From NCBI RefSeq assembly GCF_022549785.1, contig NZ_JAKZGO010000022.1, positions 1 to 59,228 of the forward strand: a DNA stretch of 59,228 nucleotides. Direction: 5' to 3'. This DNA comes from Belliella alkalica (GTDB lineage: Bacteria; Bacteroidota; Bacteroidia; Cytophagales; Cyclobacteriaceae). Every line of letters begins with the position of its first letter. The stretch's first letter is position 1. A program made the translations under genes and the position numbers. The notes under the pieces are model-generated. The model was not told where the DNA came from, made no database searches, and worked only from the letters and a program-made list of their open reading frames with translations. This document shows positions 1 to 59,228 of the stretch, in pieces.

Positions 1-1
1 T

Positions 2-157
2 GGAAAGAAATCAACAATCATTGTCAGTCAGTTGCCCGTATCAAGCTGGTATGATATCATCGGGGAAGAAACTATAGCAGATGCTATTCTTGACAGATTA
101 GTCCATTCTTCCTACAGAATAGAGTTAAAAGGAGAAAGTCTCAGAAAAAAAATGTAA
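2..157 (+). CDS. istB: IstB, IS21-family transposition helper ATPase, C-terminal fragment
   Basis: The reading frame is open from the window edge to a TAA stop. Its 51 residues contain the conserved IstB tail: a [10 protein letters not shown] strand, a WYD.IG segment, [12 protein letters not shown], and a terminal [12 protein letters not shown]. IstB is the AAA+ ATPase that works with the IstA transposase in IS21 elements. The N-terminal Walker motifs lie outside the window. The 3' end of the element follows directly as two tandem copies of a terminal repeat. The right edge of the window carries a different IstB tail cut at the same codon, in the opposite orientation. Confidence 0.92.
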
Positions 158-200
158 AATTGTCAGCCTAACAGATTATAGAACCAAACCCATTTTTAGA

Positions 201-247
201 GGGGTCAATATGTCCAGAACAGGGGTCAGTATTGTCCGGAATATCCA
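201..247 (+). repeat. IS21-type right-end tandem terminal repeats
   Basis: Two tandem copies of a roughly 20-base motif occur at 201-219 (ggggtcaatatgtccagaa) and 222-242 (ggggtcagtattgtccggaa followed by t). IS21 elements carry multiple repeats of this kind at their ends and finish in CA. The CA at 246-247 is a plausible outer edge. The exact boundary is inferred, because no target duplication can be checked from one end. Confidence 0.6.
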
Positions 248-273
248 ATTGATAACTTCCGATTTAAAAAATA

Positions 274-281
274 TAAATTTG
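274..281 (+). promoter_or_regulatory. Candidate -7 promoter box of the DUF1016 gene
   Basis: TAAATTTG fits the Bacteroidota -7 consensus TAnnTTTG and lies 20 bases before the ATG at 302. A TTG that could act as a weak -33 element lies at 249-251, just outside the IS21 end. If so, insertion of the IS may have altered or created this promoter. Confidence 0.4.
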
Positions 282-301
282 TAGTCAAATTAAACTCGAT
301 A

Positions 302-1285
302 ATGGATAAACGATTTGCTGATATAATTCGATTGATTAAAAAATCCAGAGCTAACGCTATAAAATCAGTAAATGCTGAGCTGATTAACCTTTATTGGAAC
401 ATTGGAGAATATATAAGCCAAAAAATTGAAAAATCAGAATGGGGTGACTCCGTAGTGACTGAACTTGCCAAACACATACAGCAAACGGAACCCGAAATTA
501 AAGGCTTCTCCGATAAAAACATTTGGAGGATGAAGCAATTTTATGAGACTTACAAAGACTTTCCAAAACTCTCAACACTGTTGAGAGAAATAAGTTGGTC
601 TCATAATCTTGCCATTTTTTCGAGATGTAAGATAATCGAAGAAAGAGAATTTTACTTAAAACAGGCTAAACAGGAAAATTACAGTTTCCGTGAACTTGAC
701 CGCCAAATATCAGCCAGTCTTTTCGAAAGGACAATGATTGGAAACTCAAAACTCTCGACAGCGTTGAGAGAAAGCAAACAAGACCTTATAGACACATTCA
801 AAGATAGTTATGTGTTTGAATTTTTAAACTTGCCAGAGCCACACAGCGAAAACGACTTGCAACGTGGACTTGTAACGCAAATGAAAAAATTCATACTCGA
901 ACTTGGAAAAGACTTTTTGTTCATAGGAGAAGAATACAGACTACAAGTTGGCAACAACGACTTTTTCATTGACTTGCTCTTCTACCATCGTGGACTGCAA
1001 TGCTTAGTTGCTTTTGAACTCAAGGCGGATAAATTTAGGCCCGACCATTTAGGACAACTGAATTTTTATTTGGAAGCCTTAGATCGAGACATAAAGAAAC
1101 CGAATGAAAACCCGAGTATCGGAATATTGTTGTGTAAAGATAAAGACAGCGAAGTAGTTGAGTACGCTTTGAGTAGAAGCCTATCACCAACAATGGTTTC
1201 GGAATACAAAACACAACTTCCGGATAAGAAGCTTTTACAACAAAAATTACACGAACTATTTGATAACAAGAATGAAGAAAAATAG
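302..1285 (+). CDS. DUF1016 / YhcG-family PDDEXK nuclease domain protein
   Basis: This 327-residue protein has the YhcG two-domain layout. The N-terminal DUF1016 helical domain (about residues 5-150) contains YWNIGEYI, GFSDKNIWRMKQFY and SWSHNLAIF, a variant of the family's SWSHY motif. The C-terminal PDDEXK-like domain (about 180-320) contains a FIGEEYRLQVG strand, then FFIDLLFYH and CLVAFELKADKF, giving a plausible D...ExK active site. Length is normal for the family, so it looks intact. Homologues occur alone or beside restriction systems; no partner gene is present here. A relic of a second family member lies at 11.7 kb. Confidence 0.85.
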   Translation: MDKRFADIIRLIKKSRANAIKSVNAELINLYWNIGEYISQKIEKSEWGDSVVTELAKHIQQTEPEIKGFSDKNIWRMKQFYETYKDFPKLSTLLREISWSHNLAIFSRCKIIEEREFYLKQAKQENYSFRELDRQISASLFERTMIGNSKLSTALRESKQDLIDTFKDSYVFEFLNLPEPHSENDLQRGLVTQMKKFILELGKDFLFIGEEYRLQVGNNDFFIDLLFYHRGLQCLVAFELKADKFRPDHLGQLNFYLEALDRDIKKPNENPSIGILLCKDKDSEVVEYALSRSLSPTMVSEYKTQLPDKKLLQQKLHELFDNKNEEK

Positions 1286-1326
1286 AACCACTTCTGCTAA
1301 AATTTAGCCCACTAGCCAAAAACCCT

Positions 1327-1636
1327 TGTAAAAAAGCCCTGATTGATGCATTCATCTATCAGGGCTTTTTAGATAATATGTTTGTTTTTTTAATGGAATC
1401 CATGAATGCATAGCATTTGGTTAGAGGCTTCCGTGTGCGCCTATGGCGTATTGACTGATATCCGCAGTTTAACAGTTTGCGAGGACTAACAGTTTGCTGA
1501 TTTGTGGATTTTGGGAAATGGTTGTTTTAGTCTTTGATTGTAATTAGGGGTTTTTGCTTTGATTCGGACATAGCTTCCCCACCCAATATCTAGGGATTTG
1601 AATTTTCGGTATGTCTTTATTCACCAAAATTCTAGC
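1327..1636. repeat. Diverged intergenic repeat, copy 1
   Basis: This gene-free stretch aligns by eye over most of its length with 9252-9540, including gccctgattgatg, a catgaatgc block, tgatatccg, gctgatttgt, ttgttttagt and ttttgctttgatt. Copy 1 has many stops in every frame. The catgaatgc block is also present in the IS110 relic near 57.05 kb, so both copies may descend from an insertion-sequence end. Confidence 0.5.
1330..1371. terminator. Bidirectional intrinsic terminator
   Basis: Perfect 13-base arms (1331-1343 and 1358-1370) read aaaaagccctgat and its complement around a 14-base loop. The arms carry A and T tracts on both sides, so the hairpin could end transcription from either direction. 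It lies 45 bases after the DUF1016 stop. Confidence 0.75.
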
Positions 1637-1668
1637 CAATGCTCAAAAAAAAAATCTTGTAAGTCTTT

Positions 1669-2490
1669 TTATATCCGTTCACGATATTCTTTCGGAGTAA
1701 CTCCCAGTAGTTTCTTTACATAGCGGGTGAAGAACGAACGGCTCGAAAAATCCATTTCATCGGCAATTTCAGATATATTCAGGCTCTTGTTTTGCAACAA
1801 AATCATGATTCGCTCTTTGGTATATCGCTGTATCCATTCCGAAGCGGTAATTGGCGTATTGACTTTACAAATATAATTAAGATACTTTGGTGTAATGTTC
1901 AGCTTATCGCTGTAAAACCGTACTTCACGCTCTTTCATACAATACTCCTGTACTAACTGCATAAACTGCTCGTAAAGTGTTCCGCTTTGCAAACTACGTT
2001 TACGTCTGTCAAGCTCATCTTCAAAAATATGCCACATTTCCAAAAGGAAAAGTTGCATTTGGAGTTTCAACATTTCTTCGTAAAAGCGATGGTTTGTTTC
2101 CTGTGATTTATCGTACAGCAACTGGAAATTTTTTAAGATTTTCTCTTTGTCTTTTTTTTCAGGGTGTAAAATCGGATTTTCTTTGGAATGTATATAGCTA
2201 TCAATACTCACATTCGCACTTGGCAAATTCGATGTCAATAAATCACTGTCCACAAATAACATTGTTGCCTTAAAATTGGCTGAAAAAGACAAAGCCGAAA
2301 CACGAAGACCTGCGAGCCAAAAAATAAATTCTCCTTTTTTACCCTGGTATTGCTTGTCGTTGAACACAAACTTTACAGTTCCACTTTGGCAGTAAATATG
2401 CGTGTGGAAGCGGGTTTGAAATTCATCGGGAAACTGAGCCTTTGAAGCTGTTTTGTGAAGTATAACTTTTTGATTTACTGACATATTCAT
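1669..2490 (-). CDS. AraC-family transcriptional regulator
   Basis: The C-terminal hundred residues form the double helix-turn-helix of AraC proteins (KERIMILLQNKSLNISEIAD, then a FSSRSFFTRYVKKLLGVTP motif and a closing KEYRERI). The N-terminal part has a cupin-like sensing domain (FHTHIYCQSG, near the start). A TTG 15 bases upstream would give a slightly longer protein; the ATG at 2490 is preferred. The gene is divergent from the acetyltransferase operon with about 110 bases between them, so it is the obvious candidate regulator of that operon. The inducer is unknown. Confidence 0.85.
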   Translation of the reverse strand: MNMSVNQKVILHKTASKAQFPDEFQTRFHTHIYCQSGTVKFVFNDKQYQGKKGEFIFWLAGLRVSALSFSANFKATMLFVDSDLLTSNLPSANVSIDSYIHSKENPILHPEKKDKEKILKNFQLLYDKSQETNHRFYEEMLKLQMQLFLLEMWHIFEDELDRRKRSLQSGTLYEQFMQLVQEYCMKEREVRFYSDKLNITPKYLNYICKVNTPITASEWIQRYTKERIMILLQNKSLNISEIADEMDFSSRSFFTRYVKKLLGVTPKEYRERI

Positions 2491-2574
2491 ACAAATAAGA
2501 AGCAACTATCAAATATAAGTGATATTTGACATTTATTGCGACATTAATGTAACATAATGCTTCTGTTTTGCAGC

Positions 2575-2582
2575 TACCTTTG
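2575..2582 (+). promoter_or_regulatory. Candidate -7 promoter box of the seven-gene operon
   Basis: TACCTTTG matches the Bacteroidota -7 consensus TAnnTTTG and lies 17 bases before the ATG of the acetyltransferase gene. No convincing -33 TTTG is seen at normal distance, which would fit a promoter that needs the divergent AraC protein as activator. This is an inference from position. Confidence 0.45.
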
Positions 2583-2599
2583 CATTAAATAATAATGCA

Positions 2600-3160
2600 A
2601 TGCAAACAACAGATATTTTTGAACGATTGAAAAAGGGAGAAACCATTCTGCCTAGCGATCCTCAGGCCTACAGAATGCTTGAGGAGTCATATGTCACGAG
2701 AAAATTGCTGGTGCAGATGAACCATGCTACAGATCCTAAAGAAATCAGGGATTTACTGAGCCAAATCACAGGTTCAGAAATTGATGAAAGCGTTGACGTG
2801 TTTACCCCCTTGTACATCAATTACGGCAAGCATACCAAAATTGGTAAAAACGTTTTTATCAATTTCGGTTGCACTTTTCTGGACTTGGGGGGTATCACCA
2901 TAGATGAAGGTGTACTTCTAGCTCCCAACGTAAGCCTGCTATCCGAAAGTCATCCGATAGATCCTGAAAACCGACACGCATTGGTTACCAAAGCAATACA
3001 CATAAAGAAGAATGCGTGGATTGGTGCAGGAGCAACTATTTTACAAGGGGTAACCGTTGGCGAAAACTCAGTGGTTGCAGCGGGTTCTGTTGTTTCTAAA
3101 GACGTTCCCGACAATGTTATCGTGGGAGGTACTCCTGCAAAAATCATCAAGGAAATTTAA
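2600..3160 (+). CDS. Maltose/galactoside O-acetyltransferase-like sugar acetyltransferase
   Basis: The 186-residue protein has a short helical N-terminus (maltose acetyltransferase domain) and then a left-handed beta-helix of hexapeptide repeats (IGKNVFINFGC, ITIDEGVLLAPNVSL, KKNAWIGAGATILQGVTVG, VVAAGSVVSKDVP). The catalytic histidine is in SESHPID, and the usual C-terminal GGTPAKIIKEI closes the protein. Such enzymes move acetyl from acetyl-CoA to sugar hydroxyls in the cytoplasm. It is the first gene of a co-directional run; the next gene starts 10 bases after its stop. Confidence 0.9.
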   Translation: MQTTDIFERLKKGETILPSDPQAYRMLEESYVTRKLLVQMNHATDPKEIRDLLSQITGSEIDESVDVFTPLYINYGKHTKIGKNVFINFGCTFLDLGGITIDEGVLLAPNVSLLSESHPIDPENRHALVTKAIHIKKNAWIGAGATILQGVTVGENSVVAAGSVVSKDVPDNVIVGGTPAKIIKEI

Positions 3161-3170
3161 AACATACACA

Positions 3171-3668
3171 ATGAAAACCACAAAGATACTCGCAGCTGTC
3201 CTCCTTTTATTTATATGGCAGGGCTGTAATTCCAAGAATAAAAAACAAGACAATATGGAACCGGACGAAACTGCATTGAATAACATTTTTCCAATAGGTG
3301 AAAAAGGTTCAGCGGAATGGTTTACCGGGAATGCCTATCCTACAAGTCTGCTGGAAGCAGATTCCATTTATACAACACTTGCCGGCAATGTGTACTTTGA
3401 ACCCGGTGCGAGGAGCAATTGGCATACCCACCCATCCGGACAGATTTTGATTATTACTGATGGTATTGGCTATTATCAGATTGAAGGACAATCCATTGAA
3501 GTCATGAAAAAGGGAGATGTGGTAAAGTTCCCCCCTAATATCCGGCATTGGCACGGGGCAAGTCCTGATGTAGGAGTACAGCAACTTTATATTATTCCCA
3601 ATACGGAACAGGGGATTGTAGAATGGATGGAAGCCGTAGCGGAAGAGGAATACAACAACAAGAAGTAG
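3171..3668 (+). CDS. Cupin-domain lipoprotein
   Basis: The ATG at 3171 gives 165 residues with a lipoprotein signal (LLLFIWQGC, Cys19). The frame is open further upstream, but that overlaps the previous gene, so the short start is preferred. A single cupin domain follows, with motif 1 GARSNWHTHPSGQILIITDG and motif 2 GDVVKFPPNIRHWHGA. The histidines are suitable for binding a metal ion. Proteins of this type are often annotated near carboxymuconolactone decarboxylase-like or quercetinase-like cupins; the substrate is unknown. It is placed in the cell envelope by its lipobox. Confidence 0.8.
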   Translation: MKTTKILAAVLLLFIWQGCNSKNKKQDNMEPDETALNNIFPIGEKGSAEWFTGNAYPTSLLEADSIYTTLAGNVYFEPGARSNWHTHPSGQILIITDGIGYYQIEGQSIEVMKKGDVVKFPPNIRHWHGASPDVGVQQLYIIPNTEQGIVEWMEAVAEEEYNNKK

Positions 3669-3690
3669 TTTCCTTGGAAAACTAGTGTAA

Positions 3691-4866
<1,176 letters not shown>

Positions 4867-5027
4867 TCTCCTATAACGAAGCAGGAAGAATAAATCCGAC
4901 ATTTAGTTTATGGTGGAAGGATGGATTCAGTAAAGACGATTTAGAATTAATCAAAAAATGACATTATTATTCAACAAAAAAAATAACCATGGATACCACT
5001 GAAAGAAAAATTTCCAGAGACAAGCGC

Positions 5028-5474
5028 ATGAAGTATAGTGCAGGAGTTCTATTAACTTTCCTATGTTTTGTATCCTTTTACTCATGTACAACTGATATGA
5101 AAACAGACGAAGAAAAACAAAATGTTTTGGCAGCTCATGAACAAAGGAGGTCAGCAACGCTCAATGGAGATGCAAATACTGTAGCTTCCATGATGACCGA
5201 TGACCTTACCTTCACACATGCGAACGCAGTATTGGAGTCGAAAGAGCAATTTGTTGAAGCCTTGGAAACCCAAAGGTTACAATACAGGGCACTCACTGAT
5301 GAAGATGTGCAAGTACGTGTAAATGGCAGTACAGGCGTTGTTTCAGGAACAGTCCACATTGTGGTGGAAGCTGCAGGAACCGAATACGACCTACGAGTTC
5401 TCTTTACAGAGCTTTGGGTAAAAGAAGGTAATTCCTGGAAGATGATGCTATGGCATGCAACGGAGGTGCAATAG
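5028..5474 (+). CDS. DUF4440 / SnoaL-like (NTF2 fold) lipoprotein
   Basis: The start at 5028 gives a clean lipoprotein signal (MKYSAGVLLTFLCFVSFYSC). An ATG at 4989 would add 13 polar residues and is less likely. The mature part has the DUF4440 pattern: a helix with an ARR-type start (LAAHEQRRSATLNGDANTVA), MMTDDLTFTHANAVLESKEQFVEAL, and a closing ELWVKEGNSWKMMLWHATEV. Members of this fold act as small-molecule isomerases or binding proteins. No catalytic role can be assigned. It lies in the AraC-linked operon. Confidence 0.8.
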   Translation: MKYSAGVLLTFLCFVSFYSCTTDMKTDEEKQNVLAAHEQRRSATLNGDANTVASMMTDDLTFTHANAVLESKEQFVEALETQRLQYRALTDEDVQVRVNGSTGVVSGTVHIVVEAAGTEYDLRVLFTELWVKEGNSWKMMLWHATEVQ

Positions 5475-5504
5475 GCATTTATCAAACTTAAACAAATTCC
5501 AAAT

Positions 5505-6251
5505 ATGGAAAATAATATTAAAAATAAGGTAGTAGTCATTACAGGTGCAAGCAGTGGTTTGGGTGAAGCCACGGCAAAACATTTATCAAACCTCGGTGTA
5601 ACCGTAGTACTGGGTGCGAGAAGAACCAATAGAATTGAAAAGCTGGCAAAAGAAATACAGGCAAGTGGTGGAAAAGCGCTTGCCATTGCCACAGACGTAA
5701 CCCAGCGGGATCAGGTCAAGAACCTGGTAGATACAGCAGTTGAAAAATTTGGACGAGTTGATGTACTGCTCAATAATGCGGGCATCATGCCACTATCGCC
5801 TATTGATCGCCTGAATGTGGATGAATGGGATAAGATGATTGATGTAAACATCAAAGGAGTACTAAATGGAATAGCGGCTGTCCTTCCTCATATGAAAAGT
5901 CAGAAGTCTGGACATATCATAAACACTGCTTCTGTAGCCGGGCATAAGATTTTCAGTGGCTCCACAGTTTACTCAGCAACAAAATTTGCCGTAAGGGCTT
6001 TGTCTGAAGGCTTACGGATGGAAGTAAAGCCCTATAATATCCGCACAACGATAGTTTCTCCCGGAGCTGTCAAAACAGAATTGCTGGAACATATTAGCGA
6101 GTCGGATGTCCAGCAGGCAAACAAAGATTATGTGGAAGAAGTCGGAATAAGCCCTGACAGTTTTGCACGTGTGATTGCGTTTGCCATAAGCCAGCCAGAG
6201 GATATGGATATCAATGAAATTATCTTCCGCCCTACTGCTCAAGAGCTTTAA
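5505..6251 (+). CDS. Short-chain dehydrogenase/reductase
   Basis: This 248-residue classical SDR has the dinucleotide motif [10 protein letters not shown] near residue 13, an NNAG motif near residue 90, and a catalytic Ser-Tyr-Lys set (NTAS, then Tyr155 and Lys159 in VYSATKFAV). GARRTNR after the second strand suggests NADP preference. There is no signal peptide, so it acts in the cytoplasm, unlike most of its operon neighbours. It is close to the broad SDR group annotated as serine/3-hydroxy acid dehydrogenases; the substrate is not resolved. Confidence 0.9.
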
Positions 6252-6270
6252 TCTCAAAAATAGAATAGCT

Positions 6271-7341
6271 ATGAAAAATTTAATAGTAATCCTGGCACTC
6301 GCGACATTAGGGATGTCGTATGGTCAGGAAAAGTCAAGTCAAATAATCTTAGAAACAACAATGGAACCAGCTACATCAGCAGTTGCAGAGCCATCAGCAA
6401 AATACACTTTCCAATTAAGTGATAAAGTAGCACGTAAAAAAGTAACCTTCAAAAACCGATACGGAATTGAACTTACTGGCGATTTATACCTTCCAAAAGA
6501 TGGTGGCAATAATTTGTCGGCAATAGCCATTAGCGGGCCTTTCGGTGCGGTAAAAGAACAATCCTCAGGTTTGTATGCCAACCAAATGGCAGAACGTGGT
6601 TTTGCAGTCCTTGCGTTTGACCCGTCCTATACAGGCGAGAGCGGTGGAGAACCCCGAAACGTTGCATCGCCCGATATAAACACAGAAGATTTCAGTGCGG
6701 CAGTAGATTTTCTCGGAATTCAAGAAAATATTGACAGGAATAGAATAGGCATCATTGGTATCTGCGGATTTGCAGGTTTTGCCCTAAACGCTACAGCCGT
6801 GGACAAACGTGTAAAAGCGGTGGCCACCACAAGTATGTACGATATGAGCCGGGTAAATGCAAATGGTTATTTTGATGCCACCACACCTGAGCAACGCACT
6901 CAATTGTTAGAGCAAATGGGTGAACAACGCTGGAAGGATGCGGAGAATGGAACGTTTGCTCCATCCTCAAACAACCTTCCTGAGAAATTGCAGGGAAATG
7001 AACCTCAATTTGTAAAAGAGTACTTCGATTATTACAAAACCCCTCGTGGTTTTCATCCGAATTCATTAAACTCAAATGGTGCCTGGACAGCGACAACTCC
7101 CTTACCGTTTATGAATATGCCATTGCTGACCTACATAAATGAAATTTCACCAAGACCGGTGTTTTTAATTGCAGGAGAAAATGCACACTCCCGTTATTTC
7201 AGCGAAGATGCCTTCAAAGCAGCAGCCGAGCCAAAGGAATTGATGATTATCCCTGACGCTGTTCACGTGGATCTATATGATAAAATAGAAGTCATTCCTT
7301 TTGATAAATTAGAAAAGTTTTTCAAAGAACATTTAAAATAA
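6271..7341 (+). CDS. Exported alpha/beta hydrolase, dienelactone-hydrolase-like
   Basis: The ATG at 6271 starts a signal peptide (MKNLIVILALATLGMSYG). The mature protein is an alpha/beta hydrolase with an oxyanion-loop segment AISGPFGAVKEQSSG and a nucleophile elbow GICGFAG (about residue 163-169). The nucleophile is therefore Cys rather than Ser, as in dienelactone hydrolases and YcjY-type proteins. An acidic residue follows in LIAGENAHS and the likely catalytic His is in PDAVHVDLYD. It starts 19 bases after the SDR stop. Confidence 0.85.
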   Translation: MKNLIVILALATLGMSYGQEKSSQIILETTMEPATSAVAEPSAKYTFQLSDKVARKKVTFKNRYGIELTGDLYLPKDGGNNLSAIAISGPFGAVKEQSSGLYANQMAERGFAVLAFDPSYTGESGGEPRNVASPDINTEDFSAAVDFLGIQENIDRNRIGIIGICGFAGFALNATAVDKRVKAVATTSMYDMSRVNANGYFDATTPEQRTQLLEQMGEQRWKDAENGTFAPSSNNLPEKLQGNEPQFVKEYFDYYKTPRGFHPNSLNSNGAWTATTPLPFMNMPLLTYINEISPRPVFLIAGENAHSRYFSEDAFKAAAEPKELMIIPDAVHVDLYDKIEVIPFDKLEKFFKEHLK

Positions 7342-7351
7342 CAACAGGGTT

Positions 7352-7846
7352 ATGAAACGTTCATTTTCAATGATATTGATATTTATTTCATTTCTTGTCA
7401 GTGGTGCGTCCTCTTGCAACCAAGATGATGACAATATCAACATGGAGAATAAAACACCAATGGCTAACGGAAAAATCAAAATAACGGTCAATTCACAAAC
7501 CTTTACGGCTACCCTTTTGGACAATAATTCCGCAATGGCATTCAAGGAGATGCTGCCAATGACGGTAGAAATGATTGAACTGAACAGAAATGAAAAGTAT
7601 GTCCGCCTTCCGGAAAACCTTCCTATGAACGCATCAAATCCCGGAACTATTCGTCCCGGTGATTTGATGCTTTACGGTTCCAATACGGTTGTGCTCTTTT
7701 ACGAGGGCTTGAATACTTCATACAGCTATACCCGAATGGGGAATATAGATGATCCTACAGGGTTAAGAAATGCATTGGGAACAGGTAATGTGACGGTTAC
7801 TTTTGAAATGGATAAGAATTCAGCATTGTTAGAACTTAATAAATAA
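7352..7846 (+). CDS. Cyclophilin-like fold lipoprotein
   Basis: The 164-residue product has a lipoprotein signal (FLVSGASSCNQ) and then a compact beta-rich domain typical of the cyclophilin-like family found beside SDR and AKR genes: KIKITVNSQTFTATLLDN, a LPMTVEM turn, RPGDLMLYGSNTVVLFYEG and TRMGNIDDPTGLRNALG. Typical prolyl isomerase active-site residues are not obvious. It is the last gene of the run, 10 bases after the hydrolase. Role unknown; small-ligand binding is possible. Confidence 0.75.
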   Translation: MKRSFSMILIFISFLVSGASSCNQDDDNINMENKTPMANGKIKITVNSQTFTATLLDNNSAMAFKEMLPMTVEMIELNRNEKYVRLPENLPMNASNPGTIRPGDLMLYGSNTVVLFYEGLNTSYSYTRMGNIDDPTGLRNALGTGNVTVTFEMDKNSALLELNK

Positions 7847-8116
7847 ATTGGTTTCTAAATGCCTGAAAACATTCTATTTCTCAGGAGCTGGGAGTTTGAG
7901 TAAGTTCTGTCCAATCATAAGTAGAGGAATTTCAATTGATAGTAATGGGATTTTTTAGGTTAGGTTATATAAAAAAGATGGATAAGCTTTTTTATCTCGT
8001 GTGGGGAGTCGGTTTTGGTTTCTTCCAATTAGTGAATTGCCCATCAATTACACTGCTATAGTCATCACTTCTCAAACTCTACTAACTCAAATCTACTGAC
8101 ATATAAATACATTATC

Positions 8117-8938
8117 ATGAGTCTTAGCAACCTAAAATATAGAACTTGTTTAGTCCTTCTTTTTTCTTTGTATTTCATTGATTGCAAAGCACAAGACGAA
8201 AGCAACAAATCGACTTATTTCGGGGGTTCATTTGGTCTAACCAATAACGGCATAGCACTTTTGCCGACATTTTCTCTCAATAAACCTGCAGGCTTTTTGA
8301 TGTTGAATGTTGGCAGTCGGTTTACATTTGAACCCGAATTTCATTTCTCATTGGAAGGAAAGCCATGGACGATATTGCTTTGGGGAAGATACAAGCTACT
8401 TCAAGGAGAAAAGTTTAAGTTGAATGTTGGAGCTCACCCCGGACTTTTGTTTCAACCGCAAATGCTATCTATCAATGGAGCACCGCCCTCTGAAGTCATT
8501 ACAACTGAACGTTATCTTGCCGGAGAATTGGTTCCCAATTATTTTTTCACTCCAAATACCAGCATAGGCCTATATTATCTTAATGGGAATGGTTTTGCGG
8601 AAAGTTCATCCAAAAGAATGCACTTCCTAACCCTGAATGCAAATTTCAGAAAAATCAATTTGTCAGAAAATTATTATCTCCGATTCAATCCCCAAATATA
8701 CTACCTCAACATGGACAAAACTGAAGGCCTTTTCACTTCATCGATAATTGCATTGGCAAGAAATGATTTTCCTGTTGCCATTCAGATGTTGTCCAATAAA
8801 TCTTTTAAAACTGATTTTCCCGACACTTCGGACTGGATGTTTAGCTTTAGTTTGATCTATTCCTTTGGGAAAAATTACAACCCGGCTTCCAATGTAATCT
8901 CCCAACTTGGCCCTATTCCCTCTCTAAATATCCAATGA
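8117..8938 (+). CDS. Predicted outer-membrane beta-barrel protein
   Basis: The 273-residue protein begins with a signal peptide ending near DCKAQ. It then alternates hydrophobic and polar residues in strands separated by short turns (FGGSFGLTNNGIALLPTF, MLNVGSRFTFEPEFHF, FKLNVGAHPGLLF, YLRFNPQIYYLNMD), with an aromatic-rich ending (WMFSFSLIYSFGKNY). That pattern suits a small outer-membrane barrel. No family was recognised. It stands alone, about 270 bases after the oxidoreductase operon. Confidence 0.6.
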   Translation: MSLSNLKYRTCLVLLFSLYFIDCKAQDESNKSTYFGGSFGLTNNGIALLPTFSLNKPAGFLMLNVGSRFTFEPEFHFSLEGKPWTILLWGRYKLLQGEKFKLNVGAHPGLLFQPQMLSINGAPPSEVITTERYLAGELVPNYFFTPNTSIGLYYLNGNGFAESSSKRMHFLTLNANFRKINLSENYYLRFNPQIYYLNMDKTEGLFTSSIIALARNDFPVAIQMLSNKSFKTDFPDTSDWMFSFSLIYSFGKNYNPASNVISQLGPIPSLNIQ

Positions 8939-9005
8939 TTCAAAATCCTATCATATTATAATTTCAACAAAAAAATATCTTAAGACTATAGGTACTCTTT
9001 TCTTA

Positions 9006-9146
9006 ATGGCGCTTGTATTTTCAGCTTGTAGGTAAGAACCAGTATTGGAGCCTGTGGAATCGGATCCAAAAGAAAAAATAGGTCTAGATGAAGAAGAAAC
9101 AAAGGGAATCATTTCTCAACTTCTTTCGGAGCATGGGATAGAATGA
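9006..9146 (+). pseudogene. Relic of a small lipoprotein gene with in-frame stop
   Basis: From the ATG at 9006 the frame reads a lipoprotein signal (MALVFSACR), meets TAA at 9033, and then continues in the same frame as an acidic segment (EPVLEPVESDPKEKIGLDEE, then ETKGIISQLLSEHGIE) to a TGA at 9144. A single nonsense change in a short lipoprotein gene explains this best. The gene is short, so chance is not excluded. Confidence 0.4.
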
Positions 9147-9251
9147 GAAGAAAACAAAGCTTGCAACTATAGCGTATTGAAATATCCGAACAAAAAAACG
9201 GCAGGTAACATTTGGCCCTCTAGAGAAAACCCTTTGATATCAATTCCTATC

Positions 9252-9540
9252 TGTAAGCCCTGATTGATGAGAAATCTGGGATTTTAATGGATATTGAGAA
9301 AGTTGTTTATTGGAATTCATGAATGCTTCGTATTTGCCCAGTGGCTGTTGAATGATATCCGTAGAGTGAAATGTTTGATAAGGTGGGATAGTTGGCTGAT
9401 TTGTAGGTTTTTGAAAGTTGTTGTTTTAGTTTTTGGTTGTATATAAAAAATTTTGCTTTGATTTGGGAATGACATCCACCACCCATTGCTTTGGGATTTA
9501 ATTTTTCAGCGTGTCTTGAATCTAACCCTTGATTTATTAA
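9252..9540. repeat. Diverged intergenic repeat, copy 2
   Basis: This aligns with 1327-1636 (see that entry). The terminator hairpin of copy 1 is decayed here. On the minus strand most of this copy stays open (9307-9558, 83 codons), whereas copy 1 has several stops in the matching frame. That open frame is therefore not accepted as a gene. Confidence 0.5.
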
Positions 9541-10080
9541 ATTCTTAACAAAGATCAAGAAGATTCTGGACTTGGGTTTGAAAGGTTTTTGAATTGAAAG
9601 TAGTGTTTAGTTAAGAGGGTAAAAAACAAATCGATAAATTGGAATTGACCTATCTAGACTGGAAATCAGCTCAATTTGAAGGATTTTGTTTGCATTGTTC
9701 AATAATTATTTCCAACCCATATTCATCAACAGCTTCAGCGCTGGAAGCTGAGAAATATGATCTTCTTTAAATGATGATACTGCCTTTTGTTTTTATTTTT
9801 TACTAGTTTATTCCCTAGTCAACTCCTTAATTTTCCAGAAACTTGCATACTTAGAATTTTCTGGTCAATGCTATCAGTTTGTACATCATTTTCAGTTTTT
9901 GTATATATTAAAGTATTCATTGTTTCTTTCTGATAATGTTTTCAGAAGATCATCTCTGTCAACAATACTGATACTACCTTGTACATAATCTCTAATTCTT
10001 GTACATCTTAATACACTAGTTCTAATTTAACTCCTAGTATTTAAGATATAGGTACAGCATTCGATCCTTTTTATGTATTT
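9541..10080. other. Gene-free AT-rich interval
   Basis: I see no open frame with protein-like composition, no strong hairpin and no repeat in this stretch. It separates the decayed repeat from the AlbA_2 gene, which reads toward it. Confidence 0.6.
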
Positions 10081-11448
10081 CTAAATTACTTTCCAACTTC
10101 CTCCTCTATCTGATCCAATTCTTTTTATTTTACCTTCTTCTTTTAACTTATTTAAATTATACTCTACTCCCCGTCTTGTTAAACCAGTAGTTTTGCTTAA
10201 TTCTTTAATGGTTATTTTTGGGTTACTTGACATTTCTGTTAAAATCAATTCTATTGTTTTCTCCACAGTCTTCTCCACAGTCTTCTCCACAGTCTTCTCC
10301 ACAGCTCTGTGTAGAATTACTGTAAACATCCCATCTGTTTTAAATAGAGGTTCGGGAAGTTTTGCCTCCTTCATTCGATCTTTAATTCTACCTATTCCTG
10401 AACCAACTTGCTCTACCATTCGGATGCGTACAAACAGACCAAATATCAAGGGGTTCCGACTGTGACTTTTGGTTCCAAAGTCAGCCAATGAAATTGCACT
10501 GGTCAAGCCTCCAGGATTACTGATTTCCACTCGGTCTTGAAATAGTTCAATAGTGATTTTGGCACCTTTATCATAATAGTCTCTGTGGGAAAGTGCGTTG
10601 ATAATGGCTTCTTTTAAAGCTGTTTCGGGAATTTCCCAAATCTCTTTTCTAGGACCGCTACCTTCTATTTCATATCGAACATTGAGTTTGCCTTTAAGCC
10701 ATTGAATAGCAAGTTGATACTGATTTATTAATGGCCCGCCAAAAGTCTTGTCGTCAATAATTTGAGTTTTGTTATCTTTCTCAAAGGCAATGCAACGTAG
10801 CACGGCAGTTTCAATAAAATCCTCAGGGGCAGAACCAAAAAACAAAACACCTCCATTTTTAAAATTTCCATCTGCTAAAACCAGCCTTAAGTTTTGTATA
10901 ATTTGTTCCTGAGTGATAGTTTTTGACAATCCACTTTGTAGCCTAAATTCTTCAAACCATTTATGATCTATATCACTTTGAAGATTAAAACCAGAACAAG
11001 GAGCTTCATCAAAATAGATGCGATCCGATTGCTGAAAGAAATCGCGCATTTGTTCTACAGAGGTGAGCTTTTGTGTATTAGGACCTTGTCTTACATATAT
11101 TGCTCCGGATAGCACATAAGGTTTTTGTGAACCACTGTTTACTTCAATGACCCAAACTGTTTTTCCTTCTATAATAACAGGATAGAAGTCTGTAGTTAGA
11201 TGGGGATTGATCTCATTGATCGAATTTTGGATAGAAGATCGTTTTGCGTTATCAATGTCAACTCCATGAATGACATTATCATCTCCAACGCCTATCAACA
11301 AAACACCTCCAGCTGCATTGGCAAATGCACAAATCTCCTCAGTTATTTCTTTCAATTTGTTAGGTACGCGTATTTTAAACTCTGCGTTGTAACCTTCACC
11401 AGATTGGATGATACTTTGAATAGAGGAAGATGTAAGTTTGGTTTTCAT
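10081..11448 (-). CDS. AlbA_2 (Schlafen-like) DNA-binding domain / RecG-like regulator
   Basis: The 455-residue protein starts with the AlbA_2 domain (GYNAEFKIR, EITEEICAFANAAGGVLLIGVGDD, then VIHGVDID). The middle matches the C-terminal RecG-like ATPase fold often annotated HATPase_c_4 (ALKEAIINALSHRDY, then IEISNPGGL-type and GSGIGRIKDRM). A run of TVEK repeats (about residues 382-398) joins it to a winged-helix domain (TIKELSKTTGLTRRGVEYNL). Such proteins are called putative transcriptional regulators or RecG-related helicases, but no helicase motif is visible. The gene is isolated and reads away from the next relic. Confidence 0.85.
   Translation of the reverse strand: MKTKLTSSSIQSIIQSGEGYNAEFKIRVPNKLKEITEEICAFANAAGGVLLIGVGDDNVIHGVDIDNAKRSSIQNSINEINPHLTTDFYPVIIEGKTVWVIEVNSGSQKPYVLSGAIYVRQGPNTQKLTSVEQMRDFFQQSDRIYFDEAPCSGFNLQSDIDHKWFEEFRLQSGLSKTITQEQIIQNLRLVLADGNFKNGGVLFFGSAPEDFIETAVLRCIAFEKDNKTQIIDDKTFGGPLINQYQLAIQWLKGKLNVRYEIEGSGPRKEIWEIPETALKEAIINALSHRDYYDKGAKITIELFQDRVEISNPGGLTSAISLADFGTKSHSRNPLIFGLFVRIRMVEQVGSGIGRIKDRMKEAKLPEPLFKTDGMFTVILHRAVEKTVEKTVEKTVEKTIELILTEMSSNPKITIKELSKTTGLTRRGVEYNLNKLKEEGKIKRIGSDRGGSWKVI
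10261..10304 (-). repeat. 12-bp tandem repeat inside the AlbA_2 gene
   Basis: Three full copies plus a partial copy of the 12-base unit ctccacagtctt encode the VEKT repeats that link the ATPase-like and winged-helix domains. The unit is a multiple of three, so changes in copy number would alter linker length without breaking the frame. Confidence 0.85.
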
Positions 11449-11664
11449 TTAAAATAAATAAATCTTTTATGGATACAATTTACTTTTGTCCGAGATCAAA
11501 ATTATTCAGAATAATTTAATCTGAGAAAAATACAAAATGAAAGATGGGAAGCTTTTGGGGCTATCCCATATTTTTTTATTGTTGTTTCCACCAAGAAAAA
11601 ACAATATGAAGTAAGTTAAGAATAATTTTTTATCCTGACACCCTATCATTGCCTAGCTTTTAAA

Positions 11665-11901
11665 AATGATTCCCAAAATGCTATTTCCGAAACATCGTTT
11701 CGGAATTTTGATTTGAGTTGGTCACACTACTTGAAACTCATTCAAATTGATGATGAAAACCAGCTTAAATTCTATGATATTGAATCGTACAATTACAATT
11801 GGAGCGTAAGAAAATTGCAACATCATGACAAGGACAATCAGACCATATTCAAGCTTATCGACAAGATGCTCACCAACAAAAAAATCAAAGACTTCTTCTA
11901 G
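11665..11901 (+). pseudogene. Relic of a DUF1016/YhcG-family gene
   Basis: An open segment of 78 residues contains the family signature LSWSHYLKLIQIDDENQLKF followed by NWSVRKLQ, which matches the SWSHY...NWSVREL region of DUF1016 N-terminal domains. There is no normal start and no nuclease domain. It is a fragment of a second family member, unlike the intact gene at 302-1285. Confidence 0.65.
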
Positions 11902-11969
11902 AAAAATGTAGCTGAACTGTAAGCAAAAAACCCGGACTTGGCGGTCTTTTTAATAACTAGCTGTAATTT

Positions 11970-12164
11970 TTAGGATGTTAACCATATAATCAGCTCCCTT
12001 ATGAACGTTATAAATCCTACTGTGATTAACGAATAGATAAACAGGTTTCTTCCAATCTTATATTCAGAATTAAACTTATGAATACCTACTTTATCTCTCC
12101 TGATGATCCGAAAGTAGAGATATACACCCAAAATGAAAATTAATAACCCTATAAAAATCATCAT
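11970..12164 (-). CDS. Small two-helix membrane protein
   Basis: This 64-residue product has two hydrophobic segments (MMIFIGLLIFILGVYLYF and NLFIYSLITVGFITFI) separated by a basic loop (RIIRRDKVGIHKF). A purine-rich stretch (ggggataaag) precedes the ATG. No family was recognised. It could be a genuine small inner-membrane protein or the end of a decayed gene. Confidence 0.4.
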   Translation of the reverse strand: MMIFIGLLIFILGVYLYFRIIRRDKVGIHKFNSEYKIGRNLFIYSLITVGFITFIRELIIWLTS

Positions 12165-12380
12165 TCTTTATCCCCAGCTTATTTTTTGTTCGTCCTATTA
12201 TTCTAAATTCATCATATATAATAGGGTTCCTATCTATATCCCTCGCATTCATAATCTTCAGAACATCCAATTTACTTATTAGTCTGTATATCTGAATCTT
12301 AAAGATTTACCAAGAAGCCCCAACTAATCCACAGATCGCAGTTATGAAATTCTTTATTACTAACTCCTCTTTTTCAAAAA

Positions 12381-12989
12381 TTAATCATGCAGATTAAATA
12401 ATCTTTCTTCTAAAATTTCATCATTAATGTTGAATAAAGTTTTGTTTTCAATTTTAAAGTTGGTAATGATTTTTTGAAATATAGTGGTATAGTATTCTTC
12501 TTTACTTCTAGGGACTTTTAAAGCAATTTCATATAAATGTTTATTGTACTCTATAACCATAGAGTATGTAAAATACTGGTGACCATTTATTTGCGTGTAA
12601 TATTCCCCGTAAAAGGAAGTTTTGTCAATAAACTTTAACTCATTCAATGTGTATCCCTCAAAAAGCTCTTCATCATCACTATTAACTAGCAGATCTACCA
12701 TTTCATTTAAATAAGCTTTTGCATTCACATTGTCTTTGAGCACATCATATTTTAAAATGGCAAAGTATGTCTGTTTGTCATTGTTGTCTAAATATGCAAA
12801 AAAGTAAGCATTATCTTGCTCAATTGGAATCCAATCTTTAGGTAAACATATTTCATCTTTTGTTATCTCTTTACATACCCAATTGCTTTTATCCAGTGTA
12901 TTGATACTATCCTCTTCTTTTTGTCGTAAATTACAACCAAATAGAAGGCATAGGGAAAATGCTAATAACCAATAGTGTTTTTTTATCAT
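12381..12989 (-). CDS. Hypothetical lipoprotein
   Basis: The 202-residue protein has a lipoprotein signal (WLLAFSLCLLFGC). The mature part has features seen in PsbP/DUF-type small lipoproteins of Bacteroidota: an early CLPKDW segment, a YFAYLDNNDKQTYFAILKYD strand pair and a YEIALKVPRSKEEYYTTIFQ segment followed by an ITNFKIENK ending. No function can be given. It is preceded on the same strand by a short fragment whose stop lies 4 bases before this gene's start. Confidence 0.7.
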   Translation of the reverse strand: MIKKHYWLLAFSLCLLFGCNLRQKEEDSINTLDKSNWVCKEITKDEICLPKDWIPIEQDNAYFFAYLDNNDKQTYFAILKYDVLKDNVNAKAYLNEMVDLLVNSDDEELFEGYTLNELKFIDKTSFYGEYYTQINGHQYFTYSMVIEYNKHLYEIALKVPRSKEEYYTTIFQKIITNFKIENKTLFNINDEILEERLFNLHD

Positions 12990-12993
12990 CTTT

Positions 12994-13194
12994 TTATTTT
13001 TCTGAAATAGTTATATCTAGCTTTATTCCAAACGAGAAACTTGAACTATTAGAGTTTTTCGTGAATCCAGTTTTCAAACCTGCATCTGTCTTACTTACAG
13101 ATGTATTACTCGTTTTAGAAATGGATATGCCTAAGCCTGCTTTTTCAACCGAAAGTTTAATCCTTTGGATACTACTACCATATTTCAAATTCAA
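12994..13194 (-). pseudogene. Short fragment of unknown protein upstream of the lipoprotein
   Basis: The frame is open for 66 residues but has only a TTG start; 15 more codons upstream it meets a stop. The composition is rich in Ser, Lys and Thr with alternating strands (AGLGISISKTSNTSVSKTDA, then SSSFSFGIKLDITISEK), like the C-terminal end of a beta-rich secreted protein. It is probably a 3' remnant or a very small gene. Confidence 0.3.
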
Positions 13195-13350
13195 GCTTTT
13201 TGAGGCTGAAGATTTAAAAACAGCATATTAAATAGGGACACAACCTTCTACTTTCAAATTTTAGATATTTAATAGAAAATTCTTGAGAAACGTGAAAGTA
13301 ATCCGAAGACTAAACTCTACCTTTTCTTGTGTGTCAGGCATGGAAATGCT

Positions 13351-14253
13351 TCATTTCAAAAATATCACCTCTATCGCAGGATGGAATGACTCCGAATGAA
13401 AAACCCCAATAGCACCTCCTTTATCATAAAACCCTATATCAATATCCTTACTTGTTCGCTGATTAACAATAGCAAATTTTGACTTTGGTTGCTCTTCAAG
13501 CAAATCAAAGACAATAAACAAATCGGATGCCCTAGATGGAACTTGCACAGGTTCACTGAATTTGATTTGCTGCCATCCTGGTTTAGCCACAGCAACTATT
13601 TTTGAACTTGGAAGCAAATCTGTAAAATCATCAATGGAATTTCGCTTGCCTGAAATAATGCGTTGTGGAGCTTTCGGAACTAGTATTCTCAGAGATATCT
13701 CAACTTGTTTTTCTAGAATTTTCGAGACATAAAATTTGATTTCATCCAAAACCAGTGATTTTCTCTTTGGAACCTTGACCCGAATTGTGTACCTATAATA
13801 CACTCCTTCAAGTCCATCATGAGATTCAATTGGTTTATCTACCTCAAATTCCTGAGCAGATGAATCACCGATTTTTAATTCGCTCAAATGGGAAGAATTG
13901 ATAATCACTTCAGGAAGTTCATACTCCTTTGCCTTTAAAAAGAGCGTATCCTTAGACATCACTTGCTGAATGGAAATCAGGGTGTCATTAATCCCATATC
14001 CCGATATATTAAAGGATGTTTTTTCTGCAGTTTGTGCTTGCGGGAATTCAAATTTCCCTTTGATATCAGTAAAAAAAGCTTGTTTACCATCATCAGATAG
14101 TACACGAAGATAGGACAAGGGAACTTTATCATCAATTGAATAGATAAATCTCACCGTTCGGTCTTGCGCACTTATCTTAAAAGAAAACAGAAGAAGTGGA
14201 ACAAACAGCCACTTACTAATCGATAAAATATGAGACGATAATTCGCTTTTCAT
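13351..14253 (-). CDS. Secreted protein with carboxypeptidase-regulatory-like N-terminal domain
   Basis: A signal peptide (LFVPLLLFSFKISAQ) leads into a domain resembling CarboxypepD_reg/peptidase associated repeats (VPLSYLRVLSDDGKQAFFTD, KGKFEFP). A linker with LPEVIINSS is reminiscent of the sequence that precedes plug domains in Bacteroidota receptors. No barrel follows; the remaining 170 residues are beta-rich with no recognised family. It is probably periplasmic or surface-exposed. Function unknown. Confidence 0.65.
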   Translation of the reverse strand: MKSELSSHILSISKWLFVPLLLFSFKISAQDRTVRFIYSIDDKVPLSYLRVLSDDGKQAFFTDIKGKFEFPQAQTAEKTSFNISGYGINDTLISIQQVMSKDTLFLKAKEYELPEVIINSSHLSELKIGDSSAQEFEVDKPIESHDGLEGVYYRYTIRVKVPKRKSLVLDEIKFYVSKILEKQVEISLRILVPKAPQRIISGKRNSIDDFTDLLPSSKIVAVAKPGWQQIKFSEPVQVPSRASDLFIVFDLLEEQPKSKFAIVNQRTSKDIDIGFYDKGGAIGVFHSESFHPAIEVIFLK

Positions 14254-14365
14254 TATTGATTTCAGTTAATTGAAGTATGGATGGATTTAACTTCATTATC
14301 AAATTCACATAGAAGTATTACATATGGATTTTTTCAGGTTTCAAGCCCCAAAGAAAGAAAACATC

Positions 14366-14818
14366 TTAATGGCTTAGAAAATTGTTTAGAGCAGGAAACG
14401 CTGTTTCTATCCTTCTGCTAGTTAAATTTGGAACGCTTCCATATTCCAAACCAACACCCAAATAAGCCTTAAGCTGACTTTTTTGTGCTTTGTCAATTCC
14501 CGATATTGATTGTATATATTTCGTTTCACCAACCTTTGTAATCAACTCGACCAAGACAGCTCCATGGTCATAGCCAGAAGCATCACCGAAATTCAATTCA
14601 GACAATTCTTTGATTGATTTTTCATCTAAATTTATAGCTTTCGCTAACATCCCACAATAATCTATTGACCTTTCCTTTGCTGAAACTTGTAATGTTTCAC
14701 TCATATAAATGCCAGAGTTTTTACACATATTATTACAAGAAAACACCAAACAAGCGACCGTAAAAACGCATATCTTGCTTATGTAAATCCTACAGGTATT
14801 TATTGTTTTAGAAATCAC
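14366..14818 (-). CDS. Hypothetical lipoprotein
   Basis: A GTG start gives 150 residues with a lipoprotein signal ending in CLVFSC. The mature part is helical (SIDYCGMLAKAINLDEKSIK, then VLVELITKVGETKYI) and has a C-terminal GLEYGS segment. I recognise no family. It forms part of a run of minus-strand accessory genes between 12.4 and 15.2 kb. Confidence 0.55.
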   Translation of the reverse strand: MISKTINTCRIYISKICVFTVACLVFSCNNMCKNSGIYMSETLQVSAKERSIDYCGMLAKAINLDEKSIKELSELNFGDASGYDHGAVLVELITKVGETKYIQSISGIDKAQKSQLKAYLGVGLEYGSVPNLTSRRIETAFPALNNFLSH

Positions 14819-14922
14819 TTTGAAAATTTTAAAGGGACAATATTCAGCGATAATTTACAATGATTTTCACAACAAATTACCTTTGAAAAAAAGTGTAAGC
14901 CAAATCCATGGAATATTTATTT

Positions 14923-15186
14923 TTACCAACCTATTTCCCGAAATTTATCCATCAATTTTTGATATTTTTCTCCTTCATGATTTAAATTGTAAGACAGATC
15001 AAATCCTTCCAAAACATACTTTTCTTGGATTGTTTGCGACATAACCTCAGCATCCTCATCACTAATTGACGAAAGAAAGCTACCATCACTGACCTTTTGC
15101 CATTGCACTTTATTATTAAAGCTTTGAAGTATGGAATTAACAATATCAAATTCCTTTTTTTCTAAAATGATTCTGTTTGTTTCCAA
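14923..15186 (-). CDS. Small hypothetical protein
   Basis: The 87-residue product starts with TTG; the frame closes six codons further upstream and no ATG is available. It is hydrophilic and helical (EKKEFDIVNSILQSF, EDAEVMSQTIQEKYV) and resembles the small antitoxin-like or immunity-like proteins often found in accessory regions. That likeness is only in size and composition. Coding bias looks natural. Confidence 0.45.
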   Translation of the reverse strand: METNRIILEKKEFDIVNSILQSFNNKVQWQKVSDGSFLSSISDEDAEVMSQTIQEKYVLEGFDLSYNLNHEGEKYQKLMDKFREIGW

Positions 15187-15294
15187 AGTGTATAGCTGTT
15201 TTGAGAGTTAAGGCATTTATAAAAATAGGGAATTTCGAGTATAAAAACTTTATCTTCCCATAAAGCACAATAAAAAAATGACCAAAAAGAGAGG

Positions 15295-15765
15295 TCATAT
15301 CAACCCCTCGTCTGCAAATGAATAGTAGCTTTCTGCTGTCAGGATTATATGATCTAAGACAGTTATGTCAAAGAGTTTGCAGGCCTCTTTTACCTTTCCT
15401 GTCAACCTTCTATCTTGTTCTGAACTTTTCAAGTTCCCAGAAGGATGGTTATGTGAAAGTATCAAGCCAGCACAGTTCCCTTTGATCGCAGCTGCCATCA
15501 ACAGTTTGATATCCACGGTTACACAGCTTGTGCCTCCTTTTGCAATGTTGCAGATTCCAATCACCTTGTTGCACCTGCTTACCAGCATCACCTTGAATTC
15601 CTCTATAAACCCAAGGTTATCTTCATCCCAGTTTTCACGAAGCAACCGACTTGCATCCTGTGAACTGTTGATTTTAGGCATTAATGAAGGTTTTACCTTG
15701 TGGCTGTAGGACAGTTTGATTTCTGCCACTTGATTGTCCTGAAAATTTCTGATTACCCTTTCCAT
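15295..15765 (-). CDS. RadC-like JAB/JAMM-domain protein
   Basis: The JAB domain is complete, with the metal motif SHNHPSGNLKSSEQD (HxH...D) and the upstream Glu-containing strand EEFKVMLVSRCNKV. RadC-like proteins without the N-terminal helix-hairpin-helix domain are typical of conjugative and mobilizable elements of Bacteroidota. The frame is open to 15822, but the ATG at 15765 (MERVIRNFQDNQVAEIKLSY) gives the family's usual start. It marks the left part of the mobilization module and reads away from the mob genes. Confidence 0.85.
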   Translation of the reverse strand: MERVIRNFQDNQVAEIKLSYSHKVKPSLMPKINSSQDASRLLRENWDEDNLGFIEEFKVMLVSRCNKVIGICNIAKGGTSCVTVDIKLLMAAAIKGNCAGLILSHNHPSGNLKSSEQDRRLTGKVKEACKLFDITVLDHIILTAESYYSFADEGLI

Positions 15766-16302
15766 AACATGTTCATTTAAGTTTTGAATTTGATTATGGT
15801 GCGGCATCAGCCTTTTTGCCAATCAAGACCAAGAGGCAAAGGAATAAATGAAGGGATGGTGGGAAGCCAGGTGTTTATGCCGGAAGCTCTTGGGCGCTAC
15901 AGCAGGCAAAAGGCTAAATTTGTACTGTAATGGAATTTCAAAAAATCATGATTTTGATTTTTGTTTAATTGTCGGTATTTAAGGGGATTTCAAATACTTT
16001 GGGAAAATTGGATTAGAGCGAAAAATATAGGGGTAGAAGGCCTTGAAAATCAACTTTCTAGTATCAACCTCGATCCCTGTTCATTTAAAACCATACAAAA
16101 AGTGAAACATTTACAAACATCAGATTTTACTATAGGTGCAATCTTTATTGTTTTTTTCCTTGATTTGGGTGTTTGCTTACAAAATGTTTTAAACTTGGAT
16201 ACGCCATTTTAAAGTCGTCAGCCTATCATGGATCGTTTTTATTATCAGTAGAATTTAGTTTTTATCTGAGTTATCCCAAGTTGGAAAGTTAAATACTTTT
16301 TT

Positions 16303-16338
16303 AAATGTCAGGTTTTTGAACTGTAAAACTTGACATTT
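16303..16338. repeat. Inverted repeat upstream of mob genes, candidate oriT or operator
   Basis: Arms aaatgtcaggtttt (16303-16316) and aaaacttgacattt (16325-16338) pair with one mismatch around an 8-base loop. This size is typical of protein-binding palindromes and of the repeats beside relaxase nick sites. Confidence 0.5.
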
Positions 16339-16339
16339 T

Positions 16340-16356
16340 GATAGTTATCAACTATC
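16340..16356. repeat. Second palindrome next to the first
   Basis: gatagtt and aactatc pair perfectly around atc. It begins one base after the larger inverted repeat, so the two may form one regulatory or transfer-origin site. Confidence 0.45.
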
Positions 16357-16488
16357 TACTTTGCTCCGTTTTTCCAAACTCCAAAATCATTTTTGAAAAA
16401 GGCTTTTTCCCCCCACCTTCAGTTGCAATACTGAAATAATTCATTTTCTGTTTCCAAAATTTATATCCAACCAAACTAAACAATCACC

Positions 16489-16710
16489 ATGGAAACGGTA
16501 AGAATAAATCCACATACTGAAAACATCGTCAATTTTTATCCAACGATTGGACAGGTAAGGTCATTCTTTTGTGAAAGAAATGTCCCCTTAGAAGAAGCAG
16601 AACTGTTTTTTTACTTCCACGAATCAATAGGGTGGAGGACAGACAGAGGAACACCAATTTTAGATTGGAAACCTTTAGCCAAAAAGTGGATAGGAAACCT
16701 TGGATACTGA
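16489..16710 (+). CDS. Small DNA-replication-associated protein (DnaD/primase C-terminal-like)
   Basis: This 73-residue protein follows the pattern of the short C-terminal domain in plasmid and phage replication proteins: P.I..V..FF.ERNVPLEEAELFF, YFHES.GW and a terminal W.PLAKKWIGN. It has a clean ATG and natural composition. It precedes the MobC-like gene, as often seen in small Bacteroidota mobilizable elements. The exact role is unknown. Confidence 0.6.
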   Translation: METVRINPHTENIVNFYPTIGQVRSFFCERNVPLEEAELFFYFHESIGWRTDRGTPILDWKPLAKKWIGNLGY

Positions 16711-16823
16711 TGTTTTAAAGAGGGTTCTAGTTAAAGCAAAATCTTAGAATCCTGTATGGCCAAAACCCAACTCAGTTCGAGATGACAGTTAGAAAGACCT
16801 TAAATCACAAACACAAATACATA

Positions 16824-17219
16824 ATGCCTGAAAACAAAATCAACAACCTGACCAGAAGGGTAGAAAGCAGAATCTCAGAACGCAAGTTTCAAGAATTGCT
16901 GACTATACTTTCCCAGTCCCAGAACCAGACGATGAGCAGCCTTATAAGAGATATATTATGCAAACAGAAACTGGTGGTTACCACCTACGACAAAAGCTTG
17001 GATGTGTTTCTTGAAAAACTTTCCCTGATCCACCAGGAAATCAATGCCATCGGTGTCAACGCCAATCAGGTAGTAAGGGTATTTCACAAAACAGGAGACC
17101 TTTCAAAAAAATTGGCTTTGGCTAAGAAGTTAGCAAATAACCTCATCGAGGTGTTAAAGAAGCAGGAACAGCTCAAAAATACAGTTAGCCCACTTCTGGA
17201 CAAATGGTTGCAAAAATAA
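16824..17219 (+). CDS. MobC-like mobilization accessory protein
   Basis: The ATG at 16824 gives 131 residues; an ATG at 16782 would add 14. An N-terminal ribbon-helix-helix-like region (TRRVESRISERKFQELLTIL, then SLIRDIL) is followed by the family's INAIGVNANQVVRVFHKTGD motif and a helical end. Such proteins bind the transfer origin and help the relaxase. It overlaps the relaxase start by 16 bases, which indicates translational coupling. Confidence 0.8.
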   Translation: MPENKINNLTRRVESRISERKFQELLTILSQSQNQTMSSLIRDILCKQKLVVTTYDKSLDVFLEKLSLIHQEINAIGVNANQVVRVFHKTGDLSKKLALAKKLANNLIEVLKKQEQLKNTVSPLLDKWLQK

Positions 17220-18529
17220 CCACAGGCAAAGAAATCAGGGGCTTGATTCTCTACAATGAATCAAAGGTACAAAACAGGAATGCTGCCCTTATCCATGGAC
17301 AGGGGTTTCTGGGAAGTATCCATAAATTGTCTGCCAATGAAAAACTGGCAAGATTCCAAAAGCGTTTTGCACTCAACAAAAGGGTGAAAACAAATACGCT
17401 GCATATTTCCCTTAATTTTTCAAAAAAAGATCAGCTTGATGATGAATTGTTGAGCTTCATCGCAAAAGACTATATGGATAGGATCGGCTTTGGAAAACAG
17501 CCGTTTCTGGTTTATAGGCACGATGATACAGACCATCCCCATATCCATATTGTTTCCACCAATATTGATCAAAATGGGAAAAGACTGGAAACCCATAACC
17601 TTGGAAAGGGAGCCTCAGAAAATGCCCGAAGGGAAATTGAGGAAAGCCTAGGACTCGTAAGGGCAGAAAGCCAACAAAAAGATTACTTGATTTACAGACC
17701 ACTGGAGAAAGCCCAATATGGCAAGGCTGAAACAAAAGCTTTGGTAGGAAATATTGTAACGGAGGTCTTGCGCAGTTACCATTTTGATTCCTTTCCAGAG
17801 TTCAAGGCGGCATTGGCACAGTTCAATATATCTGCTTCCAAAGTAAATGCTTCAGGAAAGGAATTTCATGGAAATGGATTGGTGTATTCCATAACAGACA
17901 AACAAGGCAAGCCTGTGAGTGTCCCAATCAAATCCAGCAGTCTTTACAGCAAACCAACCTATTCTAAAATATTGAAAAAAGCATCCTTCAATAAGGACAA
18001 GGTTGACAGAGCCAAAGTAAAAGCCAAACAAGATTTGATTTATAGGATCATTGAAGTACAAAAATCGATGGGCTTAGAATTTGGTGAAAAAGGCAAACTT
18101 GATTTGTTTTTGGAAAACCTGAAAAGAAGTGGGATATACCTTCATTTGGTTTTCAACAAAAATGGAAGGCTCTATGGCTGCACTTATGTGGACAATATTG
18201 AAAGAAGGGTCTATAAAGGATCTGTCTTGGGGAAAGCTTTTGGTGCAAATGGATTGGCAAAAACTTTTGCTCTGATTGACAATGATAACCCAAAAAATCA
18301 ATTGCTTATCCAAAAGACCAAATGTGAAGAAACCGTAAGCAAAACAGAGAAGGCTAATTCTGAAGAGGATCTTGGAGCTAAAGCTGACACCAACCTAAAA
18401 CCTTTTGGCCTATCGGAGATGGTTGGCTTTTTCATGGATATTTTAACTCCCGATTATGGCACCACACATGGCAATGACCCAGGGGATTTGAAAAAGAAAA
18501 GGAAGAAAAAAAGAAAAGACGGACAGTAG
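17204..18529 (+). CDS. Relaxase/mobilization nuclease
   Basis: The 441-residue protein has the relaxase N-terminal domain. The metal-binding histidine triad is in YRHDDTDHPHIHIVSTN (about residues 103-119), and a conserved start MVAKITTGKEIRGLILYNE is followed by NTLHISLNFS. Relaxases nick one strand at oriT and stay bound to the 5' end. The C-terminal half contains a basic region ending in KKKRKKKRK. The gene overlaps mobC and is followed six bases later by the coupling protein, so the three form one operon. Confidence 0.9.
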   Translation: MVAKITTGKEIRGLILYNESKVQNRNAALIHGQGFLGSIHKLSANEKLARFQKRFALNKRVKTNTLHISLNFSKKDQLDDELLSFIAKDYMDRIGFGKQPFLVYRHDDTDHPHIHIVSTNIDQNGKRLETHNLGKGASENARREIEESLGLVRAESQQKDYLIYRPLEKAQYGKAETKALVGNIVTEVLRSYHFDSFPEFKAALAQFNISASKVNASGKEFHGNGLVYSITDKQGKPVSVPIKSSSLYSKPTYSKILKKASFNKDKVDRAKVKAKQDLIYRIIEVQKSMGLEFGEKGKLDLFLENLKRSGIYLHLVFNKNGRLYGCTYVDNIERRVYKGSVLGKAFGANGLAKTFALIDNDNPKNQLLIQKTKCEETVSKTEKANSEEDLGAKADTNLKPFGLSEMVGFFMDILTPDYGTTHGNDPGDLKKKRKKKRKDGQ

Positions 18530-18534
18530 CGGAT

Positions 18535-20520
18535 ATGGCCACAGGTGAAAATCAAGAAGCATTGAGAAAAATACTTGACCTTACAAGAAAGATAGGTTTC
18601 GGGATTTTGTTGTTCCACTTCTTTTGGGAGTGTAAAATAGTAGTCAAAAACTGGAAACTGGATATCAATCTGATGGATCAATTTGTCAATGAATTGGCTA
18701 AGACTGGTCTGTTTGCCGAGTTTTGGCTTTCAAAGGCATTGGCATTGCTTTTATTGCTTATTTCAATCTTGGGGATAAGGGGTAAGAAATCCTTGAAAAT
18801 TGATTTATTACCTGTTTTGGCCATAGGTATTTTTGGTTTGACATGCTATTGGTTTTCGAGTTTGCTTTTTAATAATAGGGGAGAGCTATTGTTCTTGGAG
18901 TATGGTTATATAGGCCTTACTCTCTTTGGTTATTTATTGGTTTTGAGTTCTGGGACGCTCTTGACTAGGATCGTTTGGAATAGGGACCAAACGGATATTT
19001 TCAACAAACTCAATGAAACATTTCCCCAAGAGGAAAGAAAGCTTGAAAATGAATATGCAGTCAACCTTCCCGCAGTCTATAAGCTTGGAAATAAAGTCCG
19101 CAAAAGTTGGATTAACTTTGTTAATCCATTTAGAGCTATTTTGGTAGTAGGGACTCCTGGATCAGGAAAAAGTTATTTTGTGATCAGACACATCATTACC
19201 CAGCATATAGCCAAAGGTTTTTCGATGTTTATCTATGACTTCAAATATGATGACCTCTCCAAAATAGCCTATAATGCATTGCTCAATAATAAGTCAGCTT
19301 ACAAGACTGTTCCGAAGTTCTATGCCATCAACTTTGACAATCTAGAACATAGCCACAGGTGCAATCCCCTAGAGCCAAGCACCATGCTCGACATTACGGA
19401 TGCATCTGAATCTTCAAGGACAATCATGATGGGACTGAATAGGGAATGGATCAAAAAACAGGGGGATTTTTTTGTGGAATCACCCATCAACTTTTTGACT
19501 GCAGTGATCTGGTTTTTGAAAAAATACAGAGATGGAAAATTCTGTACTCTTCCCCATGTGATTGAACTGATGCAGGTGGAATACGACAAGTTATTTTCCG
19601 TGCTCAGGACAGAACCGGAAATAGAAGTTTTGATCAACCCCTTTGTATCGGCATATCTGCAAGGGGCAGCCGAACAGTTGGAAGGACAGATTGCAAGTGC
19701 CAAGATAACCATGGCAAGGTTGGCTTCCCCGCAACTCTATTATGTTCTTTCAAAATCTGAATTTACCCTTGATATCAACAATCCCGATGAGCCAAAGATA
19801 GTCTGCATGGGAAACAATCCGCAGAAACAACAAGTCTATGGGGCGGTATTGTCTCTTTACATTTCTAGGATTACAAAAATTGTAAACAGGAAAAACCAAT
19901 TGAAATCAAGCTTGATATTTGATGAATTTCCCACCATCTATTTCAATGGTATTGACAGCCTGATAGCCACAGCAAGGGGGAATAAGGTGGCGACCACCTT
20001 GGGGGTGCAAGACTACAGCCAACTGAAAAAGGATTATGGAAGGGAACAGGCCGAAGTGATCATGAATACGGTTGGCAATATCATCTCGGGGCAGGTGTTG
20101 GGAGATACTGCCAAGCAGCTTTCCGACAGATTTGGAAAGATCATGCAGGCAAGACAAAGCCATTCGATCAACAGCAATGATACTTCGGTCAGCCATTCTC
20201 ACCAAATGGATTTGGCTGTGCCACCTTCAACGATATCAACCCTTTCATCTGGGGAGTTCGTTGGAATAGTGGCCGATAACCCAGATCAGGAAATCACCCT
20301 GAAACGATTTCATGCAAAGATAATCAATGACCATGAAGGTATTGCCAATGAAGAAAAACAATATACGGATATCAAAAAAGTACGGGATTTGGCAGTAACG
20401 GAAGTATTGGAAAACTACCAAAGAGTAAAATCTGAAATATCCCAACTCATAGATTTGGAACTTGAAAGGATGATGGACAGTCCAGGGTTGGCAGGATTGA
20501 TTATTCGGGGGAGGGCATGA
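18535..20520 (+). CDS. TraG/VirD4-type coupling protein
   Basis: The 661-residue protein has several N-terminal membrane segments (within about residues 20-145) and then a RecA-like ATPase. Walker A is VVGTPGSGKSY (about residue 204) and Walker B is SSLIFDEFPTIYF (about residue 460). A NEDRFGK-type region (ALGDTAKQLSDRFGK-like) follows. These ATPases connect the relaxosome to a type IV secretion channel. No channel genes are present in the window, so the module is mobilizable rather than self-transmissible as seen here. Confidence 0.9.
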   Translation: MATGENQEALRKILDLTRKIGFGILLFHFFWECKIVVKNWKLDINLMDQFVNELAKTGLFAEFWLSKALALLLLLISILGIRGKKSLKIDLLPVLAIGIFGLTCYWFSSLLFNNRGELLFLEYGYIGLTLFGYLLVLSSGTLLTRIVWNRDQTDIFNKLNETFPQEERKLENEYAVNLPAVYKLGNKVRKSWINFVNPFRAILVVGTPGSGKSYFVIRHIITQHIAKGFSMFIYDFKYDDLSKIAYNALLNNKSAYKTVPKFYAINFDNLEHSHRCNPLEPSTMLDITDASESSRTIMMGLNREWIKKQGDFFVESPINFLTAVIWFLKKYRDGKFCTLPHVIELMQVEYDKLFSVLRTEPEIEVLINPFVSAYLQGAAEQLEGQIASAKITMARLASPQLYYVLSKSEFTLDINNPDEPKIVCMGNNPQKQQVYGAVLSLYISRITKIVNRKNQLKSSLIFDEFPTIYFNGIDSLIATARGNKVATTLGVQDYSQLKKDYGREQAEVIMNTVGNIISGQVLGDTAKQLSDRFGKIMQARQSHSINSNDTSVSHSHQMDLAVPPSTISTLSSGEFVGIVADNPDQEITLKRFHAKIINDHEGIANEEKQYTDIKKVRDLAVTEVLENYQRVKSEISQLIDLELERMMDSPGLAGLIIRGRA

Positions 20521-20590
20521 TTACAATTTGGTTAGTTAATTTGGGCGTTTTTTGTCTTCGGACATAGTATTTCAAATATCATATGAAAAA

Positions 20591-20736
20591 GATTAGTTTT
20601 ACTTTCTATTCAATTCCTCAGCAATTTAGGATATCATCCCCCACACATGGCAAGAGGCTACGGCATAAAACCGTGTCGCTCTGCTTACTTTTTATTCCGT
20701 TTCCTCTTGCATTTAGTGGCCGCTGAATCCTTGAGA
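20591..20736 (+). repeat. 146-bp repeat, copy A, with inverted palindromic core
   Basis: The left 66 bases match 42070-42135 with one difference. Then gcaagag (20650-20656) and ctcttgc (20704-20710) enclose a 47-base core. Aligned directly with the core of copy B it has 27 of 47 matches; aligned after reverse complementing it has 41 of 47. The right 33 bases match copy B at 28 positions. Similarity stops sharply on both sides, so this is a discrete element. Confidence 0.9.
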
Positions 20737-20991
20737 ACTGCCATCCAAACACACGGAAGTATAGACAGCATGCTTGAAAATGAATTGGGGATAGGGGAAA
20801 AAGAAAAAAACAAACTCAGAAAGAAATTTTTGGTAAAAAAATAATTCCCTTGTAAATCCAAAGCTAGATTTATTAGGAAGGTTTCTAGTATTTAACCTGT
20901 TGATTATTAGTAAGTAAAAAAGAAGTTTTGTTCTAACAACGTCTTTTTTACTTATGTTCACAGTATCCTGAAGATACAATTTGCCAATAAG
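20737..20991 (+). other. Short open tail after repeat A
   Basis: An open frame runs out of the repeat and reads a protein-like tail (HGSIDSMLENELGIGEKEKN, then KLRKKFLVKK) to a TAA at 20842. It may be the 3' end of a gene whose front was lost when the repeat or the neighbouring locus arrived. The rest, to the S9 peptidase stop, shows nothing. Confidence 0.3.
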
Positions 20992-23232
20992 CTATTTTAT
21001 GCCTAACGTTTTCCAATCAGGAGGTGTAGTGTTCAATAGGTTTTTGACAAAGAAGTCTCTTCTCAAGCGCTCTCCATATTCACCCCCAGAACTGTGGCCC
21101 ATGCCTGGAAACATCATAAATTCAAATTCCTTATTGTGCTTCACAAGTTGATCAACCAGCTGATAGGTGGATGCAGGATCAACATTGTCATCGATTTCCC
21201 CAACCATCAAGAGAAGCTTTCCTTCTAGGTTTTTGGCATTGCTGACATTGGAGCATGCTTGGTAATGGTCACCTGTTGGAAGTCCCATCCATTGTTCATT
21301 CCACCAAATCTTATCCATTCTGTTGTCATGACAGCCGCAGGAAGATACAGCGACTTTATAAAACTCTGGAAAAAACAGCAAAGCTCCTGTAGAATTCTGA
21401 CCACCTGCTGAGGTTCCAAAGATTCCAACACGCTCCAAATCCATGTATGATCTGTCCTTTTGTGCTGCTTGCATCCAAAGGATTCTGTCGGGAAAGCCAG
21501 CATCTTTCAGGTTTTTCCAAGCTACATCGTGAAAACCCTTAGACCTGTTGGAAGTTCCCATACCATCGATCTGAACTACTATAAACCCAAGTTCAGCAAG
21601 CTCATTGAGACCATAGTAATTTGGATTGAATGACTTGGGAACATGCGAACTGTGAGGTCCAGCATATATGTATTCTATTACAGGGTATTTTCTGGAAGGA
21701 TCAAAATTGCTGGGTTTGATGATCAAGCCCCAAATATCTGTCTCGCCGTCACGCCCTTTGGCAGCAAATATCTCTGGTGCTTTCCAGCCAGCTTTCTCCA
21801 ATTGTTCTACATTTGCCTCTTCCAAATTGGATATTATTTTCCCATTTCTTGTATCCTTGATTACTGTGATAGGGGCAAGGTCTTGTCTTGAGTATTTATC
21901 TACAAAATATTTTTTATCCTCCGAAAGTGTAATTTCATGGTTGGCGTCCTCCTTGGTTAGCGCGACAAGACCTTTTCCGTCCAAACCTATACTATAAAGA
22001 TGGGTATGATAAGGGTCTTCTCCTTTATTTTTCCCACTGGCAGTAAAGTAGATCAAGCTCTTTACTTCATCTACATGTAATACATCCCTTACTACCCACT
22101 CGCCTTTTGTGATTTGGTTAATTACTTTGCCATTTTTGGAGTCTATAAGGTATAGGTGTCTCCAACCGTCTCTTTCAGAAGCCCAGATTATCTGATTTTT
22201 TTCGTCTAAATCTTTTCTGAAATTTTTCCCACTGTAATCAATAAACGTTTCGCTTAGCTCTTCAATCAATGCTCTCACTTTTCCATTCTTGGCATCCATC
22301 TCAAAAATAGTGTATCGTTGATGTCCTCTTTCGTTGTATTCCCAAGTAATTGCATTACTTTCTTTATTCCATTTCAATCTTGAAAGTGCATATTGCTTGT
22401 TCATTTGACTGATGTCAGCCAAGAATGAATTGCCCGTTTCCACATCAATTACTACAGGCGTACGGATGGGCAATGCATCCCCAGGTTTCAAATAATCCCT
22501 TTCGAAAACCTTTGGTTGAAATTGATCTTCAGGTGCTGATGCTATCAAGGTCAATTTTCGCACTTCGCTGGGACGAAATTTAAACAATGCTATTTTCTTG
22601 CTGTCTGAAGACCAGTGGATCGTTGAGGAATAATATTCTCCGGGCATTCCATCGAAAGTCAATTGTTTGACTTTTCCAGTTGATATATCTTTTACAAATA
22701 CATTGTAATCTCTAATAAATGCCTCTTGGGTCTTGTCTTCGGATTTTGTAGCTCTTTCGCCCAATTCATTGTCCCTGCTCCCCCAATAGCTGTTATTGCC
22801 ACTTATAGTCCTGATTTTTTCCAGTTTTTCAGAGTTTTCATTCCATTTCCAAATAATATTGTTGTGTCGAAACTCAAAGTTTCCATCTTTGATAATGATG
22901 TCAGAAATCTGCAAGTTTCCCTTATTGAATTCGGTCTTAACGGAATCTGAAAGTGATTTCAAAAAAGTAGTTGATGTAAATAAAGGTTTCTTCTCTTTCT
23001 TGTCGATGTCAAACGTAAAATATTTTTTTCCATCTTCAGATTGTATTGAATAGGTCAAAAGATTTTTGTTTTGCCATACAATCTGTGTAGGTGAAAAATA
23101 TACTTTATCCTTGATATTCTCTTTAAGTTCTTTGGCTCTTTGATAATCTGCTAGTTCCCCTTGCGCTGAACTGATACTTGGAAATAGTAATTGGATGATA
23201 AAAAGGCAAATAATTAAAGAGGAGTTTTTCAT
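20992..23232 (-). CDS. S9-family prolyl oligopeptidase-type peptidase (DPP IV-like)
   Basis: The 746-residue protein has a signal peptide (FIIQLLFPSISSAQ), a DPP IV N-terminal beta-propeller (for example DYNVFVKDISTGKVKQLTFD and WASERDGWRHLYLID), and a C-terminal alpha/beta hydrolase. The catalytic Ser is in FGTSAGGQ (about residue 607), Asp in GEIDDNVDPAST (about 681) and His in GMGHSSGG (about 712). Enzymes of this group release dipeptides or cleave after proline in the periplasm. GTSAGG instead of the common GxSYGG is a known minor form. It borders the glycan locus and reads toward repeat A. Confidence 0.9.
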   Translation of the reverse strand: MKNSSLIICLFIIQLLFPSISSAQGELADYQRAKELKENIKDKVYFSPTQIVWQNKNLLTYSIQSEDGKKYFTFDIDKKEKKPLFTSTTFLKSLSDSVKTEFNKGNLQISDIIIKDGNFEFRHNNIIWKWNENSEKLEKIRTISGNNSYWGSRDNELGERATKSEDKTQEAFIRDYNVFVKDISTGKVKQLTFDGMPGEYYSSTIHWSSDSKKIALFKFRPSEVRKLTLIASAPEDQFQPKVFERDYLKPGDALPIRTPVVIDVETGNSFLADISQMNKQYALSRLKWNKESNAITWEYNERGHQRYTIFEMDAKNGKVRALIEELSETFIDYSGKNFRKDLDEKNQIIWASERDGWRHLYLIDSKNGKVINQITKGEWVVRDVLHVDEVKSLIYFTASGKNKGEDPYHTHLYSIGLDGKGLVALTKEDANHEITLSEDKKYFVDKYSRQDLAPITVIKDTRNGKIISNLEEANVEQLEKAGWKAPEIFAAKGRDGETDIWGLIIKPSNFDPSRKYPVIEYIYAGPHSSHVPKSFNPNYYGLNELAELGFIVVQIDGMGTSNRSKGFHDVAWKNLKDAGFPDRILWMQAAQKDRSYMDLERVGIFGTSAGGQNSTGALLFFPEFYKVAVSSCGCHDNRMDKIWWNEQWMGLPTGDHYQACSNVSNAKNLEGKLLLMVGEIDDNVDPASTYQLVDQLVKHNKEFEFMMFPGMGHSSGGEYGERLRRDFFVKNLLNTTPPDWKTLGIK

Positions 23233-23461
23233 TACAGAAATGTTTGTTGGGGTTTAATTTTCACATGCCATATGCAATAGACGTAAAATTACATGATTTT
23301 TAACTTGTACATTTCTCCAATCATAGCCAAAGTTGATACTATATTATCCATATTTTCATTCAAAATAGATGCTAAATGCGTCTTGTTTTAGACTTTACTT
23401 AATTTGACTAATGTACACCAATGATGTTTTTACTTTTTGGGAATCTGGTGTTATTCATGGA

Positions 23462-23469
23462 TAGTTTTG
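23462..23469 (+). promoter_or_regulatory. Candidate -7 promoter box of the GH51 gene
   Basis: TAGTTTTG matches TAnnTTTG and lies 79 bases before the ATG at 23549. The 316-base gap between the divergent peptidase and GH51 genes holds nothing else that I can support. A weak relative of the locus motif (gttgatactatattatcc, 23332-23349) is present but may be chance. Confidence 0.35.
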
Positions 23470-23548
23470 TGCTAAATTTTCAATGAAATACTTTTTAATT
23501 TTAATGAACACTAGATAGAGCTTGATAACCCACAAAAATCACAAAAAA

Positions 23549-25891
23549 ATGAGAAGAAAATCAGACAAATTATTTAGACTGTTTATGGTAATATCGGTAA
23601 TCAGCATGCTTTCTTGTCAGCATTCACCCAAGGATTCGGGAATCATTGATTTATCCCCAGGCTTAGGGTCGGCCAAAGACAGTGTGAATGGATGGGAAAG
23701 AGAGTATTGGAGTCCAAAGGAAAATTACAAAATCATAGATTTGGAGGATGCTAAACTTGCTGTTTTGGCTATTGAGGCTGATTCTTTTTCGATATCTAGG
23801 TGGTATAGAAAAGTCCAGCTGAAACCCTATGGTACATACAAAGTAACAGGATTGATAAAGGCTGAAAATGTAGTAAATCAAGGAGAAAAAGGAGGAGCAG
23901 GTATCAGGCTGGGGCATATAACTTTAGACAATGATACCGTTTTGGTCGGTACTACCGATTGGATTTCCTTTGAGCATGAGTTCAATACCGAAGGCTTTGA
24001 CAGTTTTTTGGTAGAAAGCATCTTGGGAAAAGAAGGGCCTGCAAAAGGAGCCTTGTACCTTAAGAATGTAGAAGTTCTAGAAATTGAGGTTGCCGAATTG
24101 AACCCAGCAGTCAAGATTGACCTGTCAGAACAGAGAGAACCTATGGAAGACTATATTTATGGTCAGTTTATTGAGCACATGGGTAAATGTATCTATGGTG
24201 GGATTTGGTCGGAATTGTTGGAGGATAGAAAGTTTTTCTACGCACCAGGATCGGAAAATAGTCCATGGAAAGTAACAGGGTCGCAAGTTAGCCATGACAG
24301 TTCATTTAAGTATTCAGGTAATCCAACACCTTTGATTGATCTTAATTCCACTGAATTGCAGGGATTGGAGCAAAGGAATCTAAAGTTTAAGGATAAAGCT
24401 TATGAAGGTTACTTTTTGTTGGATATTCCGGGAAATGTAAAACCTGAAATTTTCTGGTTGTCGGGAGACCAAAAACAGGCAGTAGAAATTTCATCCACTG
24501 AAAAGTCTGGTAGCTATACCAAAGTAGCTTTCTCCTTCCAACCTTCAAGAGAGGTGGAAGATGGTGGTTTGGGGGTGACAGCCAAAGGTTCGGGAAAGAT
24601 GCGTTTGTTGGCAGCCACATTGATGCCTTCAGACAATGTGAAAGGTTTCCGGCCTGATGTGTTGGCATTGATGAAAGAACTGGACGCGCCCATCTACCGT
24701 TGGCCAGGGGGGAATTTTGTAAGTGGCTATGATTGGAAAGATGGTTTGGGAGACCGAGATGCCAGACCTACCCGTTACGAGCGTGCTTGGAATGGTTTGG
24801 AAACCAATGATGTGGGGATCCATGAATTTATGGAGTTATGCAAGCTTTTGGAAACCGATGCAAACATCGCTGTCAATACTGGTTTGGGGACAAAAAAAAT
24901 GGCTGCAGAGGAAGTGGAGTATGTCAATGGTGATGTCTCAACAAAAATGGGTAAATGGAGAGCGCAAAACGGCCATCCAGAACCATATAATGTAAAACTC
25001 TGGGCGGTAGGAAATGAAATGTTTGGCGATTGGCAACTTGGAAACATACCTATTGGGGAATATGTAATTAAGCACAATGAAGTGGCAGAAGCAATGAAGG
25101 AAGCCGATCCAAATATAGAACTGATTGGGGTAGGTTTTCCAGGACGTTGGAATGACATGATGTATGGGCATTGTCTGGAAAATATGGATTACATCAGTGA
25201 GCATATTTATAAGCAAGATTGGCATTCCGGGGGATTGCTGACACATGCCCGGCAGCTTTCCGATCTTATCAGGGAGGTGGCAGAAGAACACAGAAAGAGG
25301 AGCGAAGATCCTGAAAAACCAATATTGAGGATTGCCATGGATGAGTGGAATTACTGGTATGGTGACCATGTGCATGGTCTCTTGGGAACTCGATATTTTC
25401 TAAGGGATGCACTTGGTATTGCAGCAGGCTTGAATGAGTTTTCCAGACAATCAGATATTTACTATATGGCAAATTATGCCCAGACGGTCAATGTGATTGG
25501 TGCCATCAAAGCAACAAAGACAGGTAGCTGGATGGAAAGCACAGGTTTGGTGTTGAAGATGTACAGGCATCATTTTGGATCGATCCCTCTAAACCTGGAA
25601 GGGGGCCACAGTCCCTTGGATGTGGCAGCTGCATTGACGAAAGATAAGAAATTCCTCACTTTGGCTGTGGTGAATGCCAATTTTAAAGATTATGAGCTGG
25701 GAATTGGTTTGGCTGGAAATGTTGATTTGACAGAAGGGGAGATGTTTATTGTTACAGCTCCTGATGACATGGATTTCAATGATGAATCAGAGGAGAAAAT
25801 CACGCTTGTATCAAATTCAATTTCTTTAGTGAATGGCAAAATTAAAGTGCCTAAAACAAGTTCTGTTATTTATAGATTCCCTCTTGAATAA
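23549..25891 (+). CDS. GH51 alpha-L-arabinofuranosidase lipoprotein
   Basis: The ATG at 23549 starts a lipoprotein signal (ISMLSC); a TTG nine codons upstream is ignored. A carbohydrate-binding-like beta domain (residues about 30-190) precedes the GH51 catalytic barrel, which starts YGQFIEHMGKCIYGGIWSEL. WPGGNFVSGYDWKDG and the acid/base Glu in AVGNEMFGDW (about residue 489) are present, and the nucleophile Glu is in MDEWNYWYGD (about residue 598). A C-terminal beta domain closes the protein. The enzyme removes terminal alpha-L-arabinofuranose from arabinans, arabinoxylans or arabinogalactan proteins. Confidence 0.93.
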   Translation: MRRKSDKLFRLFMVISVISMLSCQHSPKDSGIIDLSPGLGSAKDSVNGWEREYWSPKENYKIIDLEDAKLAVLAIEADSFSISRWYRKVQLKPYGTYKVTGLIKAENVVNQGEKGGAGIRLGHITLDNDTVLVGTTDWISFEHEFNTEGFDSFLVESILGKEGPAKGALYLKNVEVLEIEVAELNPAVKIDLSEQREPMEDYIYGQFIEHMGKCIYGGIWSELLEDRKFFYAPGSENSPWKVTGSQVSHDSSFKYSGNPTPLIDLNSTELQGLEQRNLKFKDKAYEGYFLLDIPGNVKPEIFWLSGDQKQAVEISSTEKSGSYTKVAFSFQPSREVEDGGLGVTAKGSGKMRLLAATLMPSDNVKGFRPDVLALMKELDAPIYRWPGGNFVSGYDWKDGLGDRDARPTRYERAWNGLETNDVGIHEFMELCKLLETDANIAVNTGLGTKKMAAEEVEYVNGDVSTKMGKWRAQNGHPEPYNVKLWAVGNEMFGDWQLGNIPIGEYVIKHNEVAEAMKEADPNIELIGVGFPGRWNDMMYGHCLENMDYISEHIYKQDWHSGGLLTHARQLSDLIREVAEEHRKRSEDPEKPILRIAMDEWNYWYGDHVHGLLGTRYFLRDALGIAAGLNEFSRQSDIYYMANYAQTVNVIGAIKATKTGSWMESTGLVLKMYRHHFGSIPLNLEGGHSPLDVAAALTKDKKFLTLAVVNANFKDYELGIGLAGNVDLTEGEMFIVTAPDDMDFNDESEEKITLVSNSISLVNGKIKVPKTSSVIYRFPLE

Positions 25892-25987
25892 AGAGCAAAA
25901 ATGGAAGGGTTCAGTTAAAATAAATGAGGTTTTTGACCTAGAAAACAACAGGGTAAATTGTAAGTTTATTTATCATATTTAAATCAA

Positions 25988-26023
25988 ATAAAGGCCAAAT
26001 TGAAAATTCAATTTGGCCTTTAT
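25988..26023. terminator. Bidirectional terminator between convergent GH51 and GH127 genes
   Basis: Perfect 17-base arms, ataaaggccaaattgaa and its complement, enclose two bases. The arms are A/T-rich at the outside, so it can serve both genes that converge on it. Confidence 0.85.
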
Positions 26024-26229
26024 ATTTATTCTATTCTTAAACTATATTATCTGAATACGCGCTTCTTTGCCAGAAGCATTATTGTTCTCGCCCAACCTTT
26101 AATTTCAATATAAATACCCAATTATTTATGAGAATCTAAATGAGGGGGAAATTATATAAATTTAAGTTATTGGCAGAATAGCGGATAATCTTATTCAATT
26201 GATTAGGGTCTTCCATGAAAATTCCCCAA

Positions 26230-29200
26230 TCACTTTAAGTTGAAGTCCAAATAAACTGAATGACGCTCATAAGAATCGTAAAACGGCTTGAACACAACTC
26301 CATCTATAATAAATTCTAAAGGCTTGTCAGTCTTATTTATTGTATTTCCAATGTCATTTACATCTAAAGTTATTTTTCTCCAATCTTTTCTAGCCTCAGG
26401 TTCTTGGGCTGCTAGTAAAACTGGACCATAAAACAAACTTGCGATGTTCTGTTGATCCATTATCGGGTCTAGGTAAAAATGAAATGGCATCTTTAAATCT
26501 ATAACATCACCTTTTTTCCATTTCCTATTGATAGTCAGGTAAGTACCTGGGTTTGCATCAAGTTTTTGATCTTTTCCATTTATTTTTACTGAAAAGCCAT
26601 TTGTAGCCCAACCTGGTACTCGCACTTTGATGTCAAATTTGCCGCTGCCATTGATTGTTAGGCGTGTCTCATCTTCTTTTGGAAAGCTTGTAGATTGCTC
26701 CACTATCACATTACGCTCTTCCCAATTTAGGGTCGAAGGAATATACAAATTGACATAGAGGCTTTTATTGTCCTTACTTTTGTAGTAAATGGCACTTTGC
26801 AGTTTGGTACTACTTTCTATCGCTGTTCCATTGCAGCAGGTGAAACCTGTCATCTTTGAATTCCCAAAATGCTTGATCGACCCAGGTCTTAGTGGAACAT
26901 GATAGGTGTTTCCTGGATTGTCTTGCGCTACGGATGCCAGAATGTGGTTGTATAATCCACGCTCATAGTAATCCATGAACTCCCCACGCTGATCGAAAAG
27001 GAAGAGGTCATTTGTCAACTTCAGCATATTGTAAGTGGCACAAGTTTCATTTTGTCCCCCTGAAGAAAAGCCATTTTCATACAATGTCGCAGGCTGTGCA
27101 ATAAAACATTCTGCATTTGCCGGATTTCGTGCTCCAGCCACTCCTCCAATGCTATACATGTAATCATTCACCGTTTTGTGCCAGAAGTTGTCAGCGATCT
27201 TGTAATACTCAGGTTTAAGGGAAGCGCGGTAAGTTTCTATACTTCCCACTACTTGTGGAATATGCTGATTGGCATGAAGTCCACGAAAGACATCAACATT
27301 TTTAGCGAGTCCATGTGTTTTGGAGGTGTCCCCAAAGAACATTCTGATGTTATCAAATAACTGTGCAGTTTCCAGATATTCAGTTTTATCCGTTATTCGA
27401 TAAAGTCGAGCCATTGATTCATTCATTCCACCGAATTCACCGGCAATGTAGCTGTTCCACATTTTTACAAGTTGCTCGGTTGGTAATTGACTCAGTCGGG
27501 CATGTACCCAATCGCCCATCCCTGTGGCTACATCAAGTGCTTTTTTGTTGCCACTGACTGTATAGATATCGATCAATCCCGCCAATATTTTGTGGAGTGT
27601 GTAATATGGCGCCCAAACCTGAGAATTCTGCCCTCCATATGTGGCTCCCTGCTCAAGCATGATAAATTGATCTGGTGGATAGGCACTGATATAGCCTTTT
27701 CCCCAATTCCAATAATCAGTTCGGATGCCTGATTCACTGAGGTCGGAATCATAGGAGTTTTTCCCAGGACCAGCGGGCACAGCCCTTGGATCTAAGACAA
27801 ATGGAATCCCAGGTGCTTTCTCATTTCCTGATAACCTTGACAATTCATACAGGGTATTGACCATATATTCCATTTTTCCCAGGAAGTTTTCCTGCAATTT
27901 CTTGTCATATCCAGTTCCCTCATATGCTTGTGCAATAGCTGTGAGATAATGACCTGTAGCATGACCTCTCAATTTTGTCTCTTGACTGTCCCAAACACCA
28001 AGTGGAGTGGCACCTTCAGGTTGCTTTTGACCATAAGTATTACGGAACATATATAAGAAAGAGTCTGGATTTGTTTCTGCCAATGTTGTGATAAACTTGT
28101 CACGGTTTTCAATGAATTTTGTGTCATGTCCATGTGTATCCGAATTCAAAGAAACCTGACCTAAGTTAAAAGTTTCCAATTGTAAAGTTGGAGTAGCAGA
28201 TTTGGCTTGGTTGTTTACTTGAACTATTGCCTTTGGCTGAAAATTTGTACCCGAAACACGGCCTGTTAACGTGTAGTTTCCTGACTTGAGAACTGCATTA
28301 TTGTCCGTTTCAGCTGGCCAAAGTACACGTACCTTAGGGCCTTTTATCCCATCTTTATAGATACCATCAACATAGCTTGGCAATCTTGGTAACTCACCGA
28401 TTTCTGTTTCAACATTCACATCAGAAACACCTATCAAATAACTGTTGAACAATTGTTGCTGTGACTCAGGGAATTTCTGGAGATCATCTTCTTTCTTATC
28501 CTCGTTTACTATTCCTTCGTTCAGGTTTTGGGTGGTTTTGCTGTATATTCTGCCAACTTGCTTAGTGCTTAACGGGATTCTGTAAATTCGAAAGTCATGA
28601 ATTAATGCATTCAATGTACGTCCTTCCGACAGATTTGATTTTCCGATATAGAGTTGTTTTTTAGCGTCAGGTTGTTTTTGGAAGATCTTGCTAAGATTGA
28701 ATCCAGTATCATTGATTTGTCCTACAGGTTTCCCGTTGACATAAGTTACCAAAGATTTTCCGGGTACATCTACGACGATTGCAATGTGAACCCATTTGTT
28801 GATGTCGATTTCATGTGATACAAGTTCTTTTTTGTTTGCATCTGTGGTACTTATTGTAGTGCAAAGGCCTTTTTGGCTTTTTGTACCCGTAAGTGTAGTG
28901 ACAAAGTGTTTGTCATCACCATTTCCAAAATCAAAGAAAAATTGGCCAGATTCCGCAGAACGTAAATTGACCCAACCAGATATACTGATAGATTCTATAT
29001 CTGCCAATCCGTCAGAAGGGATAGTGATGTAGGCGTCTTTATTGCCATTGAGAGAAATGACTTTTCCAAACCTGTTGTCATTTATGAATACTGGTTCATT
29101 TCCATGAAATTTTCCATGGAGGTTATTCCTAGACCAATCTTTGACATCACCATCAAATAGGTATCTTGCAACCATCCCCGTTTCCCCAATTCCATCCAAG

Positions 29201-29295
29201 ATCTGATCCCCACTTTGCGCAGCCAATGGACTTATAGATATGGCTAGAAAGATTGAAAACAATAGGGATTGTATATTTATAAAATGTTTTTTCAT
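26230..29295 (-). CDS. DUF1680 beta-L-arabinofuranosidase (GH127/GH146 type) with LamG-like domain
   Basis: The 1021-residue protein has a signal peptide (FLAISISPLAAQ). A concanavalin/LamG-like domain follows (about 40-260; ARYLFDGDVKDWSRNNLHG, LIHDFRIYRIPLS), then an Ig-like Big_4 segment (about 295-360) and the DUF1680 barrel. Zinc and catalytic residues are visible: Glu and Cys in NETCATYNML (about residue 750) and the Cys pair in GFTCCNGTAIESS (about 818). In characterised members one Cys of the pair is the nucleophile and releases beta-L-arabinofuranose, for example from hydroxyproline-linked arabinosides. The CCxGT form points to the larger GH127/GH146-related branch; the exact family needs a search. 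Confidence 0.85.
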   Translation of the reverse strand: MKKHFINIQSLLFSIFLAISISPLAAQSGDQILDGIGETGMVARYLFDGDVKDWSRNNLHGKFHGNEPVFINDNRFGKVISLNGNKDAYITIPSDGLADIESISISGWVNLRSAESGQFFFDFGNGDDKHFVTTLTGTKSQKGLCTTISTTDANKKELVSHEIDINKWVHIAIVVDVPGKSLVTYVNGKPVGQINDTGFNLSKIFQKQPDAKKQLYIGKSNLSEGRTLNALIHDFRIYRIPLSTKQVGRIYSKTTQNLNEGIVNEDKKEDDLQKFPESQQQLFNSYLIGVSDVNVETEIGELPRLPSYVDGIYKDGIKGPKVRVLWPAETDNNAVLKSGNYTLTGRVSGTNFQPKAIVQVNNQAKSATPTLQLETFNLGQVSLNSDTHGHDTKFIENRDKFITTLAETNPDSFLYMFRNTYGQKQPEGATPLGVWDSQETKLRGHATGHYLTAIAQAYEGTGYDKKLQENFLGKMEYMVNTLYELSRLSGNEKAPGIPFVLDPRAVPAGPGKNSYDSDLSESGIRTDYWNWGKGYISAYPPDQFIMLEQGATYGGQNSQVWAPYYTLHKILAGLIDIYTVSGNKKALDVATGMGDWVHARLSQLPTEQLVKMWNSYIAGEFGGMNESMARLYRITDKTEYLETAQLFDNIRMFFGDTSKTHGLAKNVDVFRGLHANQHIPQVVGSIETYRASLKPEYYKIADNFWHKTVNDYMYSIGGVAGARNPANAECFIAQPATLYENGFSSGGQNETCATYNMLKLTNDLFLFDQRGEFMDYYERGLYNHILASVAQDNPGNTYHVPLRPGSIKHFGNSKMTGFTCCNGTAIESSTKLQSAIYYKSKDNKSLYVNLYIPSTLNWEERNVIVEQSTSFPKEDETRLTINGSGKFDIKVRVPGWATNGFSVKINGKDQKLDANPGTYLTINRKWKKGDVIDLKMPFHFYLDPIMDQQNIASLFYGPVLLAAQEPEARKDWRKITLDVNDIGNTINKTDKPLEFIIDGVVFKPFYDSYERHSVYLDFNLK

Positions 29296-29338
29296 TATTC
29301 TGTTTTTATATTTTCGAGGATTGATAATGTAAAAATAT

Positions 29339-29346
29339 CAAAAATA
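29339..29346 (-). promoter_or_regulatory. Candidate -7 promoter box of the DUF1680 gene
   Basis: On the minus strand TATTTTTG fits TAnnTTTG, 43 bases before the ATG. The 384-base gap also contains gtgaatattgtattggtaat at 29462-29481, a close match to the motif found upstream of three other units of this locus. It is in the opposite orientation to the gene and without the fixed spacing. Confidence 0.4.
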
Positions 29347-29633
29347 AGCCTTTGCCTATAAGGCTATCTTAGCCAACAATCATACTATTTTACCTTATAT
29401 ACTTTCTTGAATTCGAATGCTATTTTCTCATTCTTTTCCAATTTGAGTTTAGGCCAAATTGGTGAATATTGTATTGGTAATAGATGATTTTGTGAAAGTC
29501 TGCATGAATTAGATTTTATACCTTGTGGATAGATTTATTTGATTGAAATTTTGATGGGATTCTAGAGCAGATTTCATTTTGATCACTCTTTCAAATTGCA
29601 AGATCTAATAAAATTTAGGGTTTAAATTACAAT

Positions 29634-29662
29634 AAAGGAGGGGAGAGGTTTTTCCCTCCTTT
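29634..29662 (-). terminator. Terminator of the DUF885 gene
   Basis: Arms aaaggaggg (29634-29642) and ccctccttt (29654-29662) pair perfectly around an 11-base loop, 17 bases after the stop of the minus-strand peptidase gene. The T tract is stronger on the plus strand, so it may also block transcription from the other side. Confidence 0.55.
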
Positions 29663-29679
29663 TTCTATTGTTTGGGTAT

Positions 29680-31464
29680 TTATAGGTTTTTCAAAAACTT
29701 CCAATTTGTCTTATAATTCTTTTTCACTTCCTCTCCACTCAAAACTATTCTGAGGATTTCTATCGGGATGCTGTTGTTGTGAAGGATAGCGTCATGGAAC
29801 TCCTTTTCAGGCATTTTACCACTATTTACCAATTCATCTTTGAGGGCATAGATCTGAAGTCCTCCGACCATATAGGCAATTTGGTACAAAGGGCCATAGC
29901 TTCCTTCAAAAGATCTTCTTACTTCCGCTTCTGCATTGGCACGCTCGTGCCCAACCTTATCTACCAAGAAGTCAATGGCTTCTTGTGGAGTCATTTTTTC
30001 CAAATGATAGTTTAGGCTGAATATAATCCTTGCACACCGGTGCATTCTCCAGAAAAGCATACCGATTCTGTCCTCGGCAGATTTTGGGAAAGACTTCTCC
30101 CAAAGTGCTATCTCCCAATATAAAGCCCATCCTTCAATCCAAAATGGCGTAGAGAAAAGTGTTCTGTATTGTTTGTGCCGCTGCATCATATATCCTTGGA
30201 GATGGTGTCCAGGGATCAATTCATGTTGTACCGTAGCCCTTGAAAAATGTGGGTTGTTACCACGCATACTCATCATCTTTTCCTCATGACTCATGGACGA
30301 AGTAGGATATGATATCTGGATCACTTCACCACCCAAAAAGAAGGGGTTGATCCGCTGAGCCTCCGGGGACATCATTCGCATCCGCCAAGTTTCTTTTGCC
30401 AAATCAGGAATGGTGATCAGGTCTCGATCCTCTAAGAAATCGATGGCTTCTTCTGCCAAAAAATGGATGTCTTCAGGCCAAGTTCCGGGAGAAACATAAG
30501 TGTTTTTGACATGCTCTATTGCAGCTTTCCAGTCATTCCCATAACCCAATTCCCTTGAAGCTTTGAGCATTTCTTCTTCACACCAAGCAAACTGTTTCTC
30601 CGCTTCTGCAATTAAGGCTTCGGGTGAATAGGGGATATATTCAAATTCCAATTCCTTTTCCAATGCGGTTTTTCCAATTGGTTTTCCAATAATTCCACTA
30701 CCATCATCTTTGACAAGTGTATTTTCATAATGACCTTTGAGGAAAGTTTTGTAAACAGTAAGGCTTTCATTCAGCGCTTCAAAAGGCTTTTCCATCCACC
30801 ACGAAAATTCAGGGTCATAACCATTATAAAATCCATAAGCTTCTTCGACTGACCTTTGTAAGCTTTGGATAGCATCACTTGCCAATTCGGCTTTCTGCCA
30901 ACTTTCAAATGGTTTATGGTCTTCCATATTTCTTTGTATAGATTTAATTTTGGCTGTAATTTCATTAAAAATCCCCGCCAGTTTTTGTGCATCTGGCTTT
31001 ATTCCTTTTCTCCTCTGAATATAAAAATCAATCAAAGGTTGGGAGAATGTAGAAACATGCATGATCTCTTTATAGGATTCGTAGGTTCGTTGATGAAAGT
31101 ATCTGTCTTTTGTAAGTTTGTTTTTAAAAACGAGATAGTCGATTTGAGAATCCCGATCAAGGCCTTCAAATCTGAGATCTTCAAGTAAGTTCAACCAGTC
31201 TGCAAAATGCTTTTCTATTCGCTCAAAGTACTCTTCGGAATAACTGTTGGTATATTTTCTATTGAGAGAAGAAAGGTCAGCCTTGTACGACTCTAATTCA
31301 GTATATAGTCCCTGACAGTAAGAGGAAAATGGAAGCATCATAAAAATGCACAGGAACAAATACATTCCAATTTGGATTTTTTGCTTGGTCGGTATTAGCA
31401 AGTTTGCTATTGGAGATTTCCTCATGTTTCTCAGGAGTATGATCTTTTGGTAATGGTCTTTCAT
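29680..31464 (-). CDS. DUF885-family zinc peptidase-like protein
   Basis: The protein is about 594 residues from the ATG at 31464. ATGs at 31425 and 31365 are alternatives, the last giving the cleanest signal peptide (MYLFLCIFMMLPFSSYCQ). The DUF885 fold is indicated by its helical layout and by the motif VQHELIPGHHLQGYM (about residue 416), a HExxxH-like zinc site, followed by a conserved WIEGWALYWE segment with a likely third ligand. Members act as exported carboxypeptidases or dipeptidases. With the S9 enzyme it gives the locus a second peptidase. It is divergent from the DHDPS-family gene. Confidence 0.85.
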   Translation of the reverse strand: MKDHYQKIILLRNMRKSPIANLLIPTKQKIQIGMYLFLCIFMMLPFSSYCQGLYTELESYKADLSSLNRKYTNSYSEEYFERIEKHFADWLNLLEDLRFEGLDRDSQIDYLVFKNKLTKDRYFHQRTYESYKEIMHVSTFSQPLIDFYIQRRKGIKPDAQKLAGIFNEITAKIKSIQRNMEDHKPFESWQKAELASDAIQSLQRSVEEAYGFYNGYDPEFSWWMEKPFEALNESLTVYKTFLKGHYENTLVKDDGSGIIGKPIGKTALEKELEFEYIPYSPEALIAEAEKQFAWCEEEMLKASRELGYGNDWKAAIEHVKNTYVSPGTWPEDIHFLAEEAIDFLEDRDLITIPDLAKETWRMRMMSPEAQRINPFFLGGEVIQISYPTSSMSHEEKMMSMRGNNPHFSRATVQHELIPGHHLQGYMMQRHKQYRTLFSTPFWIEGWALYWEIALWEKSFPKSAEDRIGMLFWRMHRCARIIFSLNYHLEKMTPQEAIDFLVDKVGHERANAEAEVRRSFEGSYGPLYQIAYMVGGLQIYALKDELVNSGKMPEKEFHDAILHNNSIPIEILRIVLSGEEVKKNYKTNWKFLKNL

Positions 31465-31548
31465 TGGTGTGATTTTTTCGGTCAAAATGAACTAGGTACA
31501 TTGTTTGTATGTGGAAATTAACAAATAATATCATCCAAAATCTGTAAT

Positions 31549-31613
31549 GCCAATATTGTATAAGTCTTGACTAATCTTGTGCAATTTTCTTGGGTATTCA
31601 TGTCGTAATTTTG
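31549..31613 (+). promoter_or_regulatory. Locus motif plus -7 box upstream of the DHDPS-family gene
   Basis: gccaatattgtataagtctt starts at 31549, and a -7 box TAATTTTG starts exactly 57 bases later (31606). The ATG follows at 31638. The same motif and the same 57-base distance occur before the DUF5695 gene (33965/34022) and susC (36994/37051). Confidence 0.6.
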
Positions 31614-31637
31614 AAAAGGAACAAATATTTACAAGAA

Positions 31638-32552
31638 ATGAATTGGAATGGAGTTTTACCTGCCGTGACAACAAAGTTTACCGCAGATGGCAGTATTGAC
31701 TATATGCTGTTTTTTGAGAATGTTGAAGAACAGATTAATGCAGGGGTCATTGGGATTATTCTTGGGGGAACCCTAGGGGAATCCAGTGTATTGGAAGACG
31801 AGGAAAAGATGGAACTTACAAGTAAGACCATTGCCTATGTCAAGGGCAGGGTGCCTGTTGTTTTGAATATTGCCGAAGGATCGACCAGAAAGGCAATTGC
31901 CTGTGCCCAAGCGGCAGAAAGCATGGGTGTAGATGCCCTTATGCTTTTACCTCCCATGCGGTATACGCCAGATCACAGAGAACTGGTGACATATTTTGCT
32001 GAAATAGCAAAAAGCACAAAATTGCCGATTATGATTTATAACAATCCGGTAGATTATAAAACCTATGTTACGTTGGATGTTTTTGAAGAACTTTTGCCCT
32101 ATGAAAATATTCAAGCGGTCAAGGAATCTACAAGGGATGTATCCAATGTTACCAGAATGATCAACAGGTTTGGAGATCGTTATAAGATTCTTTGTGGAGT
32201 AGATACATTGACAATGGAATGCTTGACTATGGGTGCCCACGGACTTGTGGCAGGATTGGTATGTGCATTTCCGAAAGAGACTGTGGTTTTGTTCAACTTG
32301 ATCAAAGAGGGAAAAACCGCAGAGGCATTGGAGATTTACAGATGGTTTTTACCATTGTTGGAGCTTGATATCCATTCCAAATTAGTGCAATATATCAAAC
32401 TTGCAGAGGAGATGACCGGAATAGGGTCAGCAAAAGTAAGGGCACCAAGGTTGGAACTGGTAGGTGAAGAAAAGGCTAAGATTGTAAAATTGATACAAGA
32501 GGGGATAGACAGCAGGCCTGTTTTGGAAAACTACAGTGTTGTTGTAGGTTAA
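31638..32552 (+). CDS. Dihydrodipicolinate synthase/N-acetylneuraminate lyase family protein
   Basis: The ATG at 31638 (MNWNGVLPAVTTKF) gives 304 residues, the normal length. The class I aldolase barrel shows GGTLGES, the Tyr in MIYNNPVDY (about residue 134) and the Schiff-base Lys in AVKEST (about 162). True dihydrodipicolinate synthase has a different context. Two catabolic roles fit the neighbours: 1-pyrroline-4-hydroxy-2-carboxylate deaminase of hydroxyproline breakdown, or 2-keto-3-deoxy-L-arabinonate dehydratase of oxidative arabinose breakdown. The sequence alone does not choose between them. No signal peptide, so cytoplasmic. Confidence 0.8.
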   Translation: MNWNGVLPAVTTKFTADGSIDYMLFFENVEEQINAGVIGIILGGTLGESSVLEDEEKMELTSKTIAYVKGRVPVVLNIAEGSTRKAIACAQAAESMGVDALMLLPPMRYTPDHRELVTYFAEIAKSTKLPIMIYNNPVDYKTYVTLDVFEELLPYENIQAVKESTRDVSNVTRMINRFGDRYKILCGVDTLTMECLTMGAHGLVAGLVCAFPKETVVLFNLIKEGKTAEALEIYRWFLPLLELDIHSKLVQYIKLAEEMTGIGSAKVRAPRLELVGEEKAKIVKLIQEGIDSRPVLENYSVVVG

Positions 32553-32569
32553 AGCTTTGTTAAATCCTT

Positions 32570-32614
32570 AAAATAAATCCCGATGAAAATTGTTCTTTCA
32601 TCGGGATTTATTTT
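32570..32614. terminator. Bidirectional terminator between convergent DHDPS-family and AraC genes
   Basis: Perfect 19-base arms (32570-32588 and 32596-32614, aaaataaatcccgatgaaa and complement) enclose a 7-base loop. The right arm overlaps the stop codon of the AraC gene by two bases. Confidence 0.85.
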
Positions 32615-33491
32615 AGTTCACGTGTTTAATATTTATATTTCTACAATAGGAAGAAGGGGTGCATCCTGTAATCGTCTTAAACTGTCTATTGAAATAAGAA
32701 ATATTGTAATACCCTGATTTGAAAGCAGCTTCTTTTACACTGAGATCTTCTTCTACAAGCTGCCTGCATGCATTGCCGATTCTGATTTCATTCAGAAATT
32801 GTGAAAATGTCTTTCTTGTATGTCTTTTGAAATACCTACAGAATGCATTTACACTCAAATTGGCAACGTCTGCTGCGTCAGCCAAAGAAATATCCCTTGT
32901 GAAATTATCAAGGAGAAAACCAATTACCGAATTGATTTTTTCAGTGTCGCCTGCTTTTATCTCGCTCTCATAGGTTACATGACTTAACGTTTCGATATCT
33001 TCAGTTTGAGAGAGGTAATTGAAGATTTTGAAAAGGTAGATGAGCCTGTCAAATCCATTTTTTTTCGTGATTTTTTTGCTGAATTTGAAAAGTTTTTCAC
33101 GCGCTACCCCTGTCAAAAAAAGTCCACTTTTGGATTTTTCCAGAAATCTATTGATCGCATGAAATTCTTGAAGTTCTTTAAATTTCTCACCCAATGCATC
33201 AGGAGAGAATAGAATTGATATGTTCTGGGAAAGAAGTCCACTCTCTGAACTGTAATATTCTTTATTACTTCGGAAAAAATGGGGTAGGTTGGCACCAATT
33301 ATAAAAGTGTCACCAGAATTGAAATTACCAAAAGCATCACCTATGAAATAGGTACCTTTTCCTTCGATAATTGTCATGATCTGATATTCGGAATGGAAAT
33401 GAAGGTTGTCATAGAAATGTTGATGACATTCTTTGAGAACTCTGACCGGTTCGTCAATATTTCGCGGAACTTGGTAAAGAAGTGGTTTCAT
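32613..33491 (-). CDS. AraC-family regulator with cupin sensor, likely regulator of the glycan locus
   Basis: The ATG at 33491 (MKPLLYQVPRNIDEPVRVLK) gives 292 residues; the longer frame to 33581 lacks support. An N-terminal cupin (HSEYQIMTIIEGKGTYFIGD, SGDTFIIGANLPHFF) is joined to a C-terminal double HTH (ISLADAADVANLSVNAFCRY, FKRHTRKTFSQFL, VKEAAFKSGYYNISYFNRQF). This subtype usually senses small sugars or catabolites in the cytoplasm. It is divergent from DUF5695-susC-susD and convergent with the DHDPS-family gene. Its likely targets carry the 57-base-spaced motif, which is inference. Confidence 0.88.
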   Translation of the reverse strand: MKPLLYQVPRNIDEPVRVLKECHQHFYDNLHFHSEYQIMTIIEGKGTYFIGDAFGNFNSGDTFIIGANLPHFFRSNKEYYSSESGLLSQNISILFSPDALGEKFKELQEFHAINRFLEKSKSGLFLTGVAREKLFKFSKKITKKNGFDRLIYLFKIFNYLSQTEDIETLSHVTYESEIKAGDTEKINSVIGFLLDNFTRDISLADAADVANLSVNAFCRYFKRHTRKTFSQFLNEIRIGNACRQLVEEDLSVKEAAFKSGYYNISYFNRQFKTITGCTPSSYCRNINIKHVN

Positions 33492-33668
33492 GATTTTTTT
33501 ATTAGGGGTGTTTATTGATTCTAGATATTTGAAATAACCAATGTCAACATTAGCTATTGTGGATGCCACCAATAGGAACAAAGTGACAGGTTTGAGGTGA
33601 TTTGGGTAGATTTAGTGGTTTATTGATATATAATAATATGAAAATGAGCTTATTAATAATAGCAGTAG

Positions 33669-33694
33669 GTTAATATTGTATTAGTATTGGGCAA
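33669..33694 (+). promoter_or_regulatory. Locus motif, distal copy in the AraC/DUF5695 intergenic region
   Basis: gttaatattgtattagtatt begins here; over 26 bases it matches the copy at 33965 at 22 positions. A box CACTTTTG lies 58 bases downstream of its start, one base off the spacing and one base off the consensus of the other copies. The 592-base gap (33492-34083) has no gene. Confidence 0.55.
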
Positions 33695-33964
33695 TTGAGG
33701 TGTAGAAAACACCCGATTTTTTCGATCACTTTTGATTTTCTTGTAGAAAATGAACAATTTGTTTCTTTCTTTAGACATGATTTAACCAGTTTTCAGACTT
33801 TATAAAAATTCGGTTTTAAAATTAATTTTATCCATTAAAAATATACTTTTATATGAAGTGCCGATAAAACTTTGGTCTTGGTGTTTTATTAAGAATGAAA
33901 ATATTGTTTATTGATTCTAAAAATGGTTGTTATTTGGTGAAATATTTCCCTAAAATGCACCAAA

Positions 33965-34029
33965 GTTAATATTGTGTTATTAATGGGTAATAAACTATGG
34001 TTTTCAGATAAGTGTATTAATTACATTTG
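33965..34029 (+). promoter_or_regulatory. Locus motif plus -7 box upstream of the DUF5695 gene
   Basis: gttaatattgtgttattaat starts at 33965, a second conserved block gataagtgtattaattacat starts 42 bases later (34007), and the -7 box TACATTTG starts at 34022, 57 bases from the motif. Upstream of susC the same three parts have identical spacing. Confidence 0.65.
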
Positions 34030-34083
34030 TATAAGAGCCAAAGATTTATTTTTCTAAGGCAAAACCTTAATCATCAGTTGCGC

Positions 34084-36843
34084 ATGAAACAATTACAATT
34101 TATACAGAGAGCACTTGGATTTTCAACAGATAGATCAAGTCGATTTTCATTCCTTGTAGGCCTGATGCTGCTTTTTTCAATTCCAGTATCTGCACAAGAT
34201 ATCTGGGATAGAATCAAGGCAAAGCCACAAACCTTAGAGACAACAAAGAAAAGCTACCTTGAAAATGATATTTTCAAATTGGGTTTGCTAAATAGCAGCC
34301 ATACAGTGGCCTCTTTGAATCCAAAGGTGGATCTCAGTTTTGATTTTGTTCCATCCGAACTTTTGGATATCAGAAGTAGGGACAGTCTCTATCACCTAGG
34401 TGATATCAACCTTATGTATCGTATTGGGGAAGAGGAGACCTGGAAGAGTTTTTCAAGTGCACATAAAAGAGAGTCTTCAGCAAATGAACAAAAAGCGACG
34501 TCCCAAAGAGCAGTTTCTTTGGTAAGTAAAAGTCTTCGTGATACCGATCAAATAGCCGTTTACAGAACTTGGGAACTTGGTGAAAATTCTCTGACCCTTA
34601 CTTTTGAATTGAAAAATGAATCTGGTAAACCAGTTGAGATTGGGTATTTGGGTGTTCCTATGATATTTGATAATATTTTACACTGGAAAAGTCTTGAAGA
34701 TGCTCATTTGGAGAAGGTGTTCTATGATCCTTATATAGGAGGAGATGCAGGTTATCTTCAGGTGGTGAGACTACATGGGAAATCCCCCGTTCTGTTGGTT
34801 GTACCCAAGGAAAATGCTTCTTTTGAAGCTTACAGCCCATTGTTAGATGACCAAACACCAAGAAACATCACTTTTGAGGGGTTCCATGATTGGGTGATCC
34901 ATAGTAAGGCCAAGGCTGAAGGGCAATGGAAAAATGCCGAGCAATGGATTGAGCCAACCTCCATGGTAATTGCTCCAGGAGAAAGCTACACCAGTAGCCT
35001 AGAATTTTTGTTGGCAGATGACCTCAGATCAATTGAACCGACTTTGGTTGCTAATAATAGGCCCGTAGCAATTGGATTGCCTGGCTATGTAGTGCCAATG
35101 GATGTCAAGGCAGGCTTGCGTTTGAAAGCACCCCAGTCCATCAAAGAAATGACTGTATCCCCAGAAGGCTCATTAATAATCACAAAGAATCCCGAAAAGG
35201 ATGCCGAAGGATGGTTGGCATTTGATGTGGAAGGAAAGCAGTGGGGAAGGGCGAAAGTAGAAATCACTTACCTTGACGGAACTAAGCAAGTATTATCTTA
35301 TAAAGTCATCCATCCAGAAACTGAGTTGGTGGCCAAAATGGGTAGTTTCCTTACCACAGAGCAATGGTATGAAAATGAAGAAGATCCTTTTGGAAGACAC
35401 AATTCGGTGATTTCTTATGACTATGAGAAAAAAGCTCAGGTAGTAGAAGACTCTAGGGTATGGATAGCTGGCTTGAGTGATGAAGCTGGAGCAGGGTCTT
35501 GGCTCGCAGCCTTTATGAAGCAATTGCTAGACCCAAAAATGGAGGAGGTAGAAAAGCTCGGGAAATTCATGCACGAAACCCTTTGGGGAGGCATACAATA
35601 TAATGAAGGAGAGAATAAATACGGAGTGAAAAAGAGTGTGTTTTATTATGAGCCTGAAAAGATGCCGGCTGGCACTTACAGTAAAAGTGTCAATTATGGT
35701 ACATGGGCTGCTTGGGACAAGGAACATGCGGACTCGCCGGGACGCTCTTACAACTATCCTCATGTGGCAGCTGCGCATTGGATTATGTATAGACTATTGA
35801 GATATCATCAAGGATTTGAACTTCCCCAAACTTGGGATTGGTATCTTGAAAATGCTTTCAGCACTTCGATGGCAATGGTAGAACTGGCACCACATTATGC
35901 ACAGTTTGGTCAGATGGAAGGAACAGTTTTTTTAATGCTTTTAGATGATCTTAAGAAAGAGGGAATGGAGGCCTTTGCCAAAGAACTTGAAGGGGCTATG
36001 AGAGCAAGAGCAGATGTTTGGTCAGGTTTGGCTTATCCTTTTGGCAGTGAGATGCCTTGGGATTCCACCGGGCAGGAAGAAGTTTATATGTGGGCAAAGT
36101 ATTTCGGGATGGATGAAAAAGCGGACGTTACGCTCAATGCGATTTTGGCTTATATGCCAGCCATACCACACTGGGGTTACAACGGATCAGCCAGAAGGTA
36201 TTGGGATTTTCAATACGGTGGAAAAATTCAGAGAATCGAAAGACAGCTTCACCATTATGGATCTGCATTGAATGCTATTCCTGTAATGCATGAATATATC
36301 GATAACCCAGAAAATCTTTATCTTTTGAGGGTTGGATATGCAGGGATGGTAGGTGGAGTGGCCAATGTCACAGAGGATGGTTTTGGGCCAGCGGCATTTC
36401 ACTCGTATCCTGAAATGTTGGCAATTGATCCTTACAGTGGAGATTATGGTTCAGGGTTTTTTGGCTATGCTGTGAATTCCAAATCAATATTGCTTCATGA
36501 TAAGACTTTTGGATGGCTGGGATTTGGAGGAAATGTCAAAGAAATAGAAGGAAATATAAAGCTTGAGCTGACTTCGGGAGGAAGAAAGCAATTGTTTTTG
36601 GCACCTGAAAAATTACTTGTAAAACTGGAATCAGGAAATATCCTTGAAGCTTCATACAATCCAGAGTCAGGTAAGCTTCATTTGCTTCTGGATAAGGCGA
36701 ATGCCAACACAAAGCACGCCTATTTTAGAATATCTCATCCTAATAAAAGCGATTGGGATTTAGGGTTAGAAAAACTAGAAAACGGTGCATACATTCTTCC
36801 TTTGGGAACTGATCAAAAAGAATTGATAATCAGTCTGAAATGA
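34084..36843 (+). CDS. DUF5695-type exported protein of a glycan locus
   Basis: The ATG at 34084 gives 919 residues with a signal peptide (FLVGLMLLFSIPVSAQ). The front half is beta-rich (about 60-390). The rear half is helical with aromatic motifs typical of (alpha/alpha)6 barrels (VNYGTWAAWDKEHADSPGRS, YNYPHVAAAHWIMYRLLRYH, YWDFQYGGKIQRIERQLHHY). I assign it to the DUF5695 group from memory of such proteins in Bacteroidota loci. A glycoside hydrolase or lyase role is likely but unproven. It precedes susC with its own terminator between them. Confidence 0.6.
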   Translation: MKQLQFIQRALGFSTDRSSRFSFLVGLMLLFSIPVSAQDIWDRIKAKPQTLETTKKSYLENDIFKLGLLNSSHTVASLNPKVDLSFDFVPSELLDIRSRDSLYHLGDINLMYRIGEEETWKSFSSAHKRESSANEQKATSQRAVSLVSKSLRDTDQIAVYRTWELGENSLTLTFELKNESGKPVEIGYLGVPMIFDNILHWKSLEDAHLEKVFYDPYIGGDAGYLQVVRLHGKSPVLLVVPKENASFEAYSPLLDDQTPRNITFEGFHDWVIHSKAKAEGQWKNAEQWIEPTSMVIAPGESYTSSLEFLLADDLRSIEPTLVANNRPVAIGLPGYVVPMDVKAGLRLKAPQSIKEMTVSPEGSLIITKNPEKDAEGWLAFDVEGKQWGRAKVEITYLDGTKQVLSYKVIHPETELVAKMGSFLTTEQWYENEEDPFGRHNSVISYDYEKKAQVVEDSRVWIAGLSDEAGAGSWLAAFMKQLLDPKMEEVEKLGKFMHETLWGGIQYNEGENKYGVKKSVFYYEPEKMPAGTYSKSVNYGTWAAWDKEHADSPGRSYNYPHVAAAHWIMYRLLRYHQGFELPQTWDWYLENAFSTSMAMVELAPHYAQFGQMEGTVFLMLLDDLKKEGMEAFAKELEGAMRARADVWSGLAYPFGSEMPWDSTGQEEVYMWAKYFGMDEKADVTLNAILAYMPAIPHWGYNGSARRYWDFQYGGKIQRIERQLHHYGSALNAIPVMHEYIDNPENLYLLRVGYAGMVGGVANVTEDGFGPAAFHSYPEMLAIDPYSGDYGSGFFGYAVNSKSILLHDKTFGWLGFGGNVKEIEGNIKLELTSGGRKQLFLAPEKLLVKLESGNILEASYNPESGKLHLLLDKANANTKHAYFRISHPNKSDWDLGLEKLENGAYILPLGTDQKELIISLK

Positions 36844-36884
36844 ACATTTTGAAAGCGATAAGTTTTTCTTTTTTCAATAAGGTT

Positions 36885-36923
36885 GAAACCTGCCGGAATA
36901 CAATTTTCGGTAGGTTTCTTTTT
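36885..36923 (+). terminator. Terminator after the DUF5695 gene
   Basis: gaaacctgccg and cggtaggtttc pair with one G-T pair, followed by a T5 tract. It lies 42 bases after the stop, so susC needs its own promoter. Confidence 0.75.
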
Positions 36924-36993
36924 GTCCTTTCCAATTTAAATTTTTATGAAAAGATTTAGGTATTTAAGTTTATTCTGTGATAGTTCAAAATGA

Positions 36994-37058
36994 GCTAATA
37001 TAGTATAGGTTTAAGCTACTTTTGTTGAATTTTTTGATAAGTGTTTTAAGTACATTTA
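36994..37058 (+). promoter_or_regulatory. Locus motif plus -7-like box upstream of susC
   Basis: gctaatatagtataggttta starts at 36994, gataagtgttttaagtacat at 37036 (42 bases on), and TACATTTA, a near-consensus -7 box, at 37051 (57 bases on). TACTTTTG at 37017 is an alternative -7 box. Confidence 0.6.
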
Positions 37059-37140
37059 TAAAGTAATCCCAAGAGACTTTTTTAGATGTATTGGTCTCAC
37101 TATAGGGATTAATAAACTTAAATATCAACCCAATTACAGT

Positions 37141-40100
37141 ATGGAAAACTTTACTAAATTAAAAAGTATCGTTGCCATAGGACTGATGCTTACCTTTCAT
37201 TTTGGAAGTTCACAGACCTATGCCTCGATCATGTTGGATGACTCCAGATCTTCGGATGGAGTAGTAGAAGCAAGGGCTGTTAGCTCCATGGATAAGACTA
37301 TAAGTGGGACTGTATATTCTACGGAAGATGGACTTACCATGCCTGGTGTGAGTGTAGTACTGAAAGGTACCACTAGAGGAACAGCTACGGATATAGATGG
37401 TTCATTTACCCTGGAAGTCCCTGACAATGGAGGTACTTTGGTGTTCAGTTTTGTTGGGTTTGAAACACAGGAGGTTGCCGTTGCAAACCAATCTGTATTT
37501 GAAATCAAACTAAAGCCGGATATTACCTCCATGAATGAAGTGGTAGTGGTAGGTTACGGAACTATGAGGAAAGGAGATGTCACAAGTTCCATCGGAGGTG
37601 TAAAAGAGGAAGACTTCGTCAAAGGTGCAGTTAGGGATGCTGCGCAGCTAATTCAGGGAAAAGTAGCAGGCTTTCGAGTGACCACACCTAGTGGAGATCC
37701 AGCAGCAGGCACAGAGATTAATCTACGAGGTTTAAATTCTATCAATGGTACAAATCAACCCCTGATATTGATTGATGGGATTCCGGGAACTATGAACACT
37801 GTTGCACCAGAGGATATTGAGTCTATTGATGTTTTGAAAGATGGATCTGCAGCAGCAATCTATGGAACCAGGGCAACAGGAGGTGTCGTCTTGATTACTA
37901 CCAGAAAAAATAGTGAAGGTAGAAATACAGTCAACTACAATAACTATATGAGTGTACAGACCATCCAAAGGAGACCACAGCTTTTGACAGGAGATGACTA
38001 CAGAAGATTGATTGCAGAAGAAGGAATTGCTTACACAGATTATGGGGGAAATACGGATTGGATAGGAGAGATGCTTCAGACGCCAATAAGCCACAACCAC
38101 AATCTGACATTTTTTGGAGGTAACAGCACTACAAATTTCACTGGATCAATTAATTATAGAGATTGGGATGGTATCTTCAAAAGAACCGGTCAGGAAAGGC
38201 TTACAGTTAGGGCAGATTTAAACCATAGTATGTTTGGTGACAAACTTCGAGCTAACGTTCAAGTAATCAATAGGGTTATAAAAGCCGCTAGGGGAGGTGC
38301 TGATGGCTATGCATTTAGGCAAGCTATGATCAGAAATCCTACTGACAGGGTTCGTGATGAGCAAGGAAACTGGCAAGAAAGGGATGGGTATTTTTATGAA
38401 AACCCTATTTCTAGAATATATGAATACTCTTCAGAATCTAGAAACAACGAGATGCGAATGAGCGGATCATTAAGTTACAACCCTATTGATGATTTGGATC
38501 TGAAACTTCTTGTTTCCAATGTGCAGAACAACAATATTTTTGGTGGAGCTACCACTTTCAGTCATACCGACACTTGGCTTAACAACAGGAACAGTTCTGC
38601 AAATAGATCAACGAATGCCTACAATGAAAATCTGGTAGAATTGACTGGAAATTATAGTAAGTCTATCGGTAAAAATTATTTCACTGTTCTTGGAGGATAT
38701 AGTTGGCAAGATGCAGTTTATGAAGCATTTGAAGCAAGCAACTGGAACTTCCCGACTGACCTTTATACATGGAATAATCTAGGCGCAGGAGCAGCACTGG
38801 CCAATGGTCAAGCTGCTATGGGAAGTACCAAAAATAAATGGCAGTTGGCTGGATTCTTTGGAAGGTTTACTTACAATTTTGACGATAAATACCTTTTGAT
38901 GGCCAGTGTTAGAAGAGAAGGTTCTTCACGGTTTGGAGCCAATTACCAATGGGGTACTTTTCCTGCCGCTTCCGTAGGCTGGAGAATCAGCAATGAACCT
39001 TTCCTTAAAGGGGTTAGAAACGTGGATGAAATCAAAGTTAGGGCAGGATATGGAGTAACAGGGACAATTGCAGGTAATCCATATTTGTCTCAAATTAGTT
39101 ACAATTTCGATAGAGGACAGGGAGCATATGTTGGCGGGAATTGGGTTCAGGGATTTATACCTACCAGAAATTTCAATCCAGACCTGAGATGGGAAAGAAA
39201 ACTAGAATACAACGTAGGGGTAGATTTCAGCTTTTTTCAAGACAGAATTAGCGGAGCAATTGATTTCTACCGAAGAAATGTCAATGACCTTCTTTACAAT
39301 TTCCCTGTTCCAGTACCTCCCTATCTCACAGGTAATATCATGCTGAATGCAGGAACTATGCGGAATGAAGGGATGGAGTTTTTGCTGAATTTTACACCGA
39401 TCAAAAAAGGAGATTTTGTCTGGAATTCTAACTTCACCTATTCGACCAATAGGAACAAGCTTGTAAACCTTTCCAATGAACAATTTGATGTGTCGAGGGA
39501 ATTCTTCAATGCTGGAGGTACAGGAGAGCCAATACAGGATTACACCCATCGTGTGGAGGTCGGAGGCCCGATTGGACAGTTCTTCGTTTGGAAATCTGTT
39601 GGGGTCAATGAAGATGGGCTTTGGTTGATTGAAAACCAGGAAGGTGAGGTAATCCCGATTACAGATGCAGTTCCGGAAGACAGACAGTTTTATGGAAACG
39701 GGATTCCAAAGCACATTATAGGATTCAATAATTCTTTTACCTACAAAAGGTTTGATCTTGAAGTGAATATGAGAGGGGCTTTTGGACATGATATTCTGAA
39801 TTTTCAGCGAATGTTTTATGAAAACCCTAAAAACATTGCCTACAATATGCTCAATACGGCCTATGATCCAGTTTATGGCCAAAGACTTAATTCTGACTTG
39901 GCTTATGTCAGTCATTACATAGAAAGTGGTGATTATCTCAAATTGGACAACGTGACTTTTGGATATAGTTTTCCAGGAAGGGGGATTATGCAAAATGCAA
40001 GAATCTATGCATCAGGATTAAACTTGTTTGTGCTTACAAAATATCAGGGGATCGATCCCGAAGGTGTTAGTATTTTGGGATTTGCACCAGGAAATGACGA

Positions 40101-40158
40101 AAGAGACAAATACCCAACTACAAGAACATTCACCTTGGGTTTAAACATTTCATTCTAA
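37141..40158 (+). CDS. susC: SusC/RagA-family TonB-dependent outer-membrane transporter
   Basis: The 1005-residue protein has an N-terminal carboxypeptidase-regulatory domain (about 50-135; ISGTVYSTEDGLTMPGVSVV, FVGFETQEV) followed by the plug. Plug features are MNEVVVVGYGTMRKGDVTSS, LRGLNSINGTNQPLILIDG and DIESIDVLKDGSAAAIYGTR. The barrel ends with the terminal-Phe strand TFTLGLNISF. It imports oligosaccharides or glycopeptides across the outer membrane with SusD as lid. The susD start is 12 bases after its stop. There is no extra N-terminal signalling domain for an anti-sigma factor, consistent with AraC rather than ECF control. Confidence 0.95.
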   Translation: MENFTKLKSIVAIGLMLTFHFGSSQTYASIMLDDSRSSDGVVEARAVSSMDKTISGTVYSTEDGLTMPGVSVVLKGTTRGTATDIDGSFTLEVPDNGGTLVFSFVGFETQEVAVANQSVFEIKLKPDITSMNEVVVVGYGTMRKGDVTSSIGGVKEEDFVKGAVRDAAQLIQGKVAGFRVTTPSGDPAAGTEINLRGLNSINGTNQPLILIDGIPGTMNTVAPEDIESIDVLKDGSAAAIYGTRATGGVVLITTRKNSEGRNTVNYNNYMSVQTIQRRPQLLTGDDYRRLIAEEGIAYTDYGGNTDWIGEMLQTPISHNHNLTFFGGNSTTNFTGSINYRDWDGIFKRTGQERLTVRADLNHSMFGDKLRANVQVINRVIKAARGGADGYAFRQAMIRNPTDRVRDEQGNWQERDGYFYENPISRIYEYSSESRNNEMRMSGSLSYNPIDDLDLKLLVSNVQNNNIFGGATTFSHTDTWLNNRNSSANRSTNAYNENLVELTGNYSKSIGKNYFTVLGGYSWQDAVYEAFEASNWNFPTDLYTWNNLGAGAALANGQAAMGSTKNKWQLAGFFGRFTYNFDDKYLLMASVRREGSSRFGANYQWGTFPAASVGWRISNEPFLKGVRNVDEIKVRAGYGVTGTIAGNPYLSQISYNFDRGQGAYVGGNWVQGFIPTRNFNPDLRWERKLEYNVGVDFSFFQDRISGAIDFYRRNVNDLLYNFPVPVPPYLTGNIMLNAGTMRNEGMEFLLNFTPIKKGDFVWNSNFTYSTNRNKLVNLSNEQFDVSREFFNAGGTGEPIQDYTHRVEVGGPIGQFFVWKSVGVNEDGLWLIENQEGEVIPITDAVPEDRQFYGNGIPKHIIGFNNSFTYKRFDLEVNMRGAFGHDILNFQRMFYENPKNIAYNMLNTAYDPVYGQRLNSDLAYVSHYIESGDYLKLDNVTFGYSFPGRGIMQNARIYASGLNLFVLTKYQGIDPEGVSILGFAPGNDERDKYPTTRTFTLGLNISF

Positions 40159-40170
40159 AAGGATCAAATT

Positions 40171-41760
40171 ATGAAAATTATAAATAAAATAATCTTAGGC
40201 TCAGCTTTTTTGGTAAGTATTAGCTTTGCTTTGCAATCCTGTTTAAACCTGAATGAGGAAGTTTATTCGGAAGTATTGGCAGAAAATTTCAGGCCAGGTG
40301 AGCGGGATATTCCAGCGATTATCGCACCTGTTTATGGTTCTTTGAGAGCATTGATGATGGGTTGGCAAGGACATTTTGACGTACAAGAAGAATCTGCAGA
40401 TGTTATCGTAACACCTGCTAGGCCAAATGGATGGTATGATGGGGGCACTTATGTCAGAATGCATCAGCATACCTGGACTCCACTTCAGTGGCAGCCGACC
40501 AATTTGTGGAATAGTTCCTACAGAAGTGTGACTACTGCAAACAGGGTGATTTCACAGATTGAAGATGGGGAGATCCAAATTTCTGAGGGAAGAGAAGAGG
40601 TAATAGCTGAACTCAAAGGGGTGCGTGCTTTTGCATATTATCTACTGCTTGACAATCATGGTAATGTGCCAATTGTAACTGATTTTAGGGATGTAAGTCT
40701 TCCTGAGCAAAGTGATAGAACAACCTTGTACAACTTCATCATCGAAGAAATCGAGAATGTGTTACCTTCCTTAAGTCAGGACGCAAATAGTACTTATGGA
40801 CAAATGAACTATTGGGTCGCAAAAACTCTCCTCGCGAAAATTTACCTTAACGCTGAGGTCTATACAGGTACTCCGCAATGGCAAAAAGTCATTGAGGTAT
40901 GTGATGAAATCATAGCTGGAGGAGTCTATTCTTTGGACCCAGTATATTCCGATGTATTTCATTGGGAAAATCAAAACAACCAAGAAATCATTTTTGCGAT
41001 TCCTTATGATGAGATTTTTGGACAAGGAAATACAGTTCATATGAAGACTTTGGATCCGCTAAGTAGGTTTGTCTATGGAATGCAGGCTGGTCCTTGGGGA
41101 GGAAATTGTGCAGTACCACAGTTTATAGATAGCTATGATGAAGAAGATGGAAGGCTTTACGATACTTGGATTCAGGGACCTCAGCGCCATGCAAACACGG
41201 GAGAAGTGGTCATTACTTATAGAAAAGAAGTGCCAAGTATTGCAGCCACAGCGTCCAATGATGGTTATAGAATCGGTAAATACCAAATTAAGCCAAGTGC
41301 TACCGGTAGTTTGGATAATGATTTTCCGTTTTTCAGATATGCCGATGTATTGATGATGAAAGCAGAAGCTTTGCTTAGAACTGGAAATGGATCAGAAGCT
41401 GCAAGTTTGGTGTCCGAGGTAAGGACAAGAGCTTTTGCCAATTCCAACCCAGCAAAAGCAACTGTTTCGGCCGCTGTATTGGAAGGTAACAGCAGGTACC
41501 AGTATGGTTATCAAAATTTGGATGGAAGTATTGACTTAGATTCAGGAGTGATCCCTTTTGGAGGATTCTTGGATGAACTAGGTTGGGAGTTTGCAGCCGA
41601 AGCGCATAGAAGACAAGATCTTATCCGTTTTGGAGTGTTCCAAACCAAGAGTTGGTTCAATCATCGACCGCATCCACAGGCACAGGATAAAATTATTTTC
41701 CCAATACCGGAGACTGAGATCAACAACAATCCAAATCTCGTACAAAACCCGAGTTATTGA
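40171..41760 (+). CDS. susD: SusD/RagB-family surface glycan-binding lipoprotein
   Basis: A lipoprotein signal (ISFALQSC, Cys24) is followed by the SusD fold: TPR-like helices (YRSVTTANRVISQIEDGE, ELKGVRAFAYYLLLDNHGNV, VAKTLLAKIYLNAEVY) and the conserved C-terminal FRYADVLMMKAEALLRTGN, then FAAEAHRRQDLIRFG and a final IFPIPETEINNNPNLVQNP. It acts as the hinged lid of the SusC channel and binds ligand. It is the last gene of the susCD unit; a strong terminator follows. Confidence 0.95.
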   Translation: MKIINKIILGSAFLVSISFALQSCLNLNEEVYSEVLAENFRPGERDIPAIIAPVYGSLRALMMGWQGHFDVQEESADVIVTPARPNGWYDGGTYVRMHQHTWTPLQWQPTNLWNSSYRSVTTANRVISQIEDGEIQISEGREEVIAELKGVRAFAYYLLLDNHGNVPIVTDFRDVSLPEQSDRTTLYNFIIEEIENVLPSLSQDANSTYGQMNYWVAKTLLAKIYLNAEVYTGTPQWQKVIEVCDEIIAGGVYSLDPVYSDVFHWENQNNQEIIFAIPYDEIFGQGNTVHMKTLDPLSRFVYGMQAGPWGGNCAVPQFIDSYDEEDGRLYDTWIQGPQRHANTGEVVITYRKEVPSIAATASNDGYRIGKYQIKPSATGSLDNDFPFFRYADVLMMKAEALLRTGNGSEAASLVSEVRTRAFANSNPAKATVSAAVLEGNSRYQYGYQNLDGSIDLDSGVIPFGGFLDELGWEFAAEAHRRQDLIRFGVFQTKSWFNHRPHPQAQDKIIFPIPETEINNNPNLVQNPSY

Positions 41761-41786
41761 TTATTTTTGGTTTAATATTGATAAAG

Positions 41787-41819
41787 CTACCATGCAAAAT
41801 TATCGCATGGTAGTTTTTT
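41787..41819 (+). terminator. Terminator of the susCD unit
   Basis: ctaccatgc and gcatggtag pair perfectly around 9 bases, followed by a T7 tract, 27 bases after the susD stop. The rest of the gap up to repeat B (42070) shows no gene. Confidence 0.85.
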
Positions 41820-42069
41820 AGTCAATTAGTTAATTGGCTTTACCAAACTTACTGATTTTTGGTTAATGGCCTCATTTTATGCCCACTATGAGTCTGTGTT
41901 CATTCCTTTTAAGAGAATCTTGAAAATTCCAAAACTTTTCATTTCTAGGTTGAAATTCTAGCGAGACTCATTTATTTTTAAAAATGTCTTATTTCAGACA
42001 ATAATTGGTCTTGAGACTATTCTTGATATTTTTTAACTTTTAAAATAATCCAACAGCCACTTGCGAACC

Positions 42070-42215
42070 GATCAGTTTTACTTTCTATTCAATTCCTCAG
42101 CAATTTAGGATATCATCCCCCACACATGGCAAGAGGAAACGGAATAAAAAGTAAGCGCAGCGTCACGGCTTTATGCCGTTTCCTCTTGCATTCAATAGCA
42201 GCTGAATCCTGGAGA
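42070..42215 (+). repeat. 146-bp repeat, copy B, with perfect 14-bp palindrome arms
   Basis: This is a direct repeat of 20591-20736 in its flanks, but its 47-base core (42136-42182) is in the opposite orientation. Here gcaagaggaaacgg and ccgtttcctcttgc pair perfectly, while copy A has two mismatches in the same arms. A short open frame starting MARGNGIK runs through it; the matching frame in copy A starts MARGYGIK. Both look like by-products of the repeat. Confidence 0.9.
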
Positions 42216-42253
42216 TGCTTCATAATTAAATCTTAAAACTAAAAGAAGAAATC

Positions 42254-42778
42254 ATGAAGACTATTGCGAAAAAACAAAGGAAGGATGTTTATCAGATGGT
42301 GACCGATCTGATCATTGAAAAGCTTGAAAATGGGATTGTCCCTTGGAGACAGGTGTGGGAAGGAGGGGAGATCCCTGCAAACTACCTGACCAAGAAATGC
42401 TATAATGGAATCAATATGTGTATCCTGATATCAGCGCAGTGTAGAAAACCGTATTTTATGACTTTCAAGCAGGCACAAAGTTTGGGAGGTTCGATAAGAA
42501 AAGGATCAAAGGGACTCCCTGTATGTTATTGGGGTTTCAGCTACCTTGACCAGAAGAGTGGCAGGAAGCTGATGGAGGAAGAAGTCAAAAAAATGCATCC
42601 TTCTAAAATCACGAAGGTTGGTTTCTTGAAATATTACACTGTATTCAATATTGAATATGTTGAAGAGATTGGTTATGAGATTCCGGAAACTGGGATTTTG
42701 GAAAATACTGAACCGATTGAAAGGTGTGAACATAATAAAGTTTCTGGAAAAACTGAATTTTCCTACAGTTTACAATAA
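42254..42778 (+). CDS. ArdC-like antirestriction protein, truncated
   Basis: The N-terminal ArdC domain is clear (IIEKLENGIVPWRQVWEGGE, NYLTKKCYNGINMCILI, YFMTFKQAQSLGGSIRKGSK, YTVFNIEYVE). Family members are near 300 residues and carry a C-terminal zincin-like domain with HExxH. This frame ends at residue 174 in unrelated sequence after TEPIERCEHNK, so the metallopeptidase part is missing. ArdC proteins protect incoming conjugative DNA. The gene belongs with a mobilization module but is 21 kb away from the mob operon, next to repeat B. Confidence 0.75.
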   Translation: MKTIAKKQRKDVYQMVTDLIIEKLENGIVPWRQVWEGGEIPANYLTKKCYNGINMCILISAQCRKPYFMTFKQAQSLGGSIRKGSKGLPVCYWGFSYLDQKSGRKLMEEEVKKMHPSKITKVGFLKYYTVFNIEYVEEIGYEIPETGILENTEPIERCEHNKVSGKTEFSYSLQ

Positions 42779-42868
42779 TCTCCAAGTTGATAGATTGTTT
42801 AGTCCATTGTTTGAAAGGAAGTGGATATTCATATATCCCTTTCAGCAATTCATAGAATGAAAATTTTA

Positions 42869-43450
42869 TTAGCGCATGTGTTTAGGCTTTAGCCTTTGTC
42901 CGGCACTTTCAACAATTTCAGAAATCCGCTTTTGTCTTGTTTCAACAGTCTTGGCAAATACAAGCCAAGCCAACATAACCTTCTTTATAGATTTGCTCAA
43001 ACCCAAAAAGAAATTATAGGCTTCAGGATTGCCTAACAATGCCGACTTCAAGTCTTGTGGAATAATCAATTCTTCAACTTCATCCAAAATTGTCCAGGAA
43101 CCATTTAGCTTTGCAGTTTTTATTGTAGCAGTGCCTGCTTCTGTCATTAACCCCAGTTCAGTAAGTTTTTCAACTTTTTCTTTATTGATTTTCGACCAGG
43201 TACTTTTAGGTTTTCTTTTGCTGAAAAATTGATGTGCTGTATTATCATCTATTTTTACTTTCTTACTGTCAATCCAGCCAAAGCATAAAGCCATATCAAC
43301 AGCTTCACTCCACGAGATTGACTTTAATCCTGATTTTTTGTTATGAAAGACAAGCCAAACAGCTTGTTTTGAAAGATGGTTTTTTTCTAACCACCGTCTC
43401 CAAGCAGATTGGCTTTTTGGATAAAATATTTCTATTTCCTTTTTCTCCAT
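42869..43450 (-). CDS. YdeI/OmpD-associated family protein
   Basis: The 193-residue protein matches the YdeI family: an N-terminal domain with FYPKSQSAWRRWLEKNHLSK, VWLVFHNKKSG, SWSEAVDMALCFGWIDS and RKPKSTWSKINKEKVEKL, and the C-terminal helical domain with IPQDLKSALLGNPEAYNFF followed by a RQKRISEIVESA-like stretch. Relatives have been linked to resistance to antimicrobial peptides and bacteriocins, but the mechanism is not established. It is complete and isolated. Confidence 0.85.
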   Translation of the reverse strand: MEKKEIEIFYPKSQSAWRRWLEKNHLSKQAVWLVFHNKKSGLKSISWSEAVDMALCFGWIDSKKVKIDDNTAHQFFSKRKPKSTWSKINKEKVEKLTELGLMTEAGTATIKTAKLNGSWTILDEVEELIIPQDLKSALLGNPEAYNFFLGLSKSIKKVMLAWLVFAKTVETRQKRISEIVESAGQRLKPKHMR

Positions 43451-43495
43451 TTTATTGTTTTTAAAGTTACATAACTGATTGTCATCATGTAATTT

Positions 43496-45139
43496 CTATT
43501 TCTCCAAGACCAACATTTCAGCCTTATCAAGTACCTCATCTCTACTTTCAATAGCTCCTTCAAGACTTTGCCTGACTTCATGGTCAATCGGAAGACCCTT
43601 TCTTTGAATAGGAGTCGTATCAGGTAAGAAAATGCCACTGCTTGTAAAATATGACTGGAATCCACCAACAAATTCAATGGGGATCATGACTCCACCGGCA
43701 CCTCCGGTTTGGCTCCCAACAGTAGTGACATTGTACCCATTTTGAATATGTAAGGCAGTAAATTCGGCACGGCTTTGAGTATATTCATCAACAAGCAAAA
43801 TCACTTTCCCTTTGTACTTCGAGACTTTGGTGGTTGCTTTTTGATCCGAAACTATAAACTTTCCTGGATATTTGAAGTCTGGTTTAATTACCTTGGTGAT
43901 GACTTCGTTTCTAGCCCCCAAAAAATTTTTGAAATGGTTTCCGAAAAATTCTTGCGGATAATTACGCAAATCAATGATTATCCCTACTGTATTTTCCAAA
44001 CTATCAAAAGCATGCATTAATTCCTTCCCGTCAATTCCTTTAAGGTTGATATATCCAATATTGTCTTGGAAAATTTCCCAATCCTTTTGGTTTGGCTTGG
44101 AAATGAATTCATCTCTTTGATATCTACCTAATTTACGAGTTTTGGTGATACCTTTTCTTTCAATCTCAACTTCAACACTGTCTGAAGAGCTTGGATAAAT
44201 TTTTCCAAATGCATATTTGAGTTTTGTGCTGTAATTTGATCCATTGATATACCTTAAGTTTTCCCTTAAGATTTCAGAAACTGTTATCCCTTCAATCTTG
44301 CTGATGATGTCTCCAACTTCAAGATCATTTGCAGCTGCCAAATCCTTATTATAAAAACCTGTTAAGACGATTTTGTTATCGATAATCTTAAAAGCTGCCG
44401 GGATCAAGCCAAGTCCAAAATGCTGATTGATCAATTCAGTTGAAAAATATCCGTGACTATCATCGATTTTAACGACAAGCTCAAGCATAGCCAAGTGAAA
44501 ATCAAGTTCGGAAGTTGGATCATTAAACTTGGGGATCATTTCCAAAAGTACTTTATCCCATTTTGTATCGATTAGGTACTTGTGCGGATAATAATATTCA
44601 ATAGTATTCCAATACCTGATCAATGACAAAATCCGCATCGACTTTACTGTCCAATCAAAATTTTCATAAGATTTTTCATTGCTAATTATAAGGGTAGAAT
44701 TCTTACCTCCATTATTGATGTAATAAGGTTTACCTTGATATCTGTTCCGTTCTATGAATTGAAGCTTTTCACTAAGTGATAAGGTGAAAATGTCAGAGTC
44801 TTTAAACCAAGATAAATCGAGATTTTTTTCGAAATGATCCGTACGAGATTCCATTTGACAATTTTTGCAAATTTTGATATTTCCTAAGGATTCAATCCAA
44901 GCCATAATGATGTCAGAATATTCTTCTTTGGTTTCCGCATTGTATACAAGGGGTAGAAGATCCAAAAGTTGCCTGTCCCAGTCAAACTTTCCCTTGGCAA
45001 CGGTAGGGTGGTAGTATTTCAAAAACCCCCAGACTTTGGCCGTTGCAGCAAGTTTTTCAGTTTCGGAAATACCTTTTCTTGCAAAGGCAGTACCAAAAGA
45101 CAAAATAGAACACAGTAAAACAAGAAGTATGGTTTTCAT
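43496..45139 (-). CDS. S41-family (C-terminal processing) peptidase
   Basis: The start at 45139 gives a signal peptide (MKTILLVLLCSILSFGTAFA) and 547 residues; the open frame upstream is ignored. An N-terminal helical domain (AATAKVWGFLKYYHPTVAKG) precedes a PDZ-like domain (AANDLEVGDIISKIEGITVS) and the S41 catalytic domain. The latter has GIIIDLRNYP, the Ser in LVDEYTQSRAEFTA and GSQTGGAGGVM. This N-terminal AKVWGFLKYYHP signature defines a Bacteroidota subgroup of S41 proteins of unknown substrate. It acts in the periplasm. Confidence 0.88.
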   Translation of the reverse strand: MKTILLVLLCSILSFGTAFARKGISETEKLAATAKVWGFLKYYHPTVAKGKFDWDRQLLDLLPLVYNAETKEEYSDIIMAWIESLGNIKICKNCQMESRTDHFEKNLDLSWFKDSDIFTLSLSEKLQFIERNRYQGKPYYINNGGKNSTLIISNEKSYENFDWTVKSMRILSLIRYWNTIEYYYPHKYLIDTKWDKVLLEMIPKFNDPTSELDFHLAMLELVVKIDDSHGYFSTELINQHFGLGLIPAAFKIIDNKIVLTGFYNKDLAAANDLEVGDIISKIEGITVSEILRENLRYINGSNYSTKLKYAFGKIYPSSSDSVEVEIERKGITKTRKLGRYQRDEFISKPNQKDWEIFQDNIGYINLKGIDGKELMHAFDSLENTVGIIIDLRNYPQEFFGNHFKNFLGARNEVITKVIKPDFKYPGKFIVSDQKATTKVSKYKGKVILLVDEYTQSRAEFTALHIQNGYNVTTVGSQTGGAGGVMIPIEFVGGFQSYFTSSGIFLPDTTPIQRKGLPIDHEVRQSLEGAIESRDEVLDKAEMLVLEK

Positions 45140-45491
45140 GTAAAAAACTAATTTATAAGCAACCTGGTAATATGTCTTATTGGACTTATTGGAAATTGTG
45201 AATTTAAAATTTTTTAAGCTTTGATTTTCTTTACTCAAATCAAACTTTTCAAACTTAATCAATTCCATTAAATATTTAATTGTCATTTGAAAGTCCTTTA
45301 ATTACGTATATGATTTTTTAACTACAAATAAAGGATACATGTCAATTATCAATAAAAAAACCTTTCAATAAGAAAAAGTGGCTATTTCAAAATTCTCTTT
45401 AAAAATGTATAGCTACCAAATTTCTCTGGAAACCTTTTTCTTGTCTAACTTAAAATTATTGTTTTGATTTTCGGAAAAAAAAGACTAGAGA
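45140..45491. other. Gene-free interval
   Basis: Apart from the upstream region of the S41 peptidase I see no feature here. The open frame that continues upstream of the peptidase start is low-complexity in composition and is not supported as coding. Confidence 0.5.
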
Positions 45492-45731
45492 ATGGTCTTT
45501 AAAGTTTATGATCACAACCTGTCGATGCTCCTTCCACGTATTTTGGAAGACTTTCTTCCCTCAGAGCATCCCGCTCATATAGCCATTACATTTTTAGACA
45601 AGATAATCAATGAACCCATCCTTACGCAATACACTAACCTCGAGAAGACCGTCCATGAAAACAACGGCTTCATGTGGATTTCAGGCATACATCTTCCCGG
45701 TCATAAAACAAAAAGAAGAAAAGCTCCATGA
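45492..45731 (+). pseudogene. Relic of an IS1182-type (DUF772) transposase
   Basis: The first 40 residues (MVFKVYDHNLSMLLPRILED, then FLPSEHPAHIAITFLDKI) match the N-terminus of IS1182-like transposases, which begin with a Y..N/H...LLP..L...P..H segment. Residue composition then jumps to NGFMWISGIHLPGHKTKRRK, which could be a deleted fusion to a more distal part. The catalytic domain is absent. Confidence 0.55.
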
Positions 45732-45884
45732 ATTGATTGGGGTGATTTTTAGAAAGCCATGATAGATTATCGTGTCGATCAGAATTTGTATTAAGGACTT
45801 TTGATATTGGACTAATTGTCAGAGATAGTTTTTTTTGCTTTTCTGATCTCAAATAGTCAAAAATAAGGATCAAGGTAAATATAG

Positions 45885-46265
45885 TTACTTTAGGACATGA
45901 TGTGCTAGCAACCTTTGAACATCATAAACATTGACTGATTTGTTGAATTGTTTTTTTATACTTGGATGTGCTTCGCTGGAAATCCAAATTTTAAGTTCTG
46001 CATCTAAATCAAACGTTCCAGCCGTTTCTATGCTAAATCTGGAAATACTTTTATAAGTTATTGATTTGTATTCTGTCTTACTTCCAGTTACCCCTTGGAC
46101 ATCAATTAGAATAAGTCTTTTGTTCGTAAATATAAAAGTATCTCGAATCAGCTTGAAACCCAATTCTATTTCTTCACCTTCTATCAATAATTGGCCATAC
46201 TTTTTTGTTAATTCCTCTTGGCTTACGGCTCCTGCATTACCAAGTAAAGATGAAAATAATCCCAT
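45885..46265 (-). CDS. Bacterial PH-domain protein
   Basis: The whole 126-residue protein fits the bacterial pleckstrin-homology-like family: GEEIELGFKLIRDTFIFTNK, RLILIDVQGVTGSKTEYKSI and YKSISRFSIETAGTFDLDAE, followed by ELKIWIS and a C-terminal helix (SVNVYDVQRLLAHHVL). There is no signal or membrane segment. Function unknown; such proteins are common single genes. Confidence 0.85.
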   Translation of the reverse strand: MGLFSSLLGNAGAVSQEELTKKYGQLLIEGEEIELGFKLIRDTFIFTNKRLILIDVQGVTGSKTEYKSITYKSISRFSIETAGTFDLDAELKIWISSEAHPSIKKQFNKSVNVYDVQRLLAHHVLK

Positions 46266-46525
46266 ATCGATTTAAGTTTAAATTTATTCCCAATAATTTG
46301 ACTTTTGGGGCAGTACCCGTTTTTTATGGTTTTTAATCCCAATGTTTTATTTCTTTAATGTCATTAGTAACGATCAATTTTGACTAATTTTTTAAAAGCC
46401 TAAATCGTATCATTAATTCTCCCCTAATTAAACAACTTTTGACTGAAATTTATACATAGGTCGCCATTGAAATAAAAAAAGAATATGTTTATATTAGTAA
46501 CATATTAATGTTAATAAAATAAACA

Positions 46526-46783
46526 ATGGATGTTTTCGAAATTTTAGCTGAATTGGATAGGAGAGAAGAGCAAATAAAAATAAAGCTCAAAAAGATCATA
46601 GAAGCTAACTTAAACCCTTCTCCTGGTGAAAGAATACAGAAGGCCAAGCTTTTGCTAAAGCTAATACATGAATTTAAAGAGCATGTAGACGCTGATGAAT
46701 TTATCCTTGCTGGAATGAAATTGAGGGATTTGGAATTTGAAGGTTTGATGATTCTTGAAAAAAAGCCACCTATATTGAAGTAA
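46526..46783 (+). CDS. Small helical hypothetical protein
   Basis: The 85-residue product is charged and predicted helical (ILAELDRREEQIKIKLKKII, SPGERIQKAKLLLKLIHEFK, MKLRDLEFEGLMILE). It has an ATG start and natural composition. No family was recognised and no neighbour suggests a role. Confidence 0.5.
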   Translation: MDVFEILAELDRREEQIKIKLKKIIEANLNPSPGERIQKAKLLLKLIHEFKEHVDADEFILAGMKLRDLEFEGLMILEKKPPILK

Positions 46784-46900
46784 GGATATTATAAAAAACT
46801 ATGACTCTTCTGCTAGAATATCTTGGCTTGCAGTTTCACCGAGGTAAGGGGTGCAGCTTAAATAATTTGATGATAGAATTCTAAGTGTTCATTCAGCATC

Positions 46901-47104
46901 CTAGCGTTTGAAGAAAATATAGTCAGAAATCAATGGCTCGATCCCTTGATTTTTGAATTCACTTGCAATTTGGCCCCTGTGGTAAGTAGAGTGATTGATA
47001 ATATGAAATAAAATTTCCCGAACACTACTGCTGTACTTTTGACCTTTGCTGTTGGAATAATCTGCTGTTATGTTAAAGTCAAACTTATCATAATAAATAG
47101 TCAA
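46901..47104 (-). pseudogene. 3' fragment of a DinB-family gene
   Basis: The segment EILFHIINHSTYHRGQIASE with the ending ISDYIFFKR is the C-terminal part of DinB-family four-helix proteins, including one of the metal-binding histidine pairs (HxxxH with Tyr-His-Arg-Gly-Gln). The first two thirds are absent and no proper start codon exists; the fragment begins directly after the stop of the lipoprotein gene upstream. Confidence 0.7.
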
Positions 47105-47106
47105 TT

Positions 47107-47559
47107 TTACTCAATTTTATCATAAATATAGGTTGGACCATCACATTGATCCCATGTATTTCTTAGTCTTTTTTCCGAGTTAATAAATAAATATTCTTTT
47201 CCCTCCTCATATCCACCTCCTTCACAATTTCCTATCATTTCTTCTCCTTGCTCATAATCCAATGTAATATAAAACAAGGCATTTACATCCTCCTCAGTTG
47301 CAGGTTCTATTACATAAGTTCCACTGGCATTTTTGACCCCGCTATCAGACTCTCTAATCCTACTAAACGTATTGTTCTGATTAAACTGATACCTATCAAT
47401 AGGAAGTTCAAAGTCATCTGGGTCTGCCTGCCATTGAAAGCCTACTTCGGCCAACTCCCACTCACCCAATACTGATAACATGTTTGGGGAATCATCTTCT
47501 GTGTTGCAGCCTAAAATTAAAATAAAACCTACTAGTGCAAATTTAAAAAGGTGTTTCAT
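47107..47559 (-). CDS. Lipocalin-like hypothetical lipoprotein
   Basis: The signal MKHLFKFALVGFILILGC leads into a 130-residue mature part with the usual pattern of small Bacteroidota lipocalin-like lipoproteins: a GEWELAEVGFQW start, YQFNQNNTFSRIRESDSG, a GTYVI strand and a closing YLFINSEKRL with a final TYIYDKIE. Function unknown. It ends two bases before a DinB fragment, so a deletion probably removed sequence downstream. Confidence 0.65.
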   Translation of the reverse strand: MKHLFKFALVGFILILGCNTEDDSPNMLSVLGEWELAEVGFQWQADPDDFELPIDRYQFNQNNTFSRIRESDSGVKNASGTYVIEPATEEDVNALFYITLDYEQGEEMIGNCEGGGYEEGKEYLFINSEKRLRNTWDQCDGPTYIYDKIE

Positions 47560-47700
47560 GCTGATGATATTTTTGGTTATGAATACTGAGACGTGAAAGG
47601 TTAGTTTAAGGTTTTGATCTTCTTAATTTGTGTAAAAAATATACTAAAACTAATTGATGGAAATAAAATGAATTGATCGTTTTATTCAGGAAACAACCCT

Positions 47701-48666
47701 TCAGTCTGCTATTTTCAATATAACATTGCCAGTCTTATGGCCAGTTTCAACATATTCATATGCCTCTACAATTTGATCCATATTGTATTGCCTGTCAATG
47801 ACAGGTCTGTAATGTCCTTCTTCAAAAAGCGCTTTCAAAAACATCACATCCTGTTTACTGATTGACGGAAGTGGAAATAGAAGTCTTTTACCTCCCCATA
47901 GTGGTGTCGTCAATGCCAACAATATATTCTCTCCGTTTTTTCCCAATTCAGTTGAGATGTAAATTCCTTTATTAGTCAACAAGGGCTTACATTGACCAAA
48001 TGAACTTTTACCAACAGCATCAAAGATAAATTCAAATTTATCTGCTGTTTTTGTAAAATCTTGTGTCTGATAATCAATAACCGTGTCTGCTCCGAGTGAT
48101 TTTACCAAAGCGACATTGTTTGTATTGCAAACCGCAGTTACGTTTGCCCCAAAATAATGCAACAATTGAACAGCAGCAGATCCAATTGCACCGGTTGCTC
48201 CGTTTACCAAAACACTTTGACCTGCTGTAACTTTTGCCGCTCTTATATTCACCAATGCATAATGACCTCCTTCCGTAAGTGCAGCTGCCTGGTCAAAATT
48301 TATATTCTCCGGCATGTTTGTCACTGCATCAGTTTCAGCAATCGTTAAATACTCCCCATGACCACCAAAGGTCTTGTCATTAAACCCAAAAACCCTATCA
48401 TTTTTCTTGAAGGTAGTTACATCCTTGCCAGTTTCTTCAACAATGCCTGAAAACTCACAACCTAATACTTGATATTTAGGACGAAACAATCCAGAAAAAA
48501 ATCTAGAAACAAAATACTCGGCACTGCGAAAGCCAGAGTCAGTCCTATTTACTGTTGAGGCATAAACCTTGATTAAAACTTCATTGTCTTTAGGCTTTGG
48601 TTTAGGAACTTCCATCAACTTGGCAACTTTAGGTGGCCCATATTTTGAATAGACTATTGCTTTCAT
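47701..48666 (-). CDS. NAD(P)-dependent alcohol dehydrogenase (MDR superfamily, quinone oxidoreductase-like)
   Basis: The 321-residue protein shows an N-terminal GroES-like domain (MKAIVYSKYGPPKVAKLMEV, GCEFSGIVEETGKDV) and a Rossmann domain with VLVNGATGAIGSAAVQLLHY near residue 145. No structural or catalytic zinc-binding cysteine cluster is present, consistent with the zinc-free quinone/enone reductase branch. Probable role is reduction of quinones or unsaturated carbonyls in the cytoplasm. It is complete and isolated. Confidence 0.9.
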   Translation of the reverse strand: MKAIVYSKYGPPKVAKLMEVPKPKPKDNEVLIKVYASTVNRTDSGFRSAEYFVSRFFSGLFRPKYQVLGCEFSGIVEETGKDVTTFKKNDRVFGFNDKTFGGHGEYLTIAETDAVTNMPENINFDQAAALTEGGHYALVNIRAAKVTAGQSVLVNGATGAIGSAAVQLLHYFGANVTAVCNTNNVALVKSLGADTVIDYQTQDFTKTADKFEFIFDAVGKSSFGQCKPLLTNKGIYISTELGKNGENILLALTTPLWGGKRLLFPLPSISKQDVMFLKALFEEGHYRPVIDRQYNMDQIVEAYEYVETGHKTGNVILKIAD

Positions 48667-49381
48667 TTTTTGAGTATGCTTATAATGCGTTTGTAAGTCT
48701 TGCTTTATGGTTGTTGCCTGAACGAGGCTTTATTCAAGCTTACTGTTTCATATAAAATTGTATTCTATTGTCGTAGTTCAACTATTTTCCCCATGTTAAG
48801 AGCATGGGGTAGGAGCTTCTAAAATTAGTAAATTAAGTTGTATTTGTTTTGGTGTCAACAAGTTGTTTTTGGAATCCTTTGAAGGTAAAAATTAAAGGGT
48901 TATTTATATGTATACCCCAATGTTAAGCTAATTGACAGTAAAATGAAACAATAAAGTGAGCAAGGATTATCTGCTTTAGATTGCTCATGTTTATTGTTTC
49001 TCCTGCCATGCTTTGCGGTGTTGGTTTTATCACAAAGCAAACGATAAATGATTAGTTTTAAGTAGTCAAAAATGTCATTCTGGCAATACTGACCACCATC
49101 CTAAAGTGGTCAACATGGTCAGATTGACGGTGGTAGGGTAGTTTGTAATTTACAAAAAACTTCTTTTTCAATTTTATAGAATACATTTTGGATAAATTCC
49201 ACTCAATGCTGTAATCAAGATAGATAGACTTGCTATTTGAATAACTTATAACCTAAGCCCTTAGATTTTAACGAATGTCATGAAGCTCATTTAATAATCT
49301 TTGTTTATAGCATAGGTTTCAGATTGTTTTTAATTGCTGAACAGATTTTGATTGTTAAAGCTCTAAAAAGTATTTTAAAAC
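48667..49381. other. Gene-free interval with several hairpins
   Basis: No coding frame is supported. Inverted repeats are frequent: ccccatg/catgggg (48789-48809); gaaacaataaag-tgagcaa with its near-complement at 48945-48963 and 48981-49000; gctttgcggt with atcacaaagc at 49010-49038. An IS21-like terminal inverted repeat lies at 49074-49128. The 48945-49038 pair could fold as two consecutive stem-loops. Confidence 0.55.
49074..49128. repeat. IS21-end-like inverted repeat
   Basis: The 23-base arms at 49074-49096 and 49106-49128 match at 18 positions as inverted copies (gtggtcaacatggtcagatt type). They resemble the gaccacc/ggtggtc terminal repeats at the right-hand IS21 end (58986-59027). No transposase genes are present between or beside them. 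Confidence 0.5.
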
Positions 49382-50143
49382 CTAAATGCCTATCCTTTTG
49401 AATAACCTATAATTAAGGACAAACGACATCAATAAGTAACCAATGGCAATAAATAAGTTTAATAATCTATTTGGTGTATTTGAGATAGTAAATTCCATTC
49501 CTTCCACGAAAGTTAGATTATTGATAGAACGAAAAGGCAGATAATAGAAGATGCTAAATGACTCAGCCATTGTATAAACTAATATGGGTTCTAAAATAAA
49601 TGCAAGTAGGAAAGTGATTAAAAAAGTTTTTAGCAAACTTCTCGATAATAATAAAATCATGAAAAAGAAATTACCAACTGCAAAACCTTGAATGAAATAT
49701 AGAGGTATCCAAGTAAAATCAAGAATATTAATTCTCTTTGTTGATATCCCTTCATTAAAGCCAATAATTAAAGAAGCAACCAAGATGAAAAATGTCAAAA
49801 AGAGTGAAGCGAAGAATAAATTTTTCTGGAAGAAAATAAACAAGCTTTTTTTATTATACCCTGATAGTAATAAATACCTGAGATAACTTCCTTCTCGATC
49901 TTTAATCCCTGAAACAAAACCCATTAATATAGGATATATAAATACAAAGGGGTAATTGAGAGCGAATAGCAAATTGAATATGTAGGGGATTTTAAATGAC
50001 CCTCCCAAACGATAAATCAAGTCTTTTTCAAAAGAAATCAAATAAAAGTTAAATAGTAAAATTAATAAAACAGAAATTAGGAGATACCATTTTACAAAAT
50101 TACTCTTTAACCAATTCAACCAGAAAATTTTAAAAAGACTCAT
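49382..50143 (-). CDS. ABC transporter permease
   Basis: The 253-residue protein has six predicted membrane segments (for example YLLISVLLILLFNFYLI, FVFIYPILMGFVSGI, ASLFLTFFILVASLIIGF, LNLFIAIGYLLMSFVLNY). It has the DREGSYLRYLL loop seen in ABC-2-type export permeases. Its start overlaps the ATPase gene end by four bases, so the two are translated together. Probably exports a peptide or acts in envelope homeostasis; the peptide gene upstream is a candidate substrate. Confidence 0.8.
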   Translation of the reverse strand: MSLFKIFWLNWLKSNFVKWYLLISVLLILLFNFYLISFEKDLIYRLGGSFKIPYIFNLLFALNYPFVFIYPILMGFVSGIKDREGSYLRYLLLSGYNKKSLFIFFQKNLFFASLFLTFFILVASLIIGFNEGISTKRINILDFTWIPLYFIQGFAVGNFFFMILLLSRSLLKTFLITFLLAFILEPILVYTMAESFSIFYYLPFRSINNLTFVEGMEFTISNTPNRLLNLFIAIGYLLMSFVLNYRLFKRIGI

Positions 50144-50817
50144 ACTACCAATGAATTATAACTCTCCTCGATATTACCGTTACCGAGCTGTATAAATGAT
50201 TCAAAATCTCCATCAAACAAGAGTTTCCCTCTATTTAACAGAAACAAATGATTGCAATAATTTGCTAAATCGTCTAATCGGTGCGAAGAATACAGCACAG
50301 AAATCTTATGATCAACTAACCATGAAATTGTTTTCTTGAATAAAAACACTCCGGAAGGGTCAAGACCATTTAACGGCTCGTCGAAAATAACAAGCTTTGG
50401 TTTCCCAATAATAGCCGAAATAATCCCCAATCTTTGCTTTCGACCATAGGAGAGAGATTTTATTTTTTTATTAGATTCTTCACCCATATTCAGCAAAGTA
50501 ATCAATTCATTTATTTCGGAGTCATCGATTGTTTTATTTTTTAACTGTTGAATAAAATATAGCCATTCATAAACTGTCAGGTGATCCAAAAAGGATTCTG
50601 TTCCAATGAAGCTCCCAAAGGAATTCTTTTCTACCCCTGATATAGTCCCTGAATCTGAGTTTATAAATCCGGATAGAATAGAAATTAAAGAGGTTTTACC
50701 ACTTCCATTTGGTCCTACCAACCCATATATTTTCCCATCCAATTCAATTTTTAAGGATATTGATTGAAGAGCGTAGGTTCCTTTGTATCGTTTATTTATT
50801 TTGTTTATTTCGATCAT
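50140..50817 (-). CDS. ABC transporter ATP-binding protein
   Basis: Walker A GLVGPNGSGKTS (about residue 33), a signature LSYGRKQRLG (about 122) and Walker B LVIFDEPLNGLDPSG are all complete. The His switch is in LYSSHRLDD. Length (225 residues) and motifs fit the ABC-2/CcmA exporter ATPase class. It is tightly coupled to the permease downstream and follows a decayed membrane-protein gene on the same strand. Confidence 0.92.
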   Translation of the reverse strand: MIEINKINKRYKGTYALQSISLKIELDGKIYGLVGPNGSGKTSLISILSGFINSDSGTISGVEKNSFGSFIGTESFLDHLTVYEWLYFIQQLKNKTIDDSEINELITLLNMGEESNKKIKSLSYGRKQRLGIISAIIGKPKLVIFDEPLNGLDPSGVFLFKKTISWLVDHKISVLYSSHRLDDLANYCNHLFLLNRGKLLFDGDFESFIQLGNGNIEESYNSLVV

Positions 50818-50883
50818 AAATTAAAAATATTAAAGAAACAACGCCTAAAATAGCAATAAAGGTTGATAAATGATAATTTCTTT

Positions 50884-51216
50884 TTAATGATAAAAAGGAG
50901 AAAAGGGATTAGCAAGCACACGTATCATAAAGTACATATAAATTGAAAAATAGATAAAAACTATATGCAGAACAAAAAGCGATGACTATAATGATACTCA
51001 GTGGCTTTATTTTTTCAATAAAAAAACTTATACTGAAATAAGTAAAAGGATTATTGTTAAGCTTAGGGTAGTTTCTGGATACTTATAAAGAAAGGTTAGA
51101 TTTTTTTTTTGTATCGAACTAGAAAACAATTCGAATTTTAACAGCAATATTAAAGACGAGGATACGATATAAATTAATAAAGTATACTCGATTATCTCAA
51201 AAAGAGATTTGATTTT
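50884..51216 (-). pseudogene. Frameshifted membrane-protein relic (MauE/DoxX-like)
   Basis: Two hydrophobic reading segments in different frames join naturally: EIIEYTLLIYIVSSSLILLL, a loop with FELFSSSIQKKNLTFLYKYP, LSLTIILLLIS, then a frame change near 51040, then KPLSIIIVIAFCSAYSFYLF and a cysteine pair in YDTCACNPF. The order (early membrane helix, amphipathic FSSSIQK segment, late CxC) resembles MauE-type membrane redox proteins. There is no proper start codon, and the gene begins five bases after the upstream stop. Confidence 0.45.
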
Positions 51217-51220
51217 CTAA

Positions 51221-52216
51221 TTATTTAACATCGTAGATTTTTATTTTTTCAAAATTCCAACCGATAATTAATTCCTCATTTCTATTTTTTATTTCAAAAG
51301 GGTAATTGTCTCCTTTAGACATAATTACAGGAATACTTTCCTCATACAAACCACTCTCAAGGTCATAAATATCCAAATACCACTTTGAATCAACTTCTAG
51401 ATAATATTCTTTATTTTGAATTGTTAAAAAATATATCTTGTCACCTATTATTGCTCCTGATACATACCAGTTGTGATTTGGGGTAAGAACAACATTGTTT
51501 CCCGATCTATAAACTTCTGGCATGAATTCATACCTAAAATCCTTCAGAAGGTCTATTTTTTCATTTTTTATGTCTATTTTAAAAAATACAGGGGCATTTA
51601 AACAGTAATAAACAAATATGTCCGGATTAACTTGGCTTCTGGCAAAATCTCCATAAAGCAAATAATCTAAGTCTTTATTTTCTCTTACCCCTAATTCTAA
51701 CAGCATACTTTTGGTAGGGAAGATATTTACATAATTTTTATCTGAAATATCTATCGTGATAAATTCGAATTCACCTTTTTCATTAATTTGAGTTGAAAGG
51801 AATTTATTATCATTGTATTTAAAAAGATTTGATCTACTGTCAAATCGGTAGCTGATTAGTAGACTATCTGTTTTACTTTGAAACTTGTTAATTAGATTTT
51901 TTCCATAATCATATATGGTGTAGGTAGAGTCATTCTCTTCGTACCACCAAACAGAACTTAACTCCCAGTCGGCAGGGCCTTTTTTTCCAACTTCCTTTAT
52001 TAGTATACCTTCATTTGAATAACTTCTAATATTGTCATAAGGAGATCCATGAATATGTATTAGATCTTTATCAATAAAATACCTGTTTATTCTCCCTGAA
52101 AAATCTATTTCATTCTTTTCAAAAATTTTTTTCTCGCTTAATTTCCGTTTTTCTTTAGGAGAGCAAGCAATTAAAATAAAGAAAATAAAAATGGTTTGTA
52201 AATGTTTTAATATCAT
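51221..52216 (-). CDS. 6-bladed beta-propeller lipoprotein (BF3164/TolB-like)
   Basis: The lipoprotein signal FIFFILIAC starts a 331-residue protein with repeated strand pairs of a beta-propeller (GRINRYFIDKDLIHIHGSPY, IRSYSNEGILIKEVGKKGPA, WYLDIYDLESGLYE). Proteins like this in Bacteroidota are often located next to tiny secreted peptide genes and MauE-like proteins. Their role is unknown; surface or periplasmic binding of the peptide is conceivable. It follows the peptide gene by 59 bases on the same strand. Confidence 0.75.
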   Translation of the reverse strand: MILKHLQTIFIFFILIACSPKEKRKLSEKKIFEKNEIDFSGRINRYFIDKDLIHIHGSPYDNIRSYSNEGILIKEVGKKGPADWELSSVWWYEENDSTYTIYDYGKNLINKFQSKTDSLLISYRFDSRSNLFKYNDNKFLSTQINEKGEFEFITIDISDKNYVNIFPTKSMLLELGVRENKDLDYLLYGDFARSQVNPDIFVYYCLNAPVFFKIDIKNEKIDLLKDFRYEFMPEVYRSGNNVVLTPNHNWYVSGAIIGDKIYFLTIQNKEYYLEVDSKWYLDIYDLESGLYEESIPVIMSKGDNYPFEIKNRNEELIIGWNFEKIKIYDVK

Positions 52217-52275
52217 TGATTTGATTTTTAAAATTAAAAATGTGCAGGGCTCAGCAACCCTGCACTAGGTCTTTT

Positions 52276-52515
52276 TTACTCAGAGCAAGATGCTGAAGGT
52301 AAAGACCACCTTGGCGTTAGGGAAACACCAACAGAAATTTTACATCTTTCTTTTTGACTACTGTCTGCGTCAGAAGAACATGGTTTACCTGATAGTGGAC
52401 AATCAATAATACCACCAATCGTACTGCCAATGCTTCTCGCCGATGTTTCAATCGATAGACTTACTACACTTAGTGAAATCCCTAGTATGATTGCTAAAAC
52501 TTTGATTTTTTTCAT
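52276..52515 (-). CDS. Small secreted Cys-rich peptide, NVEALA-like
   Basis: The 79-residue product has a lysine-rich start and a hydrophobic segment (VLAIILGISLSVVSLSI, residues 6-22). A small mature part follows with four cysteines (39, 46, 58 and 77) and many Ser and Gly residues. It resembles the NVEALA-type peptides of Bacteroidota in size, position and neighbours, although the eponymous motif is not exact (SIETSARS). A signal or bacteriocin-like role is possible. Confidence 0.6.
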   Translation of the reverse strand: MKKIKVLAIILGISLSVVSLSIETSARSIGSTIGGIIDCPLSGKPCSSDADSSQKERCKISVGVSLTPRWSLPSASCSE

Positions 52516-52715
52516 TTTTTATGAAAGTTTTAGTTAAAATAATTACAAACCGTTCATCGGTTATTATTAAAATTTATTCGTTTATCAACATATTTACCCT
52601 AAACAAATAAAATAAAATAATAATTAAAACTAATTTACATAAAATATAATGAAATATTTAGTCAATCATTTTTTTTTAATCTCAATATCGTTTTGAATTA
52701 AAGAGGTCTCTTTAT

Positions 52716-53225
52716 TTACTTCATTCTTCTATGATTTCCCAAACTTAACTTTCTCTTATCCAATATAAGTTTAAGTCGCTCAATCTGAATTCTGTGATTT
52801 CTTTGCAATATAATTGGATAAAGATTTCCGATTACATTGATAAAGTTTGTTATAAAAAAAATCACTATTTGGCCTTTCAAAAGGATGTAGAAGGAAACAA
52901 TTGCGATTGTAATGAAGGAAGCTAAATGACCAAATTCTGATTGCCTTGTCTGAGTTTCAAAGTTTTCAAGGCCAGCTTTAGACCCGCTAAAATACTTTTT
53001 TCTATTTCTCTCTTTACCCCAAAAAAACTTAAGAAGGAGAAATTTAAAATACTCAACTCTCAAGAGTTGATATATTGATGTCAAATTCTTGACATTATTG
53101 ATTTTATTGTAAGAGTTAGGCAAAATTCTGCTTGTAAAAAATGCAAAACCTAATAATGCAAAAACTCCTGTGATAAATAAATTAAGGGCAAATGAGTAAG
53201 CTACTTCTCCAATCCAATTGATTTG
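52716..53225 (-). pseudogene. 5'-truncated membrane protein (CrtO-like acyltransferase family)
   Basis: The frame is open from 53270 without an ATG. The N-terminal membrane segment (EVAYSFALNLFITGVFALLG) and the motifs TRQSEFGHLASFITI and NVIGNLYPIILQRNHRIQIE match the small membrane proteins annotated as glycosyl-4,4'-diaponeurosporenoate acyltransferase-like. Its first codons overlap the end of the next relic in another frame, so the two gene ends were joined by a deletion. Confidence 0.55.
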
Positions 53226-53693
53226 GCTGGTGTTGAAGCTGCTATTTCTGTATCGATTAATATCAGGTTTTTACTGACTGTCCCACCTGTTCTCAAACAA
53301 CCAATTACAAAACAAACATTGGGTCTTTTAAAGTTTGGAATTTCTTTTTCGTATTTATCCAATAGTTGTTCAATATCGTATTGCCGATTTTTTACATTTT
53401 CTGTTTCTGGTCTAATTGAATTCCAAAATCTTGGATATTTAGCTATCAAAGTAATATACTCTTGGGCATTGAAGTTTCTTACTTTTATGAACTCTTTAAA
53501 GAAATCAGTTGAATTATCTATATACTCGGTTTGAATGATCTTTATGCTGTCATTTTTGCTTGAAGCATTTGATAAATTGTCAAGTGCTGTCCAAAAATTC
53601 TCAATGTCAATGGTTTCAAAGATTTGTTTGTCCTGTGAATTTGCAAATCCAGAAATGAAAAGTATTAACAAGGGTGTTTTTTTTATATAACAT
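53201..53693 (-). pseudogene. Truncated DUF2268-like zinc-protease relic
   Basis: ATG at 53693 reads MLYK and then needs loss of one A in an eight-A run to continue as TPLLILFISGFANSQ, a signal peptide. The rest (NFWTALDNLSNASSKNDSIK, CFVIGCLRTGGTVSKNLILI, then DTEIAAST) matches the front part of DUF2268-type predicted Zn-dependent proteases. It stops at 53201 before any HExxH motif, where the neighbouring relic begins. Both a frameshift and a 3' deletion are therefore present. Confidence 0.6.
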
Positions 53694-53886
53694 TGGATTT
53701 AGTGCTTCTTATTTGAAACTACGAGCTATTGGAATAATTTGCTTCCAACTTTCTCATCAGATCTTAAATGCCAATCTTTCTATTCATTTGCCCGCTGTAT
53801 GCTAGATATAATGTATGCTTTAAAAATTGGACACAGCCCAAATGTTAATCATTCCAAGTGGTGATGTAATTTTTAGTAACTATTTT

Positions 53887-54570
53887 TCATTGAAAAGCCC
53901 AGCCAACAAAAACCCCATAATTTGGTTTGAATGTTTTTTCTGGTCCATATTGGTCTAAATTGGCACCTACGCCAAAATTTAGGGCGTTCATTTTCAACCC
54001 AGTTCTGAGTTGCAAAAAACTTCTTGCGTGAAAATTTTCCTTTGTGTTATGGATATATAAGAACTGAATTCGAGTATACAGATTTATTTTTGGGGTTATT
54101 AGAGGTTTATACTCATAAATACCAAAAAGTTCTAAGTTTTTGGTTGAATTTAGGAAAATAGAAGCAATGGTTACTGAAACCCATTTTTTATTTGAATAGG
54201 AGTGTTGTGCACCAAGTAGGGGAGAACTTCCTACTTTGTTGTTTACAGTAGCTCCACCTACTAAGCCGAAACCTTTATAAATGTTGTAAGTCACCAAAAT
54301 AGGTACTGCCATATCTAAATCTTCCATATCATTATTATAACTTGTAGATAATGTGGATACACTCAAAAAACCAAATTTGCTTTCACTGGAAAATTTTCGC
54401 TTGACCACCATTTGAAAAAACATTCTATTTTTTCCAAACATATACTCTACAGGTATTGGGACCTTCGGAGAAGTATCTTGAGCTCTGGCCGATTTGGAAA
54501 ACCCAATTAGGCTAAGTGAAATAGAAAGTAAAATGATCTGGAATAGATATTTATTATTGAGCATTTGCAT
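53887..54570 (-). CDS. Predicted outer-membrane beta-barrel protein
   Basis: The 227-residue product has a signal peptide (IGFSKSARAQ) and a series of alternating strands (MFFQMVVKRKFSSESKFGFL, KWVSVTIASIFLNS, ELFGIYEYKPLITPKINLYT, FLQLRTGLKMNALNFGVGAN) ending in an aromatic VFVGWAFQ. This pattern suits a small barrel. No family was recognised. The gene lies on the same strand as the Crp regulator, 83 bases downstream of it. Confidence 0.6.
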   Translation of the reverse strand: MQMLNNKYLFQIILLSISLSLIGFSKSARAQDTSPKVPIPVEYMFGKNRMFFQMVVKRKFSSESKFGFLSVSTLSTSYNNDMEDLDMAVPILVTYNIYKGFGLVGGATVNNKVGSSPLLGAQHSYSNKKWVSVTIASIFLNSTKNLELFGIYEYKPLITPKINLYTRIQFLYIHNTKENFHARSFLQLRTGLKMNALNFGVGANLDQYGPEKTFKPNYGVFVGWAFQ

Positions 54571-54653
54571 AATGTATAATTTACATTCTTTAATTATGCA
54601 AAGCTTGGCAATTGAAAGGAGAAAAAGATTGCTCTAAAGCAAGGTTTGGTTAT

Positions 54654-55223
54654 TTAAAGATTATTTTTCAGACGACTTAAGGTATAAGGGGTGACTCCTA
54701 AGTAACTAGCAATTATTTTGTTGGAAAGCCTATTGAATACATTGGGCTGTTGCTCTAGTAACCATTTTAAGCGTTGAAGACTATCCACTCCCTGAAAATC
54801 ATAAATTCGTTTTTGGGTGGTGATGTAGGCGGACTCTAGAATATTACGGTAAATTATATTTACTGCGGGTTCATTTTCTACCAAGAAGAAAAAATCTTTT
54901 TTGCTGATGGAAAGAACTGTAGATTTTTCAAGACTTTGAATATACTCAATGGATGGTTGTCCCGTAATTAAACTGGTAAATGATGTTCCGAATTTTCCCT
55001 CAAAGGCAATGTATCGGGTATTCTCTAATCCCTCTTTATTCACATGGTACAGTCGTAAGCAGCCAGAAATGACAAAGTAATTAAATTTACAGACCTCCCC
55101 CTCCCGGAGTAAAAATTCATGCTTATTTACTTTTATTTCCTTAAAGTAAGAAGAAAGGAATGCTAGCCTCTCTTCGTTGATTTGGGTTCTTTCCTGAAAA
55201 TAAGATTTTAGAATGTGATGCAT
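54654..55223 (-). CDS. Crp/Fnr-family transcriptional regulator
   Basis: The 189-residue protein has the cyclic-nucleotide-binding beta-roll (FLLREGEVCKFNYFVISGCL, VNKEGLENTRYIAFEGKFGT, STVLSISKKDFFFLVENEPA) and a C-terminal HTH (RLSNKIIASYLGVTPYTLSR). This short Bacteroidota type usually lacks exact cAMP-binding residues. It begins three bases after the CAT-like gene, so they are co-transcribed and it may control that gene and the downstream barrel gene. Confidence 0.88.
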   Translation of the reverse strand: MHHILKSYFQERTQINEERLAFLSSYFKEIKVNKHEFLLREGEVCKFNYFVISGCLRLYHVNKEGLENTRYIAFEGKFGTSFTSLITGQPSIEYIQSLEKSTVLSISKKDFFFLVENEPAVNIIYRNILESAYITTQKRIYDFQGVDSLQRLKWLLEQQPNVFNRLSNKIIASYLGVTPYTLSRLKNNL

Positions 55224-55226
55224 TTG

Positions 55227-55853
55227 TCATTCCCCGTTTAATAGTTCTTGAAATCTATCTACAAAAAGTCCGATGTGGTAGCCATCCATTAGTCCGTGAT
55301 GCCCATGGATTGAAACAGCCATTGTCATTATTCCATTTTGTTCGGTTACTTTACCAAAAGATATTTTGGTCGAACTGTCGGGATAGGAAAAACTTCGGGC
55401 ATGTGAAAGTGCAGTAAAATCTATCCACGGAATAGCCGAAAAATGGATGACGTTTTCCCCTGACACCGCAGGCATTAAATCATTGGATAGCTGTACTCGT
55501 TCAATCTCATTTAATGCTCCAATATAAAATTCGTTTTCCTCTTGGTAATAATCCATATAGGCAAAACCAAAAGTACCGTTTGGTCGATTGATAGTAGGTG
55601 AAGCATTGACCTTTTCAAACAGATAAACCTGTTTACTAATAATCCTGTATCGAAAATTTTCGATTTCATTGGCTGCTTTTAAAGCTCTATATAAATAATA
55701 AAGAAAAAAGGAGCTGCCTTTTTCTTTTGAGGTCTTATATGCTCTTGTGCAGTCCAGGTTTACTGTAGCACCAAAAAAGGGTTCTTCAAATTGTGAGAAA
55801 AATAAAAAATGTTCCTTTCTGTTCCATTTCTCTATGTCAACTAAAATTTTCAT
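55227..55853 (-). CDS. Chloramphenicol acetyltransferase-like (CatA family) acyltransferase
   Basis: The ATG at 55853 (MKILVDIEKWNRKEHFLFFS) gives 208 residues; a TTG three codons upstream is less likely. The CAT fold shows EEPFFGATVNLDCT, HFSAIPWIDFTALSHARSF and the catalytic HHGLMDG motif (about residue 187). Classic resistance enzymes have HHAVCDG; the variant here is common in chromosomal relatives of unknown substrate. Co-transcription with a Crp-type regulator suggests a housekeeping acylation role rather than acquired resistance, but this is not settled. Confidence 0.85.
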   Translation of the reverse strand: MKILVDIEKWNRKEHFLFFSQFEEPFFGATVNLDCTRAYKTSKEKGSSFFLYYLYRALKAANEIENFRYRIISKQVYLFEKVNASPTINRPNGTFGFAYMDYYQEENEFYIGALNEIERVQLSNDLMPAVSGENVIHFSAIPWIDFTALSHARSFSYPDSSTKISFGKVTEQNGIMTMAVSIHGHHGLMDGYHIGLFVDRFQELLNGE

Positions 55854-56297
55854 ATCTGTCAATTAATTATAATGCTTACTATACTTATTAATTTCCCAAA
55901 ATTTCTACTGTTATTTTCGGAGTCTTACTTTTATTTGGAAAAAGAAGACCGAACCAAAAAAGACCCAACCTATAAATAGTAAAGCTATCGGACCAATCGA
56001 ATTTTCCTTAGCAAGTTACTTCTCATCAGGTCCTGACTCTACTTCATCGTGGTAATGTAAGTTAGAAGAAAGTTATTAGAAACAGAAACTCTAATTATAA
56101 TTTAAAAACAAAGTGTCGGCCATATTTAGTGCGAGACAAAAACACATCTCTGCTTACCAAGCCCATTACCTTTCAGATGTATTCTGTAGAGAACAAGGTA
56201 GCAACAATTTCAATCGATATCGGAACTATGATAGATTTATCCATCTTTCAGGGCTTTATTACATGGGCTTTTGGCTTGAGGCCTAAATGTTGTATTT
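55854..56297. other. Gene-free interval
   Basis: I see no gene in this 444-base stretch. A 41-codon open frame at about 56176-56301 (MYSVENKVATISIDIGTMID) has no family likeness and no neighbours. No strong hairpin was found. Confidence 0.5.
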
Positions 56298-56888
56298 CTA
56301 GTTAGCGTCAAATGAAATGTCAAATCTTTTTAGATAATCTTCTAGTGGTTCTAATCCTATTTCCTTTCTTCTTTCATTGACAGTTTCTGGTGCATCTAAT
56401 TTATACAGTTTGCCGTTCTTAAGTTGGCTTCCATAAATTTGTGGTTTACCCGCATCCATTAGAATTCTATCTTTCATAAGAGCGTATTGTTCTTTGCTTA
56501 AGTCGCCATTTTTGACAGCTTTTTCAATAAGAGGAAAATATTTCACTCTATATTTATTTTCTGTATGTTGCAATCCCAGCCAGATAGCATTCATTTGTTG
56601 TTGATTTATTTCGTTTAAGGTTGGCATTCCGCATTTTTCAATGATACTTATGATCAATTCTTGATTCCTATGGTCTTCTATTGCATACTTAATTAGATTA
56701 TTCTCTCGTCTTATTTTTTGGTCACTTAAATAGACTTCATTAAGTATTTCGCTCTTCATATTACAGTCAACTTCAACATAGTCTACGGAGCCAACGTAAG
56801 CAAATTTATCTCTGTTGATATACAAGAATAGCGATACCATCAAAAATAGCGATGCAAAAATTATGAGGAACACTTTTGCCTTTTTCAT
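56298..56888 (-). CDS. DUF6624 domain-containing membrane-anchored protein
   Basis: The 196-residue protein has an N-terminal membrane anchor (VFLIIFASLFLMVSLFLYI) and the DUF6624 pattern: an LSDQKIR motif, CGMPTLNEINQQQMNAIWLG, LQHTENKYRVKYFPLIEKAV, YALMKDRILMDAGKPQIYGS and a final RRKEIGLEPLEDYLKRF. The family has no known function but is widespread in Bacteroidota. Complete and isolated. Confidence 0.85.
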   Translation of the reverse strand: MKKAKVFLIIFASLFLMVSLFLYINRDKFAYVGSVDYVEVDCNMKSEILNEVYLSDQKIRRENNLIKYAIEDHRNQELIISIIEKCGMPTLNEINQQQMNAIWLGLQHTENKYRVKYFPLIEKAVKNGDLSKEQYALMKDRILMDAGKPQIYGSQLKNGKLYKLDAPETVNERRKEIGLEPLEDYLKRFDISFDAN

Positions 56889-56998
56889 ATGTTTTTAGTT
56901 TTTATTTATATTGCTAACGCTAGGAAACCCCCTCAATTTTAGCCGATTTCCAACCCTCATTAGTAAGACTCAATTTATCGATTTACTTTTTAATTCTC

Positions 56999-57217
56999 TT
57001 AACTAAGCCCAACCTTATTTATAAAAGTTATTTTTCTAATGGTATTCATGAATGCTTTGCATTTGTTTTTCTGATCTAAGTAAAGGTATCCTTCTGGGTT
57101 TATGTAGGGCACCCCTTTCACTACCATATTCCAAATAATCACTGCAAGTTTTCTTGCTGTGGCACTAATAGCTGATATCCTTCCTTTTCTAAAGCTTATC
57201 CTCTGGAAAAAATCTAT
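56999..57217 (-). pseudogene. IS110-type transposase C-terminal relic
   Basis: The minus-strand frame reads RISAISATARKLAVIIWNMV, then KGVPYINPEGYLYLDQKNK and ends at TAA. This is the C-terminus of IS110-family transposases (A.ARKLA.IIW..). The N-terminal DEDD and central parts are missing. The nucleotide block around tattcatgaatgctttgcat also appears in the two intergenic repeats at 1.4 and 9.3 kb. Confidence 0.65.
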
Positions 57218-57246
57218 TCATGGTGGATCTGATTCAATATGGGTCT

Positions 57247-58980
57247 TTAATACCTTTCCTTGAAACTCTGGATTTTATTCAATTTATCAACCAACCTCTT
57301 TCTTTCACTATTGCCAGTTGTACTGAATCTTAGTATGGGGAAGTTATACTTTTTGAGGATTGCATCTTTCATCTGATCCCTATCGGCTTGAATACTGCCT
57401 TGCTGATGGTATTCAAAACCGTCTACCTCAATACCGAGTATTGGGATTTTGCCAAGCTTGTTGTATATCAAAAAGTCCAAATGGGTAAGTGGATTGCTTG
57501 CATATTTGCGTTCATCTGTGTCTAAAAGAGAGAAATCACGGATCAGGTTACGTATCGGAAAGTGGGAGAGTACATCGTATTTGATGAATTTTTCACTTGA
57601 TAGGACTTCCTTGATCAGGCTATACATCAAGTTTTCACTGTCAAATGCCGATACTTTGCCTGATTTATGGATATACCTTTTTCGTTCGACTTCATAGCCT
57701 TTATAGAGCAAGTCAAAAATCGAACTTAGCTCACTTTGAACCACTGTGAAGTTTTGGTATTCTGTATAGTGAATCAAATCCGAAATATTACTGTCCCTGG
57801 TGATATCATTTCCATTGACTACCAAAATCAGCTGCTCTTTTGCCCTGGAAATTGCCACATTTAACCGGTTGGGGTTGTCGGTAAACTCAGTTATCTCGTT
57901 GTCAACCGTCGAAAGTATGATGACCTGGTTTTCCCTTCCTTGAAATTTGTCAACGGTGTCTGCAATGATGGCTGTGTCCTTAAATGCCTCTTGCAATGCA
58001 TTGGTTTGCATCCGATAGGGCGTGACAATTCCCAAGTCAAGATCATGTAGTTTTTCTTTGGGAATGATCTCATCTCTGATGGTATCAATCTGCCGTTGGT
58101 TCATTTTCATTCTGGCATGATTGCCAAATGAAGTTCTATAGATGATTAGCGGTTGTCTGTCCGGGGTGTTTTGAGACAGGATCACTAGTTGATTGTTATA
58201 GAATTTCTGGTTGCAAAACTCTATGATCTTTGGATGGCAGCGATAGTGTTCCCTTAAAAGTGTTTTTGGTATTGTTGGAAACAGTGCCAACAATGATGAC
58301 AATAAGCTGTTTGTGGAATACCGATAGCATTCTTTCAACCGATATGAACTGAAAATATCTTCAGTTATGATTCCCATATCTTTGTCAACAACATTGGGCA
58401 ATTGCTTGGTGTCACCCACAATAACAGCATTTTTGGCACAGGACAAAGCAAGTGCACCTGTAGCCAGGTCCGCCTGAGAAGCTTCATCTATGATAACATA
58501 GTCATAGGAAAAATTATCACATAGACAGTTTCTCAATGAATATGTAGTGCTTAGGATGATGGGATAATCTTTTACAAATTCATCTGATTGTCGCCTGAGC
58601 TCTTGGAGTGAATAGTGTTTTCTTTTACGATGGCTGTATTTACTATACAATGCCGCTTTGAACAATTTCATCGAGATATCAGTGTAAGCAGCCATTTTTT
58701 GGTCAAATGCGAATTTGTCCAACTTGCCTTCGAGGTTCCTGATTTCCTGGGTCAATTCCGAGATTTTACTTTGATAGTATTTTGATTGGGAGATCAAGAT
58801 GATTTCTTCGAGTGGCTTGAGAAAAAAAGTTTTGTCCTTTATCCCAAATTTGAGCCAATAGAGAAATCTTTTGATCAAACCTACTTTTTTCTTTCTCTTT
58901 GCCAGGTTTTCGATCGAGACCCAGAATTCAAGTATAGAATCAGCTTTGATTTTCCTTCTAAAGACCTCATATAGTGCTGG
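57247..58980 (-). pseudogene. Superfamily I helicase-nuclease, N-terminal half removed by IS21 insertion
   Basis: The C-terminal part of an AAA_11/AAA_12-type helicase is present: motif II VIIDEASQADLATG, motif III VGDTKQLPNV, EHYRCHPKIIEFCN, VDKFQGRENQVIILSTV and LNVAISRAKEQLILV. A C-terminal nuclease-like domain (DUF559/DUF2726 type; IPILGIEVDGFEYHQQGS, ILRFST) follows. Walker A (GxxGTGKT) is missing. The same frame continues upstream of the apparent start (ALYEVFRRKIKADSILEFWV) right to the IS21 edge at 58980. The intact gene was therefore interrupted there. Confidence 0.85.
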
Positions 58981-59027
58981 TGTTTAATCCGATGATCTTG
59001 ACCACCAATCCGGTCATTCTGACCACC
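58981..59027 (-). repeat. IS21-type terminal tandem repeats at the right-hand element
   Basis: Two adjacent 21-base repeats (58986-59006 and 59007-59027) match at 17 positions and end in gaccacc. The element edge is placed at the TG at 58981, which is CA-3' on the element's own strand. Confidence 0.65.
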
Positions 59028-59071
59028 CCTTCTTTTTGGGTTTTCAGTTACCGTTTTAACGGCAATTAAAG

Positions 59072-59227
59072 TTATTGTTTTTTTCTCATTGATTCACCTT
59101 TTAGCTCTATTCTGTGTGCTGTATGAACGAGTCTGTCAAGAATGGCATCAGCAATGGTACTGTCACCTATAGTTTCGAACCATTTTGTGACAGGAAGCTG
59201 TGATACAACTATTGTAGAAGCTCTTCC
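59072..59227 (-). CDS. istB: IstB, IS21-family transposition helper ATPase, C-terminal fragment
   Basis: On the minus strand the frame enters from the window edge and reads [20 protein letters not shown], then [20 protein letters not shown] and GESMRKKQ to TAA. It is homologous to the fragment at 2-157 but clearly different in sequence, so it belongs to another IS21-type element. The distance from the stop to the window edge is 157 bases in both. Its insertion separates the helicase gene from its N-terminal half. Confidence 0.92.
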
Positions 59228-59228
59228 A

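Follow-up and report, generated by a model that had tools for sequence, protein, structure and literature searches.

A hairpin family ahead of leading-region-type genes in Bacteroidota, read as a candidate single-stranded-DNA promoter, and a copy with an inverted core in Belliella alkalica

The stretch of DNA analysed here, referred to as the window, is the 59,228 nucleotides at positions 1 to 59,228 of contig NZ_JAKZGO010000022.1 of Belliella alkalica (assembly GCF_022549785.1). It carries the genes of a mobilisable element, a RadC-like JAB gene, a truncated ardC gene and several copies of a hairpin-forming repeat (Table 1). The 146-bp direct repeats called copy 1 and copy 2 were first described in a reading made from the letters of the window only, which also held that the core of the repeat is inverted between them. 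Both observations are confirmed, and the recomputed counts are the same: the flanks match at 65/66 positions on the left and 28/33 on the right, and the 47-base core has 27 identities in the same orientation against 41 after one copy is reverse complemented. An independent BLAST alignment pairs the copy 1 core with the minus strand of copy 2 (90%, E 3.3e-17). The picture of just two copies had to be corrected, since the genome holds four full copies and one partial copy, and the window itself a third, diverged relative upstream of radC.

Table 1. Features of the hairpin repeats and neighbouring genes in the window
Feature	Position	Strand	Remarks
RadC-like JAB gene behind third hairpin	15295..15765	-	PF04002, E 2e-33
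Third, diverged family hairpin, upstream of radC	15838..15885 (full model match 15802-15925)	-	covariance model E 4.8e-9
Third hairpin, -7 box TAAATTTG	15915..15922	+	directed away from radC in duplex
MobC, MobA relaxase and TraG-like coupling protein genes of mobilisable element	16782..20520	+	
Copy 1, whole repeat	20591..20736	+	70 nt past stop of TraG-like coupling-protein gene; orphan
Copy 1, -7-like box TAAATTGC	20621..20628	-	TAnnTTGY form, at stem foot
Copy 1, hairpin GCAAGAG..CTCTTGC, arms CTACGGCATAAA / TTTATTCCGTT	20650..20710	+	usual family orientation
Copy 2, whole repeat	42070..42215	+	38 nt before ardC remnant
Copy 2, -7-like box TAAATTGC	42100..42107	-	outside flip
Copy 2, hairpin, core inverted	42129..42189	-	breakpoints: left within GCAAGAG, right within CCGT
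Truncated ArdC, N-terminal domain only	42254..42778	+	matches residues 1-160 of 302 of intact relative

The inversion becomes clearer when the whole 61-bp hairpin is compared. The two hairpins share 41 identities in the same orientation and 55 when one is fully flipped, and the number rises to 57 if the flip is made to end in the CCGT of the right arm. The 7-base inverted repeats GCAAGAG/CTCTTGC, which had been taken as the bounds of the inverted piece, hold up on one side only: on the left the flip does begin within GCAAGAG, and on the right the outer arm TTTCCTCTTGC is unflipped, so that the event is not symmetric. A covariance model of the hairpin gives copy 1 90.6 bits on the T strand, a label that we draw from the polarity of the hairpins relative to relaxase genes. 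It matches copy 2 on both strands, with 52.8 and 44.8 bits, and the conserved mismatch bubble of the family is lost in the copy 2 hairpin. No leading-type gene was found behind copy 1.

The hairpin is by no means confined to this genome. Copies are present in 4 of 7 other genomes searched from the same genus and in 42 of 295 sampled from the taxonomic family, often several within one genome; with the covariance model, it was found in 32 of 395 genomes of the phylum, all of them within the class of the window. A pattern search for the hairpin gave 141 matches, and its reversed-pattern control gave 3. Most of the instance sets used below are exact-motif matches, and conservation of the motif cannot therefore be measured on them. 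Group II intron domain V and integron attC were considered on reading the hairpin and dropped by eye.

The wider set of copies bears directly on the origin of the flip. The sequence-only reading offered two routes, a recombinase acting at the 7-base inverted repeats or a turning-over through hairpin recombination, and it named a single core orientation among all other copies as an observation that would refute its reading. That is what the genus holds: ten other full copies share one orientation and copy 2 alone is flipped, in a count that flipped copies with mutated arms as well would escape and for which L010, a relative one base shorter, was set aside, as it was for the breakpoints. A palindromised core occurs in 2 of the 295 family genomes; the one in the window is flipped and the other (G158) is not. 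Inversion at the repeats by a recombinase, whether in an invertible site or an attachment site, can point to one inverted copy; the unflipped right-arm letters, the asymmetry, the uniform orientation elsewhere and the destruction of the conserved bubble by the inversion leave it barely conceivable. Neither both orientations among copies nor symmetric breakpoints at the inverted repeats were found, and a recombinase or att site was ruled out on orientation and asymmetry. The repeat does not look like a switch. The single flipped copy, together with asymmetric breakpoints at stretches where the arms are identical, supports the hairpin route, and the flip of copy 2 looks like a one-off template switch, a copying error between the arms of the hairpin, in a decayed element.

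Many family members also have a gene close behind them. In 101 of the 148 instances with room for one, an open reading frame of at least 100 amino acids begins no more than 200 nt downstream, compared with 12 of 145 on the other side, and 78 of 112 such starts lie 46-75 nt away. Among 69 representative downstream proteins there are 25 RadC, 10 ArdC N-domain, 6 SSB, 5 DUF6943, 3 ParB_N and 3 DUF932 proteins and 1 C5 methylase; clustering of all 121 downstream proteins, with the clusters named by Pfam on example members, gives RadC 34, ParB 26, DUF932 18, ArdC 15 and SSB 6. The hairpin is non-coding and stands just upstream of genes of the leading-region type, in what is presumably a leading region. 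Because the repeat keeps a set spacing to a particular group of genes behind it, the earlier suggestions of an attachment site or a small mobile repeat find no support.

The flanks of the hairpin contain promoter boxes, on what appears to be the "wrong" strand. In 61 of 131 instances the left flank has the Bacteroidota -7 box TAnnTTTG on its minus strand (mean 8.8 and maximum 17 in shuffles, which here and below are mononucleotide only), against 1 of 131 in which the right flank has it on its plus strand (shuffle mean 5.5). A TAnnTTGY form of the promoter motif, as seen in the window, has been described (PMC9723704). The full arrangement TTG-N18-22-TAnnTTTG occurs in the outward, minus-strand reading in 34 of 130 instances (shuffle mean 1.1, maximum 5) and in 0 of 130 in each of the three other readings. 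The -7 box lies directly below a covarying stem, on the strand directed away from the gene. In the duplex it faces away from the gene; in the predicted fold of the gene's template strand it would face into it. One strand's fold would in this way rebuild host promoter boxes that read into the gene, with the strict box in 61/131. That the strict box is found in fewer than half of the flanks counts against reading the hairpin as a promoter on single-stranded DNA, as does an upper stem that is invariant beyond the need of a -33 box.

The fold itself was examined on the T strand. In the 60 of 130 instances with the strict box, the mean pairing of the three bases before the box is 0.81, 0.81 and 0.74, falling to 0.61 at the T and 0.26 at the A of the box. 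When the right flanks are swapped between instances, the pairing of the three bases drops to 0.57, 0.58 and 0.51; the dip at the A persists (0.29 vs 0.26) and is therefore in part a property of the box. Double changes are seen at 12 of 22 pairs in 35 sequences, and the foot helix has a covariation score of 0.726, compared with 0.227 when shuffled and at most 0.278 when slid. The instances in the alignments A2 (35 of the 73 eligible) and A3 (40) were selected for TA..TT[TG] at 26-31 nt, so that conservation of the box in them is by construction. In 127 of 130 instances the T strand has a lower folding energy than the coding strand, by a mean of 3.2 kcal/mol, and the same is true of 126 of 130 (2.6) with shuffled flanks. 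Nearly all of the difference is therefore due to the shared arms, and it does not count as independent evidence. Wobble pairs choose no clear strand in 98 outer stems (25 vs 26), and a hand count in A2 gave 20 G.U and 10 A.C on the T strand outside the invariant pair. A G.T pair on the T strand is kept in 34 of 35 sequences. When the T strand of the third hairpin of the window is folded, the box TAAATTTG comes directly after the stem GCCTTTTGCC/GGCAAAAAGGC.

Two more conventional explanations can be weighed against these data. A leader in the 5' UTR of a normal mRNA, controlling translation or termination, would account for the set distance upstream of genes, and the hairpin is stable under RNA parameters; we consider it improbable, since the boxes face the other way, the 118 nt upstream contain a plus-strand TAnnTTTG in just 1 of 130 instances (shuffle mean 5.1), the G.T pair is kept on the opposite strand and an Rfam scan of the window gave 0 matches to known RNA families at gathering score. 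Slightly less credible still is an ordinary duplex promoter for an antisense or small RNA directed away from the gene. The boxes are indeed those of a normal Bacteroidota promoter on the minus strand, but such a promoter would leave unexplained a stem that stops at the box and covaries with the far arm, as well as the gene set on the opposite side; the left side has few open reading frames, as given above, and a leading-type gene in 0 of 169 instances, a count for which the families were chosen from the right side.

The polarity of the hairpins agrees in most cases with that of the nearest relaxase gene. With the strict motif, the hairpin is on the strand of the nearest relaxase gene within 100 kb in 37 of 37 cases; with the relaxed motif, and the flipped copy dropped, in 84 of 90. 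One of the 6 that oppose their relaxase is the radC hairpin of the window (15841 minus, mobA plus). Of the earlier suggestion of an invertible regulatory site, the regulatory part is probably right, with a polarity that is nearly fixed. The transfer genes of plasmids from other genera were also inspected. In the Pontibacter plasmids, RadC, ArdC, MobC, relaxase and tra genes are all on one strand, and the JAB gene, MobC and relaxase share a strand in Pontibacter (two plasmids) and Pedobacter records; in a Rufibacter plasmid the tra genes are opposed to the JAB gene. None of these Pontibacter (two), Pedobacter and Rufibacter plasmids contains a hairpin of the family, as searched with two mismatches per arm and with the covariance model, and an SSB leader of Chryseobacterium gave no match to plasmids at the DNA level. 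The missing hairpin in the Pontibacter plasmids and the opposed tra genes in the Rufibacter one count against the promoter reading, as do the 6 opposed hairpins. In the Rufibacter leader a CAAAGTTA box lies 164 nt from the end of the folded stretch, and the T-strand fold is the lower one (-24.5 vs -20.6); this leader is perhaps a diverged relative of the hairpin family.

Taken as a whole, we think it probable that the repeat serves a conjugative or mobilisable element as a promoter on single-stranded DNA and belongs to a family spread through the class of the window, and that the core of copy 2 was turned over by a single template switch from one hairpin arm to the other, within a decayed element. 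In this model, the strand that is transferred would be the gene's template strand, and its leader would fold once the strand has entered the recipient. On the 3' arm of the fold, the upper stem would carry a -33-like TTG and the foot a -7 box, either TAnnTTTG or TAnnTTGY. The duplex would end at this point and leave the box mostly unpaired, like a pre-melted promoter. RNA polymerase could then start at the foot of the stem and run into ardC, radC, parB, ssb or another gene, so that anti-restriction and establishment proteins might already be produced ahead of second-strand synthesis. Once the DNA is duplex, these boxes point away from the gene, and the promoter would therefore be off. A single-strand origin, in which the folded strand recruits RNA polymerase or primase for a second-strand primer and gene expression is secondary, would show the same anatomy, a covarying fold with promoter boxes; according to the title of a 1997 paper by Masai and Arai, Frpo of F is said to serve both priming and expression. 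A hairpin at a set distance before many genes, often several per genome, exceeds what an origin needs, and we regard that role as unlikely. Going further than the promoter model, we would tentatively entertain, while leaning against it, that these are class-wide Bacteroidota promoters that arose independently of Frpo, with a dedicated protein that recognises their invariant mismatched upper stem, a part better conserved than the -33 and -7 boxes. Each leading gene of a conjugative element would then have its own strand- and entry-specific switch, and together these would form a regulon active only during the first minutes after arrival in a new host.

If single-stranded promoters of this type can be recognised, they would serve as markers of early genes, allow the transfer polarity of an element to be read from its sequence alone and flag candidate establishment or anti-defence genes (RadC/JAB, DUF932, DUF6943) by their position. 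In the open-licence PMC literature searched, nothing was found on gene expression of Bacteroidota elements in the first minutes after entry and no paper combining ArdC, leading region and Bacteroidota; matches to the hairpin arm sequences were unrelated by title.

It is worth comparing the family with known systems. In the phase-variable invertible promoters of Bacteroides, a regulatory stretch is inverted between inverted repeats; the inversion described here is in one copy, is asymmetric and comes with no second state seen. A closer likeness is to Frpo1 and Frpo2 of the F plasmid and the ssi or Frpo-like sequences of ColIb-P9 and other plasmids. These are described as stem-loops upstream of leading-region genes, ssb, psiB and others, in which the fold of the incoming strand rebuilds the promoter boxes and of which an element may have more than one (PMC9849209, PMC11541004). 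Compared by description, the hairpin family would share these traits, and its architecture would be that of an Frpo/ssi single-stranded-DNA promoter with Bacteroidota boxes. It differs in having -33/-7 boxes where Frpo has TTGACA/TATAAT, in its invariant mismatched upper stem CTACGGCATAAA/TTTATTCCGTT and a predicted, mostly unpaired -7 box at the foot, and in the presence of RadC, DUF932 and ParB among its genes; the family is described here from sequence. The Frpo' and Frpo* candidates of Samuel et al. (2024, PMC11541004), in leading regions, were likewise predicted by structure and promoter boxes before anti-defence genes. They were found via the TTGACA/TATAAT consensus and BLAST to known Frpo, and the main text of that paper has no word beginning "Bacteroid". 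A family of promoters such as the one proposed here would widen transcription from single-stranded DNA beyond the TTGACA/TATAAT type.

The positions that the sequence-only reading gave for the two 146-bp repeats were borne out, and its match counts were reproduced: 65/66 in the left flank, 28/33 in the right, and, for the core, 27/47 in the same orientation and 41/47 once one copy is reverse complemented. Searching the genome with copy 1 gave further copies at C16:18719 and C84:137849 (numbered contigs) and a partial one at C16:16349; the core of copy 2 was hit as well, on the minus strand. The repeat was matched in 6 of 59 genomes, five of them of the genus, the window's own included, and one elsewhere in the family. 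The partial copies, on the sequence stretches L006 (1501-1543, G000:C16:16349) and L015 (1501-1538, G005:C69:181529), keep the left 38-43 bases only and sit 2.4 kb upstream of full copies; a block to their left, TTTTTAACGGTTAAAA..., is common to both.

Features of the window around the hairpins
Feature	Position	Strand	Remarks
Third, diverged hairpin with strict -7 box, and the radC/JAB gene behind it	15295-15925	-	hairpin before the gene
MobC, MobA and TraG-like genes	16782-20520		then copy 1
Copy 1	20591-20736		
21-kb arabinose-type utilisation cluster	20521-42069		between copies 1 and 2; peptidase, arabinofuranosidases, TonB receptor
Copy 2	42070-42215		
ardC remnant			behind copy 2

The best explanation of the hairpin in these repeats is a putative promoter of the Frpo type, with boxes of the Bacteroidota kind, that would be transcribed from single-stranded DNA, presumably the transferred strand. 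In an excerpt of PMC9723704, the -7 box of Bacteroidota promoters is given as TAnnTTTG (-12 to -5), and a TAnnTTGY variant is described too. Among 131 unique flanks, 61 had TAnnTTTG on the left side's minus strand (200 shuffles: mean 8.8, maximum 17), with 35 of these matches placed 27-29 nt from the arm. A box serving the gene in duplex DNA would be on the right flank's plus strand, and 1/131 had it there. A TTG 18-22 nt before the box was found in 34/130 in the minus-strand left-flank reading; the other three readings gave 0/130 each. In duplex DNA, the promoter boxes face away from the gene, that is, the wrong way. Were the gene's template strand to be single-stranded and fold, its 3' arm, with the TTG and the TAnnTTTG, would act as the non-template strand, while the 5' arm would be the template and run on into the gene. 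In the window, the box is of the TAnnTTGY form in copies 1 and 2 and of the strict form in the third hairpin.

An alignment of 35 sequences gave 22 consensus pairs, which were 93.8% kept, with double changes in 12; the covariation of the five foot pairs was 0.726, against 0.227 shuffled and 0.278 for the best slid pairing. The foot 5-mer had a partner in its own right flank in 23/60 instances, compared with a mean of 3.3 and a maximum of 10 for exchanged flanks. The stem's foot stops at the box: predicted pairing (60 instances) was 0.81, 0.81 and 0.74 in the three bases before the box, 0.61 at its T and 0.26 at its A. When right flanks were exchanged between instances, the three pre-box values dropped to 0.57, 0.58 and 0.51, and the foot thus belongs to each instance; the dip at the A persisted (0.29) and is therefore partly a property of the box itself.

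On the gene's template strand, the hairpin has an invariant bubble of G.T, A.G and A.A, the G.T being kept in 34/35. The template strand gives the lower folding energy in 127/130, and still does in 126/130 with the flanks shuffled; since the two counts are nearly equal, the shared arms account for this difference. Counts of wobble pairs at other positions (25 versus 26, and 20 versus 10) do not settle the strand. With the exchanged- and shuffled-flank controls and the balanced wobble count (25 versus 26), the case from strand energy becomes weaker, whereas covariation and promoter orientation are unaffected as evidence. The upper stem, mismatches included (columns 66-77 and 119-131 of A2, the alignment of 35 instances), is invariant beyond the -33 box. 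A plain promoter would need less, although part of this invariance comes from having selected instances by the motif.

Genes behind the hairpin were counted over 169 distinct instances, as ORFs of at least 100 aa on the same strand starting within 200 nt downstream; 101/148 instances with room had one, against 12/145 on the opposite side. The proteins are RadC/JAB, ParB, DUF932, ArdC, SSB, DUF6943, one C5 methylase and one helicase. The 450 nt outward of the hairpin contain a gene of these families, which were picked from the right side, in 144/169 on the right and in 0/169 on the left. An excerpt of PMC11541004 describes leading regions as having anti-defence genes, methylases and SSB encoded on the T strand, the one transferred.

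Polarity was compared with that of relaxases (PF03432 within 100 kb on the contig). Among 81 strict-motif hairpins from 55 genomes, 37 had a relaxase in this range, on the same strand in 37/37. A relaxed motif (141 places in 42 genomes with a relaxase match; control, 3; copy 2 left out) agreed in 84/90 within 100 kb and in 64/69 within 50 kb; among the six that disagree are the radC hairpin of the window and a similar arrangement in genome G002. Unlike most of the family, this third hairpin opposes the mob genes 0.9 kb off, as in G002:C11. Two Pontibacter plasmids have RadC-ArdC-MobC-relaxase-tra in that order on one strand, which is the order expected of an F-like leading region; arm-motif and covariance-model searches found no hairpin of this family in either.

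Copy 1 lies 3.4 kb after the relaxase, and a like spacing (3.0-3.4 kb after it) is seen for six hairpins in other genomes. At four such loci, a long ORF, TraG-like by eye, ends just before the hairpin, and ardC follows. The pair of copies in the window is therefore probably the mark of an element that was rearranged or visited twice. The utilisation cluster occupies the place where relatives seem to have TraG-hairpin-ardC.

Of the flipped core reported earlier, the inversion stands, for copy 2 alone; orientation is uniform in copy 1 and the nine other full genus copies (L002, L003, L007-L010, L012-L014). Copy 2 was compared with copy 1 and eight relatives of equal length, leaving out L010, which is one base shorter. 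It matched at 37-41/61 positions unflipped, 46-55/61 fully flipped, and 49-58/61 with a flip returning to normal within the CCGT of the right arm, the last beating the full flip by 2 or 3 bases in 9/9 comparisons. Since the flip ending within CCGT matches best in all nine, the breakpoints lie in GCAAGAG on the left and in CCGT on the right, two stretches that are the same in both arms. Of the two routes proposed from the sequence, recombinase action at the 7-base repeats would have flipped the right bubble too, barring a second event, and is set aside; the other, turning over via the hairpin, is favoured, as a single template switch within the hairpin would account for the asymmetric breakpoints in one step. 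Copy 2 has lost the mismatch bubble, and its ardC gene is cut down to residues 1-160 of 302. A palindromised core was found in 2/295 family genomes, the window's and G158; the latter is unflipped, with an ardC-like gene on the usual side.

The motif CTACGGCATAAA-N12-42-TTTATTCCGTT was found in 42/295 family genomes, at 65 places, the reversed pattern in 0/295, and the motif again in 16/395 genomes sampled across the phylum. At least 118 stretches in named genomes have it; among the 80 matches listed by name, 75 are Bacteroidota-named and 5 are not. Matches in assemblies labelled Chlorobiota, Proteobacteria, Pelotomaculum and Parvularcula (L055, L068, L083, L084) may be binning errors or recent transfers, and the 12 stretches in a viral collection of 2.9 million contigs (L194-L205) may be misfiled elements or phages sharing the hairpin. 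A covariance model of the upper helix only (40 sequences), run under the tool's stricter filters, matched 32/395 phylum genomes, 32/32 in the window's class; per class this is 32/98 against 0/297 in the rest, the 98 being hand-counted and the same 395-genome sample supposed. By eye, a sub-class (L060, L064, L071, L109 and similar) has a long bulge on the promoter side, a short other arm, and a CAAAGTTA-like box displaced outwards to some 41-45 nt from the arm. The leader of a Rufibacter plasmid JAB gene (L210, about 19830-20020) carries a CAAAGTTA box and folds strongly, but with different arms, and is perhaps a distant relative.

An excerpt of PMC9849209 describes the Frpo of F as a stem-loop through which the incoming strand regains -10 and -35 boxes, and which second-strand synthesis turns off. 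The hairpin family of the window is like it in anatomy, position, gene types and strand logic.
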